From assembly GCF_008831285.2 (NCBI RefSeq), contig NW_022205108.1, forward strand, positions 1 to 64,000: a stretch of 64,000 nt of DNA, read 5' to 3'. The notes under the pieces are model-generated. The model made no database searches. It was not told the DNA's origin and was given only the letters and a program-made list of their open reading frames with translations. This DNA comes from Nymphaea colorata. Taxonomy: Eukaryota > Streptophyta > Magnoliopsida > Nymphaeales > Nymphaeaceae. Of the stretch, positions 1 through 64,000 are shown one piece after another (within the stretch, counting starts at the first letter, position 1; the number at the start of each line of letters is the position of its first letter). The position numbers were made by a program, and so were the translations under genes.

Positions 1-88
1 CCCAACCCCAACCCCAACCCCAACCCCAACCCAACCCCAACCCCAACCCCAACCCCAACCCCAACCCCAACCCCAACCCCAACCCCAA
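1..88. repeat. C4A2 telomere, left chromosome end
   Basis: About 15 tandem copies of CCCCAA run from the first base to about position 88 and then stop abruptly at unique sequence. The C-rich strand reads 5' to 3' inward, as expected for a true left end, so the window starts at a natural chromosome terminus. One repeat near 30-34 is CCCAA, one C short. That may be a real variant or a sequencing error. This repeat is the Tetrahymena/Paramecium type, not the C4A4 of spirotrichs. Confidence 0.97.
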
Positions 89-270
89 ATCTTCAATTAA
101 AATATATTTATTAATCAGGATCCATTTATATCTATCCCTTTGAGTTACTGTCCTTTAATAAAAGAGAAAGTGGGGAAGTTTCCAGCCGACCCCATGGTGG
201 ATACTGGAGTTGTGTTGATGGTGGATATTGACATTTTTGCAAGGTTTTGAGGGTTATAAATAAGATTTAT
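89..270. promoter_or_regulatory. subtelomeric spacer and presumed promoter of the first gene
   Basis: About 180 bp of unique, moderately AT-rich sequence lie between the telomere and the first ATG. I see no gene, no subtelomeric repeat family and no clear motif. By position it must carry the promoter and 5' UTR of the glutamate dehydrogenase gene. Confidence 0.4.
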
Positions 271-1770
271 ATGATCAACAACATCCTCAAGCGGTCAGCC
301 TTACTGACGCACCCCACCAGGTATTCCTTCGCAGCCGGCGCCACCTTCCTCAAGATGGTCGAAAGCTTCTTCGACCGCGCTGCCGTCCACACCGGCATCC
401 GCACCGACGTCCTCAACTTCTACAAAAAGGCAGAGAACGTCGTCAAGTGCAGCATTCCACTCATCAGAGGTCCAATTTCCCTATCCAGACAACGGCACCC
501 TTGAAACCATCTCCGCTTACCGATGCCAGCATAAGACCCATAAATTGCCCACCAAGGGAGGAACCCGCTACGCTGAGAATGTGGATATTTAAGAAGTAGA
601 GGCGCTCGCCTGCCTCATGTCCATCAAGTGCTCCATCGTCAACCTCCCCTACGGAGGCGCCAAGGGAGGAATCTGCATCAACCCCCGCAAGTATTCTCCT
701 CGCGAGGTTGAGACACTCACCAGACAGTACTCCGTTCGCCTCGCCAAGAAGAACTCGATTGGAGCCGCCGTGGACGTGCCGGGACCCGATGTGGGCACTG
801 GCGAAAGGGAAATGAGTTGGATGAAATCAACATATCAAGCATTCTACGGATATAGGGACATCAACAGCGATGCCGTCACCACTGGCAAATATCTCAACCA
901 GTTCGGTATCAGCGGAAGGACTGAATCCACAGGATTGGGTGTCTTCACCTGCGCCAAACAGCTCCTCAATAATGAAAAGATTGCCAAGAAGCTCAAGATC
1001 AACACAGGATTGAAGGGAAAGACCCTCATCATTCAGGGATTCGGAAACGTCGGCTACTGGGCAAGCAAATACTTCACTGAGGAAGGCTCTAAGTTGGTCG
1101 GAGTCGCCGAACATGACGGCAGCATCTACAATCCTAATGGAATTGACTACCAGGCTCTCAAGGACTACATCGTCCAGAACAAGGGCGTCAAGGGCTTCCC
1201 CGATGCCGAATACTTCGAAAAGGAGGACGCTATCTACAAGCCATGGTATTTTCTATCTAATATAGCGACATCTTCATCCCGCCGCCCTTGAAATGTCAAT
1301 CAACGGCAACAATGCCATCGTTTTGAGTGCAAGATCGTCGTGGAGGCTGCCAACGGACCCACCACCATTGAGGGCGAAAAGATTTGCCTTGCTAAGGGAT
1401 CAGGTTCCTGCCTGACGTGCTGTGCAATGCTGGAGGTGTGGCAGTCAGCTATTTCGAGTGGCTGAAGAACCTCGAGCACGTCAATCCCGGAAGGATGTCC
1501 CGCAAGTGGGAGGAAAAGACCAAGAACAACCTGCTCGACGTCATCAACGAGGCCACCGGACTCTCGATCAACAAGGAAGACCTGCTCAAGGGTGCCACTG
1601 AGAAGGACATCGTGCATGCCGGTATTGAGGAGGTGATGACCCAAGCCACCAAGGAAGTCATTGACATCTCGCTCGCTCGCAAGGTGGACTTGAGGACAGC
1701 TGCCTACATCAGCGGAATCACCAAGATCCATGAATTCTACACCCTCTCAGGCATTCCTGGCTGCGAATGA
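271..1770 (+). CDS. glutamate dehydrogenase (Glu/Leu/Phe/Val family), frame-disrupted
   Basis: This enzyme would deaminate glutamate to 2-oxoglutarate, probably in mitochondria: the ATG at 271 opens a short basic leader (MINNILKRS). Family landmarks are clear: the substrate-site stretch NLPYGGAKGGI, the following VDVPGPDVGTGEREM, the Rossmann turn IQGFGNVG, and CDIF followed by PAALE and NGPTT. The end is GCE-TGA at 1768-1770. A 20-nt intron at 1246-1265 restores KP-C-DIF. Besides this intron the frame must change near 455-475 and again near 1285, 1315 and 1405. The last three each look like one missing base (for example CCC written as CC). It is either a decaying terminal copy or, more likely, a correct gene with consensus errors near a chromosome end. 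In-frame TAA/TAG stand where Gln is expected. Family assignment is secure; intactness is not. Confidence 0.85.
1246..1265 (+). other. 20-nt intron in glutamate dehydrogenase
   Basis: GTATTTTCTATCTAATATAG, GT...AG, exactly 20 nt. Removing it joins 'AIYKP' to 'CDIFIP', the conserved glutamate dehydrogenase order. It is the first of a large set of 20-nt introns in this window. Confidence 0.85.
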
Positions 1771-1833
1771 TTGAAGCCCATCTATTCATCCATTATTATC
1801 TACACATCTAATATCAATACTTATTTCAGGAGG

Positions 1834-2670
1834 ATGTTTATCACTGCTCAACTGAGAGAAACAAACAAGAAGGTCAAAATATAGGGCATCAATAGTTACG
1901 CTGAGTTCATCGCCAAGATAAAGGCCACCTTCAAACTGCAAGAAGAGGAGATCACCTTCTACTACTATGAGGATAATGAGAGGATTGATGTTGATAATGA
2001 CGACAGTTTTGAGTGCTATAAATAGGAAGTGAAGAAGCCAAAGATCATCATCAAACTGCCTGACGAGGATTTTCTCAACCAAAGCTTTTTCTAGAAGTCC
2101 GCAAAGTCCAACAATGAATCAGCAATACTGTCCAAACTGAGTGAGGAAAGCACAGTCCCCGCATAGATCAAACGCGAAACCAGTTTCAAAAAAGAAAATA
2201 AGACCGAGCTCAAACCAGAGCAGACAGTACCTGCTAGCCAGGAGGCGAAGGTGGAATAAAAGGCCAACTTAACAGTGCATAAAAACATCAAATGCGAGCA
2301 CTGCAAGTCATAGGTTGTGGGGGTACGATGGAAATGCCTCGATGAATTCGATATTGACATCTGCAACAGGTGCTATGAATCAAAAGTCCACAAGCCGTCG
2401 CACACCTTGCTGAGGATAGAAACCGAAGACTACCTCTCCAAGCTCAACTATATAGACTCCATTTACAAACTGTTCAATCCCAAGTTCGAAGAGGGACCCT
2501 CCACGCCCGACCAGCCAGTCAAACCGTGGATCAAAGAAGAAGATATCCTCGAGAGCAACCCCGAAGCAGTCAAGTAGATATGGAACGCCTCCAGGGACTT
2601 GGCTGAGAAGGTGGCGAGAGATTACGATAGCTGGGAGAAGGAGTGGGAGGCCAAAGGCTCAAAAGCGTGA
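1834..2670 (+). CDS. PB1 and ZZ-type zinc finger protein (p62/NBR1-like)
   Basis: A 278-aa open frame with TAA/TAG read as Gln. Residues about 1-80 look like a PB1 fold: a basic start (RETNKKVKI) and an acidic loop (EDNERIDVDNDDSFEC), the pattern that lets PB1 domains bind each other. A charged linker follows, then a ZZ zinc finger around residues 155-200: IKCEHCKS, WKCLDEFDIDICNRCY and the H-x3-H of HKPSHTL. PB1 followed by ZZ is the architecture of selective-autophagy receptors such as p62 and NBR1, though no LIR motif or UBA domain is obvious here. It starts 64 bp after the glutamate dehydrogenase stop and has no intron. Domain calls are strong; a role in autophagy is inference. Confidence 0.75.
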
Positions 2671-2758
2671 TTTGTGCAACAGAGCATGATTATTAGTCTG
2701 ATATAAGCAAGATTAAGATTTGCATTAATTTTTATTAATAAACTGTTAAATCATCGGC

Positions 2759-3649
2759 ATGAACGAGGAACTCAAGCGCATCAAATCCAAGGACTTTACG
2801 CAAATAGACGAGAAGCTTTACGATGACCTGTCGAGAGCCGACAATTTGACATCAACTCTGACTCAGCTCTCGGACTTCCAAAGGTTTTTGATGGAGCAGA
2901 TCACCAGTCTCAACCAAAATCCCCAGAATAACACCTCGCGCCTCATCGCCAACAGCATCGCCAGAAACTTCGACCACCTCAAGGAATCTCTCGTCAAATG
3001 CTCCAGGATCAAATAGAAATGCGAAAAGTCCAAGATTACCACTTTGAAGGACCAACTTACTTCGCTTCGCTAAGAGCTCAAATAAGCAAAAAATGCCATC
3101 AAGAGACAAGTCAAATAGGCTGGATCCAAGAGCAGCGAAATAGTTGGAGCATTCATGCAAGACATGCTTGCAAAACTCGAAAAGTAGAGAAAGAAAAATG
3201 ACTAACTGGCCTAAAAATATCAGACAATCTTAGATTAAAACCAGCAGCTCAAGCAGGAAAACTAAAAATTGAAAAAAGCAACAGCTTTGGAAAGCAAGAA
3301 AGAGGTTCAATTTATGCCGTCCAAGGTGTATACTGAGTTTAATTACCAAACACCTCTAAAATAAACGAACTTTATGGAAAAAGCCAACTCGAATTTCGTA
3401 TCTAGAGATGAAGGATGGAAGGTAACTCGAAACCACATTTCAGAAGGCCTACAGAACGATCCTATCGAAAAAAGAAGCAACTCCTTAAAGAGGCAAACAT
3501 CTAACCATGAGTTATCGAGAAAATCACATATAAACTGCTTACGAGATAAGGAGAACGAAAGCCTTGCCTTGAAGAGCAAAGGAGTGGTCTTTGAAGAACT
3601 GAAAAGAGGAAAATCGAAGCAAAAGATCAAACTTTTCAGCATGATTTGA
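2759..3649 (+). CDS. coiled-coil protein, unknown
   Basis: A 296-aa frame that standard-code translation breaks into several pieces. With TAA/TAG as Gln it is continuous from ATG 2759 to TGA 3647-3649. The first 140 residues have leucine and charged heptad spacing typical of coiled coils (ELKRIKSKDFTQIDEKL; LKDQLTSLRQELKQAKNAIK). The rest is Lys/Ser/Asn-rich and probably disordered. I recognise no catalytic motif. It ends 45 bp from the stop of the convergent NOC4-like gene. It could be a cytoskeletal or basal-body component, but this is only a guess from composition. Confidence 0.7.
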
Positions 3650-3694
3650 TACTAAGTTATTTTTTATGGATCATTAATCATTTATCAAGAGTGC

Positions 3695-4929
3695 TCAAAT
3701 GTAATCTTCGAAAGCTGGAATTTTAAACTATAGTTCTCCATTTTCTAGTGATTCGGCCAAAGATGCCATCTTGGCCTCGTTGAGGGCCCTACAATCGATC
3801 TGGCCGAACTATTCGATCTACAAATAGTCGATTTTATTCATGTTTTTGGAGAGCTCCTGCACCAATACCCGAATTTTGTGGTTGTAGTGGTACTTCAGGA
3901 CCTTGAGTTCGGGGATTAACGGAAGCTCGTCAAGAAGTTTTCGATGCTTTTTGGCCAGATTGACGATGAAGGAGAGACTCCAGAAGGCGAATTAGCTTTA
4001 TTATCCTGGCAGCTGGCGGATCAAGAGATGAGCGAACGTGCTGATCGTCTTAAATGGCACGCGTGAAGAGCGAAGAGCAGCTTCAAGAAGCTTGAAAAAA
4101 CGACGGCTGTTTGGCAACTCATAGATAGAATAGCCACCCTCGCGCTGCCTGACTAATCTTTCAAGTTTTGGGTAAAATTCTTCTAGCTATAGGCCATACT
4201 TCCCCACCAGCAAGAAGATGCATGATAGAACTTAGATCTGCAGTGAAGAATCGTTGGCAAAGCGATCGATGCAGTTGTTGGAAAGGATTAGCGGGTTCTG
4301 AAGCTTTGACAAAACTTTCTCTCCAAGGTTGTGGTAGATATTATGAAGAAGCTCCTTAGAAACTTTAGAATTGGCAAGAGTGGTGATCAGCAACTTTTGG
4401 AAACCTGAATTAAAAAATCTCTACTTTTTTTGTAGGGCGCATGAAGGTCTTCAGGAAGATTGAGTTCGCTAAAGCGAGGAAGGTCAATCAAAATCTTTAC
4501 GATTAATTCTACCTTCCCCTCATCTTCCTTTTCATTCAGAATAGCCAATTTCTCAAATGCGTTTATCATTAAGTTGGCAGGCCATTCTGACAAATCTCCT
4601 TCATTCTCAGAGATGATATCTATGAATTTTTCAGTCAGAGTATCCTTTTGGCTGGAAATACTGAAAACCTGAGAAAGCAGCTAAAATGCTTCACTGTCAG
4701 GCTGGTTCAAGCATATCTAGACAACAGGAGTAAAGATGGCTTGCAGTTTGTTATCCCTAAACTTGCTGATTTCTGGTCCTTGGTCAAAGGACTTCATAAG
4801 TTCCACGATGGGCTTGAAGGAGCGAGCTTGGAGCGTGCCTAGTGCGATCGTTATTGCTTCGTTGAGGAGGTTGATTTTGGAGGGGTGTTTGGCGATCAAC
4901 TTGCATAGTTGATTTATCTTTTCGCTCAT
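3695..4929 (-). CDS. NOC4-like nucleolar complex protein (CBF/MAK21 domain)
   Basis: A 404-aa protein made of two exons joined by a 20-nt intron (4405-4424). Its C-terminal half matches the CBF/MAK21 pattern of NOC4, the partner of NOP14 in nuclear export of 40S precursors: a phenylalanine-rich FFKLLEAALRSS block, then FKTISTFAHLLIRQLPG and FWSLSFIVNLAKKHRKLL, resembling the RFFxLLDxxLxS ... FIYNLLKRHP order of NOC4. The N-terminal half is helical and repeat-like (KINQLCKLIAKHPSKINLL). Length is a little under the roughly 500 aa of human NOC4L. The ATG at 4929 lies about 50 bp downstream of the stop of the neighbouring gene on the same strand. The domain family is fairly sure; NOC4 rather than another CBF protein is probable. 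Confidence 0.65.
4405..4424 (-). other. 20-nt intron in the NOC4-like gene
   Basis: On the minus strand GTAGAGATTTTTTAATTCAG, exactly 20 nt, GT...AG. Without it the frame hits TGA four residues later; with it the CBF-domain frame continues to the end of the gene. Confidence 0.85.
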
Positions 4930-4979
4930 ATATTACTATTATAATAGAGATGGGAATACTTAAAAATATAAAATTAGAT

Positions 4980-6721
4980 TCATTTCTGCCTCTGGGAACT
5001 CGTCACGAGTATCTTCTACCGCAACAGCCGCTTAGAAGACTAGACTGCAGCCATTTGAACCGATTGCTTCATCTGCTGCGGAATCTATCTTGGCTCAGGG
5101 TTCATTGGAAGGAATGACTGATAACCGAAATTGCGTGGAGAACGTGAAGTGGCTGGGGAATGTGGATTTGGAGTCACGTAATTGACGTGGATGTTCTTGG
5201 GGTAGAATTATTGGGGCTTTGGAGAGATAGGCGTGGAATATACGTAGTTGGGAGTTTGAGGAGTGGGCATATAGTCTTGAGGAATGAGCTAGTTTCCATA
5301 GCTATTCAGCTGGTAATGCTGTCTCAGCTTTTTGTTTTCAGCCGTGCCTAGCTTGTGGATGTTCTGCTGGTATTTGAGCTTATCTTCCTATACATAGTCG
5401 TTCCCTCTATTCTTTGCCTATTTTGCATTCTGCTCCTACTTGCTCATGAAGGAAATCTTGATGTTGCCTGATAAAGAAATCGATCTTGATTTTCTATTGT
5501 CGCTCTTTTCCTCGATGATGTTTTGCTGGCTTGAGCTTTTGACCGTGTTCGGTTGAGTCGCGAATGGGTTATGGGAATGAGGCCGAACATAGTTAGGGTC
5601 TCGCTTCTAGAGGTGGTTAGACTGCTTCAGCACGAGAGGGATTGGCTGGATGTTGATGTGCTTCGTTTAGGGAACATGAAACTTGATGCTTGGTGTAAAT
5701 TGGTGAGAGACTGGGGAAGGAGGGTTTACAGTGGGAAGTTGATGCTGCATTTGCATATTTTATGGCTGGACCACGATGTAATTGTGCTGGTTAAACTCGT
5801 ATTTAAAATTGCCGCCGATTCCGCCAATAGCGAGATGGTGCGGTTGTGATTTGCTATTAACTAGTTCCTTATTCCCCTTACCCCTATCACTATGCTTACT
5901 CATTTTACTCTAAGTGGTGAGAAAGTTGTTTTACCTTCTTGGCTTTTTGTGATCTGTAAGCTGCTCTTTGATGGGAGTAGCAGGCGTGAGTGCATACTCA
6001 TTCGTTGCAAATATCAAATTTTTTGATGATTGCACTTGCTTTATTGGAGTCCTGAATTGTGCCTATGGAGTCACAACGTAATCATGGTTTTTGGCCAATG
6101 GCTTTATAGGCGTTATTGTTTCTTTCGCATATACAGGCTTGATAAAATGAATGTTGTTAGGAGATAACTACTTACTGGTTTTTTACTAACGACCGTGATT
6201 TTTGCTGTTCAATGACCCAGTCGACTCTAGCTGAAAGGTAAAGCTGTCCATTTTAGAGTTTGCCCTTAAAGGCGCATTCTGGAAGGCTAAAAAACGTAAG
6301 ATTTTTGAAAAAACTGTTCTTTTTACTTTTACTACGATGTTGGAGTAAACTTAACTAAGCTTCTCTAATCCCATCATTAGAAGATGGTTCTGCTTGTTAA
6401 AGTATGGCTTATGCCTAGATTGAGTCTGTAGATATGGCGAGTAGACTGACTGCCGTTCTTACTTCAATTTCTAGAATGCGCCTTTCATGAGGCTGTATCT
6501 TTTGCTTCTGATCTTATCTTCCCAGTGCGGGCCAAGCAAGTTCTTTTTCTGAAAGATACTCTTGATCCAGCCAAGGATGATCTCACCGTCAGAGCGACTA
6601 TTCTGCAAAAATTACGCCATTATGGGTTTTGATCTGCTATTAGGGGCCAAATTTTTCTAATGGCTGCCTTTTTCCAGTGAGTTTCTATCAGAAATTGTGT
6701 GTATCTCTTGATGGTCCCCAT
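4980..6721 (-). CDS. Gln/Pro/Ser-rich protein, unknown
   Basis: From ATG 6620 to TGA 4980 there is a continuous 546-aa frame using many TAA/TAG codons as Gln. The first 100 residues are compact and basic (GEIILGWIKSIFQKKNLLGPHWEDK). The remainder is low-complexity, rich in Q, P, S, N and H, with repeated TP motifs (TPATPIKEQ, PTPQTPNY), the look of a disordered phospho-regulated protein. An upstream frame from ATG 6721 (MGTIKRYTQFLIETHWKKAA) joins it if one base is missing near 6628 (CCC for CCCC), giving about 580 aa; I favour that longer form. No family recognised. Spacing to the NOC4-like gene is 50 bp. Confidence 0.6.
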
Positions 6722-7128
6722 GATAAAAAGTTTGATATTCGGTAATGTGCTGTTATTGATGATTAACAAATGAAATTTTTCGAACCGGATTCGGTTTGGG
6801 AAGTTGAATGTAAAGTTCAGAAAGCATGGGTACGGCTTCCATTGTTTATGCTTATGTTTCACCCTTTTTATTTTTCTCTATTGCTACCTTATACATTATT
6901 ATTAATTTACCAAGAAAAAATGCAGCTTACCAACCCAGAAGGCCAAAAAATATATAATTTTGATTATGATTTGAAAAAGAAAGCAAAAGGAATCACCTAT
7001 GAATGAACTTTGGACTTTTGGTTTTGTTTTTGTCTATAGATCTTTTGTGGATATTTCAAGCAAGCCTCAAAAGTTTGGATTTAAATGATCAAAGCTACCC
7101 AATTTAAAAAGTATAATAATTAATAGCG
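6722..7128. promoter_or_regulatory. divergent intergenic region
   Basis: About 400 bp of AT-rich DNA between two divergently transcribed genes. It is expected to hold both promoters. A 78-codon plus-strand frame (6770-7006) lies inside it but has no supporting feature. No repeat or RNA gene was seen. Confidence 0.35.
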
Positions 7129-8651
7129 ATGATCTGCTACTTGGTTTTAATCTTGCTGGCAACGCTATCGAACACGCAGAACAATCCTCCTTTTGCTGAC
7201 CCGCACTGCATCAACGTTCAAAAAGACTCAAACATCTGCGTCTAATGCCAATCTTACTACTACTTGGGAAGCGACTCGATCTGCCACCCATGCGCCTAGC
7301 ATTGCAGAAAATGCCTATCGCCCAGCCAGTGTCTCTAATGCGACCCCGGAAGATACGTCCAAGGGAATTCCTGCGATTTTTGCCCCTTCGCCAGCTGTAA
7401 ACGGTGCACTTTCACGGAATGCCTGGAATGCTTTTAATATCATCTGCTGATACAAGCAGAGGGGTCGTCTTATTGCTATAATTGCGCTAGACTTAATTGC
7501 GCAACCTGCCAGGAGAACGGAAATTGCCTCACTTGTCTCACAGGGTATTACCAATCTGGTCCCACCTGCATCGTCTGTCCTGATAAATGCTCCAACTGCA
7601 CATCTGGCACAGAATGCACCCGCTGTTTCGATGGATATTACCTTGCTTCATCCCCATCGAAGGATTGTCTTTCCTGTTCTGCATTCAACTGTCTTGCCTG
7701 CTAAAAGAATAAATGCTTTAGCTGTCTTGACGGTTTTCACCTGATGGGATCCTAGTGCATTAGCTGTTAGAAACCGCACTGCAAAGAATGCACAAAGGGT
7801 AATTGCATTTAGTGCCATACTGGCTATTATCTGGAGAGAAATGGAACACTTCTTTAATGCTCACCCTGCAGTAAAATTAATTGCATTAATTGCCAATCAA
7901 GTGGAAATTGCCTTCAATGCGCAGGTGGATATTACCCTGACAATGGAAAATGCATTACATGCAGTGTTCAGAACTGCTAATATTGCAACAAACTGGAATG
8001 TTTAAACTGCAGGCCAGGATTTTATTTGGATGATTCAACCTGCAAGCCATGCAAGATAAGCAATTGCAGCACATGTGACTCAGCTGGATCTTGCTTTAGC
8101 TGCATAGAGAGTCACTTCTTGATCGACAATCAATGCGAAAAATGCCCCATTTCCAATTGCAACATGTGTCGCGAAGACCTCAAGAGTTGCATCATCTGTG
8201 ATGATGGTTATTACCTATCCAATCAAAAATGCATTCAATGCTCCAACCAAAATTGCCAATCATGTTCCCCCATAACCGGCGAATGCCATGTGTGCATGAC
8301 CAATTATTACCTTTCCTAATCGAAGCACTGCGAGGTTTGCAAAGTCAAATATTGCAAGATATGCCAAGCAGAAAGTAAATGCTAAACCTGTAATGAAAAC
8401 TACTAGTCAAAAGATGAAGGAAAAAGATGTGATATGAAGCTTATGTATGTATAGAAGGACGATTTTCCTTGGTGGTTCTATACGCTAGTCACTGTTGCCG
8501 TCTCAGGTAAGGCATTTCTTACATAGTTATCGTTGTTTCACTGATTATCTATATCTATCGATTGTGGCTAAAGCGTAGCTTGGAGCGACCAGGCGCCCCC
8601 GGTTACAACTACGCTGAGCTTTCTGATCCCCAGGGTCGATAAATGATGTGA
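7129..8651 (+). CDS. cysteine-rich single-pass membrane protein with furin-like/GFR repeats
   Basis: A 500-aa protein with an N-terminal signal peptide (MICYLVLILLATLSNTQ), then a long extracellular array of CxxC modules of about 40-45 residues: C-x2-C...G-YY-L...C-x2-C-x3-NC-x2-C. At least ten modules are visible. A transmembrane helix follows (WWFYTLVTVAVSVIVVSLIIYIY), then a short cytosolic tail ending in an acidic NYAELSDP stretch. Ciliates have large families of such surface proteins. A 20-nt intron at 8507-8526 splits the transmembrane helix; without it the helix and tail are lost. TAA and TAG are read as Gln in several repeats. It may be a surface receptor or adhesion protein; ligand unknown. 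Confidence 0.8.
8507..8526 (+). other. 20-nt intron inside the transmembrane helix codons
   Basis: GTAAGGCATTTCTTACATAG, 20 nt. Its removal joins VTVAVS to VIVVSLIIY and makes one hydrophobic helix followed by a basic stop-transfer segment. Confidence 0.85.
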
Positions 8652-8693
8652 TTTGATTGATCATAAATTGAAAAGCAAATGTAAACACGCAGA

Positions 8694-11600
8694 TCATTCC
8701 GATTTCATCTTTCTGTCTTCTTTGAATTTCTTCTCAGCGTCTCTGAGCTCTTGCAGTGCCTTGGGGTATTCTTCTTGATTGAAAAGAGAAGGAGCGCCTT
8801 TATTAAAACATATTTACATTTGTTGATATACTCCAACATGTTGGCATTAGTTGTGATATGGATGCAGATTGTTGTCAAATTTTATCCTTTGATGGTAGAA
8901 AACGCTCTTTTAACGAACTCGTGTTCATAATATGAGCCGATACGTCTTGGGTATAAGAAAGTAATGACGCATTCCCTATATCATTATCATGAATACTTAA
9001 TCTTGAGGAAGTAATTGTCAGGTCCGAAGTCTTTTATTTATTAGGAAACGCCTCCTCCCAATCGAACGATAGTATTCTACATAAAGAAAAATGTACAATA
9101 AACTCTGGATCTTTGGGCTTGGTAGCTGCCTTATCAAAATGCAACTGGTTTCCTTCCAGATTCAGGTTTGCAGTTTCTTCAGGATATTTCTTTTTGAGAT
9201 AAAGGTAATAGATGGTGTTAATAGAATGGGGGGTGTTTTTTTCTTGCTGGAGGAGCTAATTGTATCTTTGGGAAAATTCCTTGACAAAGCTTGATCTAAC
9301 ATCAGACTTAATTTGGTTTTACAGCATAAGGAAGAAGTAAAGCCCTGAATGAATGCTCCTCTTGGCTATCCTATCAAGACTCTTTATTTCTTCCTACTTA
9401 AAAGCGTAGTTGGTAGAAGCTAGACGGACCAAGAGCTGATCGTACTGTATCTCGCTAATATCGTCCCTACGCTCTGCGAAATCAACAAGTTAATTGTAAT
9501 ACTCACGAGGATTGAGGCCAGGCTGGCTGATAATGAACTTAATGAATTCCATGTGGGTTTACATAGAGTAGAGTCCAATTCTTTTTCTGAATTCTTCGAC
9601 AACTTTTTCGCTAAATTTCTTATACTGATAGAAATTGTAGGTATTGCTATCGATGGCGCTTTGGCAAATGCCGACGAGGTCAATCTTGTCAAGGTTTTTC
9701 ACTTTTTCAACGAAGTTGTTGAGGATTTATGCCAAGATGCGTCGACCACAAGAGTGCCTTTGATGCTTGTAGAGCAGCAGATAGTTGTTGAGGTCTCTTG
9801 GGTGCGCATTACTAATGATCTCGATGATTCTCTTCTCATTCTCAATTAAAATATTCTCGAGATTGGTGTTGCTGAAGACAACGGTGAGAGTGCTCTGAGT
9901 TATTCTTTATATTTTGGGCGTGTATGTATAGTCCTTTATGTATTGGGCGCGGCTCCTCTCAATGAAGTTGAGGCTTTTTATTTTATCCAAACTCACATTT
10001 TCCAAGGATTTCTTTGTTAGGAATTACAACCGAAGAGCAGCAGAAATGATTTCTCCAGTTAGGCGTTGCCTGATAGGAGTGATCCGGTCAAGCTGGGACA
10101 GCAAATGTTTCAAGAGTGATCGATAATTAGTCTCTAAATTATATCGTTTATAGTTCCTCGTAATGTACTTTTCCATAACTGAAAGGAAGATGGGAATTGC
10201 CTCTGTCTCTGCCAGCACATCTAGCCTTGAAATTAAAGAGTGAATAATCTTAAAAAGAGATGATTCTGAATAGCTGTCAAGGGCTCCACCTATAGCTAGC
10301 CGATTATATTTATTGACCAAGTCAACGATGCAAGAAATACCCTTCTTGTGCTTGCTTTCCAGAACGGGGTGGACTTTGCGAACAGTAAGCTGGAGAAGTT
10401 GACGATTTAGTTCGGTGCGCTTGTTACTGAATTATTCTTGGTGGAAATAGTGAGAAATAAGGCTAGTGAAGTCTTCCAAAGTTATGGCTGCATCATGAGC
10501 CTGCACAAAAGCGTTGAAATTTTTGTTGTTTCGACTGCTTTCGTGAATGTAGCTAAAATAGAAGGCTCGATAGCTCAGTGGAAGGGCTTACGAGGATACA
10601 AAGGGATTAGGTATCTGGGTGAGTAGCTTTGAGAAGGCTTCATGGAAATCCTTTAATTAAAGACTGTATTTTGTCAACCTGCGACACAAGTCAATGAATT
10701 GCTGTGGAGTGGTGACGGTTTGGCTAACGCGTTCCTATACTTGTGCAAATACTGCTGCAGCTTCAGGACTTTCCTTAGCCATATGATGAGAGATAACGCC
10801 CAATTTGAAGAGAATCTCTTCTTTTAGTGATGCGACATCATACTGTTGCAATGAGCTAGCGAATGAAGAAATGTCAAAGCGACGGATGGCCAATTCATAG
10901 AGCAGGTTAGTGCTAACATGAAGTTAATGCTTCTTTATAATTTCGATAAGCTTGGACTTTAGTTGGCCTGAGAAGAAACCGTTGTTGACAAGGTTGTAAA
11001 TCTTGTGCCCGAGAGATTTAGATCTTGACGTATCAGAACTGCAGTAATTGCTATAGACGTTGAGAAAAGCAAAGAATTTTTATTGTTTGGCGCTTTCTAT
11101 GTTTTCGAGTGGAATTTTATCGGCAATGTAGCCGAAGATCTTGAAGACGGCATCAGGTTAGAGATCTGTCTATCCGTTATCGTGGATTTCAGCAAATACA
11201 TTATTGATAATTTCTTCGTAGATGCGGTAGAAGCCGTTGAATTTGCTATTGAAATCCCCTCGGATGATCTCGTATATGCTGTCTTCCTCGAGATCGGTGA
11301 TGTTGTCTGCCACTTTTTGAGTGATCAGCCTTACCAACGCAAACTAATCACCATCCATATCCAGAAACTACATTCTGTTCAAGCTGACTGCCACCTTCAC
11401 CAAGTCATGCAACTTTATCGAGCTTAGCTGCTCGGCCACTCGACGAAGAAGGACCTGGCGGATCTTACTCTCAACTGGAGTCAGTTCCGGTCGACAGGAC
11501 AAGCAGTAAAGCAAAAAGGAGGTTTGATTGTTGCTCAAAGGCACGCGTCCCTGAGCTACTCCATATTCTAAGATCTGCAATATTTTTCCTCCAACAGTCT

Positions 11601-12152
11601 TGCACTCTTGGCCATTGCGGAAGTACACCATTTCATTATAGGCGTTGATTAGCTCTGCCAGTTCGATTTCTTCTGCCTTGCGTTCCCGGATAAGGCTTCC
11701 ATATTTGCTGCACAACTTGTTCTTGAGGTTCATGAGGCTGCTCGAAAAAAGACCCTTTGTCTTGAGGGCGCGAAGCACTGAGAGAATGCTGAGGATGGCT
11801 GTATAGAGAATATCTTTACTCTTTTCTGTGTAGGCAGAAACGTCTAAAGTTTAGAAGTTGGTGACTAGGAGGCCAGCCTTATCAAAGCTGAGTCTGCTCT
11901 CACGGTCATTGATCAGCGAAATAAGATGCCTGCTTATGGATCCCAGCAGCTCACCTGAAAATTCTGGTTTGTTCTGCTCAAAGACTTGATAAAACTCATC
12001 AAAGCTCCTGGCAGCGAAGATCCTACATGGAAGAGTGAATACTTGGCCTGAAGAGGATTGAAATTGGGAGAGGAGGCTTGAGCGAAGGAGGCAGTGAGTC
12101 TCAGGGAGGGATTTAGAGGTGCTATTTTGGAGAGGAAGCGAACGATGTGCAT
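8694..12152 (-). CDS. large helical protein with mitochondrial-type leader, unknown
   Basis: Five exons encode 1125 aa. Introns: 12023-12042 (20 nt), 9077-9096 (20), 8976-8996 (21) and 8798-8817 (20). All must be removed to keep one frame, and the total is an exact multiple of three. The start MHIVRFLSKIAPLNPSLRL is basic, Ser/Leu-rich and without acidic residues, as in mitochondrial presequences. The body is almost all helical with leucine-rich segments recurring every 35-40 residues, like pentatricopeptide, OPR or RAP-type RNA-binding proteins of organelles, but I find no convincing repeat consensus. The C-terminus ends in a charged helix (EYPKALQELRDAEKK). It starts divergently from the coiled-coil gene at 12411. 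Likely a mitochondrial RNA or ribosome factor, by inference only. Confidence 0.7.
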
Positions 12153-12410
12153 GGAGTGGGTTGGCAAAGTTGAAAAGTAATTGATTATTAATCATGATAA
12201 TTAAAATTTAATTAAGCCATCTAACGAATACCCTCAAGGGATAAAACAGCCAGCCTATCTTTGCCTCTCCAAATTCAATAATTTTCTGTGAAGCAAGCCA
12301 TATCCCTATTTTATACTACATAAAGTTGCCGAGATGTATGGGCTACCTTTATGTTATATTGTATTCTTGCTTAATAAAGTTGGCAAACGCTCATATTTTA
12401 TTAATCAGAA

Positions 12411-15012
12411 ATGAGCTTGGCCGCCGAGTAGGAAGAATCCCTTGAGTTCGTACCCATGCTTCTAGGTTTAGTACAAGATCCAAGTGATGGAGAAGGATCG
12501 GTAAATCGCAGACTTCACAGCCAAGATGAAAAAGGTAGAATTCAAACACAACCGATAAATCAAAGAAGCCAAAATCGCAAAGGATCGCTCTGATGCTCTC
12601 CTCAAAGAAGAAAAGGCAAAAACCGACAAGTACTCCAAAGCCGCCCATGAACACGCACAACAAAACCAAGTCCTCTAGCTGAGACTGGTCGAACTCAAAA
12701 GGGATAAGGAGAGGGAACTGGCTGATATCCATGCTAAGTATAACACACTCAAGGAAGAAGTTCGCTCATACGAACGCATACTGCCCACCTTCACCTTTCT
12801 CACAGAAGTTGGGCTCACCATCAATGAGCTTCCGAACTATGAAGACCTTTTCGTCAACTTACGCTAAAAGGCTGCATAATGCCAGTAGCTTCAGCTCGCC
12901 TTTAAGCAGGCCGAAGCCTAATGGGAAGAAACCGTGCGAAGCCTGAGGGCCAATGAGGAAGTGTTGAAAAACAAAAAAAACGAAGCGGAAAAGAATATGA
13001 AGGAAGTTCTTTCCAAATTGATCGAACACGAACATCAGATCTCTGACCTGCGGACTCACAACGAAGAGCTCCTGGACAATACGGCTCAGCTTTAGTAAGA
13101 ACTGGAGTTGACACGTGAACGGTGTGAAAGCTTGGAGGAATCGATTAAGGACTATGAGTGCAAGATAGAAAAACTGGCAGAAGACTTTGAAGCAGAGCTA
13201 GCGAGCAAGGAAGAAGAAGTCTACCGCGCCCAGCAAGGAGAAATTGTGCAGCTAGAAGAAGAGCTGCAAAGCCAATAGGCACAGTTCGAGCGAAAGGAAG
13301 CCGCCTTCAACTAGCAGGTACGCATCATGGAGGAAGAAATCAACTATCTGAATAACAAATACCAAGCTGAAATCGAGACCTTTTAGGAGCATTATCTCTG
13401 CATCAAAGAGGAGACTGACCGCATGCGCAACGAGATCATTAATTAAAAACGAAGATATGATGAACTGCATGAGCGTTTCAACGAATCCACCAGCAACCTT
13501 GTGAGAATTAGCAGCGTTAATGAACAAACAGAAGAGAAAAATCGAGCATTAGAGCAGAAGGTTTCAGCTTATGAGCATCAGATTGCAAGGTAAAATAAGA
13601 TTAATGAGGCAAATTAAAATAACAGGTATTAATAACTTCACAGAGAATATGAACTAGCTCTGGAGAAATTGAATGTAGTTAGCTAACATTACAGTAAATT
13701 AGAAGAGGAAAGGGATCACTTACAAGAAGAAAACTTTTTACTAAGAGAAGAACTGTCCAGCAAGCAACTATAGCATAATTAAAGTAAAAGCTTTTTCCTC
13801 TAACTACCGAAGCAGAACAGTGTCGATGATAGAAGTCGAAAGAAATCATCATAAATCGAAAGCGCAATCATGGAAAAGTATATTGAACAAGTGAAAGAGA
13901 GGAGAAACAGTATTGAAGATACAGGAAAAATAAGATAATTGTAAAAATAGATTGCAATTCTCGAGAAAAGAAGCTAAATTTAACTTCAGAAGTTTTATGA
14001 AGCAGACGCAAGAGTAAAACTACTTTAAAGTGAAAACTCAAGGCTCAACTCTGAAAATGAAGGCCTAAGAAAATAGCGATAGAAATTCCTGAACGACAGC
14101 ATTGCCTTAAAAGAAAAAGTTATCCAATTGACGAGGATTGCAAATGAACATTAAAAGGCAGCTTATGGGAATTCAACAAAAAACAAGCTTGAAAGGACCA
14201 GAATTTAGTCTCTTGAGTAAGAAATCAAGCATCTTGTGGAGGATAACAAAAGAGAAAAGGAAAACATCAAAAAGCTGAAATAATAAATAAAGACAATCAA
14301 ATAAACCAATGCTCTTGAAATCGAAAAGCTGACCAAAGAAGTAAAGGAAATCCTCACTCATTTATAGACGACCAAGACTGAGAAGGAAAAAATGAGGCAA
14401 TAGCTAGTGAGTAAATAGAAGAGCTGGAATCATGATGCAGCTTTACTCAAAAGCAGCAAAGAGCTTGAAGAAATACTCAAAGAACAGATCAGACAGGCAA
14501 AACTGGAAAGGGAAGAACTAGAGCTTTCCTACCTCTAATTGCAGAACAAGCTGCTGAAGGCCAATGATGAAGTTATTATCTTCAGGAAAGAAGTTGACAG
14601 GCTTGAGACATAGCTAAAGCAATCCATGAGAGAAACCGAACTGGCTAATGAATCGTTAGATCGCGAGAGGAAATAACGTAGTCTTTTAACAGTACCTTCA
14701 TTGCATTCGATAGGTGGCGAATAGGCTCAGGAGGAGACTTTCAACCAAATATACGCCAAAATTCCCCAAAAATAGGGAGAAATAAACATCTTGCAAAGAT
14801 AGATTCTTGACCTAAAAGAGGAGCTCTAGACTTTGAAGCTGACCCAGCATGCCAGAATCGAGATAATGTAATCTTAGAACAACGAATACGTCCACACGAT
14901 CATCGAGATGAAGATGCGATGCGCATAATCGGAAATGAGGGCTTCTGAGAAGGAGTATCTTTATTCCCAGCTGAAAAAGAAGGCGGCAGCATTGAACATC
15001 AATTTGAAATGA
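12411..15012 (+). CDS. long coiled-coil protein, unknown
   Basis: About 860 aa, nearly all coiled coil, with a 19-nt intron near the start (12466-12484) that joins MSLAAEQEESLEFVPMLL to the rod. The rod begins MEKDRQIADFTAKMKKVEF and runs without a stop to TGA 15010-15012. It uses dozens of TAA/TAG codons as Gln. A short non-coiled patch around residues 110-150 (SYERILPTFTFLTEVG) interrupts the heptads. Such rods are common in centriole, ciliary rootlet and membrane-tether proteins. No named family recognised. Its stop overlaps the ATG of the next frame (ATGA at 15009-15012), which is unusual. Confidence 0.7.
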
Positions 15013-15479
15013 TATATATTTTCTTATCACTAGACTATTCAAATCAATTCGTTCCAACAGGAGGAACCTACAGCCAAGGAGTATCTGTCGGTTATGACTC
15101 CATAGACTTAATCTCATTCATCATCTGGTTGTAAATTGCCATCCTCTATTCGAATTGGATAGAGCTACTGCTGGTGAACGCTTCCTTACTTTAATTCACA
15201 TTCTTTGATGAAATATAGGCCTTCAACGCTTATTCATACTCGGAAGGTGTTTGGCTGATGATTTCGTCGGCTTTCTTCTATGGCCTTTTGGCAATATCGA
15301 CTGTGTAGACAAAGTAGAAGGAAACGATTAGTAGCATAACTAGAAACAACCTGAAAAGATTAGAGAAAGAAATTAAGCTGGCATTTCGCTCCTAAATTAT
15401 GAAAGAAATACCAATTAGGCATAGGTTTTGGTTGTGTAGATGTGATCTTCCACCACATATACCCCATGAGAACGCATGA
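15009..15479 (+). CDS. small membrane protein, unknown
   Basis: A 156-aa frame starting at an ATG that overlaps the previous stop (ATGA). It has two hydrophobic stretches: about residues 30-55 (IDLISFIIWLQIAILY then IELLLVNASLL) and about 80-100 (GVWLMISSAFFYGLLAIST). A basic tail follows (TRNNLKRLEKEIKLAFRS). There is no other in-frame ATG before the first hydrophobic segment. Either translation starts here with essentially no spacer, or an upstream exon is missed. No family recognised. Confidence 0.45.
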
Positions 15480-15656
15480 ATTATTCACGTTCTTTGCTCA
15501 TAATATGCTTTCTTCAAATTGCCAATTATATGTAATCTTTTGGGATGGCATGGTATGATTAATAGCGGTAATTAATGAATGCCATTTTTGTAAGTAAGCA
15601 TCCACATTCTGCAAGCATGCCTTGGATAATATTGCATTTGGTTAGATGAACACGAA

Positions 15657-16930
15657 TCATTCGACGATCTCGATTGTATCTCCAGGGCCTGTCAGCATGG
15701 TGAAGAAACTTAGCTTCTTGGCTTCTTCGTCGTCGACAGGCAAAGTTGTGCTGCATTTTTCAATCCCATGCCTGCGTTCAAAAAGCAGCTTCTTCTCCTT
15801 AGGGGTGTAGGTGATGTCGATGGTGTCCCCCACTGCGTACAGGAAGGCACTGCCTTATAGCTACTATGGCAGGAAACCGAATGAGCACATTCCGTAGAGC
15901 CCAGCTTCACCCTCTGAGTCATAAAATTCATACAATAGTTGATTTCGAAGTTGCGATCCTTGAAGAGATTGGAATTAGCCACCCCCAGCGTAATGGCTCC
16001 TCCTTCGGGTGACTCGACCACTTTGAAGGATATCTTTCTCACCTGGTCACCCTCTTCGGTGGAAGCAAACACAATACCGCCATAGCATTCAGGAGCCAGC
16101 TGAGCCTTCTTTTCGCCAGTTAGGTTGATGCCCCACCTTTATAGTTACTTTTTTACGATTTGTCAGTGGCTGAGTAGGTGATGCTGGCTGGCACAACTGC
16201 CTCTTTCTCCTTGCTATTGCTGAACTTGCTCACCTCCAGGGGAAGCGCAGCGAAGATCTTGCCTGCCTACTGCACGACTGTGGTTAGATGGGCAGCCAGG
16301 GATCCGGCTCTGCTCGCGTATTCAGTCACCAAGTTCTTGGCGCTGTCGACAGTTATCACCTTTCCTGACTAATCCTACGCTTACCCTCCTTGTACTCCAA
16401 AAGCTATGAGTACCTCGCGATTTGCCTGTAAATCTCGTCTTCGTCTTGCGTGGAGTCGTTCTGCGTGAGCAGTCTGTAAAGTTCTGGCAGTCTCATGGAG
16501 ACGGTGGACTAAATGAGGTGATTTTTACCTGAGAGAGGATGATTTTGCGAAGTAAGCAATACCCCTTTTCTATCTTTTCCTCGACTTCCCTGACCTTGGT
16601 GGCCAGCTGCTCGACCATTTCCCTGAGCGACTTGATCATTTCCCTCTTGGAGGAATCAAGCGATCGTAGGTACTCTGCGAGTCCGCTGAGTTCCGAAGTC
16701 TCTTCGGCGTTGTAGAGCGTTTTGTTGATTTCGGTGAGGAAGAGTTTGAGATGGAGGGTTTGGTGTCCATCATGGGTGGTGTTTTGGCATACGGGGCAGA
16801 TGAGTCCCTTGTTTCTGCAGGCGGGATCGATGCAGATGAAGTTGAGGACTTCGCCTTCGTGGAGGTCGCCCTTGGAGCACTTCAGGTAGCGCACGCGCAG
16901 CTTCTTTATCTGGTCGGATTCGATGCTCAT
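15657..16930 (-). CDS. B-box-like zinc finger, coiled-coil and SPRY domain protein (TRIM-like)
   Basis: Five exons (20-nt introns at 16509-16528, 16365-16384, 16137-16156 and 15914-15933) give exactly 398 codons. Residues about 18-60 form a zinc-binding B-box-like knot (KCSKGDLHEGEVLNFICID then CPVCQNTTHDGHQTL). A coiled coil follows (EMVEQLATKVREVEEKIEKG). The C-terminal 170 residues resemble a SPRY domain: ITLGVANSNLFKDR, an LYGMCSFGF strand, then GDTIDITYTPKEKKLLFER, the typical SPRY 'regular-flow/constant' strand order. No RING precedes the B-box, so it may act as an adaptor rather than a ubiquitin ligase. Every intron is needed to hold the frame. Confidence 0.75.
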
Positions 16931-17275
16931 TCAACTAATTTATATATCATATCGACCGACCCTTTCCGATCGTCACTAGCAAGCACACGCCCAAAATGGA
17001 ATTTCTAACATGAAAACACCCCTCGGCAGCAGATTTGGAAGAAAATGAGAAACGTGGAGGGAAAAACTGAAGAGGGGAATCATAGGCTTGTGATCTAGCA
17101 AGCGTATAAGAGGGATTGATGCGAGTATATGCTACAAGCATTCGATGCAAAAGCATTTACAACGATCAATAAAACGCATTTCTTTTAAACTAAGAACTAC
17201 GATAATTATGGTAATTATCATTTAAATTCTTCAAATATAATTTCTTATTCCATTTTCCATACAGATTATCGCGAA
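16931..17275. promoter_or_regulatory. divergent intergenic region
   Basis: About 345 bp between divergent genes, AT-rich toward the plus-strand gene. It presumably holds both promoters. No other structure seen. Confidence 0.35.
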
Positions 17276-18370
17276 ATGCCAAAATAAAAATCCGCCGAAT
17301 AGCTCTACGAGTAAAACCAACGTCTCGGCCACAGGATCAATTACCTGAACGACGAGAATAATTTTTATAAGATCAGTATTAATAATATCAAAGTACGCAA
17401 CAATCGACTTAGAAACTCAACCAAAACATCAATAAAAATTTACTCACCTCCAACACCAAACTCATCAACTCCAAAAATGCACACGATAAAATCGATGCCA
17501 AGAATATCACCGAATCCTACTGCATCATCAGCAATAAAATACAACTCAAAAATTTGCAAATGAAGGTCGGAAACTCCAAAAGAAGAGTCGATAAATTAGA
17601 AAAACTCTATGATGGATCCATCTCCACACTCATTGTAAATGATTTGATATTTAGAAAAAATCAGAAGAAGTGGAAAAGGAAATAAACCAACTATCCAGAG
17701 AGTATGAATATTACACCATCCAAAATGAGCTTTTAGGGAAAGAATACATGCTCGACTTATACTTGGAAATGATGCGGGATTGCTAAACCCCCGAACGCAA
17801 ATACTCGAGGACAAAGACTTTCTATACTTCTATGTTCAATACTGACCAGAAACAGATGGGCCGGGCATTCAGGTCGAAGCATAACAGCATCAGCAATCTG
17901 GCCGTTATCAGGAACAGCGCCAAGATACAGCAGCTTGAAGAAGAGGACATCAAATACTCCAACCGCCTCGAACAGATCACTAAAGAGGAAAAGGAACTAA
18001 AGAAACAGAGGCTTTAGCTCACTGAAAAAATCACCACTCTCAAAGCAGAAAGAGAAAAATTGGCCGACCAGGTTATGGAGGAAAGGTCAACATTAGACAG
18101 GCTCAAGCAATGGAAGTTGACCAACTTAAAATCTATAATCAAAGGTAAGTAGACTTGCAAAAGTAAATTGCTTCGCAGGATCGCCAACTTGAGGAACAGT
18201 ATAAGACGAACCAGGAGTACAAGCAGAAGATAATGGATAGGAACGAACAGGAAAACAAGGAAATAAAGGTTCTGCAGGAAGAAATCAAGAAGTGTGGAGA
18301 GCAAGTCAAATAAATCAAACTCAAATGCGAAAATCTCGATAACAAGAATAAGAAAGCTCCTAAAAAATGA
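17276..18370 (+). CDS. coiled-coil protein, possibly axonemal
   Basis: An acidic/basic coiled-coil protein of about 341-351 aa. Two 20-nt introns (17393-17412 and 17635-17654) are needed. A third frame change near 18082-18084 (GGAAAGG) fits either one missing A or a 29-nt GT...AG intron just upstream. The N-terminal region (LGHRINYLNDENNFYKISI) and the long heptad array (DRQLEEQYKTNQEYKQKIM) suggest a filamentous protein, as in dynein-docking or ciliary CCDC proteins, but there is no diagnostic motif. The stop is 37 bp from the convergent repeat-protein gene. Confidence 0.6.
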
Positions 18371-18407
18371 TTTTAATTGGTTTAAAATTCAAACGGAAAT
18401 GTATCAA

Positions 18408-21400
18408 TCAATGCAGTATGTGAGCAGTGTTTATCCGGTTCTTTGTGAATGATATTTGCCCTTTGTTTGGAGTTGAGATTGGAATTTTAAATAGTTTGAA
18501 GATATTCTTCTATGGGTTCCACCCTTCGTCACAAGTGTTTTGCGATCCTTCCATATCGATCGGTATGCTGGAATTCGCTTTCAGGTGTCTCTTTGACAGT
18601 ACTTGAGCCTTACTTTTGATGTCCTCTTCACATGGATCGTAATTAAGATGGATTGATTTTTTCATTGAGGGTGGCTCCTATATATTCTTTCTGCTATCGC
18701 TGTCGATAACTTGGTGGCTAAACTCGTTCAAGGAAGGTTCGGGATTGAAAGCTTGAGGCTGGACATACTTCAAATCTCTTCTCTGACGAAGGATGTTCCT
18801 AGGACTTTCAATAGTCTATAGTTTCTAGCTGAGGTGAATGCTTTCGTTAAGTTCATCATGATGAGATTCATTCAGCTATCTTATTGCATCAATATGCTCT
18901 TATTCAATCGGCACGATTATTTCCTGATGATGAGGCTACCCAACTGGAAGCTATAATGCACGCTTTAAAGTCTTATGATTAGAAATTGACCTCCATTACT
19001 CACCAGACTGCTATAAGTATACTTGAATTGGCTACTTTCCAACAGGAGCTTCAAGGCTACGCTTCAAAGAACTCTTCAGGCTTCTATTCAGTGCTTCTTC
19101 TCTAGGCTGGTCAATCTGGAATCTTATAGGAGCTTCAACTTCAGCCTTAAACGATTTCTATCTTGAAGGGATCTAAAGGTTTCTCTTGAGGGAGCTTTTG
19201 AGGCTCTAACGCAAAGATTGTTCATTTTCTGCTTATAGGATGAGTGGGATTGCTTATTAATGTTGGGAGGATTCGAGATTTCGCTTTAGAGTGCTTCTGA
19301 GGCCCTGTTTCGATCGAATTTAACTTTGTGAGCCGACCTGGACATCTATTGGCTCTTGTGGAACGTAATGGCTTTATAGATTTCGCGTGAGGGAATTTCT
19401 CAGGCTTTGCTTCAGTGGAATTTAAGTCTGTGAGCCTAGATGGATCTGAACAGGCTACTGTGGGATGTAGTGGTTTTATAAGTTTCGCTTTAGAGATGTT
19501 TTTATGCTTTGCTTGGCTGGAATCTCAGTCTGTGAGCCTAACAGGACTTCTATTGGTTGTATTGGGATGCTATTATCTTATAAGTTTCGCTTTAGCGAGC
19601 TTTTTAAGCTTTGATTCAGCGGAATTTAGGTCTGCTGGCTGAGATGCACCTGTATAGGTTGTTAAGGAATATAATGGTTTTATAGATTTCGCTTGAGAGA
19701 GTTTCGTAAGCTTTGGTTCAATTGAATTTATGTTTGTGAGCCTAGCTGTATCTAGATTGGCGCTTATGGGACGTAATTGCTTTATAAGTTTCGTTTTAGA
19801 GAGCTTTTCAAGCTATGGTTTAAAGGAATTTAGGTCTGTGAACTTAGATAAACTTGTATGGGCTGTTCAGGGATATAGTTGTTTTATAGATTTCGCTTTA
19901 AGGAACTCTTCAAGCTTTGATTCAAAGGGATTTAGGTTTGCGAGCTTAAATGTACCTATATGGGCGCTTAAGGAACGTAATGATTTTATAGATTCCGCTT
20001 GAGGGAATTTTTCAAGCTTTGGTTTAATGGAACTTAAGTCTATGAAGCCAAATGAATCTACACAGGCTGGATCGGGACATTATTGTTCTATAGATTTCTC
20101 TTGAGAGTGCTTCTTAGACTCTGGTTGAGAGATTTTTAGCTTTATGATCCCAAATGAATCTCTACCGGTTATGGTGGGACATAATGATTTTATAGATTTC
20201 TCTTTAAGGAGCTTTTGAGAGCTGGATTATACTATGAATCCATGAGCTGTTACAAGTGAATAGGTACAGGCTATTGCAATTTTGGCTGTTAAAGGTCTCT
20301 TCTTTGCCTAAATTTGACACTCTAGCAAAGCGATTCCTCATGTTTCTATGATTAAAAGTTGATGATTTTTTATTATTATGGCTTTTCAAGGACCAAAGAC
20401 CTCTACAAGGGAATTCTGTTAAGCTGTTTTTGGATCTCTGCACTTTAGTATGAATTTATGCTCATTGAAAGAGGCTCTTCACCTTTCTTTGGCTCAAAGG
20501 CTCTCTTTTGTAAAATTTTGGAAGTATTGTTTAGTAAATTTTGATGGTAAACTTGAGGCTAAATATAAATGGGTTTTATGCTGTTAGTTATGCCCTGGTT
20601 TGATCCTTGCAGGCCTCTTTTTAAGGGTATTTGGCTTTTGCTTTTTAAGAAATCACTTAATTCAAAATCGCTGTTTATGACTATCGGATCAATATTCTAA
20701 GTAAGTTGAGATATTGGCAGTGAGTTTTTGTCTTGCACAATTTAAACTTCTGGCTGGTAATGATTGACAATGATTTCGGGCTCTTGATTATGAATCAAAT
20801 TGCGTGTATATGATCTTTTGGGATGTGGCTCAAAACAATTATTGTATGATACTTGCAAGATGTTAATGACCTCAAACGGTATTTCTGCCTTTTACTTCGA
20901 TGGCGGCTCAACGTAGTTTTATTTTTAATTCTCAATGATGGGTTAAGCTACTTCATATTTTTTGAAGTTTCTTGTATGCTTTATTGCATTCTTGCTATTC
21001 GAAGCCTAAGCTACATCTTCGGTAACGTTGAGAGATTTTTCAAGCTATCCTGGCCGTTCGTAAGTTCTCACCTGGCTGGAGATGTTAATATTTACTGAAG
21101 ATTGTTATAGATTTCTGTGCAATGGGACCACAGTTGATTATCTTTGAGGCTAAACTGACTCATCAAGCGGATTCAAGATGTTTTAAGGATGCAACGGATC
21201 AAAGGCTGACTACTTGATGTGAGGCAGCTCCATATTGTCATTTGTCTCAGCCATAGGGACCAACTTTCGCTTGACATTGTCCAAAACTCCACTATTGATG
21301 CTTTCCACTTTCGATTCTAAGATGACGGGTTTGCTTTCCTTGAGTGAGTGATTGGGCTGGATGAAACTTCTGCTGGACCGTTTGACTATATCATTGGCGG

Positions 21401-21677
21401 ACTCATCAACCATCTTGTGAGACCTGCGGTTGATGTAATCATCGACATCCTGGTTAACCTTCAGCAAGGAAGCATCCATTTTTCGATATATTTCCCCGCC
21501 TTTTGATCCGGCTGGCTTGGTAGCGTGATTGTCTTCTTGGTGAATCAGGATGTTGGGCGGATTTTAGTGCTGCAAGTTGGGATGAGGATCGAAGGCATGT
21601 CCATTCTGGGGCAGGACGTAGGATTATGTATATTTTAACCGTTCACTAACTTAGCTGCTGACAGGCAGAAAGTCCAT
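18408..21677 (-). CDS. 1089-aa protein with tandem 34-residue repeats
   Basis: One uninterrupted 1090-codon frame on the minus strand with no intron. The centre, about 20220-19000, is a tandem array with a 102-bp period. The unit is close to SLKRNLQNHYIPQQPIQVH followed by LSSQTQIPLNQ and a Ser-rich join. About nine well-conserved copies and several weaker flanking ones (SLKSSLKRNL recurring) are visible. Gln is largely written TAA/TAG. Flanks are Ser/Asn/Pro-rich and repeat the SLKR-N-L core at longer spacing. No signal peptide, membrane segment or enzyme motif. Each unit holds a basic SLKRNL turn next to a hydrophobic IQVHL strand, so it could be a binding scaffold. I know no named family with this unit. 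Confidence 0.8.
19000..20225 (-). repeat. 102-bp tandem repeat array within the repeat-protein gene
   Basis: On the plus strand each unit contains a TTTATAGATTTCGCTTTA or TTTATAAGTTTCGCTTTA core followed by GAGAGCTTTTCAAGCTTTG, spaced about 102 bp. Copies differ by substitutions more than by indels, and all stay in frame (34 codons), so selection on protein rather than recent amplification explains the array. Confidence 0.85.
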
Positions 21678-21759
21678 GATTATGGTTTTAGATCCAAAGT
21701 AATATAATCAAACGTGACCAGTACTTAAATATCAGCACAGATACCATAATCTTACCAGA

Positions 21760-22719
21760 TCATTAATCTTTCACCCTTTTGGTCAAGCCATCCTCCTCCA
21801 ACAGCCCCCTGCTCGACGTCTTGTAGTGTAACTCCAACAAAAACTCCTAAACATCTTCACTCTTCTGCGCAATTCCAGCAGCAGTGAGGAGAAAAGTGGT
21901 GGAGACGAACGAGACAAGATTGATGAATTTTTCAAGGAGGTTGATTTCGTTGATAGTCTCTTCGTTCGCTTGGAGAACCAAGTACTTCAACTTGTTGGAA
22001 AAGTATAGGGCCGATCCGAGAGTTTCGGTATCGTGAATGGCGAGTTTCTTGATCTCTTCATAGTCGTAGTTGGTATTCATCTTCCAACTCTCCATGACGA
22101 ACCTCTACTAGCCGTCATCTTCCCAAAAACGCTGCATCCTCGGCAAAAGTCCCTCCGGTTCATCTCTCGAGAATTCTCGAAACTGGTTCAACTTGCACTC
22201 GAATAGACAGTCGAGGATGAGAGCGAATTCCTATGTGATGATTCGTCCGAATATGTCCTTCATTTCTCGGAAGAGGCCTCTGAGCTAATCATATTACTTG
22301 AATATCATGAGCAGCTCATTTTTCCTTGAATGTGCAAGAATTTTATTGTTTTTGACCAAGGCATCCATCAGTTGGTCCTATTCGCTTTCAAATCTAAATT
22401 CAGTTTAAAAGCAAAAAACCACTCCATCCTCAAAGGCCCGATCTTCGTCGATCGGCCTATCCAAGCAGTGCTTCAAATAGGCAAGCAGAGCCAGTTTTAT
22501 CTGGCTGGCATTGTGCTTGTAGAAATCGCGGTCGAGGCTGGTTTCCATTTGCATGACGGAGTTTTCAAAGGAGGTTTGAAGTGGCTGGAGAGAATGGTTC
22601 GAGAAGCGAGGAAGCAGCTGCGGGTTAGCGGAAACGGAAATTGTACTCATTTAGTTCTTGAGTTCGATTTGAGGGAGCTCCTAATCGCATCCCTATTCTT
22701 CGAGGTCAGCGTCAAACAT
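21760..22719 (-). CDS. helical protein, unknown
   Basis: A 319-aa single-exon frame starting MFDADLEEQGCDQELPQ. An upstream Met (22719) is in frame with, and preferred over, the internal Met at 22650. It is rich in helical stretches (LALLAYLKHCLDRPIDEDRA; QYDQLRGLFREMKDIFGR; EINLLEKFINLVSFVSTTF) without heptad regularity, so probably a compact helical bundle or solenoid. The only hydrophobic segment near the C-terminus (FVSTTFLLTAAGIA) is short for a membrane helix. No family recognised. It lies 82 bp upstream of the repeat-protein start, on the same strand. Confidence 0.6.
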
Positions 22720-23009
22720 CTTACTACTGTAATTTATATATAATCTTTTAGCAATTTTAGGAAATCAATCCAAATTGCTTCTTGTCTGTATTGCTCTCAC
22801 CTTCCATGAACTGGCCTACGACCAGCTGACTCAATGAGTCAATTCATAATATTTTTTAATGGTGGATTTATCTCTTACAGTTTTATTCTAAACTCCCACC
22901 TATTCTATCATCCACATATGCCTTTTGCCACTATTGGCGAATCCCATCCCTGTTTGTATTAATTTATTACCAAAATGGAATTTGATAGTAGTTAAAATAA
23001 TATTCGTTA
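22720..23009. promoter_or_regulatory. divergent intergenic region
   Basis: About 290 bp of AT-rich spacer between divergent genes. It is presumed to hold both promoters; nothing else was seen. Confidence 0.3.
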
Positions 23010-24732
23010 ATGAATCCTCGCTATCTTAAGAAACAGCTCCAGACACCCAACATCAACTCTTTCAACACCCATAAAAATTAAAATAGCAGTCTTGGACGCA
23101 CCGAACGAAAGTCCAGTAACGGAAGCCTCAATAAAACCCCTCTCGCTGATGTCACCAACAATCAGCTCGAGTTCAAATCCCAGAAAAAGTTCTCAGCCTA
23201 CGAAATCCCGGCTCAGTGCAGCAATGAAGCATCAAGGCCCGCCCAGAAAATCTCAAGCTCAAGCATATCGGCCTCGAAATGGCTGGACAGCGAAAAGGAA
23301 ATGATGGAGTTCATACTCAACTTGAAGGCAAAGAAGAATGACCAAAAAATCAACAAAAGTAAGAAAGTTACTGAAGGATTTGAAGTCGACGATAGGAGGG
23401 AAGAAACTGAATAGTTTTTATGCAACAAGATGCTGTTTATCAAAAAAATCGAAAAATACGAAAAGGAAGCCATCAGCTGCTTCTATGACAAGGATTACTA
23501 GAGATGCTTCGGCGAATTATCGAAGGCAGAGACACTCATTCGCAAGGAAAAGATAGAGACAGTGCAGCATCAACTATACATCAATTACCTATATTCTGAA
23601 TTTTACTACAAACTCAACGAGTATGAAAAGTGGAAAACCTATCTCCAGAAAGCCAAGCATTACACCTCCAAAATCAATCCGTATCTATCGCATCACATAG
23701 AAATGAGTCATAGCAGATGAGATAATACATCATGAATGTTTCGGCTTTGGAAATTTGCCTAGCAGCTCATGAGGAACATTACGAAAAAGTTCTGCAACTT
23801 GTCGAGACACTCAAGGAATACGATAACATTAGCAGCAAAATCAGGAGAAGAATCAGCCAATCCCACATAACTGCCCTTCAAGTAGCTTCCAAATGATTTA
23901 GAAACTATGCCGATTCAAGTAGGCTATGCAAGCGATCGATGTCTAATGTGAAGCCTTGGAGACGGATAACGAAATCAATAGCTAGAAGCAAGCCCAGGAA
24001 ATCGGAAAACTGCTTGCTCTAAAAATTTAACTAACTGCAGAGTTTACCACTACTGAACGTGCCATCGATCTTCTGGAAAAGATAATCGGCTTCGAAGATG
24101 TGGCCAATGGATCAGTCAACAACTTCAACTACTATCACCTCAAAGTCTACCAGCTTTACGCTGAACTCATGAAGAAAGATCCAGCCAATAAACTGAAAAT
24201 TGTCTTTTTTTATTAAAAATGGGTTGAAGTCGAAACCTCCAAGAAGGAAAAGCTTAAGCTGGAGCTGTAATTATTCAAAATGTACTACGAATTTGGAGTA
24301 TATGAGAGAGCTTTAGAACTTTTCGAGGAAATTTCCTGCGAAAATGTGGTATATTTAGGCCCATAATATCTCTATATCTTAGCCAGCATCAAGCATTCCT
24401 ACGGTTAAAGAAAGGAAGCAGTGAGTATTATGGCCAAGATAATCGATATCTGCCAAGACGAATAGGCAAGGATGCTCAATTCCTTCAGGATCCTTTAATT
24501 TGATTTGGATGAGGAAACCCGCTAAGAAAGAGAAAAGAACCTGGAGAAAGGATTGAAGACCTATAATGGTGCCAATTACGACTCACTGGTGGAGCTTTAC
24601 TGCAATTACTTAAGACAAAGGAACGAAAACGATCGAGCAAGCCAACTTTCCAACAAACTTAAAAAAACTGCTAACTTCCAGGAATACTTTTTCATCAATC
24701 AAAAATCAGAGAAAAAAAGTAATAAAAAGTGA
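23010..24732 (+). CDS. TPR-like helical repeat protein
   Basis: Three exons (20-nt introns at 23681-23700 and 23882-23901) encode 560 aa, an exact multiple of three. The first 100 residues are Ser/Asn-rich and disordered. From about residue 160 on, paired amphipathic helices follow each other with TPR-like spacing: LYINYLYSEFYYKLNEYEKW, AAHEEHYEKVLQLVETLKEY, MYYEFGVYERALELFEEI, YLYILASIKHSYGQRKEAV. The G-x-Y-x-x-A motif of TPR helix A/B turns is seen in FGVYERALELFEE. TPR proteins act as scaffolds; the partner is unknown. The C-terminus is a Lys/Ser-rich tail. Confidence 0.65.
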
Positions 24733-24960
24733 TCATCATCATGCTAATAATATAATATCATATTCATTTACTTAATCAGTAAGCATTCACTCTATGTTTC
24801 CACTTCCATTTTTCGTGATTAAAAATTTCCCTCAATAAAAAGGATTGATTATTGATATTTCCAAGCAAATTAACTCATTCATTTGTTAAACCTGTCTTCT
24901 TACCAAAATGACTCGGTGGCAGCTTTCTATAGATTGACAATAAATATAATATTTGAGTCG

Positions 24961-27153
24961 ATGCGACCGCAAAAATAAATAATCGAAAGCGAATAATCAC
25001 CCAAAATATCATTTCGCTTTTCGATTGATCGAATCCACATAAAGGTCAAATTTGCCTGTAGGCTTTATCTCGAATATTTTATCAATGGAGAAACCAGAAA
25101 GAGCCAAGAAATCAGAATAGACCAAAAGAGCTCCCTTTATAAAATCGATGAGTTTATTACTTGGTCCAGGAGAAGCGCCCCAAGCTTAGATTTTGAAGAA
25201 GAAAGCGTAGTCATTTATGTAAAATTACTCTCTAGTAAAGGCCTGGCATTCACTGCTGGAGTCATCAATATCAATCCTCAAGAATATCTTCATTTTGCAG
25301 AAAAATTCACAATTAAATTGAATAAATCGTTGGATTTTGATGCCCACTGCGAATGTAGGCGCCATGATACTCACCAGAACACATAAAAAAGTGTGAATCT
25401 GATCCTTATATCGAGAGATCCAAAACATCCTCCGTCTATCTCAAGAAAAGAGAAAGCATTCTCAGCTCAGAACCATAAAAAAGCAAATTTTCACGTGAAA
25501 TGATCTCGTTTAAAAATTAAGAACAAAAGGAAGAAATATCACGATCCCATACTGGAAGCAAAACCAGCGATAAAAAGATTAGAAGGACTTAAAGTATCGA
25601 GGATTTTAGAACTAGAGAGAAAGAGCTTTTGCAAAAAATTGAAGATCTGGAAAGTGAAATTCATCGAAATAGTGTCATGTTTGAGAAGCAAAAAGAAATC
25701 ATAATGCTCCTATAGTCGAAGCAGAAGGAATTCAATGAATAAAAAAATCAATTCAAAACCCAATCGAAAATCTTAGAAGCTGAAATCGAGGATAAACGCA
25801 AAAGATAAGGTAGCTCTAAGGCTAGAAGCTAAAACTCCTCATGAATTCCCTTCAATCCGAAAAAGAAATGGGAAATCTGAAGCAAAAGATAGCGTCACTG
25901 ATGGAAAAAGTCTATTAAAGAATAAAGAGACTTTTTCGATAAAACAGCCAAAAAGTCATTAGTGAATTTACAGAAAAATCAACCACAAATGACAAGATGA
26001 AAGACGATTTCAAGATCTCCCTATCAAAGATAACCAAAAAATAAAGAAACTCAAAGTAATTTTAACGCCGTTCGAAAGGGAAATAGGGATAGGAGATGAG
26101 CAAAGTTGCCTTTTCAGCAGTTCGTGGACTGATGAACAAGTAAGTTGACCAGGCGTGGCTATAGTAATCGCTCGGCTATCGTGACAACAATCCCAGCTCT
26201 GTCCTTTCGAACACGCTTAACGACATGAGCATATCTGACATTAATGGAAAGGCAAAGGATGTTAGTCTCCTAAATAGCTAGCTTTTCCTGAAGCCCCAAG
26301 AGTCAGAACATAGAAGCCGGTCGCCTACTAGCAACAGGCAGTTCATCTAGGAGATCAGCAAAAGCATGAACAACTAGAGAACATGATTGCTGCAAAAATG
26401 CAGAAAACTGTCGAATCTTTCGTCTAAATCATCTAAAAAAACAGAGGGAATGTAAAAGACAACTCCAGTGGTTAGGAATCGCTCCTTGGCTATCTTTAGC
26501 AGCTAGAAAATGGATTTTAACGACAACTTGGCGCTTTGGGACAAAAGGAGCGAATTATAGCATACTACGAGCAACTTATATAGGAGCTTAACCAGACACT
26601 ATACGAGAAGTAGAATCTAGTAGTGCAGCTCTAAGAGCAGCTTTTTAAGCTTGAGGAGGAGAAGGACGAAATAAAGAGCTAGCTTCACGACGCAAACTAC
26701 GTCCACGCCCTAAAAGAGGAGGAATATTTGAAAAAATTGCATATCTTTGAGCACGGGAAAACAATGCCAGACTATTCATCTTCTGCTAGTCCCACCCATA
26801 AACCACAAGCCCGCAGGAAGGAACCAAAGGTATCAAACGCTGCATATGAGCAAGAAATCATTGAATACAAAGAGCATCTAAGGATGATGGAAATAGACTT
26901 GCTTCATGAACGGGAATAAAAATCAAAACTGGCGCACACTTTACATGGCAAGGAGCTTGAGCTGCAAGAGGCACTCAACGAGAAAAGACGGTTGGAGTTT
27001 GCAATCAAGTTGCGTGAGAGAATGGCAAGCCTTAACGAAAGTATATAAATGCCAGCTGAGGATTAGGCTCCGCCCAAAAACTAATAAAAATTTACGCAAT
27101 AGTCCTTGTAAAACGAGCAAGATTTCCTTAATATTCTTATCTATCAATAATGA
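24961..27153 (+). CDS. N-terminal C2-like domain plus long coiled coil
   Basis: About 723 aa. Residues 1-150 form a beta-rich domain (ISFRFSIDRIHIKVKFACR, then VVIYVKLLSSKGLAFTAGVI and FTIKLNKSLDF) resembling the NT-C2 domain of EEIG1/EHBP1 proteins, including the basic IDRIHIKVKF strand. A 23-nt intron at 25355-25377 joins it to a Ser-rich linker and a long coiled coil (LEEEKDEIKSQLHDANYVHA). Two later frame changes, at 25800-25803 and 26360-26363, lie in AAAA runs with identical GCAAAAG context, and each is repaired by one extra A; I read them as missing bases. NT-C2 plus coiled-coil proteins link membranes to cytoskeleton in other eukaryotes. Function here is inferred. Confidence 0.65.
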
Positions 27154-27224
27154 TCACTCTCCTGCTCTGTGTTTATTCCAAATATAATTTTGCTTAGCAG
27201 ACCCACTTATACATAGATCGAAAA

Positions 27225-27948
27225 TCACTTCAACCAGCCAAGCGGTCTGTTCATGAGTTAGAAAGCCGAAACATCCTCCCTCAGTTCTAGATTTTTGGGA
27301 ATGGCAAACTCTTCAATGCTCACCTTGATCCCTTTTTGCTTTATTTCCTCCTTGATCCCGTACTCAAATCTTTCGGCACCGTCCAGCATGCTACTATAAG
27401 AAATGATTCCTCCGGCCTTTTTATTGACCACTTCTCCCTTCACTTCCTTTTCACCTTTGTTCTCGTGGACGTCTTATGGTCTCCAAATTTGAAACCGCAG
27501 GTGCAGGACCAAGAAGATGCAAAAACCTTGCATGCACATCCTTTGCAATTTTTCTTCCCCACGTCATGCTGCTGGTATGAGTGCTTGCAACTGCACTTGA
27601 AATCCTGCGATCCGTAGATGGGAATGTAGTAGAAGTCCGCACACTTGCAGCCAGGATTCTTGCATTTTACCTTGCCTCCAGTGCCTCCAAAAAGTTGTGG
27701 TTCTTGTACGCGTGATCGCAGAAGCATTTTGAGGACGGCCCTACCGTCTTGCAGCAGAGTCCCTCCGGGTTGTACCAACTGGTGTAGAGCCGATTCTCGG
27801 CCAGTTGCGCATAGTTCTTCTTGTAGTCCTGAAACTCCTTCTCGCTCATAAGGACGCCGCCATTATCGCCCACCAGGTTGCAGTACTCGATGTATTCGTT
27901 GACGTGCTGCGCGCTACTCACTCGTTGTCCAGGTTTTCCCACTTCCAT
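27225..27948 (-). CDS. FAM221-like cysteine-rich protein
   Basis: 241 aa once two missing bases are allowed, in the A5 run at 27689-27693 and the T4 run at 27448-27451. The core matches FAM221A/B proteins: TSWYNPEGLCCKTVGPSSK, then CFCDHAYKNHN, CKNPGCKCADFYYIPIYG, FKCSCKHSYQQHD, and a last C-x-C cluster SWSCTCGFKFGDH. The repeated C-x-C/H-x3-H pattern suggests zinc binding. FAM221 proteins are of unknown biochemical role and are conserved mostly in ciliated organisms. The C-terminal 60 residues (VNKKAGGIISYSSMLDGAER) are also conserved-looking. The ATG chosen at 27948 gives MEVGKPGQRVSS. Confidence 0.75.
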
Positions 27949-28057
27949 TAAAATATATACAGCCAAGGCAGGCCATCGCAATTATAAAAAGGGGAAATCG
28001 CCACACTAAACACACTAAACGAGCTTGATTTGATAGAAAAGATTATCTGGTTACAAA

Positions 28058-29107
28058 TCATGGCTTGAATCCACTTGCCAGCATGCCCTGCCCGGAAAGA
28101 ATGCGGGAAATTGGGTTATTTTCGCTAAGCCGACCGTTGATTTCAAAGGTGTTTCCTAGAATGGAGACAGACTTGCGAACCGACTCATCGTTGTTGCGAT
28201 ATCTGAAGAACAGCAGCAGGAGCAAGACCTTCATAGGGCAGCATTTACCTTAGCGATCATGAGGATGATGACGAACATATACATGAACCTGAGGAAGGGC
28301 GTCTGGATGGTAGAGTGGTGAGTGGGTGGGTTGGGATTCCAGTAGGGCTATATAGGAGGGATTTTACTGAAGCTTGGCAGATGACCCAGAGGAGGTCGAA
28401 GATGATGGAGACTAGGAGGTTGGCCATGATGAACTTGATGTAGTACTTATCGAAGTAGCCAAGTAGCACGATGGCGAAGATGGAGATGTAGACCAGCGCG
28501 TTGTAGAAGTGGTCCTTGTGGAACATCAGGATCAGCTCGATCACGAACATGATCACCGTTAGCAGGAAGGTCAGCTTCAGAGAAGTGCTGTTCTCGCGCG
28601 CAGAAGGAACATCCGCGAAAATACCACTGGCGCGACCAGAAAAGAACCCGCTGCCTTCCATGCCCCCGCTGGAAGCTCTACTGGCTTAAAACTTCTCCTT
28701 TGATTCCCTCACGTAGCGAGACTCCTGGGGAGCTGAGATCTGGAAGGGCAGAGAGAGCAGCTTCAGGTCGTCTGTGTATTGGAGCAGACTCTCCTCCAGC
28801 TCCTGCTTGCGAGATGGATCCAAATTCCAGCCGCCAGCTCGCCCTCGCACTTTTGAATGTTTTCCTTTAGGATACCCTGAGCACGGGCAAGCAGGCCCAC
28901 ATAGTTGCGCAAGGTGACACTACCATCGCTATTCTTCTCAGCTTCCAGCCACAATTCTTCAGCAACCTCTGGGTTGAACTCTCTTAATCCTGCGTTGCGT
29001 AGGCATATCTCGTCGAGGGTGCGCTTCATCTCGATTTCGCTGAGGGTGGAGTCCTCCCTGAGCTTGAGCTTCAGGAACTGATCCATGATCTTCGAGGTAT
29101 TCGACAT
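28058..29107 (-). CDS. EF-hand-like N-terminus plus multi-pass membrane protein
   Basis: 336 aa in three exons (20-nt introns 28348-28367 and 28229-28248), with one missing base near 28822-28824 restoring a single frame. Residues 1-80 are helical and acidic with an EF-hand-like loop (EAEKNSDGSVTLRNYVGLL). The C-terminal half has about four membrane helices: LTFLLTVIMFVIELILMF, ALVYISIFAIVLLGYF, IMANLLVSIIFDLLWVI and FMYMFVIILMIAKVLLLLLF, then a soluble tail ending MLASGFKP. No transporter signature is seen. It could be a small calcium-responsive membrane protein, but calcium binding is unproven because the loop departs from the canonical pattern. Confidence 0.6.
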
Positions 29108-29592
29108 CTTTAATTTATAAGCTGCACCACAGAAGTTTGAATAAAATAATCAGCAATAACCAACAGAGAACAACACAATCGTCGGCAAGAAAGAGAAGAG
29201 GGATATTGTTGGCTAATTATGAAGGATTTTTGGAATTGGGGCTTGGGAAAGGTTGATTAAGGGATATTAAAAGTAGTTTTGACCATGAAACCATCTTCTT
29301 TTGTTTAAAATGAAAACAAATGCTGATTTCTTATTTGAGAATGGATGGGGTCTATTGGGCTCGAATTATTGCCGATTATATGAAATGAGCTTATGCCACC
29401 ATCTCCAAGATTTTGGTGCTGCAATCCTTATAGGCTATTTCTTAACAAAAAAATAATAATTCTTTCCCGTCTCCAAATCCCGCCTTCATCTCTTTTCCTC
29501 ATCTTCCCTCTATCCTAAAAGTCTCAAAGCTGGGGAAGGGTCGGTTGGCCAATACAGTTGGCCGAGCAAAGTAGAACAATATAACACAAAAA
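29108..29592. other. intergenic region, nothing recognised
   Basis: About 485 bp upstream of the EF-hand/TM gene and downstream of the next small minus-strand frame. AT-rich with a CT-rich stretch near 29465-29515. No RNA gene, repeat or convincing coding frame was found. Confidence 0.3.
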
Positions 29593-29874
29593 TCACTGCT
29601 CAACCTATTCGTTGCGTCTGAAGGAGTGCTCCTTGAACTCCAGAGGCTCAAATTGAAGGGAAGATTCTTCCTGGTCGCTGGCGTCGATGGTGCTCCTACT
29701 GGGTATGCGTCTGAGAGCGTAAGGAGGGAGTGCGGGCTTGCCAATGCGCTGGCGGGAGTGGACCAGCTTGACGTCGTCCTGCAGACCTTGTAGTCCTTGC
29801 CGGATAGCTGGATCAGCACATAGAATTTGCCCATCACTAATGTTATAAACTTCTACTCCCCGCATTTGGAGCAT
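29593..29874 (-). CDS. small protein, unknown
   Basis: A 93-aa frame (MLQMRGVEVYNISDGQILC start; SFRRNEQVEQ end), charged and hydrophilic in its second half. An overlapping frame starting at 29837 gives GKFYVLIQLSGKDYKV, which resembles the start of bL21-type ribosomal proteins. It joins the same C-terminal part if one base is missing near 29790. I cannot decide between the two starts. No catalytic motif. Low-confidence gene kept because the shared C-terminal frame looks coding. Confidence 0.4.
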
Positions 29875-30136
29875 ACTAAACTACGATATATATAATTCTG
29901 ATTACTAATTACTAAAGATTTCAAAGCGAATGCGCTTAAATTGGCAAATGTTTATGCTTATAGAATACAACCAAGCTCTCTTCTCCACAATCATATCAAG
30001 CGGATGATTTTCCTCCTCTTCAGCACATAATAGCAAAGGATCATCGTCCAAGAGGAGCGCGCGTTTCTTTATAACTTAATCAAATAACGATATACTGTTT
30101 GCAGTTAATCACATCATAGTTTTAAGTTGGGCGGGA

Positions 30137-31262
30137 ATGACAGCCACCAAGAAAAAATAACAAGTCCTAGCAGAAAACCTATACGAGATTCCCTCTTGCA
30201 CCATCTGCCTGCAGGAACTGGTCGAAGAAATGGGATGCCTGGACTGCGGACATGTCTTCCACATTAGCTGCATCAGCCAGCACTTTGAATATCGAAGCAC
30301 CTGTCCGAACTGCCAGAAACGAGCCTGCCTCAAAGAAATACGGCCCGTGGTCTTCCCCCTCGCGCTAAACACCAAAGCGAATTCACGGCTTCACGAGATC
30401 CTCTCTGCACTAGATGGCTCGCAAGTCAAACAGGTCGAACATCTGCTCCATGAAGTCAAGGTAGCCACAGAGTCTGTAGAGAGGCTGAGGGTGTCTCTGG
30501 CTGATAGTGAGAAGCAACTAGCTGCTCAGAATAAGCTAGTGGAGGGACTGCGGGAAGATTTAGGACGCAAAAAGAGTGAGATTGAGGCGTTGAGGAAGGA
30601 GAACCTAAAACTGAAAAGGAGGTAAAGGAGCAAGACGAGGAGATCAAATAGAGGGAGAGGCTGGAGGTCAAGCTCAGGCTTCAGGTGGATAAATTGATTA
30701 AAGGCGAGCAGGAAGTTGAAAAGTATAGAAAATACAGCAGGATGATGAAAGAGAGGTCCGAGCAAATGCTGAGGTACAGGGAAAGCTTGGAGCAGTCAGG
30801 AACTCCTCCAGATGAAATGAGCAAAATTTTCTTTGATATGCTCTGCATGAAAAACCTCGAGGACCTAAAAACCAAAGAGAAATTGAAGGAGTACCCTTAG
30901 AGAATAATCGAAAAGGACAACGAAATCAAGAAACTCCAGGGACGATCGACGAGCTGAAAAGGGCTCTCAAATAGGCAAACAGAGAAGCAGCAGACAAGCG
31001 CATCGTTTAGCGCCAAAAGTACGATGATCTCAAGGCCAAGTATCGGCAGCTGATCGAGAAAGCGAAGCAAAAGGGAGTGAAGGAGAACGACATCCCCGAA
31101 ATGGAAGACAGCCAAGGCTTCAACAATATCGGCAAAAGCAGTCTGCCAATCTAAGAGCCAGTGGTCCAGCAAACCATGCGAAAGCACGTCTTCAATCCGG
31201 GATCGACCATCGGCGGTTTCTGCAAGAAGAAGAAAGATGACGTTCTCAAATTTATGTTCTGA
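30137..31262 (+). CDS. RING-finger coiled-coil protein, TRAIP-like
   Basis: 375 aa after restoring one base at 30614-30617 (AAAA) and one at 30939-30941 (GGG). The N-terminal RING is CTICLQELVEEMGCLDCGH, FHISCIS and CPNCQK, a RING-H2-type set of eight ligands. A long coiled coil follows (LADSEKQLAAQNKLVEGL; KYRKYSRMMKERSEQML). The C-terminus ends FNPGSTIGGFCKKKK-like. RING followed directly by a long coiled coil is the layout of TRAIP, a ubiquitin ligase acting at replication forks, and the post-RING KRACLKEIRPVVF segment fits that family loosely. E3 activity is likely; the TRAIP name is tentative. Confidence 0.65.
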
Positions 31263-31375
31263 TATTCATGTCAATCCTACTACTACTGTTATGCAAGTTT
31301 AATGATTGATCTATATGTCGTTTTGGCAGGCTGGAAGGCGAATATGATGGCGAAGAGGGCTCTAATGGTAGCACT

Positions 31376-31446
31376 GGTCCTATGGTGTAATGGTTAGCAC
31401 CTTGGACTCTGAATCCAATAATCCGAGTTCAAATCTCGGTAGGACC
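31376..31446 (+). tRNA. tRNA-Gln, anticodon CUG
   Basis: 71 nt with a perfect 7-bp acceptor stem (GGTCCTA / TAGGACC), a D-arm (GGTGTAATGGTTAGCACC), a 5-bp anticodon stem (TTGGA/TCCAA) around loop CTCTGAA with anticodon CTG at 31409-31411, and the TΨC arm CCGAGTTCAAATCTCGG. No intron. A T7 run right after the 3' end is a standard RNA polymerase III terminator. It decodes the ordinary CAG codon; the TAA/TAG-reading glutamine tRNAs must lie elsewhere. Confidence 0.95.
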
Positions 31447-31453
31447 TTTTTTT
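31447..31453 (+). terminator. RNA polymerase III T-run terminator
   Basis: Seven T residues directly follow the acceptor stem of the tRNA-Gln gene, the usual pol III stop signal. Confidence 0.85.
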
Positions 31454-31512
31454 ATACACAATCCCATAATCCCAATCTAGCAACCGATACGATCATCATT
31501 CCTGGACCACGC

Positions 31513-32735
31513 TCACCCATCCCCTCCGGTATGGTCTTGGTCGGCAAACAGCTCCATCATTCGGAACACTGGCTCGCCCTTGCCGTTGAGGTTGATGATC
31601 AGTCCTTCAGGCAGCAGCGTCTCAATCATGTGGTAGATGTAGGCCTTAAGCTATGGCTCGCATTTCTAGCCAAGCTGGAGGGGCATATCGAATACCACAT
31701 CGCAGGTGCGCTGGTGGCGGAGCTCGAATTTGTGCGTACTGTTCTGTTTTAGTGAAAGGGGTACTTTTTTGAACATGAGAAGGGTGCGTTTGCTGGCATT
31801 GAAGTATCGGGAGGGGGAATCGGCGATAAGATCGCAGGGATTGACGTTCTAAAGCGACCTGATGAGTTGGTTGAGGTCGATTTCTTCATTTTCCGTCTTG
31901 TCCTCCCTCTTCTCTTCGCTAATGGGCTTCTGCCTTGGAGAGCGTGCAAATAGCTTAGCCTTCTCTATGTCGAAGTTGATAATTTCGAAATTTTCAACGT
32001 ATAAGAAGTGTTTTTGCTCCATGATGGCCAGCATTTCCGACACGTGCTCCTTGGGCGTCCACACAAACACGATCCCCTTGCTCATCAGCTTGGTCGATTC
32101 CAAGCGCACCTGCTCGAAATCCTTGATCGTTTGGCCGGGTTTTCCCCAATCGATGTTGACGAAGATGGCCTGGACGTCTTCAGCCAGTGCGGCTAGATTC
32201 TCGCCGGCGATGCTTTTGGTGAGCTTGACCTGTTGGAGCTGGGCGAGAGTGAGCTAGTTTTATCCGGGGAGATAGTTGACGGTGATGGGGAGGATTTCGA
32301 GTTGGTTGCGCCATTCGAGCAGTCCTTCCACCTTGTTGTTGGTGATCTGTTTGCTGCGGAAGGGAGCGCCGTACTTGCGCCTGGGACGGTGGCCCTCGGA
32401 ATACTCCTCACTGTCGTCGTAAAGATAATGGTTCCTGCGACGTCTGGGGTGGCAGTCCTCCTACGATAGCTGCAAAAATAAAAAAGAGAGGAAAGTGGAA
32501 GGTGAGTACCTCGTAATAGGCGCAATCCAGGCCATCTTCCAGCGGGTAGGATCCCATGAAATAATCATCGTTCCTGCATAGAACTAAAATTACTTGGGCT
32601 GCTTTCGTTCCCTTGCGCTTCTCCTCAGCTCTGGCTGGGGGTCTCCTTCAGCGAGAGGGCTTTGGCGTTTGGTCGAGGCCTTCTATATTATAATGAGAGA
32701 TGAGAAAAAAGAATCTTTAAATGGGCACTTACCAT
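31513..32735 (-). CDS. MT-A70 family protein lacking the catalytic DPPW, MTA9-like
   Basis: 370 aa in four exons: introns 32683-32732 (50 nt, directly after the ATG), 32574-32593 (20 nt) and 32470-32509 (40 nt). The C-terminal half is an MT-A70 fold: AIFVNIDWGKPGQTIKDFEQ, SKGIVFVWTPKEHVSEMLAI, a RTCDVVFDMPLQ strand, and MIETLLPEGLIINLNGKGEP near the end. Where active members (METTL3, MTA1) carry DPPW this protein has NIDW, so it should not bind S-adenosylmethionine productively. That fits a pseudo-enzyme partner such as METTL14 or ciliate MTA9, which pairs with MTA1 to write DNA N6-methyladenine. The N-terminus is basic and disordered. The partner role is inference from the family; no MTA1 lies in this window. 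Confidence 0.7.
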
Positions 32736-33051
32736 TTTTGCTATCGATGGTGTTAATATAATTAGTTGAGTTCTATTGCGCCATTTCACCATTCAAAACT
32801 CATATCCAAATCAGCACCACCAAAACCCCGAAGCTTTCTGTTAGCAAATGTAGACTTTCACCCAACGCCAACCGAGGGATTAGAAGAAGAAATAGGGCAA
32901 TAGGACTGACCTGCGAGGGACTTGTTTTTATATTTTATGGGATTTTGGAGATGAATGGCAATAAATGGACAGTAGCTCAAAAAATAATTCTAGGTGGAAT
33001 AGAGGATATTACTTTATAGAAATTCGATTAAATTATAAAAATTGAAATTCT
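32736..33051. promoter_or_regulatory. divergent intergenic region
   Basis: About 315 bp between the MT-A70-like gene and the next plus-strand gene, AT-rich in its right half. Presumed promoters only. Confidence 0.3.
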
Positions 33052-34538
33052 ATGCTTAAGCAAAATCGCAAAACTCCCAAATACACGCTCATCTGCTCCC
33101 CGTCTTCCGAGGCAGCCCGCCAACCGTGCCTGATAAAGAAGGATAGCCTCTATGCCAGGAGCAAGCTTTCATCGCAAAAGAGCCTTTTTGCAGTAACTCA
33201 GCCATAAAATTAGAAATAATACGAGCATCATAAGTCCAGGAGCAAGTATGAGTCCTTCAAATCCTTGAACAGTGAAGTCACCAAGGAGATAAACGATATC
33301 CAAACCGAATTAGCGTAATGCATGTCATCAATCACCGTCTAATAAGGCAAAAATGTATTTCTCTCATCTATCCAGGCAGTTTTCAAGAGTCTAATCACAT
33401 CCTACGATCAGATATGAGGGAGATATAGTAAAGCGAGAAGCATGTGAAGGAAGTATAAACAGAGTAAACCTTAAAACGAGCTCACAAGATCGAATATGAT
33501 ATTGAGCAAATTTTACAGAAACATAATGAAGAAATAGCAAAGATAAATAGCCTCAAGGAACAGACTGCCTCGCAAGGACTGATAGAGTGGTCTTTTCTAA
33601 TCTCTTCCGCAAGATTGAAAAATAAATCAAATAACACCAAGAACAATATAAAGAAGCCATACTCAAAACTGAAATTTCCGTGAGAAGAGAGCCAGCAAGC
33701 AAATGAAGATAGCTTAAGATAGCCTTTCGATTAACCGGCATGAATCAGAGACAAAAGACGAGAGCCTAAGGTTATCAATCAGCAAGGCCAGACTCAATGG
33801 AGAAAGTCGTTTGTTTGTTACAAATGTTGCTAAAAACTTAAAAAAGTCTCATTTGTTGTTAAAAACCATCGATTAGATACGAGCAGCAGCAACAATCCCA
33901 CTTGTCTAAATTGATGCAATTCAAAATCGACTAAATCGAAGCAAACATTGAAAAGCTGATCAAGGTAAGCGAATGCTCCAATCACTCATAGGCAATCAGT
34001 TTTTATAGCAGCGTCCTAGAAGATAATGAGAATCTCAGTCAATGATCATTAAGAGTAAAAAAAGATTGGAGAAATTGAAGATGAGATCGAGAGGATACGA
34101 AAAGAGAAAAAGATCAGTTAGTTCTATGAGACTAGGCAAATTAGCAACCTTTAAACTCTCGCAAGCGTTAGGAAAATAAGAAGTTCAAGCAGACCATAGA
34201 TGATGATAGCGAAATCATCGATGAGGATGTTGAAATTATTCGGGAATATTCGATCTATTGTAGATTCCTCGTGACAAACCCATAGACTATCTCATATCCA
34301 ACTAGGAAACCTTATCAATTTTATAAGATCAACTCGATAGTATTACCCTGTAAAAGCCTATAAAAAATCATAATCAAATACCATTTGCACAATCGGTTCT
34401 GATCATAATTTGGACTCAATTTTCACGAAGATGTAGAAGCTGGACAACTGCGACCGAATCCTAAACAAAAAGCAGTTATACAGCTAGTATACAAAGGAGG
34501 TTGGCAAGAGTAAAAAATCGTTAAGATATCGAAAATGA
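33052..34538 (+). CDS. coiled-coil protein, heavily frame-disrupted
   Basis: A coiled-coil gene that can be followed from ATG 33052 (MLKQNRKTPKYTLIC) to TGA 34536-34538 only by changing frame about eight times. Some changes fit introns: 23 nt starting GTCTAATCACATCC near 33400, and 19 nt GTTAAAAACCATCGATTAG near 33860. Others look like one missing base in runs (TTTT near 33593, AAA near 33706, AAAA near 34175). Clear coiled-coil stretches are HKIEYDIEQILQKHNEEIAK, QFKIDQIEANIEKLIK and IEDEIERIRKEKKISQFYE. It is either a pseudogene or a badly called consensus. Its break density is the highest in the window, together with 45-47 kb. Function unknown. Confidence 0.5.
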
Positions 34539-34656
34539 CACCGACTGATTCATTTTTATGTTTTGTTGCAATCCATATCTAAATCCCTGTGCAAATTAAC
34601 ATAGAGAATATTGATTTTTAGATTAGGTAATCATTGATTAATAAAATAAACTGTTA

Positions 34657-35609
34657 ATGTTCGAAAACATCTAAAACGGAGAAGTTATTGCCCTCAATCC
34701 CACCCTTGAAAAACAATACAACTAAATCACGCCCAAGAACTCTATTACACCCCTTTCTCAGCCTCCGCCCAACTCAGAAAAAAGGCTACTCAAAAAACTT
34801 GGCCCTTATGAGTTCTCGATGGACCAGAAAATAGGCAGCGGGATGTCAGGTGACGCTTACGTCGGCATTAACACATAGACGCACGAGCTTGTTTGCATCA
34901 AAATCATCGATCGGTAGATCTTCAAGACCATCGATCAACAGCTCCTGCTCGACAACGAAATTCGATGCCAACAGGCATGCAACTCAGAATACACAATCAA
35001 GATCTACGACATCTTTGATACCAGCTCCTTCTGCTTCATCATCACGGAGTTTTGTGAGGGAGGAGATCTGTACAGGTGCCTGAGAAGTACGCAGAATGGA
35101 CTGTCTGAGCTACTAGTTATTGAGTTTGGAAGGGAAATTGCGTTCGCTTTGAAAAAGCTCAAAGATGCCAAAATCATCCACCGTGACATCAAATCTGAAA
35201 ACATCTTGATTCAAAAAAGTCACTGTAAATTGGGAGATTTCGGATTCGCAATCGAATAAAAGTAAGTGTATCATAACTTAGAAAACTTTCCCAATAAAAA
35301 AAGTTCAATCTTGGCTCTCCACTCTACATGAGCATTGAAGCTCTTGAGTTCAGCCACTACAGTTACGCATCCGATGTATTTTCCTTTGGAGTTGTCCTTT
35401 ACGAAATGTTGCACAGATAGTCTCCTTGGTAATGTGCAAACGAGCAGGAGTTGCTTGAAAAGATGAAGAGCGAGGAAGTTACGTTCAAGAGCGGAGTTAG
35501 TGATGAGCTGAAGTCTCTGATCAGGGGCTGTTTGAGCCAGAAGGCTGAGGATAGAACTACGATTTAATAAATTTTGGATCACCCCATCTTCAAAAACACG
35601 CACCTATGA
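34657..35609 (+). CDS. Ser/Thr protein kinase, ULK/ATG1-like
   Basis: 310 aa, two exons joined by a 20-nt intron at 35262-35281, intact. All kinase subdomains are present: the glycine loop KIGSGMSGDAYVG, the catalytic lysine in LVCIKIID, the catalytic loop IIHRDIKSENIL, DFG in KLGDFGFAIE, the activation-segment end GSPLYMSIEAL in place of the usual APE, and SDVFSFGVVLYEML. The activation loop has no extra insert and the protein ends at the C-lobe, so it is a stand-alone catalytic domain with a 45-residue N-terminal extension. The GSPLYM motif points to ULK/NEK-like kinases. Active by all visible residues. Confidence 0.85.
35262..35281 (+). other. 20-nt intron between DFG and the activation segment
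   Basis: GTAAGTGTATCATAACTTAG, 20 nt. Without it the kinase frame is lost between GDFGFAIE and GSPLYM. This is the clearest single proof in the window that such tiny introns are spliced. Confidence 0.92.
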
Positions 35610-35651
35610 TTATTTACCCCTCATCATCGGAAAATAATATAAATATCAATG

Positions 35652-38600
35652 TCAGTCATCTATATTCACCACAATTTCAGGCATTGAGATGACATCCTCA
35701 TCGTCGTTTAGGGAAGTATTGTCGATTGAGTTGTATTTACTATTCAAGGCTTTCTCGATGTGGTGCACGAAGTTGTTACTGTAGAGCTTGAGAATATCCT
35801 CTATTTGCTTCATGAAGTTGAAGATATAGGAAAATGGAAGTCCCTAAGATTCAATTATCTTTTCTTGGTTCATCGCTGACAGATTTTTTAGCTTTTAAAA
35901 CGTCTATTTGTCGGTTTAGTCAAGGATAAAGTCCTACTTTTTTACCTTTCTTCGTCTTGTCTCTATTTCTGATACATTATAAGGCAAATTTTTCTCTCCA
36001 ATATCTATCCTTTCCTCCTGTTTCGACAAAATCACCATCATAATTTGGATATGCTGAGATTATTCGAGCATGATCTCCTATGGGAGGAAGAGATATTGAA
36101 TGTCTAGATATACAGGTCATATATGTGTTCTTTTGCATTTGATTCAAAAAAAGGCTCTTTGCTTATCAGGCTAAATCCTAATGTCTAGAAGCTTTCATAG
36201 AATAGCTTCATGTATTGCTAGCCAAGCTAGAGAAAGCTTTCCTAGCCAGACTGATCTCTATCCCAATTGAAGATATCCCTAGCATAATAGATCTTGTTAT
36301 CGTCCATTTATTCGGTATATGCCCATACTCCAGTCTTGATGAACCTAATCTGGGTTTCCTGGTGCAATTTGTGCTAAACTTGAAACCAAATATCGCTCTA
36401 GTGGTTGATTTTGTAGACGAATTTGACAAGAGAGCCAACTTTCAGCAGTTTGTTGCTCATCTGGTCCTATATGTGGGTGATGAAGTGGAAGAAGTCGTCA
36501 GTATCAATCTAAGGATAGCTGAGGATGTTCCAAAGGATGTATGTTAGAGACGCTTCTACCTTTATCAGAGGCTCAAGGGTAACTTTATTGATCTGCTTAA
36601 AGCTGTTTCCGTAAACATCTGAGAAGTATTATACCTACAGTTTTCGAACAAGGTCTTCGTTGGTTTCTGATAGATACATCTTCCTTAAAGCTCCATGAGT
36701 ATCGATATGAAACTTCTTTACGATTAGCTTATTATTGAATATCTTCTCTCCTTATCTTTCGTTGATGATTTTGTTTTTCGTTAGTATTTAAAGGATCATC
36801 TATTTTTTCTCATCCATTGAGCTCTAAATGCCAAGAATTGAGTGCAATTCATAGACGTGAAAGTTGATTGATTCTTCATTGAAGAGGGGGTTAAGGTTGA
36901 GATCAAACTTATCAGCATTTATGTACTCCTCAGGATGCTTGAACTTGAAGTTGAGATGCTAGACAAACATTTTGGGATATGCGATAATCTATGAGTATTT
37001 TATCTTGTTGCTAAGGATCAACTTGTTCAAAAGCTACTCAATTTACTCTTGGAAATCGTATTACTCTTTGCTTTAGAGGTCGCGAAATTCAAAAGCTCGT
37101 TTCTTTTTTATCTTTGGAGATATGAACTTCGGTGAAGTTATAGAATTCTTTCTCTTTCTTCTTATTGGATTCTCAAGCTACGTTGCGCTGATTTTCCAGT
37201 TTTACATGATCTGCTATGCAATTTTGCTACGACTTATGCTTCGTTTGGATCGATCACTGAGGCACGCATCTTCATCTTCATTATAAAATTCAAAGTTTTT
37301 GATTCTTCTCAGGATCTACTGGTCACATTTCTTCTCGATTATTTCTCTTTTTATGACAGTATTGGGACTCAAGGATTAATTTTGGTTGAGATGATCATTG
37401 ATTTCATTGATCTATATTGTTTTCCTTTAATTTTCCTCCTATTTTAGGACCTGGCTGCTGGCTTTATCATTAATCTCATCGATGGTACGACTGACGGTAA
37501 AGTATATTTCCCAAAAAATGCCCTTTATCAATGTACCAACCACAGTTACAAGCACAAAATGCATCAAAATGAATAAGATAACAATTCCTGCATAATAGTC
37601 AGGACTTCTCCAGCAATAATCGTAAGTTATGGTTGACCAATTAGACTCTGTTAGCACTTGCATCATCAGATATTGTGAATAGATGAATGTTTTGAAATTG
37701 GAAAATTGAATGTATTTGCTGTAATTTGAGCTTTCCACCACCTTTTAGGAGTTGTAAAATATCTCCATGCCCAAAATGCCAAATATGAAAAACAAGATTG
37801 CGTAAAGAAGAAAAAACCTAACGATAATTGGCATTATCTAGATGATCGTCGTAAAGAGACGCTTCAGTTCCTAAATTATATCAATTTGCTTGCTAGTCAC
37901 GAATTTACTTTGGACTACCAACTTGATTACACCAGCTACTCGAAAGATACGGTTTATCTTGAAGAGATTATCGATGTTGTTTCCAATAGTCACGAAAAAG
38001 AAGATAGCATTTACTCCAACTAGAAATGCATCGAGAATATTCCATCTGTCTGAAAAATAAAGCTCAGGACCATCACCGATTATCTTCAAGATAATTTCCA
38101 CCACAAAAAGCCATATAAACACGTAGTCAAATATCTTAGTGATCTAATATCCCTTGTACAGTAAGATTAAGGTATTAACACAGCAGAGTGTAATGTAAAT
38201 GGAGACAATAAGTTGGAAAACCCAATGGTTGATGATTTCTTTGAGGTGGATTGCATTATTGATTACCTTTCTGAAAGAAATCCATATTTAGATATCGTCA
38301 AAGGACGGAGGGTATAGGATTGTATTATAGAGTATAAGCTTGCTCAACTGCATAAATTCGTTGACTTGCTATGTTAAAACAAACTTACAATGGTTTGATT
38401 ATTGTTATCATCCAGTCTCAGGCAAATTTAAGTAATGTATTACACAAATCTGACCTTCTTTCTATAGAAATAAAAAAGAAACTTTATAAGGATCTACATG
38501 GAAAGGTTGTGCTAGTCCTGAGTCAAGGTCACAAATGCCAAGATCAGTGAGTGCTGCTGCCTTATCTCATCAACTAGAATGTATTTGCTCCTGTTTTCTC

Positions 38601-39545
38601 TAAATTTATTGTAAATTATCGTACCTGGAACCAATACGAATAGAAACATGTTTAGAAAGATAAAAATAGCGTAAAATGCGTAATTTGCCTATGTGTACTG
38701 CATCGATGGAGTTTGGTTGTCAGGATAGTTGTCGTATGTTCCTAAAGTATACATTTGCATTATCATTTTGCCGAAATCGTTGTAGTTGCTTGCATAGATG
38801 TCGAATCCTCCAGGATGGTTGGGATACAAGGGATCCACGTAGTTAGGGTCATAATTGATGACTTTGGATCCCAAAAATGCAAAACCAACTACGATTAGCG
38901 TGTAATAAATGATAAAGACAAAGATATCCTTGTATGCTGACGCCAAGGCTCTCAAGCATTTTCTCAGCTCATCATCAAAGATAACCGGAAGAACTAAATT
39001 ATTTCACAATTACACGCTCGTAGGATCCTTAAAGGGCGTATAGGCCTTGAGTTATAGCAGGGCAGCGAAATGAAGATAATGAGATCTACTATCATAAGGC
39101 CTATGAGAACAGCTTTCCAAAAGTAGAAGGCAGGGTACCTATTATTTTGTTTGAGTTTATCGAAGGATTTGCAATAAAAATCTACGAAGGTATCGAATAG
39201 AAAGATGATTAAAAAGCTTCCCTCTAGTATGATTTTTAAACCATATGATTAATTATCGAGAATTACCAGATAAATATAGGCGTAGCTGAGTAAAAAAACA
39301 AGCCACGTCCACAATGCCGAGGACTGTAACTCATAAAGACCGTAATAAAGCGAGCTTAATTATGAAGAATTTGCAGTATTTCTCACATCTCTGTTGAGGA
39401 GGGCATCGATGATATGCGATTTCGCTTTTTCGAAGCGTTGCTCAAAGGACATGTTCTTGGTCATTTCGATGGTTTGATTTATGATGTTATCGTATTCTTC
39501 TCGAATATTGAATTAGCCTTGCTTGAGCTGTTATGCACTTTGCAT
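35652..39545 (-). CDS. two-domain voltage-gated cation channel (TPC-like) with long C-terminal region
   Basis: About 1284 aa. Two six-helix channel domains are visible. Domain I: S1-S3 (WTWLVFLLSYAYIYLVIL onwards), an S4-like RPIRPLRILRAF, pore region NDFGKMIMQMYTLGTYDNYP and S6 YAIFIFLNMFLFVLVPG. Domain II: S3 FIWLFVVEIILKIIGDGPEL, an S4 with spaced basics (NLFKINRIFRVAGVIK), pore YLMMQVLTESNWSTITYDY and S6 IVILFILMHFVLVTVVGTL. The linker holds an EF-hand-like LDDNNNQTIQVNEF, as in plant TPC1. Two 20-nt introns (38994-39013, 38369-38388). One missing base is inferred near 36100. The 550-residue cytosolic C-terminus is far longer than in animal TPCs and of unknown role. Two-pore channels conduct Na+ or Ca2+ from acidic compartments; the location here is inference. 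Confidence 0.82.
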
Positions 39546-39720
39546 AATACCTAAAATATATACTGATATTTCGAATATGCTATTTATTCTATTCTGCAAA
39601 GAACTCTGGAAAGGCATGCAGGGTTGACGACAGAGGGAAGGGATATGAGAGAGAGGGGGGAAAATATATATGAAACATTGTTTATATGATGGGAAATATG
39701 AGATAGAAGGCTAACTGTCA

Positions 39721-40181
39721 TCAATATCGGATAAATTACTTGGTTTTCAATATGTTCAAATACATTTTTCTCAATTCTTTGCAATTCTCCATCAAGTTGC
39801 CAAGTAATCCTACGATCTACCGCTCGTGATCGTGAATAGGAGGCTCTGTCCAGCCTATTACCTCCTCGCTAATTTAAGTATTTTCGTTTTAGCTGATTTA
39901 TTGCAGCGCTTTGCAAATTTGCTCTTTCTTTTGAGGCAATTCGTTCAGTTTTTGCTATAGATGTTACCTAAGCTCAGGCGTAATGAGTGACTTTTCCTGC
40001 TCCGTCATTTCTGAGAAAGTTTAAAGCATCAAAAAGGGAGGCTAGGGCAGGGTCTCCGTCAGGGCGTGTCTTGCTTTCTTGATCTAAATATCCAAACCAG
40101 TACCATTTATGCAATCTTATCCATTTTTCTCTTTGGAAAATTACCCTCCATTTTGGTCTAATTGACACATTGGCGTCTCAT
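39721..40181 (-). CDS. small helical protein, unknown
   Basis: 146 aa in two exons (20-nt intron at 40084-40103), intact. It starts MRRQCVNQTKMEGNFPKRK; a start at the second Met (40151) is equally possible. The middle is a helical stretch (TPELRQHLQQKLNELPQKK), followed by EEVIGWTEPPIHDHERQI and a last helix. No membrane segment. Its size and helical pattern are those of small subunits of larger complexes (mediator, BLOC or similar), but no match is recognised. Confidence 0.55.
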
Positions 40182-40492
40182 TTCAGCATCCCTGAAATTA
40201 CCCTCACAGTTGAGATTAAATTTATTCCTATATATAAATTTATATACTTGGCCCATGGAGATAAAGTGGGTAGCGCTGGTTATTGTCGTTTTAATCAACA
40301 ATATAATAATAAGTGAGGTACTGGTAACTATTGGCAAAGGTTTATTTTTCTCATCTGTGATAGAAAACTTCTTACCTTTTTTTATTCTTGATTGTTACTG
40401 ACTATTATTAGCATTTTTTTCAATTCTGTTATGAAAAGTGATCATCGAAGATATCCTCTTCTGCATAATTATAAATTAACACCAACAAACGC
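40182..40492. promoter_or_regulatory. divergent intergenic region
   Basis: 310 bp, AT-rich, between divergent small genes. A 48-codon hydrophobic frame starts at ATG 40255 but has no further support. Confidence 0.3.
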
Positions 40493-40720
40493 ATGAGCAA
40501 AAGCGATTCCTCCATTCTTTACTACCTCTGCTTCGTCGTATCAATCCTCATGAAAATTATCGGTAACTTAGTATTTGTTGCCTTTTATCCCATGGCCATA
40601 CTTTTCGACGTTTTGGCTGTTTTGGCCACCTTCAACTACTGTTGGACCAAAGAAGACTACGCTTTTTGGCTGACCTCTCAGGCAATCAAGTTTCACGTCG
40701 ATGTTGTCTGCAATAAATGA
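40493..40720 (+). CDS. small membrane protein, unknown
   Basis: A 75-aa intact frame with two closely spaced hydrophobic segments (SILYYLCFVVSILMKIIGN and FVAFYPMAILFDVLAVLA), then an aromatic, acidic patch (YCWTKEDYAFW). No standard-code stops inside. Likely a two-pass membrane peptide; no family recognised. Confidence 0.5.
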   Translation: MSKSDSSILYYLCFVVSILMKIIGNLVFVAFYPMAILFDVLAVLATFNYCWTKEDYAFWLTSQAIKFHVDVVCNK

Positions 40721-40925
40721 CCAGCTGAGGATGATCTTTCACCTTTATTGTTAGTCATTACTAATCAATTGGAAAATACAGGGCGTTTTAATAATAGTGA
40801 TTAATCTATCAACTTATAAAGCAAGTTCAGTAAAAAGAAACTAGGGAATGTGTATAAGAGTGGCCTGACAGCTGTAGGTAAATAATTTGAAAATGTTGAT
40901 AAGCTAATTATATTTTAAAAGACTA

Positions 40926-41486
40926 TCAGGAAACAGATATAACCGCAAGGGAATTGTATTTTCTATATTGGAGATGAGATACTGGAGTGCGACCATATTA
41001 AAAACTACGATTGAAGATCTTTGGGCCATCTTTTTGATGTCTTTTAGATGGATTATTCAATGTAGTTTTGTGTAGCGACAACGATTTCGATACTCTCGTA
41101 TGATTGGCAATTGGATCTATATTTATATGGAATTACGACTATGCATGTTTAGCATATTTTGATAGGAGGAGTTTGTTCTCTTCATAGAGTTTTTTCCACT
41201 TGGCAAGTTCTATCTATATTTGCTCGTATTAGGGGACAATGGCTTCATATCTTATGTTAGCTATGCGATTCTCTATATCTTCTGGGTGATTATTTCGAAT
41301 ATTTTCAACTGTTATTTTAAGTTGGCAATCAGAACCTTTTTGATCTATGTTGCCTATTTCAGCATCAGTATTACAACAACAATAACAATCCAACAAAAAA
41401 TAGGGTGAAAAATCAATGCACCATCTTGATAAATATAAATCACCCAGTATATTCCTAAATGCTTGCTTTGATTTGATTGCTTGCAT
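40926..41486 (-). CDS. possible protein, unknown
   Basis: A 186-codon open frame with TAA/TAG as Gln. The second half looks coding: YEQIQIELAKWKKLYEENK is a short coiled coil followed by a Ser/His/Lys-rich tail (RVSKSLSLHKTTLNNPSKR). The first 60 residues are Cys- and Ile-rich and less convincing, so the true start may be an internal Met or lie behind an intron. Low confidence. Confidence 0.35.
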
Positions 41487-41541
41487 TATTGAATTAAAAA
41501 TTAAACTCGATTTTAATTATAAACATAAAAGCAAGGAGTGA

Positions 41542-42843
41542 ATGCTAATCTACGCGAGTATACTCACCCTACTTTTCATCTGTTCGTTCGGAGATACATA
41601 GAAACCACAACATTTCCAAAGATATTGTGGATATACTGGCAGCAAGGCTTCGACTCTGCTCCTTCCTTTACTCAACTCAGCATAAAAAACAAATAAAGAT
41701 ACGCAGCACTCAGCGGATGGTAGATTAGGTTTCTCAATGAATCAACAGTGCAAAAGTACATCAATGTTTCGACCATTGATGAGATGATGGAAAACGCAGA
41801 AGACAAATTGGTACAATTGAGAGCTGATATCCTGAGGATGATGCTCTTGTACCAGTATGGAGGGATGTGGATGGATGCTAATTCCTTCTTTCTTAGACCG
41901 CTGGATTGGGTCTTTCAAATAGAAAATGATACACACATCTACAACAAATTGGCACCCCATCCTCAAATCCTAATGAGCGCATATACGAAGTACAGCCGAA
42001 GTGGAACTGGCAACATCACCTACCATTTCGATGAGAAATATAATCAACTCGTCAACGTCTTTCCTGGATTGGAAGATTGGTTTATGGTTGCACACCCTAA
42101 ATCGCTATTCTTGGGAGACGCTCTTGAAAAATTGAGGGTAATCTTAAAGAAAAAGAAAAAGATATGGATAAGCAAATACTCAGCTAGGGTATCATACTAT
42201 CCAAGAACATCTTGATCCCTATTTAATCGGCAGTGACTACGTGTTTCAGATTCTGCTTCAAAGCAAACAGAAGTAGCTATAAGCCAATAAATCATCAACT
42301 GTTAAATATGCTGTCCAGCATTATGGAATTTGGCACTTTGAAGCTGACTAAAATATATACAGGTTCACTGTTTACAGCCGTTTCAAAAGGTATCAAATGT
42401 GGGCGGATTTAATCACTTACTCTTTGGAAGACCTTCACGATATCTTCCCAGTCAATCCCTACTTTTTGAAGTTTGTTGGATGGCAGCATCCCTAATTCTC
42501 TCACTATCTTTCAAACTATGCCTCGTTTAATTGTTGGGGAGGTGATCTCATCATCCAAAATCACTCCATAATCCACAATTTTCTCATATAAGAGCTTGAA
42601 AGCAACGCCACCAAGGCCATTCTCAGTATCAAAGGGCTATAGAAAAGTAATAACGATAATATACTCTGTAGGAGCAAAATCATCAGTGAATTTTAAGTGG
42701 GAAATCATTAAAAATTAGTCAATTTTTGCCTTGAAGGTGGCTTTATATTTGCTATGCTAGTGATGATGATATTGGTCAAAAAAGCGTACAGCTTATGTGA
42801 AAAATCAATAAAACTTGGAGAAGTTCCAAACTCTTACAGATGA
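41542..42843 (+). CDS. secretory-pathway glycosyltransferase (capsular-polysaccharide/GT32-like), paralogue A
   Basis: 418 aa after one missing base at 41602-41604 (AAA) and removal of a 46-nt GT...AG intron at 42138-42183; the total is then a multiple of three. It has an N-terminal signal segment (MLIYASILTLLFICSFG). The conserved start of this family, FPKILWIYWQQGFDSAP, is followed by LVQLRADILRMMLLYQYGG and MWMDANSFFLRPLDW, where the D-x-N replaces the usual DxD-type metal site. Downstream are the NVFPGLEDWFMVAHPKSLF and HLDPYLIGSDYVFQ blocks. A C-terminal transmembrane helix (FIFAMLVMMILV) suggests lumenal orientation in ER or Golgi. The neighbour in tail-to-tail orientation is its paralogue. 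Confidence 0.75.
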
Positions 42844-42910
42844 GGAAAGCTTATTATTGATTCTATATATGTAGTATTGTCTAAATCATCATTTTTACAT
42901 ATTTACAATA

Positions 42911-44177
42911 TCACTGCAGGCCAGAGTAAGTATTTCCTTCTGCTTCATAGTTCCATCTAAAGCAGCAATATCCTGCTAAGATAGTGAACGCAATAGTGAT
43001 CCAAAGCACACCGAATATTAATGTCTACAAATTGGGTATCGTTCTACTCTCAACATAACTTTTACAAAACTCTTTATTTGCGAAGTTTTTATGTATCTCC
43101 TCGATTTATCCCATCAAAGAAGCCCCTTTTACTTATTTGAACAGCGAATCGCTGACCTACGATCCTTCCTCCACAAAGACTTGTAATCCCCAGCAATTAT
43201 AGCTGGCATAATTCCTCAAAAAATTGGAGAAAAATCGGTGATGCCATCCTAAGAACTTCCTAAAAAATGGCGGCTGTGCCTATTTTTCGATTTCCCTTGT
43301 GGAATATATTGACTCATCAGCCCACATGGTCAGTGCATATTCGTTATAGTCCAGGAATATCTTAAAGGGCCCTCATGTGCTTCTATGTGCCAAATATGGT
43401 AATATTCGACTGCAAGTTGAGTAGAATTTTTACTTTGAAGTTATTTTTGCTTTCGCTGAATAGTGATTTGCTCAAGATAGTCACTTCCGATAAAGTAGGC
43501 ATTAGTTATTGGCTAAGGCAGTATTATTCCAGTCTAAATTAGCTCTGCATCCATTTTTTACTTTGATTTTTTGCATACTTAGACAAAAGTATTCAAGCAA
43601 TCCTGCAAGAACTAGTTGTTGGGCTTGGCCAAGATCATCCAGTTTTCATAAACGGGAAAGATATTGACGATTTCGCCTGATTTATCAGTTTTGAACGTGC
43701 TTTTTCCACTATAAAGGCCTTCCGTATTAGCTGCCAAAATGATGTCTGGAGAAGAGCCAAGCTTATTATGAATGTAGGGATGGTGTGGATTATCCACCCA
43801 TGAAAGATCAGTCAAGAAGTAAGAGTTAGTATCAAGCCACAGTCCACCGTATCTTAGAATCAAAAGTAGCCTAATCAGATCGGCCTTCAGTTGAATATGA
43901 TGAGTATAGAACATATTGAAATATCTTTCAACCTATTATGGATCTATATATTCGTGCAGGTTCTGCTTTGATAAGAATACATGGCTCCATCCTCTTGTTC
44001 TCGCTTATTTTTCTTTATTTTTAGGCAAAGTTTGGTGAAAAAGGGAGCTTCATCGTATCCTTGCTCCCAGTATGACCAGATGACCTTCGGAAATCCGGTG
44101 GAAGTTGTATTGAAGTCGACCTTTCCTGCTTGTGCAAGAAAAACGACAGTGATTATTATTAAAAATCTGAAAAACAT
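42911..44177 (-). CDS. secretory-pathway glycosyltransferase (capsular-polysaccharide/GT32-like), paralogue B
   Basis: 422 aa after restoring two single bases (44027-44029 and 43365-43367). Same layout as the plus-strand neighbour: signal peptide MFFRFLIIITVVFLAQAG, family start FPKVIWSYWEQGYDEAP, sugar-nucleotide site [18 protein letters not shown] then LDTNSYFLTDLSW, an NIFPVYENWMILAKP block, AYFIGSDYLEQ, and a C-terminal membrane helix (LIFGVLWITIAFTILAGY). The two genes are separated by 67 bp at their 3' ends. They are diverged copies, not a recent duplication: identity is limited to motif blocks. Start chosen at ATG 44177 because the longer frame begins with GTG. Confidence 0.75.
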
Positions 44178-44239
44178 TTTAATATAAAATGGAATGAAAG
44201 TTAAGTATTTGATGAATAATGGTTGAGCAATCACGTCAT

Positions 44240-44997
44240 TCACATCTTGTATTCCTTCTTGGCCGAGGACTCAGTGGGGTTCTTGAACTGGAAGTTCACC
44301 TTGGGGACTTCTTTCTTGGCTTCCTTGGCTTCCTGAGGTTTGATGCTCTCAATCTTCAGCTCGGGGACGGGCTTCAGAGGCTGTTGCTGCTTGTAATCCG
44401 GCTTGATCTCAGGGAAGCTCTGGGGAACGTTGTAGACAGTGTTGGAAGCCAAGTCCTTAATCACATCTTCATATTTCTTTAGACAGGCTTCTCGTTGGGC
44501 TGGCGGATGTAATCCTGGCGAGGAGCCTAGGAAAAGCTCAGACTTCCCTTCCTTTCGCTTTCTTCATTCCGATATTCTTGATGGGGGTTTCATATTTTTG
44601 AGCTGATTCTGGTTTTGCCATTCTTTTTCTCAGGCTTGATTTCGAGCTATCCTGCATTGAATCCAGCAACTTTTGGAAAAACTTAGATCTTTTTCTCAGG
44701 CATCCTGATGCACTTCTCAACTTCCTTTCCAGCTTCGCTTTTTCTTGATTCTTTGAGTGCACTTTTTTTCAGATTTTTCTCAGGGATGACGCAAGGTTCC
44801 AATTTTTCGATGGGTTTTTTGCAATAAGGGCAATTGAAGTCGACATCAGCTTCAACATACATTTGCCAGATGCAAAACTCGCAAATCACGTGGCGGTTTT
44901 CGCAGAGAATTTTGGGGGCTTGCTTGTCGTTGTTGTATTAGAGCATGCAAATGGAGCAGGCAGTATCATCTTCACCGAGGTGCAAAGCAGTAGTCAT
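44240..44997 (-). CDS. RING-type zinc finger protein, frame-disrupted
   Basis: About 252 aa. Residues 13-65 form a C3HC4-like zinc finger: CSICMLQYNNDKQAP, CENRHVICEFCIW and CPYCKKPI. The remainder is Lys/Pro/Glu-rich and disordered (PQEAKEAKKEVPKVNFQF near the end). The frame makes an excursion between about 44640 and 44540, and another base is missing near 44480; with these allowed it ends at TGA 44240. It may be a ubiquitin ligase. Spacing to paralogue B is 62 bp on the same strand. Confidence 0.6.
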
Positions 44998-45185
44998 TTG
45001 TTTGGAGATGGATGAAAAGTAATTTCGAATACGTATAAAGGATGGAGATTGTATATCAATGGCTATGCATATAGATATGGTTGTTAATAATTAATCAATT
45101 TTTGAATTAATATTCAAATTTATCATTATTATTGATTGTCAATAATCAATATGTTTGATGCTTTTTGTTGATTCGAGTTGGTGCT

Positions 45186-46247
45186 TCACAGTGGCTTCCT
45201 CTTACTTGATCTTTGGACAATTTCAATTGTTTCTTTGGATTTCAGCTCGTCTATAAGCTATACTATAATCCCAAAGCAAATGAAGAAAACCGAAGTCCAT
45301 TGCCGGTAGCTGAGACTGTGTTCAAATATGACAATCGATGCAATAAGTACGATAATTCTTCTAGTCGACGATATTAGAGGGTAGATATATTGCTTGAAGT
45401 TTACAATTATTAAATTTATGCGATTTGCTGGCTTATCAACTGCAAAAGCATACACAGCCGATATCCCGTAAGATGAAGGATGGTTGTAGCAGAACTTAAG
45501 GAAGGAAACAGAGTGCCTCCTAGCAGAGCTGAAAAAAATGATCAAAAAAGCAAAAAATTATAGGAACTAAAGAGATGATTTGCGGTTGGATGAAAATTAT
45601 TCTTGCAAAAGGCCTGTTGATCAACAAAAAGGCATCAGAACAACAGCAATTACCAATAGGAAATTCCGACCCGTTTTTTCTAAGATTTAAAATGTTAATA
45701 TTTATTTGTTAATCTAAATCTATAAAGATTACTGTTTATTCGTAGATAAATAGGAAAGTTGAAGTCATTATGAGATAGCATTATTATTTTGCTCTTCGGA
45801 ATCGTAAGTTCTTTTATTTGTTGATTTTTCGAGAAAAAAGCTCCAAACAGTATGAGAAAAAAGTATCTCGATGCTTTAGCAACGACTTGTAATGGATAGC
45901 TAATATAAAGTAAGGCAAAATTGCTTGGAAGGATGTTTAGACAAAATAGAAGTCCTAACTTTATTCTGGAAGCTAAGGTGATGGGATTTTGGTTCTAATG
46001 GTTGAGTTTCGCCACGATGGCTCCATATAATGTACAGAGTAGGCATCCTGCCCAAGTTATCAACGATGGATATTTAAAATGAGCCTTTTTTGTTTTCCGT
46101 TCTTTCCGATTTTAAAATGTTTGTAGGGGTGATTGTAGCTAAATACCAAATGGTGTACATTTTCTCAGTGTAGTAGCTAAGGCAGATGAAGATGATGTAA
46201 ATGCCTACTATTCCAAGAATAAGTTTCTTTGCATATGTGCTCATCAT
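45186..46247 (-). CDS. SLC35-like nucleotide-sugar transporter, frame-disrupted
   Basis: The start MMSTYAKKLILGIVGIYIIF and a later membrane-rich, broken middle lead to a clean C-terminal segment: ISSTRRIIVLIASIVIFEH then SLSYRQWTSVFFICFGIIV, which is the TTTRKFFTILxSVxLFxxPLS-x-x-QW signature of SLC35B-type transporters. Between the two ends the frame changes at least five times, for example FVDQQAFCKNNFHPTAN and HLFSSYNFLL lie in different frames from their neighbours. It could be a pseudogene or a region of poor consensus. It sits two genes away from two lumenal glycosyltransferases, which would need such a transporter. Confidence 0.5.
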
Positions 46248-46348
46248 GTTCGGATAATTAATTTGTAGCTTAACTATATTTGTTAATAACGAAAGTAATT
46301 TCAGCCATTTTTCTAAAATATTATGCTATCGTAAACTTTTCATCACAT

Positions 46349-47125
46349 TCAAATGAAATCAAAGTTTTATGGTTTCCTAAGATTATATGTTGAAAGCAGA
46401 TTTTCATTTTGCCATGGATCATTATCATATGATATGAAATCTTGATAAATTGAATTGGAATGAGTAGATTAATCAGGATTGTAGGGGAACATTATATTTT
46501 CGTATTTTAGCTCTTTGAGTATGGGCGTTAAATGGTCGATATCAGCAGGGCCTCCAACTAAGATCAACGCTGTATCTGGCCCAGCAGGAGGCATAAACGA
46601 CAAATATGTGAGCTGTGATGATCCGAAAGGCCCCACCCATCCAGGCTTCAGTTGCGCACATTAAGTTGCAATTTAGCCTCTGCTGCTCGGCTAAGTGCTA
46701 AACTCCTCCAAAAAAAGAAATGACCAGGCTAGCTTCCCACCCAAAGAAGACTTAATGCGGTTTATTGTCGTAGCTCGGCATTAAGGAGTCGATAAGGTTG
46801 TAAGCTCCGTTATCCAGACTCAAAAGCAATCATACCATATGCTTGTATTTCTTCAATGGTTTCCCTCCCATTCCAGTCTTCCATAGCCTCTATAGATGTA
46901 TTGCGTAAAGGGCCCTTCAACTCAACAGTCTCATTGTCCTTCTTATACATTATTTACAGCAAGGCTTAGTATGCGATTCGTGAAGGAATTTGGCCATTTT
47001 CTTTCTTAGGTCAGTCACAAGAAAGTCAACCTGCCCTGGCTCATCGATTCTGGAGATGGGATTATAAGGCTTTTGCTGCCATCAATGTGAAGCTCAAGTA
47101 TTGTCCAATCATCAATCCCAGACAT
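46349..47125 (-). CDS. unknown protein, frame-disrupted
   Basis: From ATG 47125 (MSGIDDWTILELHIDGSK) to TGA 46349 the coding sense can be followed with at least four single-base frame changes. Recognisable pieces are RIDEPGQVDFLVTDLRKKM, VELKGPLRNTSIEAMEDW, NGAYNLIDSLMPSYDNK and PPAGPDTALILVGGPADIDH. The last resembles the NAD-binding end of cytochrome-b5-reductase-type flavoproteins (LxxCGPxxM...L..LGY), but a glycine replaces the cysteine and the rest does not match, so I do not assign it. Confidence 0.4.
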
Positions 47126-47407
47126 TTATTTTCATCGGAAGCGCTTATTTATTGTTTCTATACCGAACGGATACATATTCGTTTGAGCTAACTTTTGCTT
47201 TTGCATAAACTTGCCTTGACGTAGTGACTTATTGATTCATGAGTTTGAATTGCGGTTTGATTTCGACTATCTAAGCTGAAGGTACAAGGATTGGCTAAGC
47301 CTAGCTTGAGCCTGATTCCGGATTTGATGGCGTTCCAATACATTTGGCTGATGCTAATTATAATCAGAAAATAATGATCACTTGCAGATATAATAAGAGA
47401 ATCATGA

Positions 47408-49151
47408 TCAATGCTTTATATCTCTAAGCTGCAACTTTATGTTGCTGGCAATGGCAGCCAAGTTGTCCTTCAGCAGGCTGTGCAGGTATTGCTTCTCACT
47501 TGGAGTCAATTCACTCTCATTGACTTCATTGAAGATTTTGCTCATTTCTTACAAGATAAGCTCCACCTTTCTTCCGTTTTTCCTGATTTTCGCTACTCCT
47601 GACTGCTGCTAAGGGGTGAGTTAGGGGCTTGGAGCATCATCCTGAATTTCTTCTATTTCCTCAAGATTTTTCTCAAAGTTTTCCCTCTCTTGTGCTTCTT
47701 TGCGCTCGATCATCTTCTTCTGCTCTCTTTCCTTGATGCTTTCCTCATAGCCCTCCATGATGATGGTCACAAAGACGTTTTGGACTGCAGTGTAGAAGAG
47801 AATCATGAAAAGAATGAGGTAGATTTGTCCAGGTAATCCCTAAGCCCAAGTTTAGAGGAAAGTATCATTGACGATATCACCGTTAAGGAGAGAGAACATG
47901 TGATCACAGACGAGCTGGTGTCTTAGAATTTGTTGTATTTCCAGAAGATAGTTGTCCTAAGAAGACGAAACCCAAGAAGAAAGGCATTACTCCAAGCAAA
48001 AATACCAAAAGGTTGCTCCACGACTTGGATAATGTTGCAGACATCAGATTCAAATTGGGACTGTATCCAAGTACTTAAGAATGGTCACCCAAGCCAACAT
48101 ACTCCCAGACCGATCACAGTTCCTTATGCTCAAAGATGGCCAAACGCTCGTCAATCACTAGCTCCAGCAGAGCCACAAGAGCTCCGAATATTTGGAAGAA
48201 GTTACCCGCGACGATGACGATAAACCAGAAATCGAAGAATTTGAGCTTGTCCAAAAATCCCAGATCTTCCCAATTTTTCTGCCACTCAGTATGGCCTCTA
48301 AACCTTGATTGGCTCATTTCTCCCACTTCGCTTTGGTTGCCAGCTGCTTTCCTCTTAAAATACAGGTATTCTCTTGAGACGAAGTAGACCTGCCTCCATG
48401 ACAAAAACAGACTCAAGCTGGCGATTATGATGATGGCGAAATGGATGCCGATTATACTTTCCCCCTCGTATTCTGTACCGATGCCGGAACATTCAGCCGA
48501 GTTGGCTTAGAGAGTGGCTTCTACGTTGGCTAGGGATTGCAGAGAGTATCCAATGTTGATATCCCACTAAAGGCAATCAGAATACTCATTTGAAGAATTG
48601 GATATATATGTTTTGAGCTTGCTAATTTTGAGATTCATGTTCTCCACTCCCTGCAGGAAGGTCTTAAAGCCCGCTATATCGTCGGGAGAGATGCCCAAAA
48701 CTGTATTCAACTCGTCCAAGTAGGATTAATTAGTACCATTCACCACCATCTTATCCTTATTCTCATCAGTGATCTGCGTATAGTAAACTTAGAGCTCATA
48801 TTGAACGGCGTCGATGATCGAGTACTGTAAGAGAACATCGTTGAGGCCCAGGGTGTTATTGACGACTGAGAAAAAAGCATCTGAATAGTCAGTCAAGGAG
48901 TAGAAGGGGAAAGAGCTGCTTCCATCTTCATCCTGCAGGTAAACAGTCGAGAAGACTTGCTCCTGAATGCGTGTATGCTTGTCCTGGATGGAGACGATAC
49001 GGAGCGCCTGATATGTGCATAGGGCGATGAGCAGAAGATGGAGGACGAATTTCCAAGGGAAACGGTTGAATCGCACGTACTTTTCGAAGGGACTGAGGGT
49101 GATCTTCTCGATGAAGTCCATCTCGATGAGGCTCTCCTTGTGCTCCTTCAT
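47408..49151 (-). CDS. mucolipin-like TRP channel (TRPML)
   Basis: About 582 aa, the size of human TRPML1, after five single-base gaps (two near 48085-48125, then near 48052, 47930 and 47895). The N-terminus MKEHKESLIEMDFIEKITLS is followed by S1 (FVLHLLLIALCTYQALRI), a 250-residue lumenal loop with NxS/T sites, S2-S4, a TRPML-like S4-S5 (GLGVC then ILKYLDTVPNLNL), and S5 (NLLVFLLGVMPFFLGFVFLG). The pore helix reads SLLNGDIVNDTF, matching the SLINGDDMFxTF selectivity region of mucolipins. S6 (IYLILFMILFYTAVQNVF) leads into the conserved FVTIIMEGYEESIKE tail. Mucolipins release Ca2+ and Fe2+ from lysosomes; the location is inferred from the family. Confidence 0.75.
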
Positions 49152-49228
49152 CCAATTAGATTATTTATCAATCACCAAATCATCCCAAAGCAATCATAAC
49201 ATGCATAAACCTAGTGAATCACGCACCA

Positions 49229-51488
49229 TCAAGGACGATTTCCTTCAGTGCTTCGCTGTCTGTTCTCCTTGTTGTTGCCCTGGCCTGGCCCTCTATTTCT
49301 GGGGGGTTCTGAAACAGGAATAGGCTCGTAATCGTCAGCATTTTCTTGCATGAGTTATTCGAAAAGCGCTCTTTGGTTGAATTTGAAGTTTTTTTCAAGG
49401 TATTCGTTGAAGCCAGCGATGGAATCAATGTTGTTGTTGGCGCATTTTTTAAGAATCTTCAGATCTACATAATAAAATTCATACAATGCATGTTCTTTTT
49501 TCTCAATTTTTGGTTTTCCTGCTTCAGCTATTGAAGCCTGCTGTCCATCTTTCTTGCCTTTTTATCATCATCTTTGCTGCGCACACCTGATTAGCGCCTG
49601 AATCCACCTGATGATCCCACATTGCCTCCTAATTCTTCTCCTCTTCTCAGCTCATCTAATTTCGCCTGCAGCTCGTTGATTTCTGCATGCAGTTCGGTGA
49701 TTGTGTTGAGATAGTGATTCATATCGATTTTCATCGTGAGGATAGTTGTGCTAAGGCTTACAACTGTGCCGATAGTGAAGGGGTGGCTCAGCAGGCCTGA
49801 CTCAGGTGGGCCAGTTCGGCTGATTTCGTGGAAGCTAAGTTGATTTTCACTTTGCTTTTTGTGTTAAGTGTTTGTGTCATTGTTCCGCTTTACACTTCTA
49901 AGACGTGGTTATTCCCTTTTATTATCTATTTGCTGACTTTTACTCTCTTCCTGTCCGATCATCTCTTGTAATTTGGCTAGTTACTTTTCATACTTTTCAG
50001 CCCGGTCAAGCAAAACTTTCTCATTCTTTTCAAGCATAACTATCCTTTTGTTTCGCTTTTCGATAGTTTCGTTGAGGTTGAAATAGTAAGTTTGAAGTTT
50101 TTATTTTCATTTTATATCAAAGCTATGCTTTCCTGTGATTTTTCGAAGAATATGTTCTTGTTAGCTTTCTCTTTTTCCTGCTCTCCTTTGTAGTAATCAA
50201 TAAGGCCAGTATGGTGCCTATTCTCATTTTAAAGAGCAAATAGTCTATGCTTACACTCCTCAAGCTCTGCTTACAGGTCTCTAATGTGTTGCTTGCTTCT
50301 CTATAGCTATCCATTTCGAATCGTTAACTCTTCTTCAGCTCTTGAACGCCCAGCTCGCTATTCGTCAAGTAGATCGCAAAGGGATTTGTATCTTGCACCG
50401 TCCTGGCTTCTTGGGGTGCCTCAATCAAGTTTTGGCGAGCTTCAGTTCGGATGGAATTGGCTGATACTCCGAACTTGAGGGTGTTAATAGTTTCAGGGAG
50501 GCAATCATCAGTCTGCTTGACTGTGCAAATGACAACAGTCTTTGAGTTTCCGCTTAAGCATGGCTGAAGGATCCGAGTTAATTTTGAGTTACGGTAGTTT
50601 ACATAGGCCTGCCTTTCGCTGATTGCGCGGATGGCTGTGGTTAACGCTAATAGACTTTTGTTGATGTTTTATGCCTCTTTCTTAAGACTCCTACAGCATT
50701 GGTTTTGCTGATGCTTTCACTACCCGCCAAATCCACCATATAAATGCTTGATTAACAAGCGCTCGTTCTTCTGTGACGGAAGAGAGTGTGACTTTGAAAA
50801 TGGTGTGGCTTCGAGAGGATGAGAAGTTGATGTTATTGCTGGCAAACTTTCTCCGCATTTCTCCTTTTTCATAATGAGAGAGGGCGTCAAATTCATCATT
50901 TACTTCTTGCTCAATGAGGTCCACAACTATTAGATTCTTTTTTCCGTCTTCCCGTAATCCAGGTAGCGCGGTTGTTCATTGTCCAAAAGATCGATGATGT
51001 TTTAGTTGTAGATTTAAAGTAGCTAATGCTCACCTTTGCATAAAGCTCTCTTTCGTTAATCCGCTAAAAAGCTCTTTGATGCACAGTGGAATCAATCCTA
51101 AGCTCTGACTCACACCTTTCATGTATAAGTCTTGCCTGAGCTGGTCTGTCCATATGCCAATACACATGCTAATTTACTATCTCTTTACCATTGTAGCCGT
51201 TCAGCAAGTCGGCCATCACTGGCTTCACTGCATGGTTATATACTTCTTCGTTGTGTGCAGAATCGTTAAAAACTTTATCTATATGGATAGAATGTTACTA
51301 AAGAAATAAACCTCTTTCGTCTTGTTGATGAAGACTTAGCGATCGCTGGAGCCAAGCGCTGGGCACTCGTCCTCACCGACTGGCTTCAGCCCACGAAGGA
51401 TTTGATGAATTATTCGTTCTTCATCACTGAGTTCAAATATAATGTTTATATCATTTGGAGGGAATGAATGAAGAATGGAAACAGCCAT
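49229..51488 (-). CDS. kinesin motor protein, frame-disrupted
   Basis: The N-terminal motor domain is clear although the frame breaks several times: FDKVFNDSAHNEEVYNHAV, P-loop AYGQTSSGKTYTM, switch I NNINFSSSRSHTIFKV, switch II VDLAGSESISKTNAVG, then NINKSLLALTTAIRAIS and NYRNSKLTRILQPCLSGNSK, ending TINTLKFGVSANSI. A 20-nt intron at 51169-51188 lies just before the P-loop. The motor is followed by a coiled coil (ELHAEINELQAKLDELRR) and a Pro/Asn-rich tail. It starts 30 bp from the stop of the carboxypeptidase gene and ends 77 bp from the TRPML start. The motor-first layout implies plus-end movement; the subfamily was not determined (some CENP-E/kinesin-7 flavour in the motor end). Confidence 0.75.
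51169..51188 (-). other. 20-nt intron before the kinesin P-loop
   Basis: On the minus strand GTAAAGAGATAGTAAATTAG. Removing it gives LLNGYNACVLAYGQTSSGKT, the conserved kinesin order. Confidence 0.85.
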
Positions 51489-51518
51489 ATAAAAAAAGGA
51501 AACTATCATGACCAGTGA

Positions 51519-53995
51519 TCACATATCGCTATTTTTAGCGTAAGTAGGCTTGCTGATCTTTGGATTGAAACTTACGATTTACGGTTTGAGAGAATTGATG
51601 CCTGTGATGTTTCTTAAAAGGTATTCTGTGTATTCTTGGCTGATGTTAACTGGTCGGTTGTAGCGCTTGTTTCGAAACTTAGAGTTCATACGTTGCAAAA
51701 CACCATCTCTGGTGTCGCTACCTATGTAAAAAGTAGGTATTAGAGAGGGAGTTAGCGATGGTTACTTCATCACCTTAGGTAGAAAAGATTTTCCTCGGGC
51801 AGTTTAGTTGAGCTTTCGTATAATAAGCTTTGCTCTATGGAGAAAAGTCTTCATCCAGACTCTCTCCATCAGATTCACTCTAATTTTCAGCCTTTTGATG
51901 CAAATTTTTCTGATTTGAGGTTAGTTTTTAAGTTCTGCATAATTTCTCGCTTGAGTTTTGCATAAGTAGCTTTAAACTGGGCAAGTCTGGCAAAGACTGA
52001 GTTGGCTCTATCTTATAGTTGCTCTTGGCTCTTCCTTTTGTGTATTTTCGCTGTTTTCCATCTTGCTGGGTTCTTTTTGCTCCTGGCTTAGCGTTATGCA
52101 TTATTGATTTATTCTTAAAGCTCCCAAGATGGCTCTTCCAAATTACTCCACTATGGAATCCCAGAGGGGCATAGCTGCTATCCTCCTCACTTCCCTTGGG
52201 GTAGTAAAGAGCGTATGAAGTTTATATAGTGTAAGCTGGTACTTTCAGTTTGCGAAAAAAGAATCCTCGAGCTGTATTGTTCTTGTATTCTTCTAATCGA
52301 AAGAAGATTATGCGTAGCTGAAAATACTGCTAACTTTGTCAAGTATTTGGGTAAAATCTACATTCCACATAACTTTCACTGGCAGGAGGGTATTATGGTC
52401 CGTATATAAACTGTTTGGCTGGCTTGAATGACCATGCAATCTAACATCCCAGAAAGTTGACCCATAATCTTCCTTACACTTACGACCTAGTTCCTTCAAA
52501 GCAACAGTTTCAGGATAAAGAGCTTCATCATTGATGTGAAAACTGCGATTGAGATCAGCGCCTAGATAGTCTAAATATGAGTAAATGCATACTGGTGCGA
52601 AAGTTACCGAAAACACTCCATCTGGATTGACCATAGGAACCACTTTCACTACATTATGTTTCAAAAAATCATCAAACTAACTGTTTGTGAGAAGCTATTT
52701 AATGAGGGAATTCACTATAAAAGAACTGCATGTTTCACTCGGATGGATACGAGCTGTAATTAGATAAAGGTTCTGTTTTTGTTTGGCTGGTTGCTGGAAC
52801 GGGCTCCTTTGGTAATAGTGATCATCGGAATGGCCAAGCCAGATAGGGAATAAGTCAGTATTTCCACACGTGCATTAGGGTAAACTTCATAGGATTCAAC
52901 ATCACGCAGTTGATCACTATACGTATAGGGAGGAATAAGACTGACTTCTACACGCTAAGATATGCAAGTTCAAGCTCAAAGGTTAGTTTATTTTTTCCCT
53001 TATCAGTGGTTTAAATATAAACTTCTTAAATACGCTGCCATTCCATGCCTTTGATCCTTCTGTAGACTCCTTGGCCGTTCCTGATCATGGGAAACCTTCG
53101 TTTCATATTGCAAATGTTTATAACTATGTCTTGCTTATCCGCTGTATTGTTTATGACTGTAAAATAGAACCAACTTTGATGTCCCCTTGTATTGGTATCG
53201 ACACTAAGCATCAGATTGTATTCCCAGATGCATCCTTAGTCACGCATTGCAAATTGCAGCTCTCTTCTCCAGCCTCAAAGCTAACCTCTCCTGCGAATTT
53301 GGTTGGCGTTTACTCGGCTTTGACCTGCCACTTGCCCATCTTTGCCCGCAAAACGCTATTATACTTACTACTCATAAAGGAAGATGAGGCATATTTCGCG
53401 ATTTCCTTGAAAGCCTCATGCGTGCTCTTTGCTGGTCGTTTTTTGTAGACAATGTTGAGGACTTGCCCCGTTGGCAGAGACTACTTGATTTTTTGCAGTT
53501 ACTGGTTTTCGTCTGTTCGGATTATTAAATCCTCGCCAATCTGCTGCCTGCGTCTGTAGATTGAAACCTCTTAGTCTTTACGACTGCTGCCTCGATGATT
53601 TCCTCCACGATTGCGCCCGCCCTCGATCGGTCTGCCCCTTTCCGTCTTTGCGCTACGGGCGTGCAGGAGGAAGCTGCTACTTGGAAACCTCCTCGAAGAC
53701 AGTCTTTTGCAAGCTCATGGACTTCATGAACTTCTCAGAGTCACCTTTCTTGCGAGACGTGAGTGGAAGCAACTCCAAAGCTGCAAATTCTATCTCAGAA
53801 TGGTTTACTTATTTTTGGCTTTTCTTTAATAAGAAATCGACGTTTGGCCTTTGATTTGTGATTGTTGGAGGTGGGATTTAGGGTAGATTAGCTTTCGTCT
53901 AAATTTTTAACAACGATATAGTTGTCGTCATTGATCATTTCTGCCTGTTCGAATCCCTCCGCTTCCTCTTCGGCCATCTCGTATCTGCTTCGCAT
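51519..53995 (-). CDS. cytosolic carboxypeptidase (CCP/AGBL, tubulin deglutamylase family)
   Basis: A large M14D-type carboxypeptidase. The family N-domain is seen in MLSVDTNTRGHQSWFYFTVI and GVYRRIKGMEWQRI. The catalytic part contains the zinc-site region (HPSETCSSFIVNSL) and VVPMVNPDGVF, then LGADLNRSF, DVRLHGHSS and a C-terminal catalytic end (YKNNTARGFFFRKLKVPAYT). The N-terminal 250 residues are charged and poorly conserved. A 52-nt GT...AG intron (51722-51773) lies near the end. Several single-base frame changes occur, for example near 53170 and 53480. These enzymes trim glutamate chains from tubulin. The next gene downstream on the same strand is a kinesin, but independent transcription is expected in this genome. 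Confidence 0.8.
51722..51773 (-). other. 52-nt intron in the carboxypeptidase gene
   Basis: GT...AG with a pyrimidine-rich 3' half ending TTTTTACATAG. Removal joins FSTQG to SDTRDGVLQRMNSKF and keeps the frame. One of five introns of 37-52 nt that form a second size class. Confidence 0.65.
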
Positions 53996-54148
53996 AAAAA
54001 TTATAATCTTTGGAAGGGGAAATAAATTCTAAATGCATTAAAATGTATAACTCATTCAAGCATACCCGATCCTCACCCTCTCCACCTCACCCCTTAATTA
54101 TTGCCTTTTCAAGCACAAAGATACGAGTAGATAGCTATATGGGATCAT

Positions 54149-54738
54149 TCAATTATCTTCCTCCTCGTCTCCTGCCTCTTATTTAATGGCTTGGACGTTA
54201 GTGTTAAGTTCTTCCTCGATGATGCTTTTCCGTGGACCAAGTTGTTACTGCAGTTCAAGTGCCAGTCGTTTGGGGATGAAGGGCAGAGTGAGTCCAAGGC
54301 AAATTTCGTTGTTGAGCAATTCGTCAACCAGCTGATCGACATAGGTGAGCTCGTATCTTCCCAAGCTATTTCTGACTCTCAGTTTGCGGTTGTCATTGTA
54401 GAAGGCTCCAGCATTTCAAAAACTCTCGGCGCTTTGACTGTGAGCCTTAGGTAAACAAGCGCAAGGGCGCTTAGGTACTTGAACTCTTGGTCGCCTAGGT
54501 AGAGCAGCACGATGTCCTCAGTGAGTCCCATTTGGAGCATTTTGAAGAGCAGGCAGAGGAACTTGGTGGGTTTCTTGGCTCCACCGTAGAGCCCTCCTAT
54601 GCACTTCAACGCAAGCGCCTTGTCGATGAAGGTCTCAGCGTTCAAGGCGAAGCACTCCTCCTTCCAGTAGCGCGAGTTGAAGATGCGGTTGCGGGTGGTC
54701 TTGTCGATTATCTGGGTGGCGTTCTTGGCCTCGCTCAT
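54149..54738 (-). CDS. PRP38: pre-mRNA splicing factor PRP38
   Basis: 196 aa with one missing base at about 54402 (CCTT for CCTTT). The PRP38 core is unmistakable: RNRIFNSRYWKEECFALNAE, then ALKCIGGLYGGAKKPTKFLC, LFKMLQMGLTEDIVLLYL, EFKYLSALALVYLRLTVKA and FEMLEPFYNDNRKLR. PRP38 is a tri-snRNP protein needed to activate the spliceosome. The C-terminal acidic end (QEAGDEEEDN) is short and lacks the RS tail of animal PRP38B. Notable in a genome whose introns are only 20 nt. Confidence 0.9.
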
Positions 54739-54828
54739 CGCTTCTATTATAAATCAATAGTAGACCAGAGTGGCTACTCAATGATAGGGAACTTATCGAT
54801 AAAATTTGACGTGATAAGATTATATTTA

Positions 54829-55773
54829 ATGTAGGGAAAGACCATAAAGCCCTTGAGACTCTCTGCCAGCATCATCTTGCCCTTTGGAGACTCTCCAGAA
54901 GAAAGCAAGAAGATCCTGATGCTTCTCCGTAAGCCTCACATGTCTTTGAAACTCAGTTGTTTTCCCTGGCGGTGTCTGCGATAAAGAGGACGAAGCTTTT
55001 ACCAGTCACTTTCCAACATTTGCTAAAATATCAGCAGTAAGATAATTGCTTGAGTAAACAGGAATCCTATTGCTGCCGCCAGGATTGAGACTGATAATCT
55101 CTCCTAACTGAAAGAGCAATATGCAAGCAGGAAATTTCACAATCTGAATCAATTGATAATCAAAATATGGGAAAAAAACTTAGATAACTTTCTGCCAATT
55201 GCCCGCTTCATCACTCCACAGTTTCCCAAAATGAGTCGCTTGATTGCCTCTTCTTTTTGCCATTAAAAGGAGTCCAACGAATCAACCTGGGCAGCAGCAA
55301 CAGTCTTAGCTAACTTAGCATCCACATAGAGGAAAGCAGCAAATACCTTTGGGCCACACCACAATAGTATCTAGAGATGAAAAAAGCTGGGAAGATTTTC
55401 CTTCCGCCTCCCCAAAACATCATTCTAAACTATTTGGCAAGAGTCGGTGAAAATGCCTTCAAGTAAAATTAAAAATCTAACCATTAATTGGGCAATTCAT
55501 CCAGCAAGGAGTCTTTGCTTTGCCAGGAGACAAAGGATACGATTACTAAATTATGCACAGTATTAACCCAAAAGCAGAACAAGCGAAGAGATCAACAGTT
55601 ATATCCAACAAAAGAAACTAGCACATAAATCAAACCACCTCTTTAGAGTCGAAAACATCCTTCCTACGATGAAGAACAATTCAAAGTAAAATATCTAGAC
55701 TTTCGTTTATCCTCCAGAGCAAGATCTGACAATCCTTTCATACTTGACCCATGAGCCCCGTCCAAGATTGTGA
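54829..55773 (+). CDS. Nudix hydrolase, NUDT19-like, frame-disrupted
   Basis: Signature pieces in order are RLSASIILPFGDSPEESKK, the diagnostic FPGGVCDKEDEAFTSHFP (NUDT19 has FPGG followed by a long insertion before the Nudix-box glutamates), AVRQLLEQTGILLLPPG, PIARFITPQFPKMSR, FDCLFFLPLKGVQ, LWATPQQYLEMKKAGKIFLPPP and VFALPGDKGYDY near the end. They fall in three frames with about five single-base shifts. NUDT19 enzymes hydrolyse coenzyme A and acyl-CoA in peroxisomes or mitochondria. No PTS1-type tripeptide can be claimed because the C-terminal frame is uncertain. Confidence 0.7.
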
Positions 55774-55817
55774 ATGATTAGATAGTAAATACAATATGAT
55801 ATAAAAAATGACTTAAG

Positions 55818-56465
55818 TCACTGTTGGCAGTAGAGGTGGCCGTATTGATAGCAATTCATGCACCGGATGTTTTCACTGTTGTAGAGGTAGTCCGTGTTGA
55901 ACATCTGCTTGATGGGCTCGATGCCCTTCGTCAGGAAACAGCATACACGGCTATGCTTTCGCTTGCACTCCTGACAAAAACTGCCACCGCCCGCAGGACA
56001 CTCGTTGATCACGTGACCGAACTGGTAGCATTGATAGCATACGATTCTTTGCGGACAGCGCTCACTGGAGTGACTGATCGACAGACAGTAAAAACAGCAA
56101 GTCTCCTACAAGCAGGAATACTTGTGGTGGCCTACCTTTTTGCAGCGGTAGCATCGCACGTTGCTTTTGAAGTATCGATACTGTTCTATTTCCTTTTCGG
56201 GTTCAGATGGTTATTCTTGTTCTGCTCGGGATGCTTCTGCGATTCGCGTCTTCCACTTTCATCATAAGGTTAGAGTTGCGTACGGCGCACTGGTCGCCGC
56301 CCAAGATTTGATATGTATGGACATACCGTGTCCTGAGACTCTTCCTTGGAGCACGTCGTCGCTTTGGATGACCTGAAGCGCGGTTCGACCTTGCGAGAGC
56401 TCCTGGAGAAGCTCCTCGATGAGAATGAGCTTCTCTTCTTGGGACAGTTTGATCTCGTCTGTCAT
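55818..56465 (-). CDS. zinc-knuckle protein, AIR1/2 (ZCCHC7)-like
   Basis: 203 aa with a 37-nt intron (56290-56326) and one missing base near 56208. Four to five CCHC-type knuckles are arrayed: CYRCKKVGHHKYSC, CFYCLSISHSSERC, CYQCYQFGHVINEC, a variant CQECKRKHSRVC, and CMNCYQYGHLYC at the C-terminus. Serial knuckles of this spacing are typical of AIR1/AIR2 and ZCCHC7, the RNA-binding subunit of the TRAMP polyadenylation complex that feeds the nuclear exosome. The N-terminal 90 residues are helical and acidic. Confidence 0.75.
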
Positions 56466-56490
56466 ATGTTAAGTAATATCTTACCGCCAA

Positions 56491-57381
56491 TCAACACCAT
56501 TTCACAAATGAAGAGAATATATAAATCAAAGCAAGCACTGCAATTTAGCGAGCAGGTCGCTTGCAGCCACAGTGCCACTTTCGCTTGAGTGAAGAAGGAG
56601 AACTAATTTGTGGAGAAGCGTTGCTCGTTAATCTGTGACGCTGGGTGTAGCTTGAATGGTCCTGGCAATGAACTATTGCCTCAATCTCAAATTTCGCCAA
56701 CTCTACGTTGAACTGAGTTTTCATTTCCTTCGTTTGCTTGCCATGGCAGAACTCCATCCTTCAACGCCCACAAAAGCCATAAATCAATGATTACAAATCG
56801 TTTCTTGCGTCGAAGCCTATATTTCCCAACAATCTTCTAGTCGAAGAAAAAGGCAAATTTCCTCTAAAAACATCGTTATCTCCATTTTTGAAGTAGCATG
56901 CAAAGCCGTAATCTATCAGAAAAACTTGTCTTCTTTTTTCCGCCAGGCCGAACAGCATATTGGCAGGCTTAATATCATTATGCGATATTCCGCTTTGAAT
57001 AAGTAGAGCCAGCTGTGCCAAGATTTGCCTGCCTATTTGTATTATTGTAGAGAGCGCTAATTGTCCGCGGTGATTCATGAGCTATTCCAAGGAAACTCCC
57101 AAACGCTACATTAGCAAGTATTTTGTTTTCGCGTTGAGGTGGCCTCTCCGTCAGTCATTTACATAGTTCCTATGTCCAATACCTAATTGTATAGCAGTTA
57201 CCTGAGGAAAGAGCCGATGATCGATTTTCGACAAAGCGGAAAGAAGAGCAAACTCTTGATCTATGGACTAGCCTTCAAATTTGGCGATTTTAGCTGCAAA
57301 TGGTCCACTTTTAAGAGAGTAGACCCACGAGAAAGCCCCTTCTCCTAAAAATCGGTCCAAAGAGCTAATGTTAATGGACAT
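56491..57381 (-). CDS. CK1/VRK-like protein kinase with an in-frame TGA
   Basis: The glycine loop LGEGAFSWVYSLKSGPF and lysine FAAKIAKF are followed by a 19-nt intron (57183-57201), VLDIGTM, YLLMQRLGVSLEQL, the catalytic loop SGISHNDIKPANML (HND in place of HRD) and VFLIDYGFACYF (DYG in place of DFG, as in CK1/VRK relatives). The activation region continues GNLPFSSTRRLLGN then DARNDLQSLIYGF. One base is missing near 57135. The frame meets TGA at 56761-56763 but stays open and coding-like (MEFCHGKQTKEMKTQF...) to TGA 56491-56493, leaving a normal 25-bp gap to the next gene. Either the stop is genuine and the kinase is 200 aa, or the TGA is a base error or is read through. Catalytic Asp and Lys are present. 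Confidence 0.65.
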
Positions 57382-57626
57382 TATGCCGATTTCTATGATT
57401 TAAAAATACTATAACACTCTTTATAATTGCTCGAAAGAAATGCACGAATCAGAAACTTGCTTGTAACTACTTTTTTGTATCGGTATATGAAATGAAAATC
57501 AAGGATAATTGTGTGGTATCAGGTTTTAATTCTAAAAATCGGCAAGTGTTTTTGGACATTGAAAGACAAACGCTTATCTAAATGTAATTGGTCAAATGAT
57601 TAATGAATAGATACAGTTTGGTCTAA

Positions 57627-60581
57627 TCAATCTTCCGCACCTTTGCTCTTGTTATCTTCCTTTCTCTTCTTGCGCATAAGTCCAGCCATCTTCTCTGACT
57701 TTTGCTCCTTTTTAAGCTTATCGTAGTATTCCTGGCGGGGTCTTTCTCTCGCTATCTGATACGCTGCTTCTCCTTAAACTTCTCCTCTCTTTTTTGCTCC
57801 TTCATATGCTTTATCGTGTTGAGTCGCTGGATTAAAGAAGCCACTAACGCTCTTGATCACCCTGAAGCAGTTTTGGAACAGCTAGGCTCTATGCCCTCCT
57901 AATCTGAGATTTTTGCTCTCACGAACCTTCTAAACGGTCTTGAAGGGTAGCTTAGCTTCAAGCTTTTTGGGAACTGAGAAAGGAAGGAAAGTTTTTGGAG
58001 CACGATCGATGGTCTTATATTATGAGTCTTTTTGACATCAAGTTCAATTCCTTGTTCCATGCGAAGCTCATATTTGGTCTTCATCAAAAATTGCCTAAAT
58101 AAAAAAATAGCTACTTTTCGAATGTAGAATTGGACTGTAATATCTTTCAAGGATAACTTTATACCATGCTCTGCAGAAGACCAGATCGGACATCGATATT
58201 TTGTCTTCAAAAGTGGCCCTATATGCACCTTAGCCGCCTTCTCTAGAGCTTTCTTGATCTGTCCTCTGATGCCTGAAACAGTTCTAATCTGTGCACCGAT
58301 GTAGCTTGCAACTTCGATTGAAGAGTTGAACATTCCCTTAATGAAAGCAGTGTTTTTGAGGATCTTGAATGGCTCACCGATAAGCTTTATCTTTTTCATG
58401 ATCTAAATTAATTCAAAATTACCTAGAATGACTTATTCATCTCCAAAACTACTCCTGATCCTGCGATACGGAACTTTTTAAGGTCGTTTTTGACAGTCTG
58501 CAAGAAGATGCACCTGAATTCTGCAGGCAAAAATTGCCGTAGAAGACAGATAAGCAGAATCATGCTGAGGTGTGTACTTAAGATATCTAAGCCTTTCATT
58601 ATCGTCTCAGTGGCGAAGACGGGAATGGTTTGATATCTACGCCATCCGCTGGAGACGATGATGGGATCGGTGCTCCTCATTAAGTTGTTATACCAGCGGT
58701 GACGTTTAAAGCGTGCCTTGATGAAGCCTCGACTATCTTCTCCAAGGTTGACTCTAGCAAGAATGACTGGAATGGTTGGCTTCATTTTGCGGAAGGCATC
58801 GTATCTGATACCCTCAAGAGTAACTTTTACGTAGAGGCCCTTTCGATAAAAGTTTGTCTGCTCTCCGATCTTGGCCTTCACCACGTTGTTGCGTTGGGTG
58901 ATCTTGTCCAGCTAACGTTCCTGCTTCTTTTGCTCGTTATCTTCGTCGCCTAGTTCATTAAGCACATCATCTTCCATGCCGGTGACAAAGAGATTTTGCA
59001 ATGAGCTGCTATAGACACCTTCAGGGTGGAATTAGAGTTATCTCTAACGCGCAGGGGTTATTTGCTTTCATAGATAAGGTTGGTAAGGTCGGTTTTGCGA
59101 TGCTGTGTGCCTGAATGCGGATTGATAAGTTCGAGAGCTTCAGTTTCCTGCTTTATTTGTCTGATTTCAGCTTGCTTCTTTCTGAATTGGCTTCTTGTGT
59201 CTAAACCACTTCCTCATCATCCCCCTACACTCCAACTCCTTACAGAAGCTCAAATTCTCCGTTTCGTGAGCGAAGCTGAGCGTTGATGCTTTGCCTAACA
59301 TCCTGAAGGTTACGCACAATACGCACTCCTTCCTCTTCTTCCCTACGATCATCATCCACACGGGTGAATTTGACATAATCATGAGGAATGGTGATGTATC
59401 CCGAGTTGTAGTCAAAGTTAAGGGTGCCTAAGTTGCATGAAGGAGCATAGATGATGCGCTCACTTTGGCTCAAAGTTCTTCTCTTCTTCCTTTTCTTGCT
59501 GATTTCGCCACTGCTCCAACCTTATCACCTTCGCCCTCACCTTCGCTTCCTGACTATCCTTCTGCTTCTATGTCGCCTTTGGTCTTCTCCTCTTACACCT
59601 GCTCTTCACCTTATTTTTTGAACTCAGGACAGGGATCATTGACAACTTCTATGTTGGTGATGGGAAAATCTCCCAGCCAACCAAGTGAATCTTACCATTG
59701 ACTCGGTAGCTGCTACCGCGAATGTAACCGTAGAATGCTACATTCACCTAGTCATTAGGCTTGTAGTGACCATCTTAGACAGTTTGCCAGCGATCAGCCA
59801 CAAGGTAAGGATGGCTCATGCGCCAAGGGAAGGCTGGAGGCTTTGAAGTTCCAATATATCGAGCCAGTTTAGCCACTTAGATCTTAGGGTAAACTCCCTT
59901 CTCCCACTTAGAAAGAGGGAAAAGCTTGGCATTGCCGCTGACTTCATACTCAAACCGCTTTTTGAATTTTTTTCTAGTTTTGCGAAGTTGTTTGTTTTCC
60001 CTAAAGAAGTCAAGATGGGTAAGCACACCCATCACATTGGGGAAGCCGTGACATTTGAGTAGAGAGAGAAACTAAAACGTCTCCATTTCAAAACTCAAAC
60101 TGGCATCGATGACCAACAACACGATATCTGCGACTTTAGCGAGGTCGATCATGGAGGTGATGTCGTTGGGACACTCGATGATGGTGATGCGTTGCTTCTT
60201 ATTGCTGCGGAGAGTGATAGTGCCTGCAACCTAGTCCACCTTGTGCTTAGTGTAGTGCTTGATCAGCGACCTTATCACGGAGTCTTGCCGGATGAGGCTG
60301 AGCCTTGCACCACTACCACGAATGGAGGAGTCGATTCAACATCCTCGTCTGGTGAGAGCAGCTCAGCGTAGTAATCTCGCTTATCCTACTCCTCTTCTGT
60401 CTTCTTCTGCTTGCGATTACCTTGCCATCTTCTTGGAGGTCTGCACCCTCGCCTTCCTCTCCTTCGTCCGTTCCTCCTCCTAGCTGCCTTCCTCGCCACC
60501 GCTGACCCTTTCAGCGTCATCCTGGTCGAGCTCATCAAGGGAGTCCTGCAGAGACTGGTCGTAGTCCGATTACTAATCCAT
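57627..60581 (-). CDS. BMS1: BMS1, ribosome-biogenesis GTPase
   Basis: About 985 aa, with several single-base frame breaks. The N-terminal GTPase starts [16 protein letters not shown] (P-loop), then [46 protein letters not shown] and [10 protein letters not shown]. The middle contains an acidic patch and [13 protein letters not shown]. The C-terminal AARP2CN/DUF663 part is well conserved: [35 protein letters not shown] then [12 protein letters not shown], and [20 protein letters not shown]. The end is a Lys-rich coiled coil ([20 protein letters not shown]). BMS1 binds RCL1 and U3 snoRNP in the 90S pre-ribosome. The yeast protein is about 1180 aa; the acidic middle is shorter here. Confidence 0.9.
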
Positions 60582-60975
60582 CAACAATTATAATGCTGGA
60601 AAGTATATGGAGGATGGAGTGTGCCATATGCGACCCATAATAATATTGATAACTGTATGTCCGAGTTATAAGGCGAGGAGGGGCTTAGGGTAAGCACCTT
60701 CAAAGCACAGAATCAATATTCTATATAAGATTTTGTTGTCGTCGGTTGCAAGAACGAGTGAAGGACGCTAAAACCAAAGTCAATTCATACGACCTTGGCA
60801 AACGAACTTCAGACAACACCATAAAGAGGAAAAAAGTTTTACTTTTTCTTTTCGTCAGCTGGCGGTTGTATAAGAAGAAGGATGATGATATCATTGCGCT
60901 GATAAATATGAATGATGGCGGAAAACGCAGTAAAAATATAAACTGATCAAAGATCGAGGATGAGGTCGATCTCAT

Positions 60976-61893
60976 TCATTTCTGAATGGAAAATTCTAAT
61001 GGCTTCATCATCCTGATATTCTTCCAAGTTCTGAGAGTCAGCCTGCTCACGTTCTTCCTATGGGAACTGGAAGACATTCTCCTCCCTCCAGTCGACACGA
61101 AACTCCAATTTGTCCAGCTCTGCTTGCGTCCGGTCGTGCTCTGGAAGGGTGGGCGGAAAATCTTCAAGATACCGACTGCGAGTGAAGAAGGTGTAGGGAG
61201 CCAATCGGCGCGAACCGATCTCCACCTTTTAAAATGAATCCACACCTTTTATGTTGACTCGTATTTCCACCTTGCCCGGTCCGCAAGGCTTACGATGACT
61301 CCTCTCCTCCAGACGTTGCAGCAGTCCTGGAAGTCGACCACAAGTCCCAACCTGTAATTAATGACTCGTCTGCGCTTAGCCCATTCGGCAGAGTCTGTAG
61401 TTCTGCAAAGGTATCGAAGTAGCTCAGGACTGGATGGAAGGAGGAATCTGAATATTGGTCGGCGGTACCTTTAGATGAGCGTTTCTGCGAAGCGAAGAGG
61501 AATGTGAGGAAGGCCCTGTTGGTCGTTGCGACAGAGGCAGCAACGCTCACTGTAGGCAGCATTGGATTAGAGACACCTGAAACAGTAGGTATGGCCGCAT
61601 TGCATCATGACTGGAGCTACCATCAGCTCCAGACAGATGGAGCATTAGAATTGACTATTGGCGAGGAGGTCTCCAAGGGCTCGATTGCTATAGCGGCGGC
61701 GAAAGTCTAAATGGTGTGGTTTTTACTGTTGAGCTTGTTTCTGGCATGTTGGATGCGCTGTGTGCGATGATTGTGAGTCTCTACCGAATGGCGGCAGAGC
61801 TTATGGTGGCGGTGATGGGTAAGGCAAGGTTGTCTTCATCGTTTTCGTGGTCGGTGTCGGTGAGAAGCTCTCTGTTCTCAATTTTTTTCCCAT
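60976..61893 (-). CDS. RING-finger protein with C-terminal Trp-rich barrel-like domain
   Basis: 305 aa, intact single exon. The start MGKKLRTESFSPTPTTKTM leads to a Pro/Ser-rich region, then a C3HC4 RING at about residues 90-135: CSICLELMVAPVMMQCGHTY, CFRCL, CCLCRND. After a basic linker comes VWRRGVIVSLAD, VWIHFKRWRSVRADWLP and TWKNIRMMKPL. The WIHFKxWxSxRADWLP pattern resembles chromo-barrel/Tudor-knot domains (VHYxGWxxRxDEWL), which read methylated histones or RNA. A RING plus reader domain suggests a chromatin-linked ubiquitin ligase, but the reader call is tentative. Confidence 0.6.
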
Positions 61894-62974
61894 ATCGATT
61901 TATTATAACAATTAGCACTTCGACCAGGAATTAGTACCGAAGATCTAATCCTAGTGTCATTTCTATCGATTTCGTAATGATTGAAAATCAACTTAAATGC
62001 CTTAAGTTACAGGTTGCCCTGTTGTTTGAGAGAATGGAGAAATCTGGAGATAAGTAGTAAATTTAGGTAGGATCATGAAAAAAATCATAATAGACCACAT
62101 TCTCACTTTTCAAATGGCCTCTTGCCCTCTATCGGCTCCCATTTTTTATTTTTTCCATATTTCGGTAAGCCATCAAAGGCAACATATAATAAATCACAAA
62201 AAATTTAAAATTTATCATAGAAGAAGAGAAACTGTATGTATGGTTTTGCTAATATTCCCTCAACCGACTTGAGGCTTGCAACTTTTCCATAAAAAATATA
62301 CCCCTACCGGCCGAATTAGAAATTCTTCGAATGGAAGGCCTAACATTTCTTCCTGGGTTGATGTCTGGCTATATACATTGCAAAGATTTACTTATCAAGC
62401 CAGAGGAAGGGTTTATAAAATAATCATAGGACTTCGCGGGATTTATTGTTTAAATATATTTTCTGAACTCTTTGAGAAAGAAAGCAAGTAGCATAAGTTT
62501 TAATTTTTTTCGCTTGCATTATTGTCCATAAATAAATCTGTACCCAAAAAGAGATTAGGTTTCGGTTTGCAACGGAATTTGATTATTGTTAGCTAAAATC
62601 CCATTTCTGATCGACGGTCAGTCCAAGGAAAGAGTTTATGCCAAAGTTACGATTATCTAAATTCAATTCTAACATGAATTTTATGCATTTTGATGATTCA
62701 AGGCATGCGGTATGTTGATTTTTGACCATATTTATCATCATTAATCTTTCTGCATTTTTCCAAGATATTCGGCAAACAAAAATAGGCCCATTTATTCTAC
62801 AATTATTCGAGGGAACTTTGTCTCTATGATTTTTGCTTAACTTTCCAAAATGGGCCGTTGATCTTTTTATTTTCCCTACTTATAATGATAAAATGGATCA
62901 AATAGATCAAAAAGTCTATAAGAATAAGTAAGTACGTATTTTAGAAGTACTAACAATTTTCTATTGGCAAAGAA
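61894..62974. other. gene-poor AT-rich stretch
   Basis: About 1.1 kb between the divergent RING gene and the next minus-strand gene end, the longest gap in the window. Small plus-strand frames (62075-62272 and one near 62276-62491) carry no motif. Near 62290-62440 the DNA is less AT-rich than its surroundings, which could mark a small RNA gene, but I cannot fold a known RNA class. Two similar short words, AAAATAGGCCC (62789 region) and AAAATGGGCC (62847 region), may be regulatory. Confidence 0.3.
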
Positions 62975-63477
62975 TCACAAATCGATCAATTTTGTAGTAA
63001 ATTCCTGATATTCATCTTCCTGGGATTCTACTCCAGCCTGAGCCGGCATGGCTCCATCATCTTCATCCCGATGATGATTGTTGGCTCGTCTAGCCATTTC
63101 TCACACTTTTGCTACTTTAGCAGCAGGAAACAGTTCTAAGCTAATTCTTTGAGGAAGGTCCTTGGGGTGTGCCGGTAGAAAGGCAGCAGAGACCGACGAT
63201 ATCTTGCCATCTATTGGCTATTCAGCATCGAAAGAGCCAAAGTTTCGAGGTAGTTCATGAGCTTCTCTGGGGTGTCCATAAACAGGTAGGCACCTTCAAC
63301 GAACGTGATAAAGCCATCTTTGGGCTTAGGCTCATAGCTTTGTGTCTCATCATAGCTCTAACAATTATAGAGAAATGAATCTTTTCCTTAGGCCATGTCC
63401 AGGAAAGAGTCGTCCTCTGCTAGAAAGAAGGGCGCATCAGCTGAGTTGGTTTGGACTTCCTATTAATGGTTGCTCAT
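62975..63477 (-). CDS. unknown acidic protein, frame uncertain
   Basis: Starts MSNHQQEVQTNSADAPFFL and continues YEPKPKDGFITFVEGAYLFM then TPEKLMNYLET. After that two readings exist. Without any correction the frame runs to TGA 62986 (163 aa) with an odd Met/Arg/Cys-rich tail. With one extra T in the TTT near 63240 it reads FGSFDAEQPIDGKISSVSAA, then PKDLPQRISLELFPAAKVAK, an in-frame TGA at 63101-63103, and MARRANNHHRDEDDGAM to TGA 62975-62977. The second has far more protein-like composition. No family recognised. Confidence 0.45.
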
Positions 63478-63529
63478 AGTAAACATTATAAGGCTCTTAT
63501 AATTTGAATACTTAAAAGCTTAGAATCAT

Positions 63530-64000
63530 TCAATAAATTTTGATTGGACTATGCTCATTTAAATGAGCATGCTTTTCATAAATCCTCATTATTTCTGCCA
63601 CATATGCCCTGTGAGTCTGCTCAAGCACCTCCTTACTGACATGCTCGCCTGGCTGCAAATTTACACGGATTCCCTTGCCGATGATGAGATGCATGCTGAG
63701 CCAGGGCGGCAGGAGGAGGCCGGTCCACTTGTTCCAGAAGAGCACGCCCGGGATTTTCAATTTGTTGAGGAAGAGCCTGAACTTAAGGAAGGGCTTGAAG
63801 GTGGAGTATGCCTTATGTTCGTTCATCATCAAAACTGGGTATATGGTATAGCCATGCTCGAGAGCGTACTTTACGAAGCCTTTTCTGTTCTATATCCAGC
63901 ATCTCATTTCATCCGAACAGGTCACAGTGGCTTCCTCAAATCCGCCTGGAAGCATTCCGAGGTTCTTTCCCTTGCGCATCAGACGCTTGAGGTTGTGAGG
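63530..64000 (-). CDS. DGAT2-family acyltransferase, C-terminal part (runs off the window)
   Basis: 157 codons from the window edge to TGA 63530, minus strand, start not included. Family blocks: NLGMLPGGFEEATVTCSD (the PGGxxE motif of DGAT2/MOGAT enzymes), NRKGFVKYALEHGYTIYPVL (RKGFIKxAL...GxxxxPV), then a short FKPFLKFRLFLNKLKIPGVL region and the VNLQPGEHVSKEVLEQTHRAY end. These enzymes make triacylglycerol or wax esters at the ER and lipid droplets. The HPHG catalytic motif lies upstream, outside the window. Intact over the visible part, with one TAG as Gln. Confidence 0.85.

Follow-up and report, generated by a model that had tools for sequence, protein, structure and literature searches.

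Probable spliceosomal introns with a sharp length mode of 20 nt in genes of a ciliate with a peritrich genetic code

The window analyzed here, the first 64,000 nt of contig NW_022205108.1 of the Nymphaea colorata assembly, very probably carries real introns of 20 nt. We consider two readings highly probable when taken together: that the sequence encodes ciliate genes with GT-AG (U2-type) spliceosomal introns of near-constant architecture, mostly 20 nt long, and that the window, co-assembled with a larger genome, represents a telomere-bearing chromosome end from the macronucleus of a ciliate whose code is that of peritrichs. The length of 20 nt is a sharp mode with a minority of 19-23 nt and not a rule. 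The architecture would comprise GTA at positions 1-3, a branch-point A at position 15 (A15) in a Y-N-A-Y context and the 3' AG at positions 19-20, mostly within a total of 20 nt. A sequence-only reading of this DNA had proposed spliceosomal introns with a narrow mode at 20 nt, and the proposal is supported by a second ciliate, by a branch-point signature absent from the gene model and by protein homology.

A (CCCCAA)n telomere was found at positions 1-87 (no strand assigned) at the start of the window contig (C601), where the sequence-only reading had correctly seen a C4A2 repeat; on this contig it was seen at the start only. The same repeat was present on small contigs of the assembly and bounded C19 (26 kb), C32 (53 kb), C34 (41 kb), C35 (43 kb) and C45 (45 kb) at both ends. 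The small contigs, being small multi-gene molecules with telomeres at both ends, have the form of ciliate macronuclear chromosomes. The genetic code was assessed from three genes, syntenic within a single region, two of which contributed to the codon count; in the IFT70 count TAA stood opposite E in 23 of 23 cases and TAG in 6 of 7. IFT70 reached 814.9 bits with TAA/TAG read as E and 790.4 bits with Q, and the reading as Gln (table 6) was rejected. Since TGA alone serves as stop, the gene models are unchanged by the choice between Gln and Glu; the proteins in the domain and structure searches were translated with Q where E is correct. UAA and UAG as Glu with UGA as stop, found here, is the code given for Peritrichia in PMC10553269, and the organism is therefore a peritrich (Peritrichia, Oligohymenophorea) by genetic code. 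The ciliate was likened to the bell animalcule. A search with one probe recovered no ciliate 18S rDNA from the window's assembly or the second genome. In sequence from which stretches resembling human DNA may be missing, searches for ciliate snRNAs with the U2 family and the U6 core matched large contigs only, the U2 core pattern matched nothing, and an IFT70 search of viral_contigs gave no match.

The length mode was determined with a gene model in which only GT..AG ends were imposed, with a flat length prior and no motif prior. Under the flat prior 20 of 83 predicted introns in the window were 20 nt long, and every other length was represented by at most 4. With frameshifts permitted 13 of 44 predicted introns fell at 20 nt, where 15 mock end pairs gave 1-4. 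When one length at a time was allowed, the gain in the window was 238 log units (238.4) at L=20 and 91 for the runner-up; introns of the heterotrich-type length of 15-16 nt were not indicated in the window (L=15 gained 0.0 and L=16 gained 37.8). The same procedure on five other contigs of this assembly yielded 624 at 20 nt and 269 for the runner-up. In the flat run, 20 nt led in three of these five contigs, with the exceptions of C19 (0 of 4 at 20 nt) and C45 (3 of 27, against 5 at 17 nt). Held-out stretches gave 10 of 84 predicted introns at 20 nt under the flat prior, and the mock pair CT..TC gave 7 at this length versus 10 for GT..AG. The raw GT..AG spacing in the window showed no excess at 20 (176 and 191 per strand, other lengths 149-226); the 20-nt signal is therefore visible only once coding context is taken into account. 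Among the predicted introns of other lengths, many are noise of the model, as mock end pairs yield similar totals.

A second ciliate, independently assembled, had 28 of 72 predicted introns at 20 nt in 231,698 bases under the flat prior, counted after removal of L050 (all N). In a larger set of 293,988 bases the share was 36 of 106. For the latter count 24 of the 43 contigs of at least 5 kb in this genome were excluded by an open-reading-frame rule; among the excluded contigs were L030 (ciliate) and some that bear telomeres. A further 33 pieces below 5 kb were unused. The larger set contained 36 introns at 20 nt, 1-2 each at 19, 22 and 23 nt and none at 18, 21 and 24 nt, and a broad peak near 25 nt of the Paramecium type was not seen. 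One length at a time, the gain was 664 at 20 nt and 147 for the runner-up. Across 209 kb of predicted coding sequence the model placed 1 frameshift. All seven orthologous intron positions (7/7) were common to the window's species and the second ciliate, with A15 in 13 of 14 introns. In three 20/20 pairs the intron interior was identical at 15 of 42 positions, versus 76% in IFT70 exons, and pairs of 22/20 and 20/21 nt differed in length and kept their ends.

The inner signals were not imposed on the model. In the L=20-only run position 15 was an A in 101 of 106 20-mers of the second ciliate and in 24 of 31 of the window; the third base was an A in 99 of 106 and 21 of 31, respectively. In the flat-prior run of the second ciliate 35 of 36 20-nt introns had A15. 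Counted from the 3' end, A at -6 was enriched in 20-mers over the other lengths tried, in the window (24/31 versus 56/189; Fisher p 6e-7), in the five other contigs (74/108 versus 209/690; p 5e-14) and in the second ciliate (101/106 versus 142/337; p 2e-25). A share of 92% for A15 in another run is partly circular, as that model scored position -6. The 20-mers thus combine the ends (GT..AG imposed) and GTA donor of U2-type introns with a conserved adenosine at a suitable place for branching, at -6 as in heterotrichs, and A15 is likely the branch point. When the 20-mer is retained, a TGA appears in 93 of 102 cases and in 35 of 36, at a median of 35 and 50 codons, respectively.

In the L=20-only run 31 20-mers were used across the whole window, 21 with GTA and A15 and 10 lacking GTA, A15 or both. 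Our list of 24 20-mers consists of these 21, minus 50675 and 60401, which were excluded as doubtful by eye, plus five from other runs. Flat-prior and L=20-only runs agreed on 20-nt introns with GTA and A15 at 9077-9096, 12023-12042, 15914-15933, 16137-16156, 16365-16384, 16509-16528, 28229-28248, 28348-28367 and 49465-49484 (minus strand) and at 17393-17412, 17635-17654, 23681-23700 and 23882-23901 (plus strand). Of the same build and on the minus strand, 4405-4424 and 58403-58422 were found in flat-prior, L=20-only and other model runs, 38994-39013 in L=20-only and other model runs, and 38369-38388 in L=20-only and other runs, the flat-prior run giving 77 nt at this place. Those unused in the L=20-only run were 8798-8817, 32574-32593 and 51279-51298 (flat-prior and other model runs) and 61707-61726 (gene-model runs), again on the minus strand with GTA and A15; 58095-58114 (minus, GTA, A15) is a candidate from one gene-model run only. 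Further candidates are a 21-nt intron at 8976-8996 (minus, A at -6; gene-model runs) and a 22-nt intron at 12450-12471 (plus, A at position 15; flat-prior and other model runs). The sequence-only reading had counted at least 22 introns of exactly 20 nt within 1-35281. Here we could support 17, from the L=20-only run, which used 16 20-mers in this part (15 with both GTA and A15), and from other runs, which added 8798 and 32574. Its wording that the introns are fixed at exactly 20 nt holds as far as the sharp mode is concerned, but not for the 19-, 22- and 23-nt introns with gap-free homology.

Removal of the introns joins conserved coding sequence. In the protein kinase gene at 34657-35609 the 20-nt intron 35262-35281 (plus) lies between DFG and activation segment, just as had been described. 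After splicing Pfam Pkinase spans residues 54-305 across the junction with 185.8 bits, versus an end at residue 202 and 109.4 bits when the intron is retained; PDB matches include ULK1. Retention abolished the match of a cyclin (104.9 bits before) and lowered the CH domain of EB1 from 43.8 to 36.5 bits. Glutamate dehydrogenase (GDH) aligned gap-free to human GLUD2 (6g2u) at a 19-nt intron, 470-488 (plus, A at -6; junction between IR and DNG), and at a 20-nt intron, 1246-1265 (plus, GTA, A15; flat-prior and L=20-only runs), where PCDIFIP is restored. Because this gene shows apparent single-base losses, 470-488 may be a 20-mer which lost one base in assembly. Homology was gap-free across 23- and 20-nt introns in EB1 and across 22-, 20- and 20-nt introns in IFT70; USP14 had one-residue gaps 3-4 residues away from its first and third junctions. 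In total, homology or orthology speaks for five introns of other lengths (19, 19, 22, 22 and 23 nt) in the species of the window. In the EB1 23-mer A stands at 17 and position 15 is T, and both 19-mers carry A at 14; the length is thus not absolute, and the same holds for the 14-nt spacing. Among predicted junctions within Pfam or PDB matches 12 of 17 were 20 nt, and one of the 17 was that of a predicted 46-nt intron of the window (42138-42183), which lies inside a Caps_synth match. The protein set comprised 59 proteins with 96 20-mers after exclusion of frameshifted, contig-end or 20-mer-free proteins, and Pfam was run on 10 of the 59; as 20-mer-free proteins were excluded, homology support is biased to genes having a 20-mer. 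Four introns had also been assigned to a SPRY gene; the model kept four 20-mers, but the SPRY assignment found no Pfam match at E <= 0.01 for 15657-16930.

Could the 20-mers stay in the RNA, with ribosomes shifting or hopping over them? As 20 is 3n+2, they would resemble a frameshift in genomic DNA, and by the title of Chen et al. 2020 programmed ribosomal frameshifting is reportedly more prevalent in peritrichs. However, GT..AG ends, a GTA donor and A15 are splicing signals, for which we know of no role in ribosome hopping, and the orthologous 22/20 and 20/21 pairs vary in length yet keep their ends. We regard programmed frameshifting or bypassing as highly improbable. Even less credit is due to internal eliminated sequences (IES) left in the assembly at the DNA level. 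Short IESs are excised in ciliates, and those of Paramecium peak around 26-28 bp (PMC9942806). Yet modelling of TA-bounded excision at seven lengths gave no sharp peak at 20, and this origin was rejected. In the window, the value was 89.5 at 20 and 141.3 at 29. The second ciliate, where frequent TA pairs can straddle real introns, gave 445.7 at 20, against 403 at 17, 415 at 26 and 410 at 32. GT..AG peaks sharply at 20 in both. Several small contigs with telomeres at both ends also look like finished macronuclear chromosomes.

Assembly indels combined with a permissive gene model would fit the GDH gene with its apparent single-base losses (visible by eye, with frameshifts placed by the model at 1293 and 1400) and the noise among other-length predictions, for which mock pairs give similar totals. 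Against this, the 20-nt mode is cleaner in the second, independent assembly, where 209 kb of predicted coding sequence contain 1 frameshift, and we find such an origin barely conceivable. The introns might also be real with 20 nt as no more than a local peak in a broad distribution like that of Paramecium, given that Paramecium introns cover 20-33 nt and that 19-23-nt introns are present here. This is very unlikely, though a little less so than the preceding explanations, in view of the 36 introns at 20 nt and none at 18, 21 and 24 in the second ciliate; additionally, TAR as Glu differs from the Paramecium code.

For spliceosomal introns of mostly 20 nt, the heterotrich 15/16-nt and the mikrocytid 16/17-nt introns are the closest precedents. 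Stentor coeruleus has introns of 15/16 nt with the branch A at 10 of 15 and 11 of 16 (PMC9505925), and Blepharisma introns of 15/16 nt (PMC9942806). Our introns share with these heterotrichs a near-single length and GT-AG ends, and with Stentor a branch A at -6 with a 5-nt tail. They differ in length (20 versus 15/16 nt), in the spacing of branch A from the first base (14 versus 9 nt), in ciliate class and in genetic code. In Mikrocytos mackini (Rhizaria) introns are 16/17 nt (217 of 224 are 16 nt; PMC10245619), likewise tiny, narrow and conserved, but shorter and in an unrelated parasite with a reduced genome. Chlorarachniophyte nucleomorph introns (18-21 nt; PMC10245619) agree in size range, but are spread over 18-21 nt and belong to a nucleomorph, not a ciliate somatic nucleus. 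Tiny ciliate introns are also found in Paramecium (20-33 nt, PMC2633312; mode at 25, with a median of 24 in P. bursaria) and in Nyctotherus (21-29 nt, median 23, GTA..TAG, no branch-point motif found), both broader in length than ours; in these introns multiples of three are avoided as lengths except where a stop occurs. The earlier list of smallest introns lacked the mikrocytids. Our literature search found no paper giving peritrich intron lengths; it covered peritrich genome papers only partly, and a prior report is possible. A paper by Zhang et al. 2023 is said to deal with peritrich genomes. In PMC12411067 the word 'intron' does not occur.

The 20-mers would be removed by the spliceosome, with A15 as putative branch point, and would be selected by near-fixed distances, 14 nt from first base to branch A and 5 nt from branch A to the 3' end, spacing taking the place of long sequence signals. 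With its length of 3n+2, a retained 20-mer puts the following codons out of frame, and a TGA usually comes soon afterwards; mis-spliced messages would in this way be open to nonsense-mediated decay. Tentatively, and with somewhat less than even confidence, we suggest that peritrich spliceosomes could act as a molecular ruler of these 14 and 5 nt, a further convergence on near-fixed length besides heterotrichs, mikrocytids and nucleomorphs, and that part of the reported peritrich frameshifting could be unrecognised 20-nt introns. The loop, five bases larger than Stentor's, might be just enough for the U6/5'-site and U2/branch helices side by side. With tiny introns of near-fixed length, nature offers a probe of how small a spliceosomal substrate can be. 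The 20-nt peritrich case separates a common distance (branch to 3' end, as in the 15-nt introns of Stentor) from a lineage-specific one (donor to branch), which opens the ruler idea to testing. Gene finders whose minimum intron length is larger will wrongly report such genes as frameshifted; this could touch reports of frequent peritrich frameshifting as well as animal assemblies with co-assembled ciliates and misnamed bacterial bins.

The 20-nt GT..AG introns predicted in the window were examined as to whether they are real spliceosomal introns. As the cleanest test we considered a gene model in which a single intron length was permitted (13–35 nt tried) and the model improvement was measured. 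In the window the gain was 238 at 20 nt, followed by 91 at 29 nt. The five small contigs assigned to the same organism (C19, C32, C34, C35 and C45) gave 624 at 20 nt and 269 for the runner-up at 17 nt, and contigs of a second ciliate gave 664 at 20 nt followed by 147 at 29 nt. The single-length model was given GT..AG alone and no information on the base at position -6 from the 3' end. An adenine at -6 was present in 24/31 20-mers of the window compared to 56/189 introns of other lengths (Fisher p 6e-7), in 74/108 compared to 209/690 in the five other contigs (p 5e-14) and in 101/106 compared to 142/337 in the second ciliate (p 2e-25).

The excess of 20-nt GT..AG introns proposed in the sequence-only reading held when no length was favoured. 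A gene model built on a coding Markov chain, with TGA as the sole stop and GT..AG introns under a flat prior on length, predicted 83 introns in the window; 20 of them were exactly 20 nt, and every other length occurred at most four times. With frameshifts permitted this was 13 of 44, compared to 1–4 for fifteen mock end pairs. In runs of the flat-prior type 20 nt was the leading length on C32 (4/24), C34 (12/49) and C35 (10/57), and was not leading on C19 (0/4) and C45 (3/27). Across all six contigs (244 kb) a position matrix with a uniform length prior placed 89 of 374 introns at 20 nt, and a partly learned length prior 118 of 404. Eleven held-out 10-kb stretches, five of them without ciliate coding and one half N, yielded 10/84 versus 0–7 for mock pairs; 9 of these 10 carried adenine at position 15 (A15), which corresponds to -6 in a 20-mer.

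Within Pfam or PDB matches of GDH and of ten proteins sent to Pfam, 17 predicted junctions were found, counting every predicted junction within a match. Twelve belonged to 20-nt introns, the rest to introns of 19, 22, 22, 23 and 46 nt, the last of which (42138–42183) is a candidate. In GDH the junctions of a 19-nt (470–488) and a 20-nt (1246–1265) intron were gap-free against human GLUD2. The same applied to both junctions of EB1 (23 and 20 nt) against 3jak and to all three of IFT70 (22, 20 and 20 nt) against 8bd7 (E 1.8e-243). In USP14 (20, 20 and 22 nt) the second junction was gap-free against 5gjq, and one-residue gaps lay 3–4 residues off the first and third. Pfam matches also spanned two 20-nt junctions in an EF-hand protein and one each in a Myb protein and a sugar transporter. 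The kinase scored 185.8 bits over 54–305 when spliced but 109.4 bits, ending at 202, with the 20-mer retained. The cyclin scored 104.9 bits versus no match, and the EB1 CH domain 43.8 versus 36.5 bits.

The second ciliate was represented by an IFT70 relative (best segment 92% identical) on DYPS01000031.1, a contig from a MAG that carries the label Desulfosporosinus sp. SulCav_GS09_5_32_142. This public bacterial MAG (DYPS01), including the contig L030, contained many telomere-capped ciliate macronuclear contigs with TAA/TAG sense codons and ciliate genes, mixed with bacterial-looking contigs. Overlapping (CCCCAA)3 sites numbered 139 forward and 124 reverse and, among those listed, were mostly at contig ends. 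Contigs were kept when open only with TAA and TAG as sense, which 19 of 43 MAG contigs of at least 5 kb passed. Under the flat prior 36 of 106 introns on these 19 were 20 nt long, with 1, 0, 2 and 1 at 19, 21, 22 and 23 nt; 35/36 had A15 and 35/36 began with GTA. A run on 18 contigs gave 28/72, with 1–2 for six mock pairs, and GTA plus A15 in 28/28 20-mers.

In three syntenic genes 7/7 intron positions were common to both ciliates. The lengths (first/second) were 22/20, 20/20 and 20/20 in IFT70, 20/21, 20/20 and 22/20 in USP14 and 19/20 in the third gene. A15 was retained in 13 of 14 orthologous introns, and the interiors of the three 20/20 pairs were identical at 15/42 positions, with IFT70 exons 76% identical. 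Since the longer intron of both 22/20 pairs has A15 plus a longer tail, the sequences hint at the donor-to-branch distance as the tighter constraint. Exceptions to a strict spacing rule were the EB1 23-mer with A at 17 and 19-mers with A at 14.

The introns would most likely be removed by U2-type splicing through intron definition, with GTA as 5' site, A15 as putative branch point in a Y-N-A-Y setting and the 3' end five bases downstream. In the second ciliate position 13 was without G and held C or T in 89%, and position 16 was T in 79%. In Stentor the branch A is placed at 10 of 15 or 11 of 16; the tail behind it equals that found here, whereas the distance from the first base is 9 instead of 14 (PMC9505925). 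Intron phases 0, 1 and 2 were even (32, 33, 32; second ciliate 10, 13, 13). Retention of a 20-mer led to TGA in 93/102 cases (median 35 codons) and in 35/36 in the second ciliate (median 50 codons), and clearance of such mis-spliced messages by decay would be compatible with this. Decay of intron-retaining messages has been discussed for Paramecium and Nyctotherus.

TAA stood opposite Glu in 23/23 and TAG in 6/7 positions of the IFT70 pair, and in 13/16 and 3/5 of the USP14 pair. Against 8bd7 the second IFT70 scored 814.9 bits read with Glu and 790.4 with Gln. Because UAR = Glu has been assigned to Peritrichia with a single origin (PMC10553269), the organism is called a putative peritrich by its code. 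For the oligohymenophorean PL0344, UAA = Lys and a median intron of 57 bp are given (PMC10553269). A single probe found no ciliate 18S in either the Nymphaea assembly or the MAG.

The window covers bases 1–64000 of contig C601, and the assembly comprises 407.8 Mb in 783 contigs. (CCCCAA)n was found at the start of the window and on small contigs, five of those listed carrying it at both ends: C19 (26 kb), C32 (53 kb), C34 (41 kb), C35 (43 kb) and C45 (45 kb). In contrast, all 22 matches of a U6 core motif were on large contigs within the range C1 to C11. The small telomere-capped contigs are taken as macronuclear chromosomes of a ciliate co-assembled with the larger genome. Contig C720 had (CCCCAA)n at its start, yet no gene by the ciliate coding model in its first 10 kb (1–10000).

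Known tiny introns measure 15/16 nt in heterotrichs (PMC9505925, PMC9942806), 16/17 nt in mikrocytids and 18–21 nt in nucleomorphs (both PMC10245619), 21–29 nt in Nyctotherus and near 24–25 nt in Paramecium, and peak at 26 in Euplotes aediculatus (PMC10449743). Literature searches naming peritrichs, with incomplete coverage of peritrich genome literature, found no published report of their intron lengths. We regard a 20-nt mode in a putative peritrich as a new addition to these known tiny introns, with some risk of earlier publication.

By its title, a study by Chen et al. in 2020 reportedly found prevalent programmed frameshifting in peritrichs, which may include unrecognised 20-nt introns. 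In our data the model placed 71 frameshifts in 181 genes on all contigs. The GDH gene (271–1770) showed, by eye, apparent single-base losses in C/G runs, with model frameshifts at 1293 and 1400. Assembly indels or real frameshifting may thus be responsible. Between 49229 and 61960 the gene models needed many odd introns or frameshifts; one protein of this region was BMS1-like by eye only. Additionally, a predicted tRNA-Gln with anticodon CTG (31376–31447, forward strand) is located between the predicted genes 30137–31262 (forward) and 31513–32735 (reverse).
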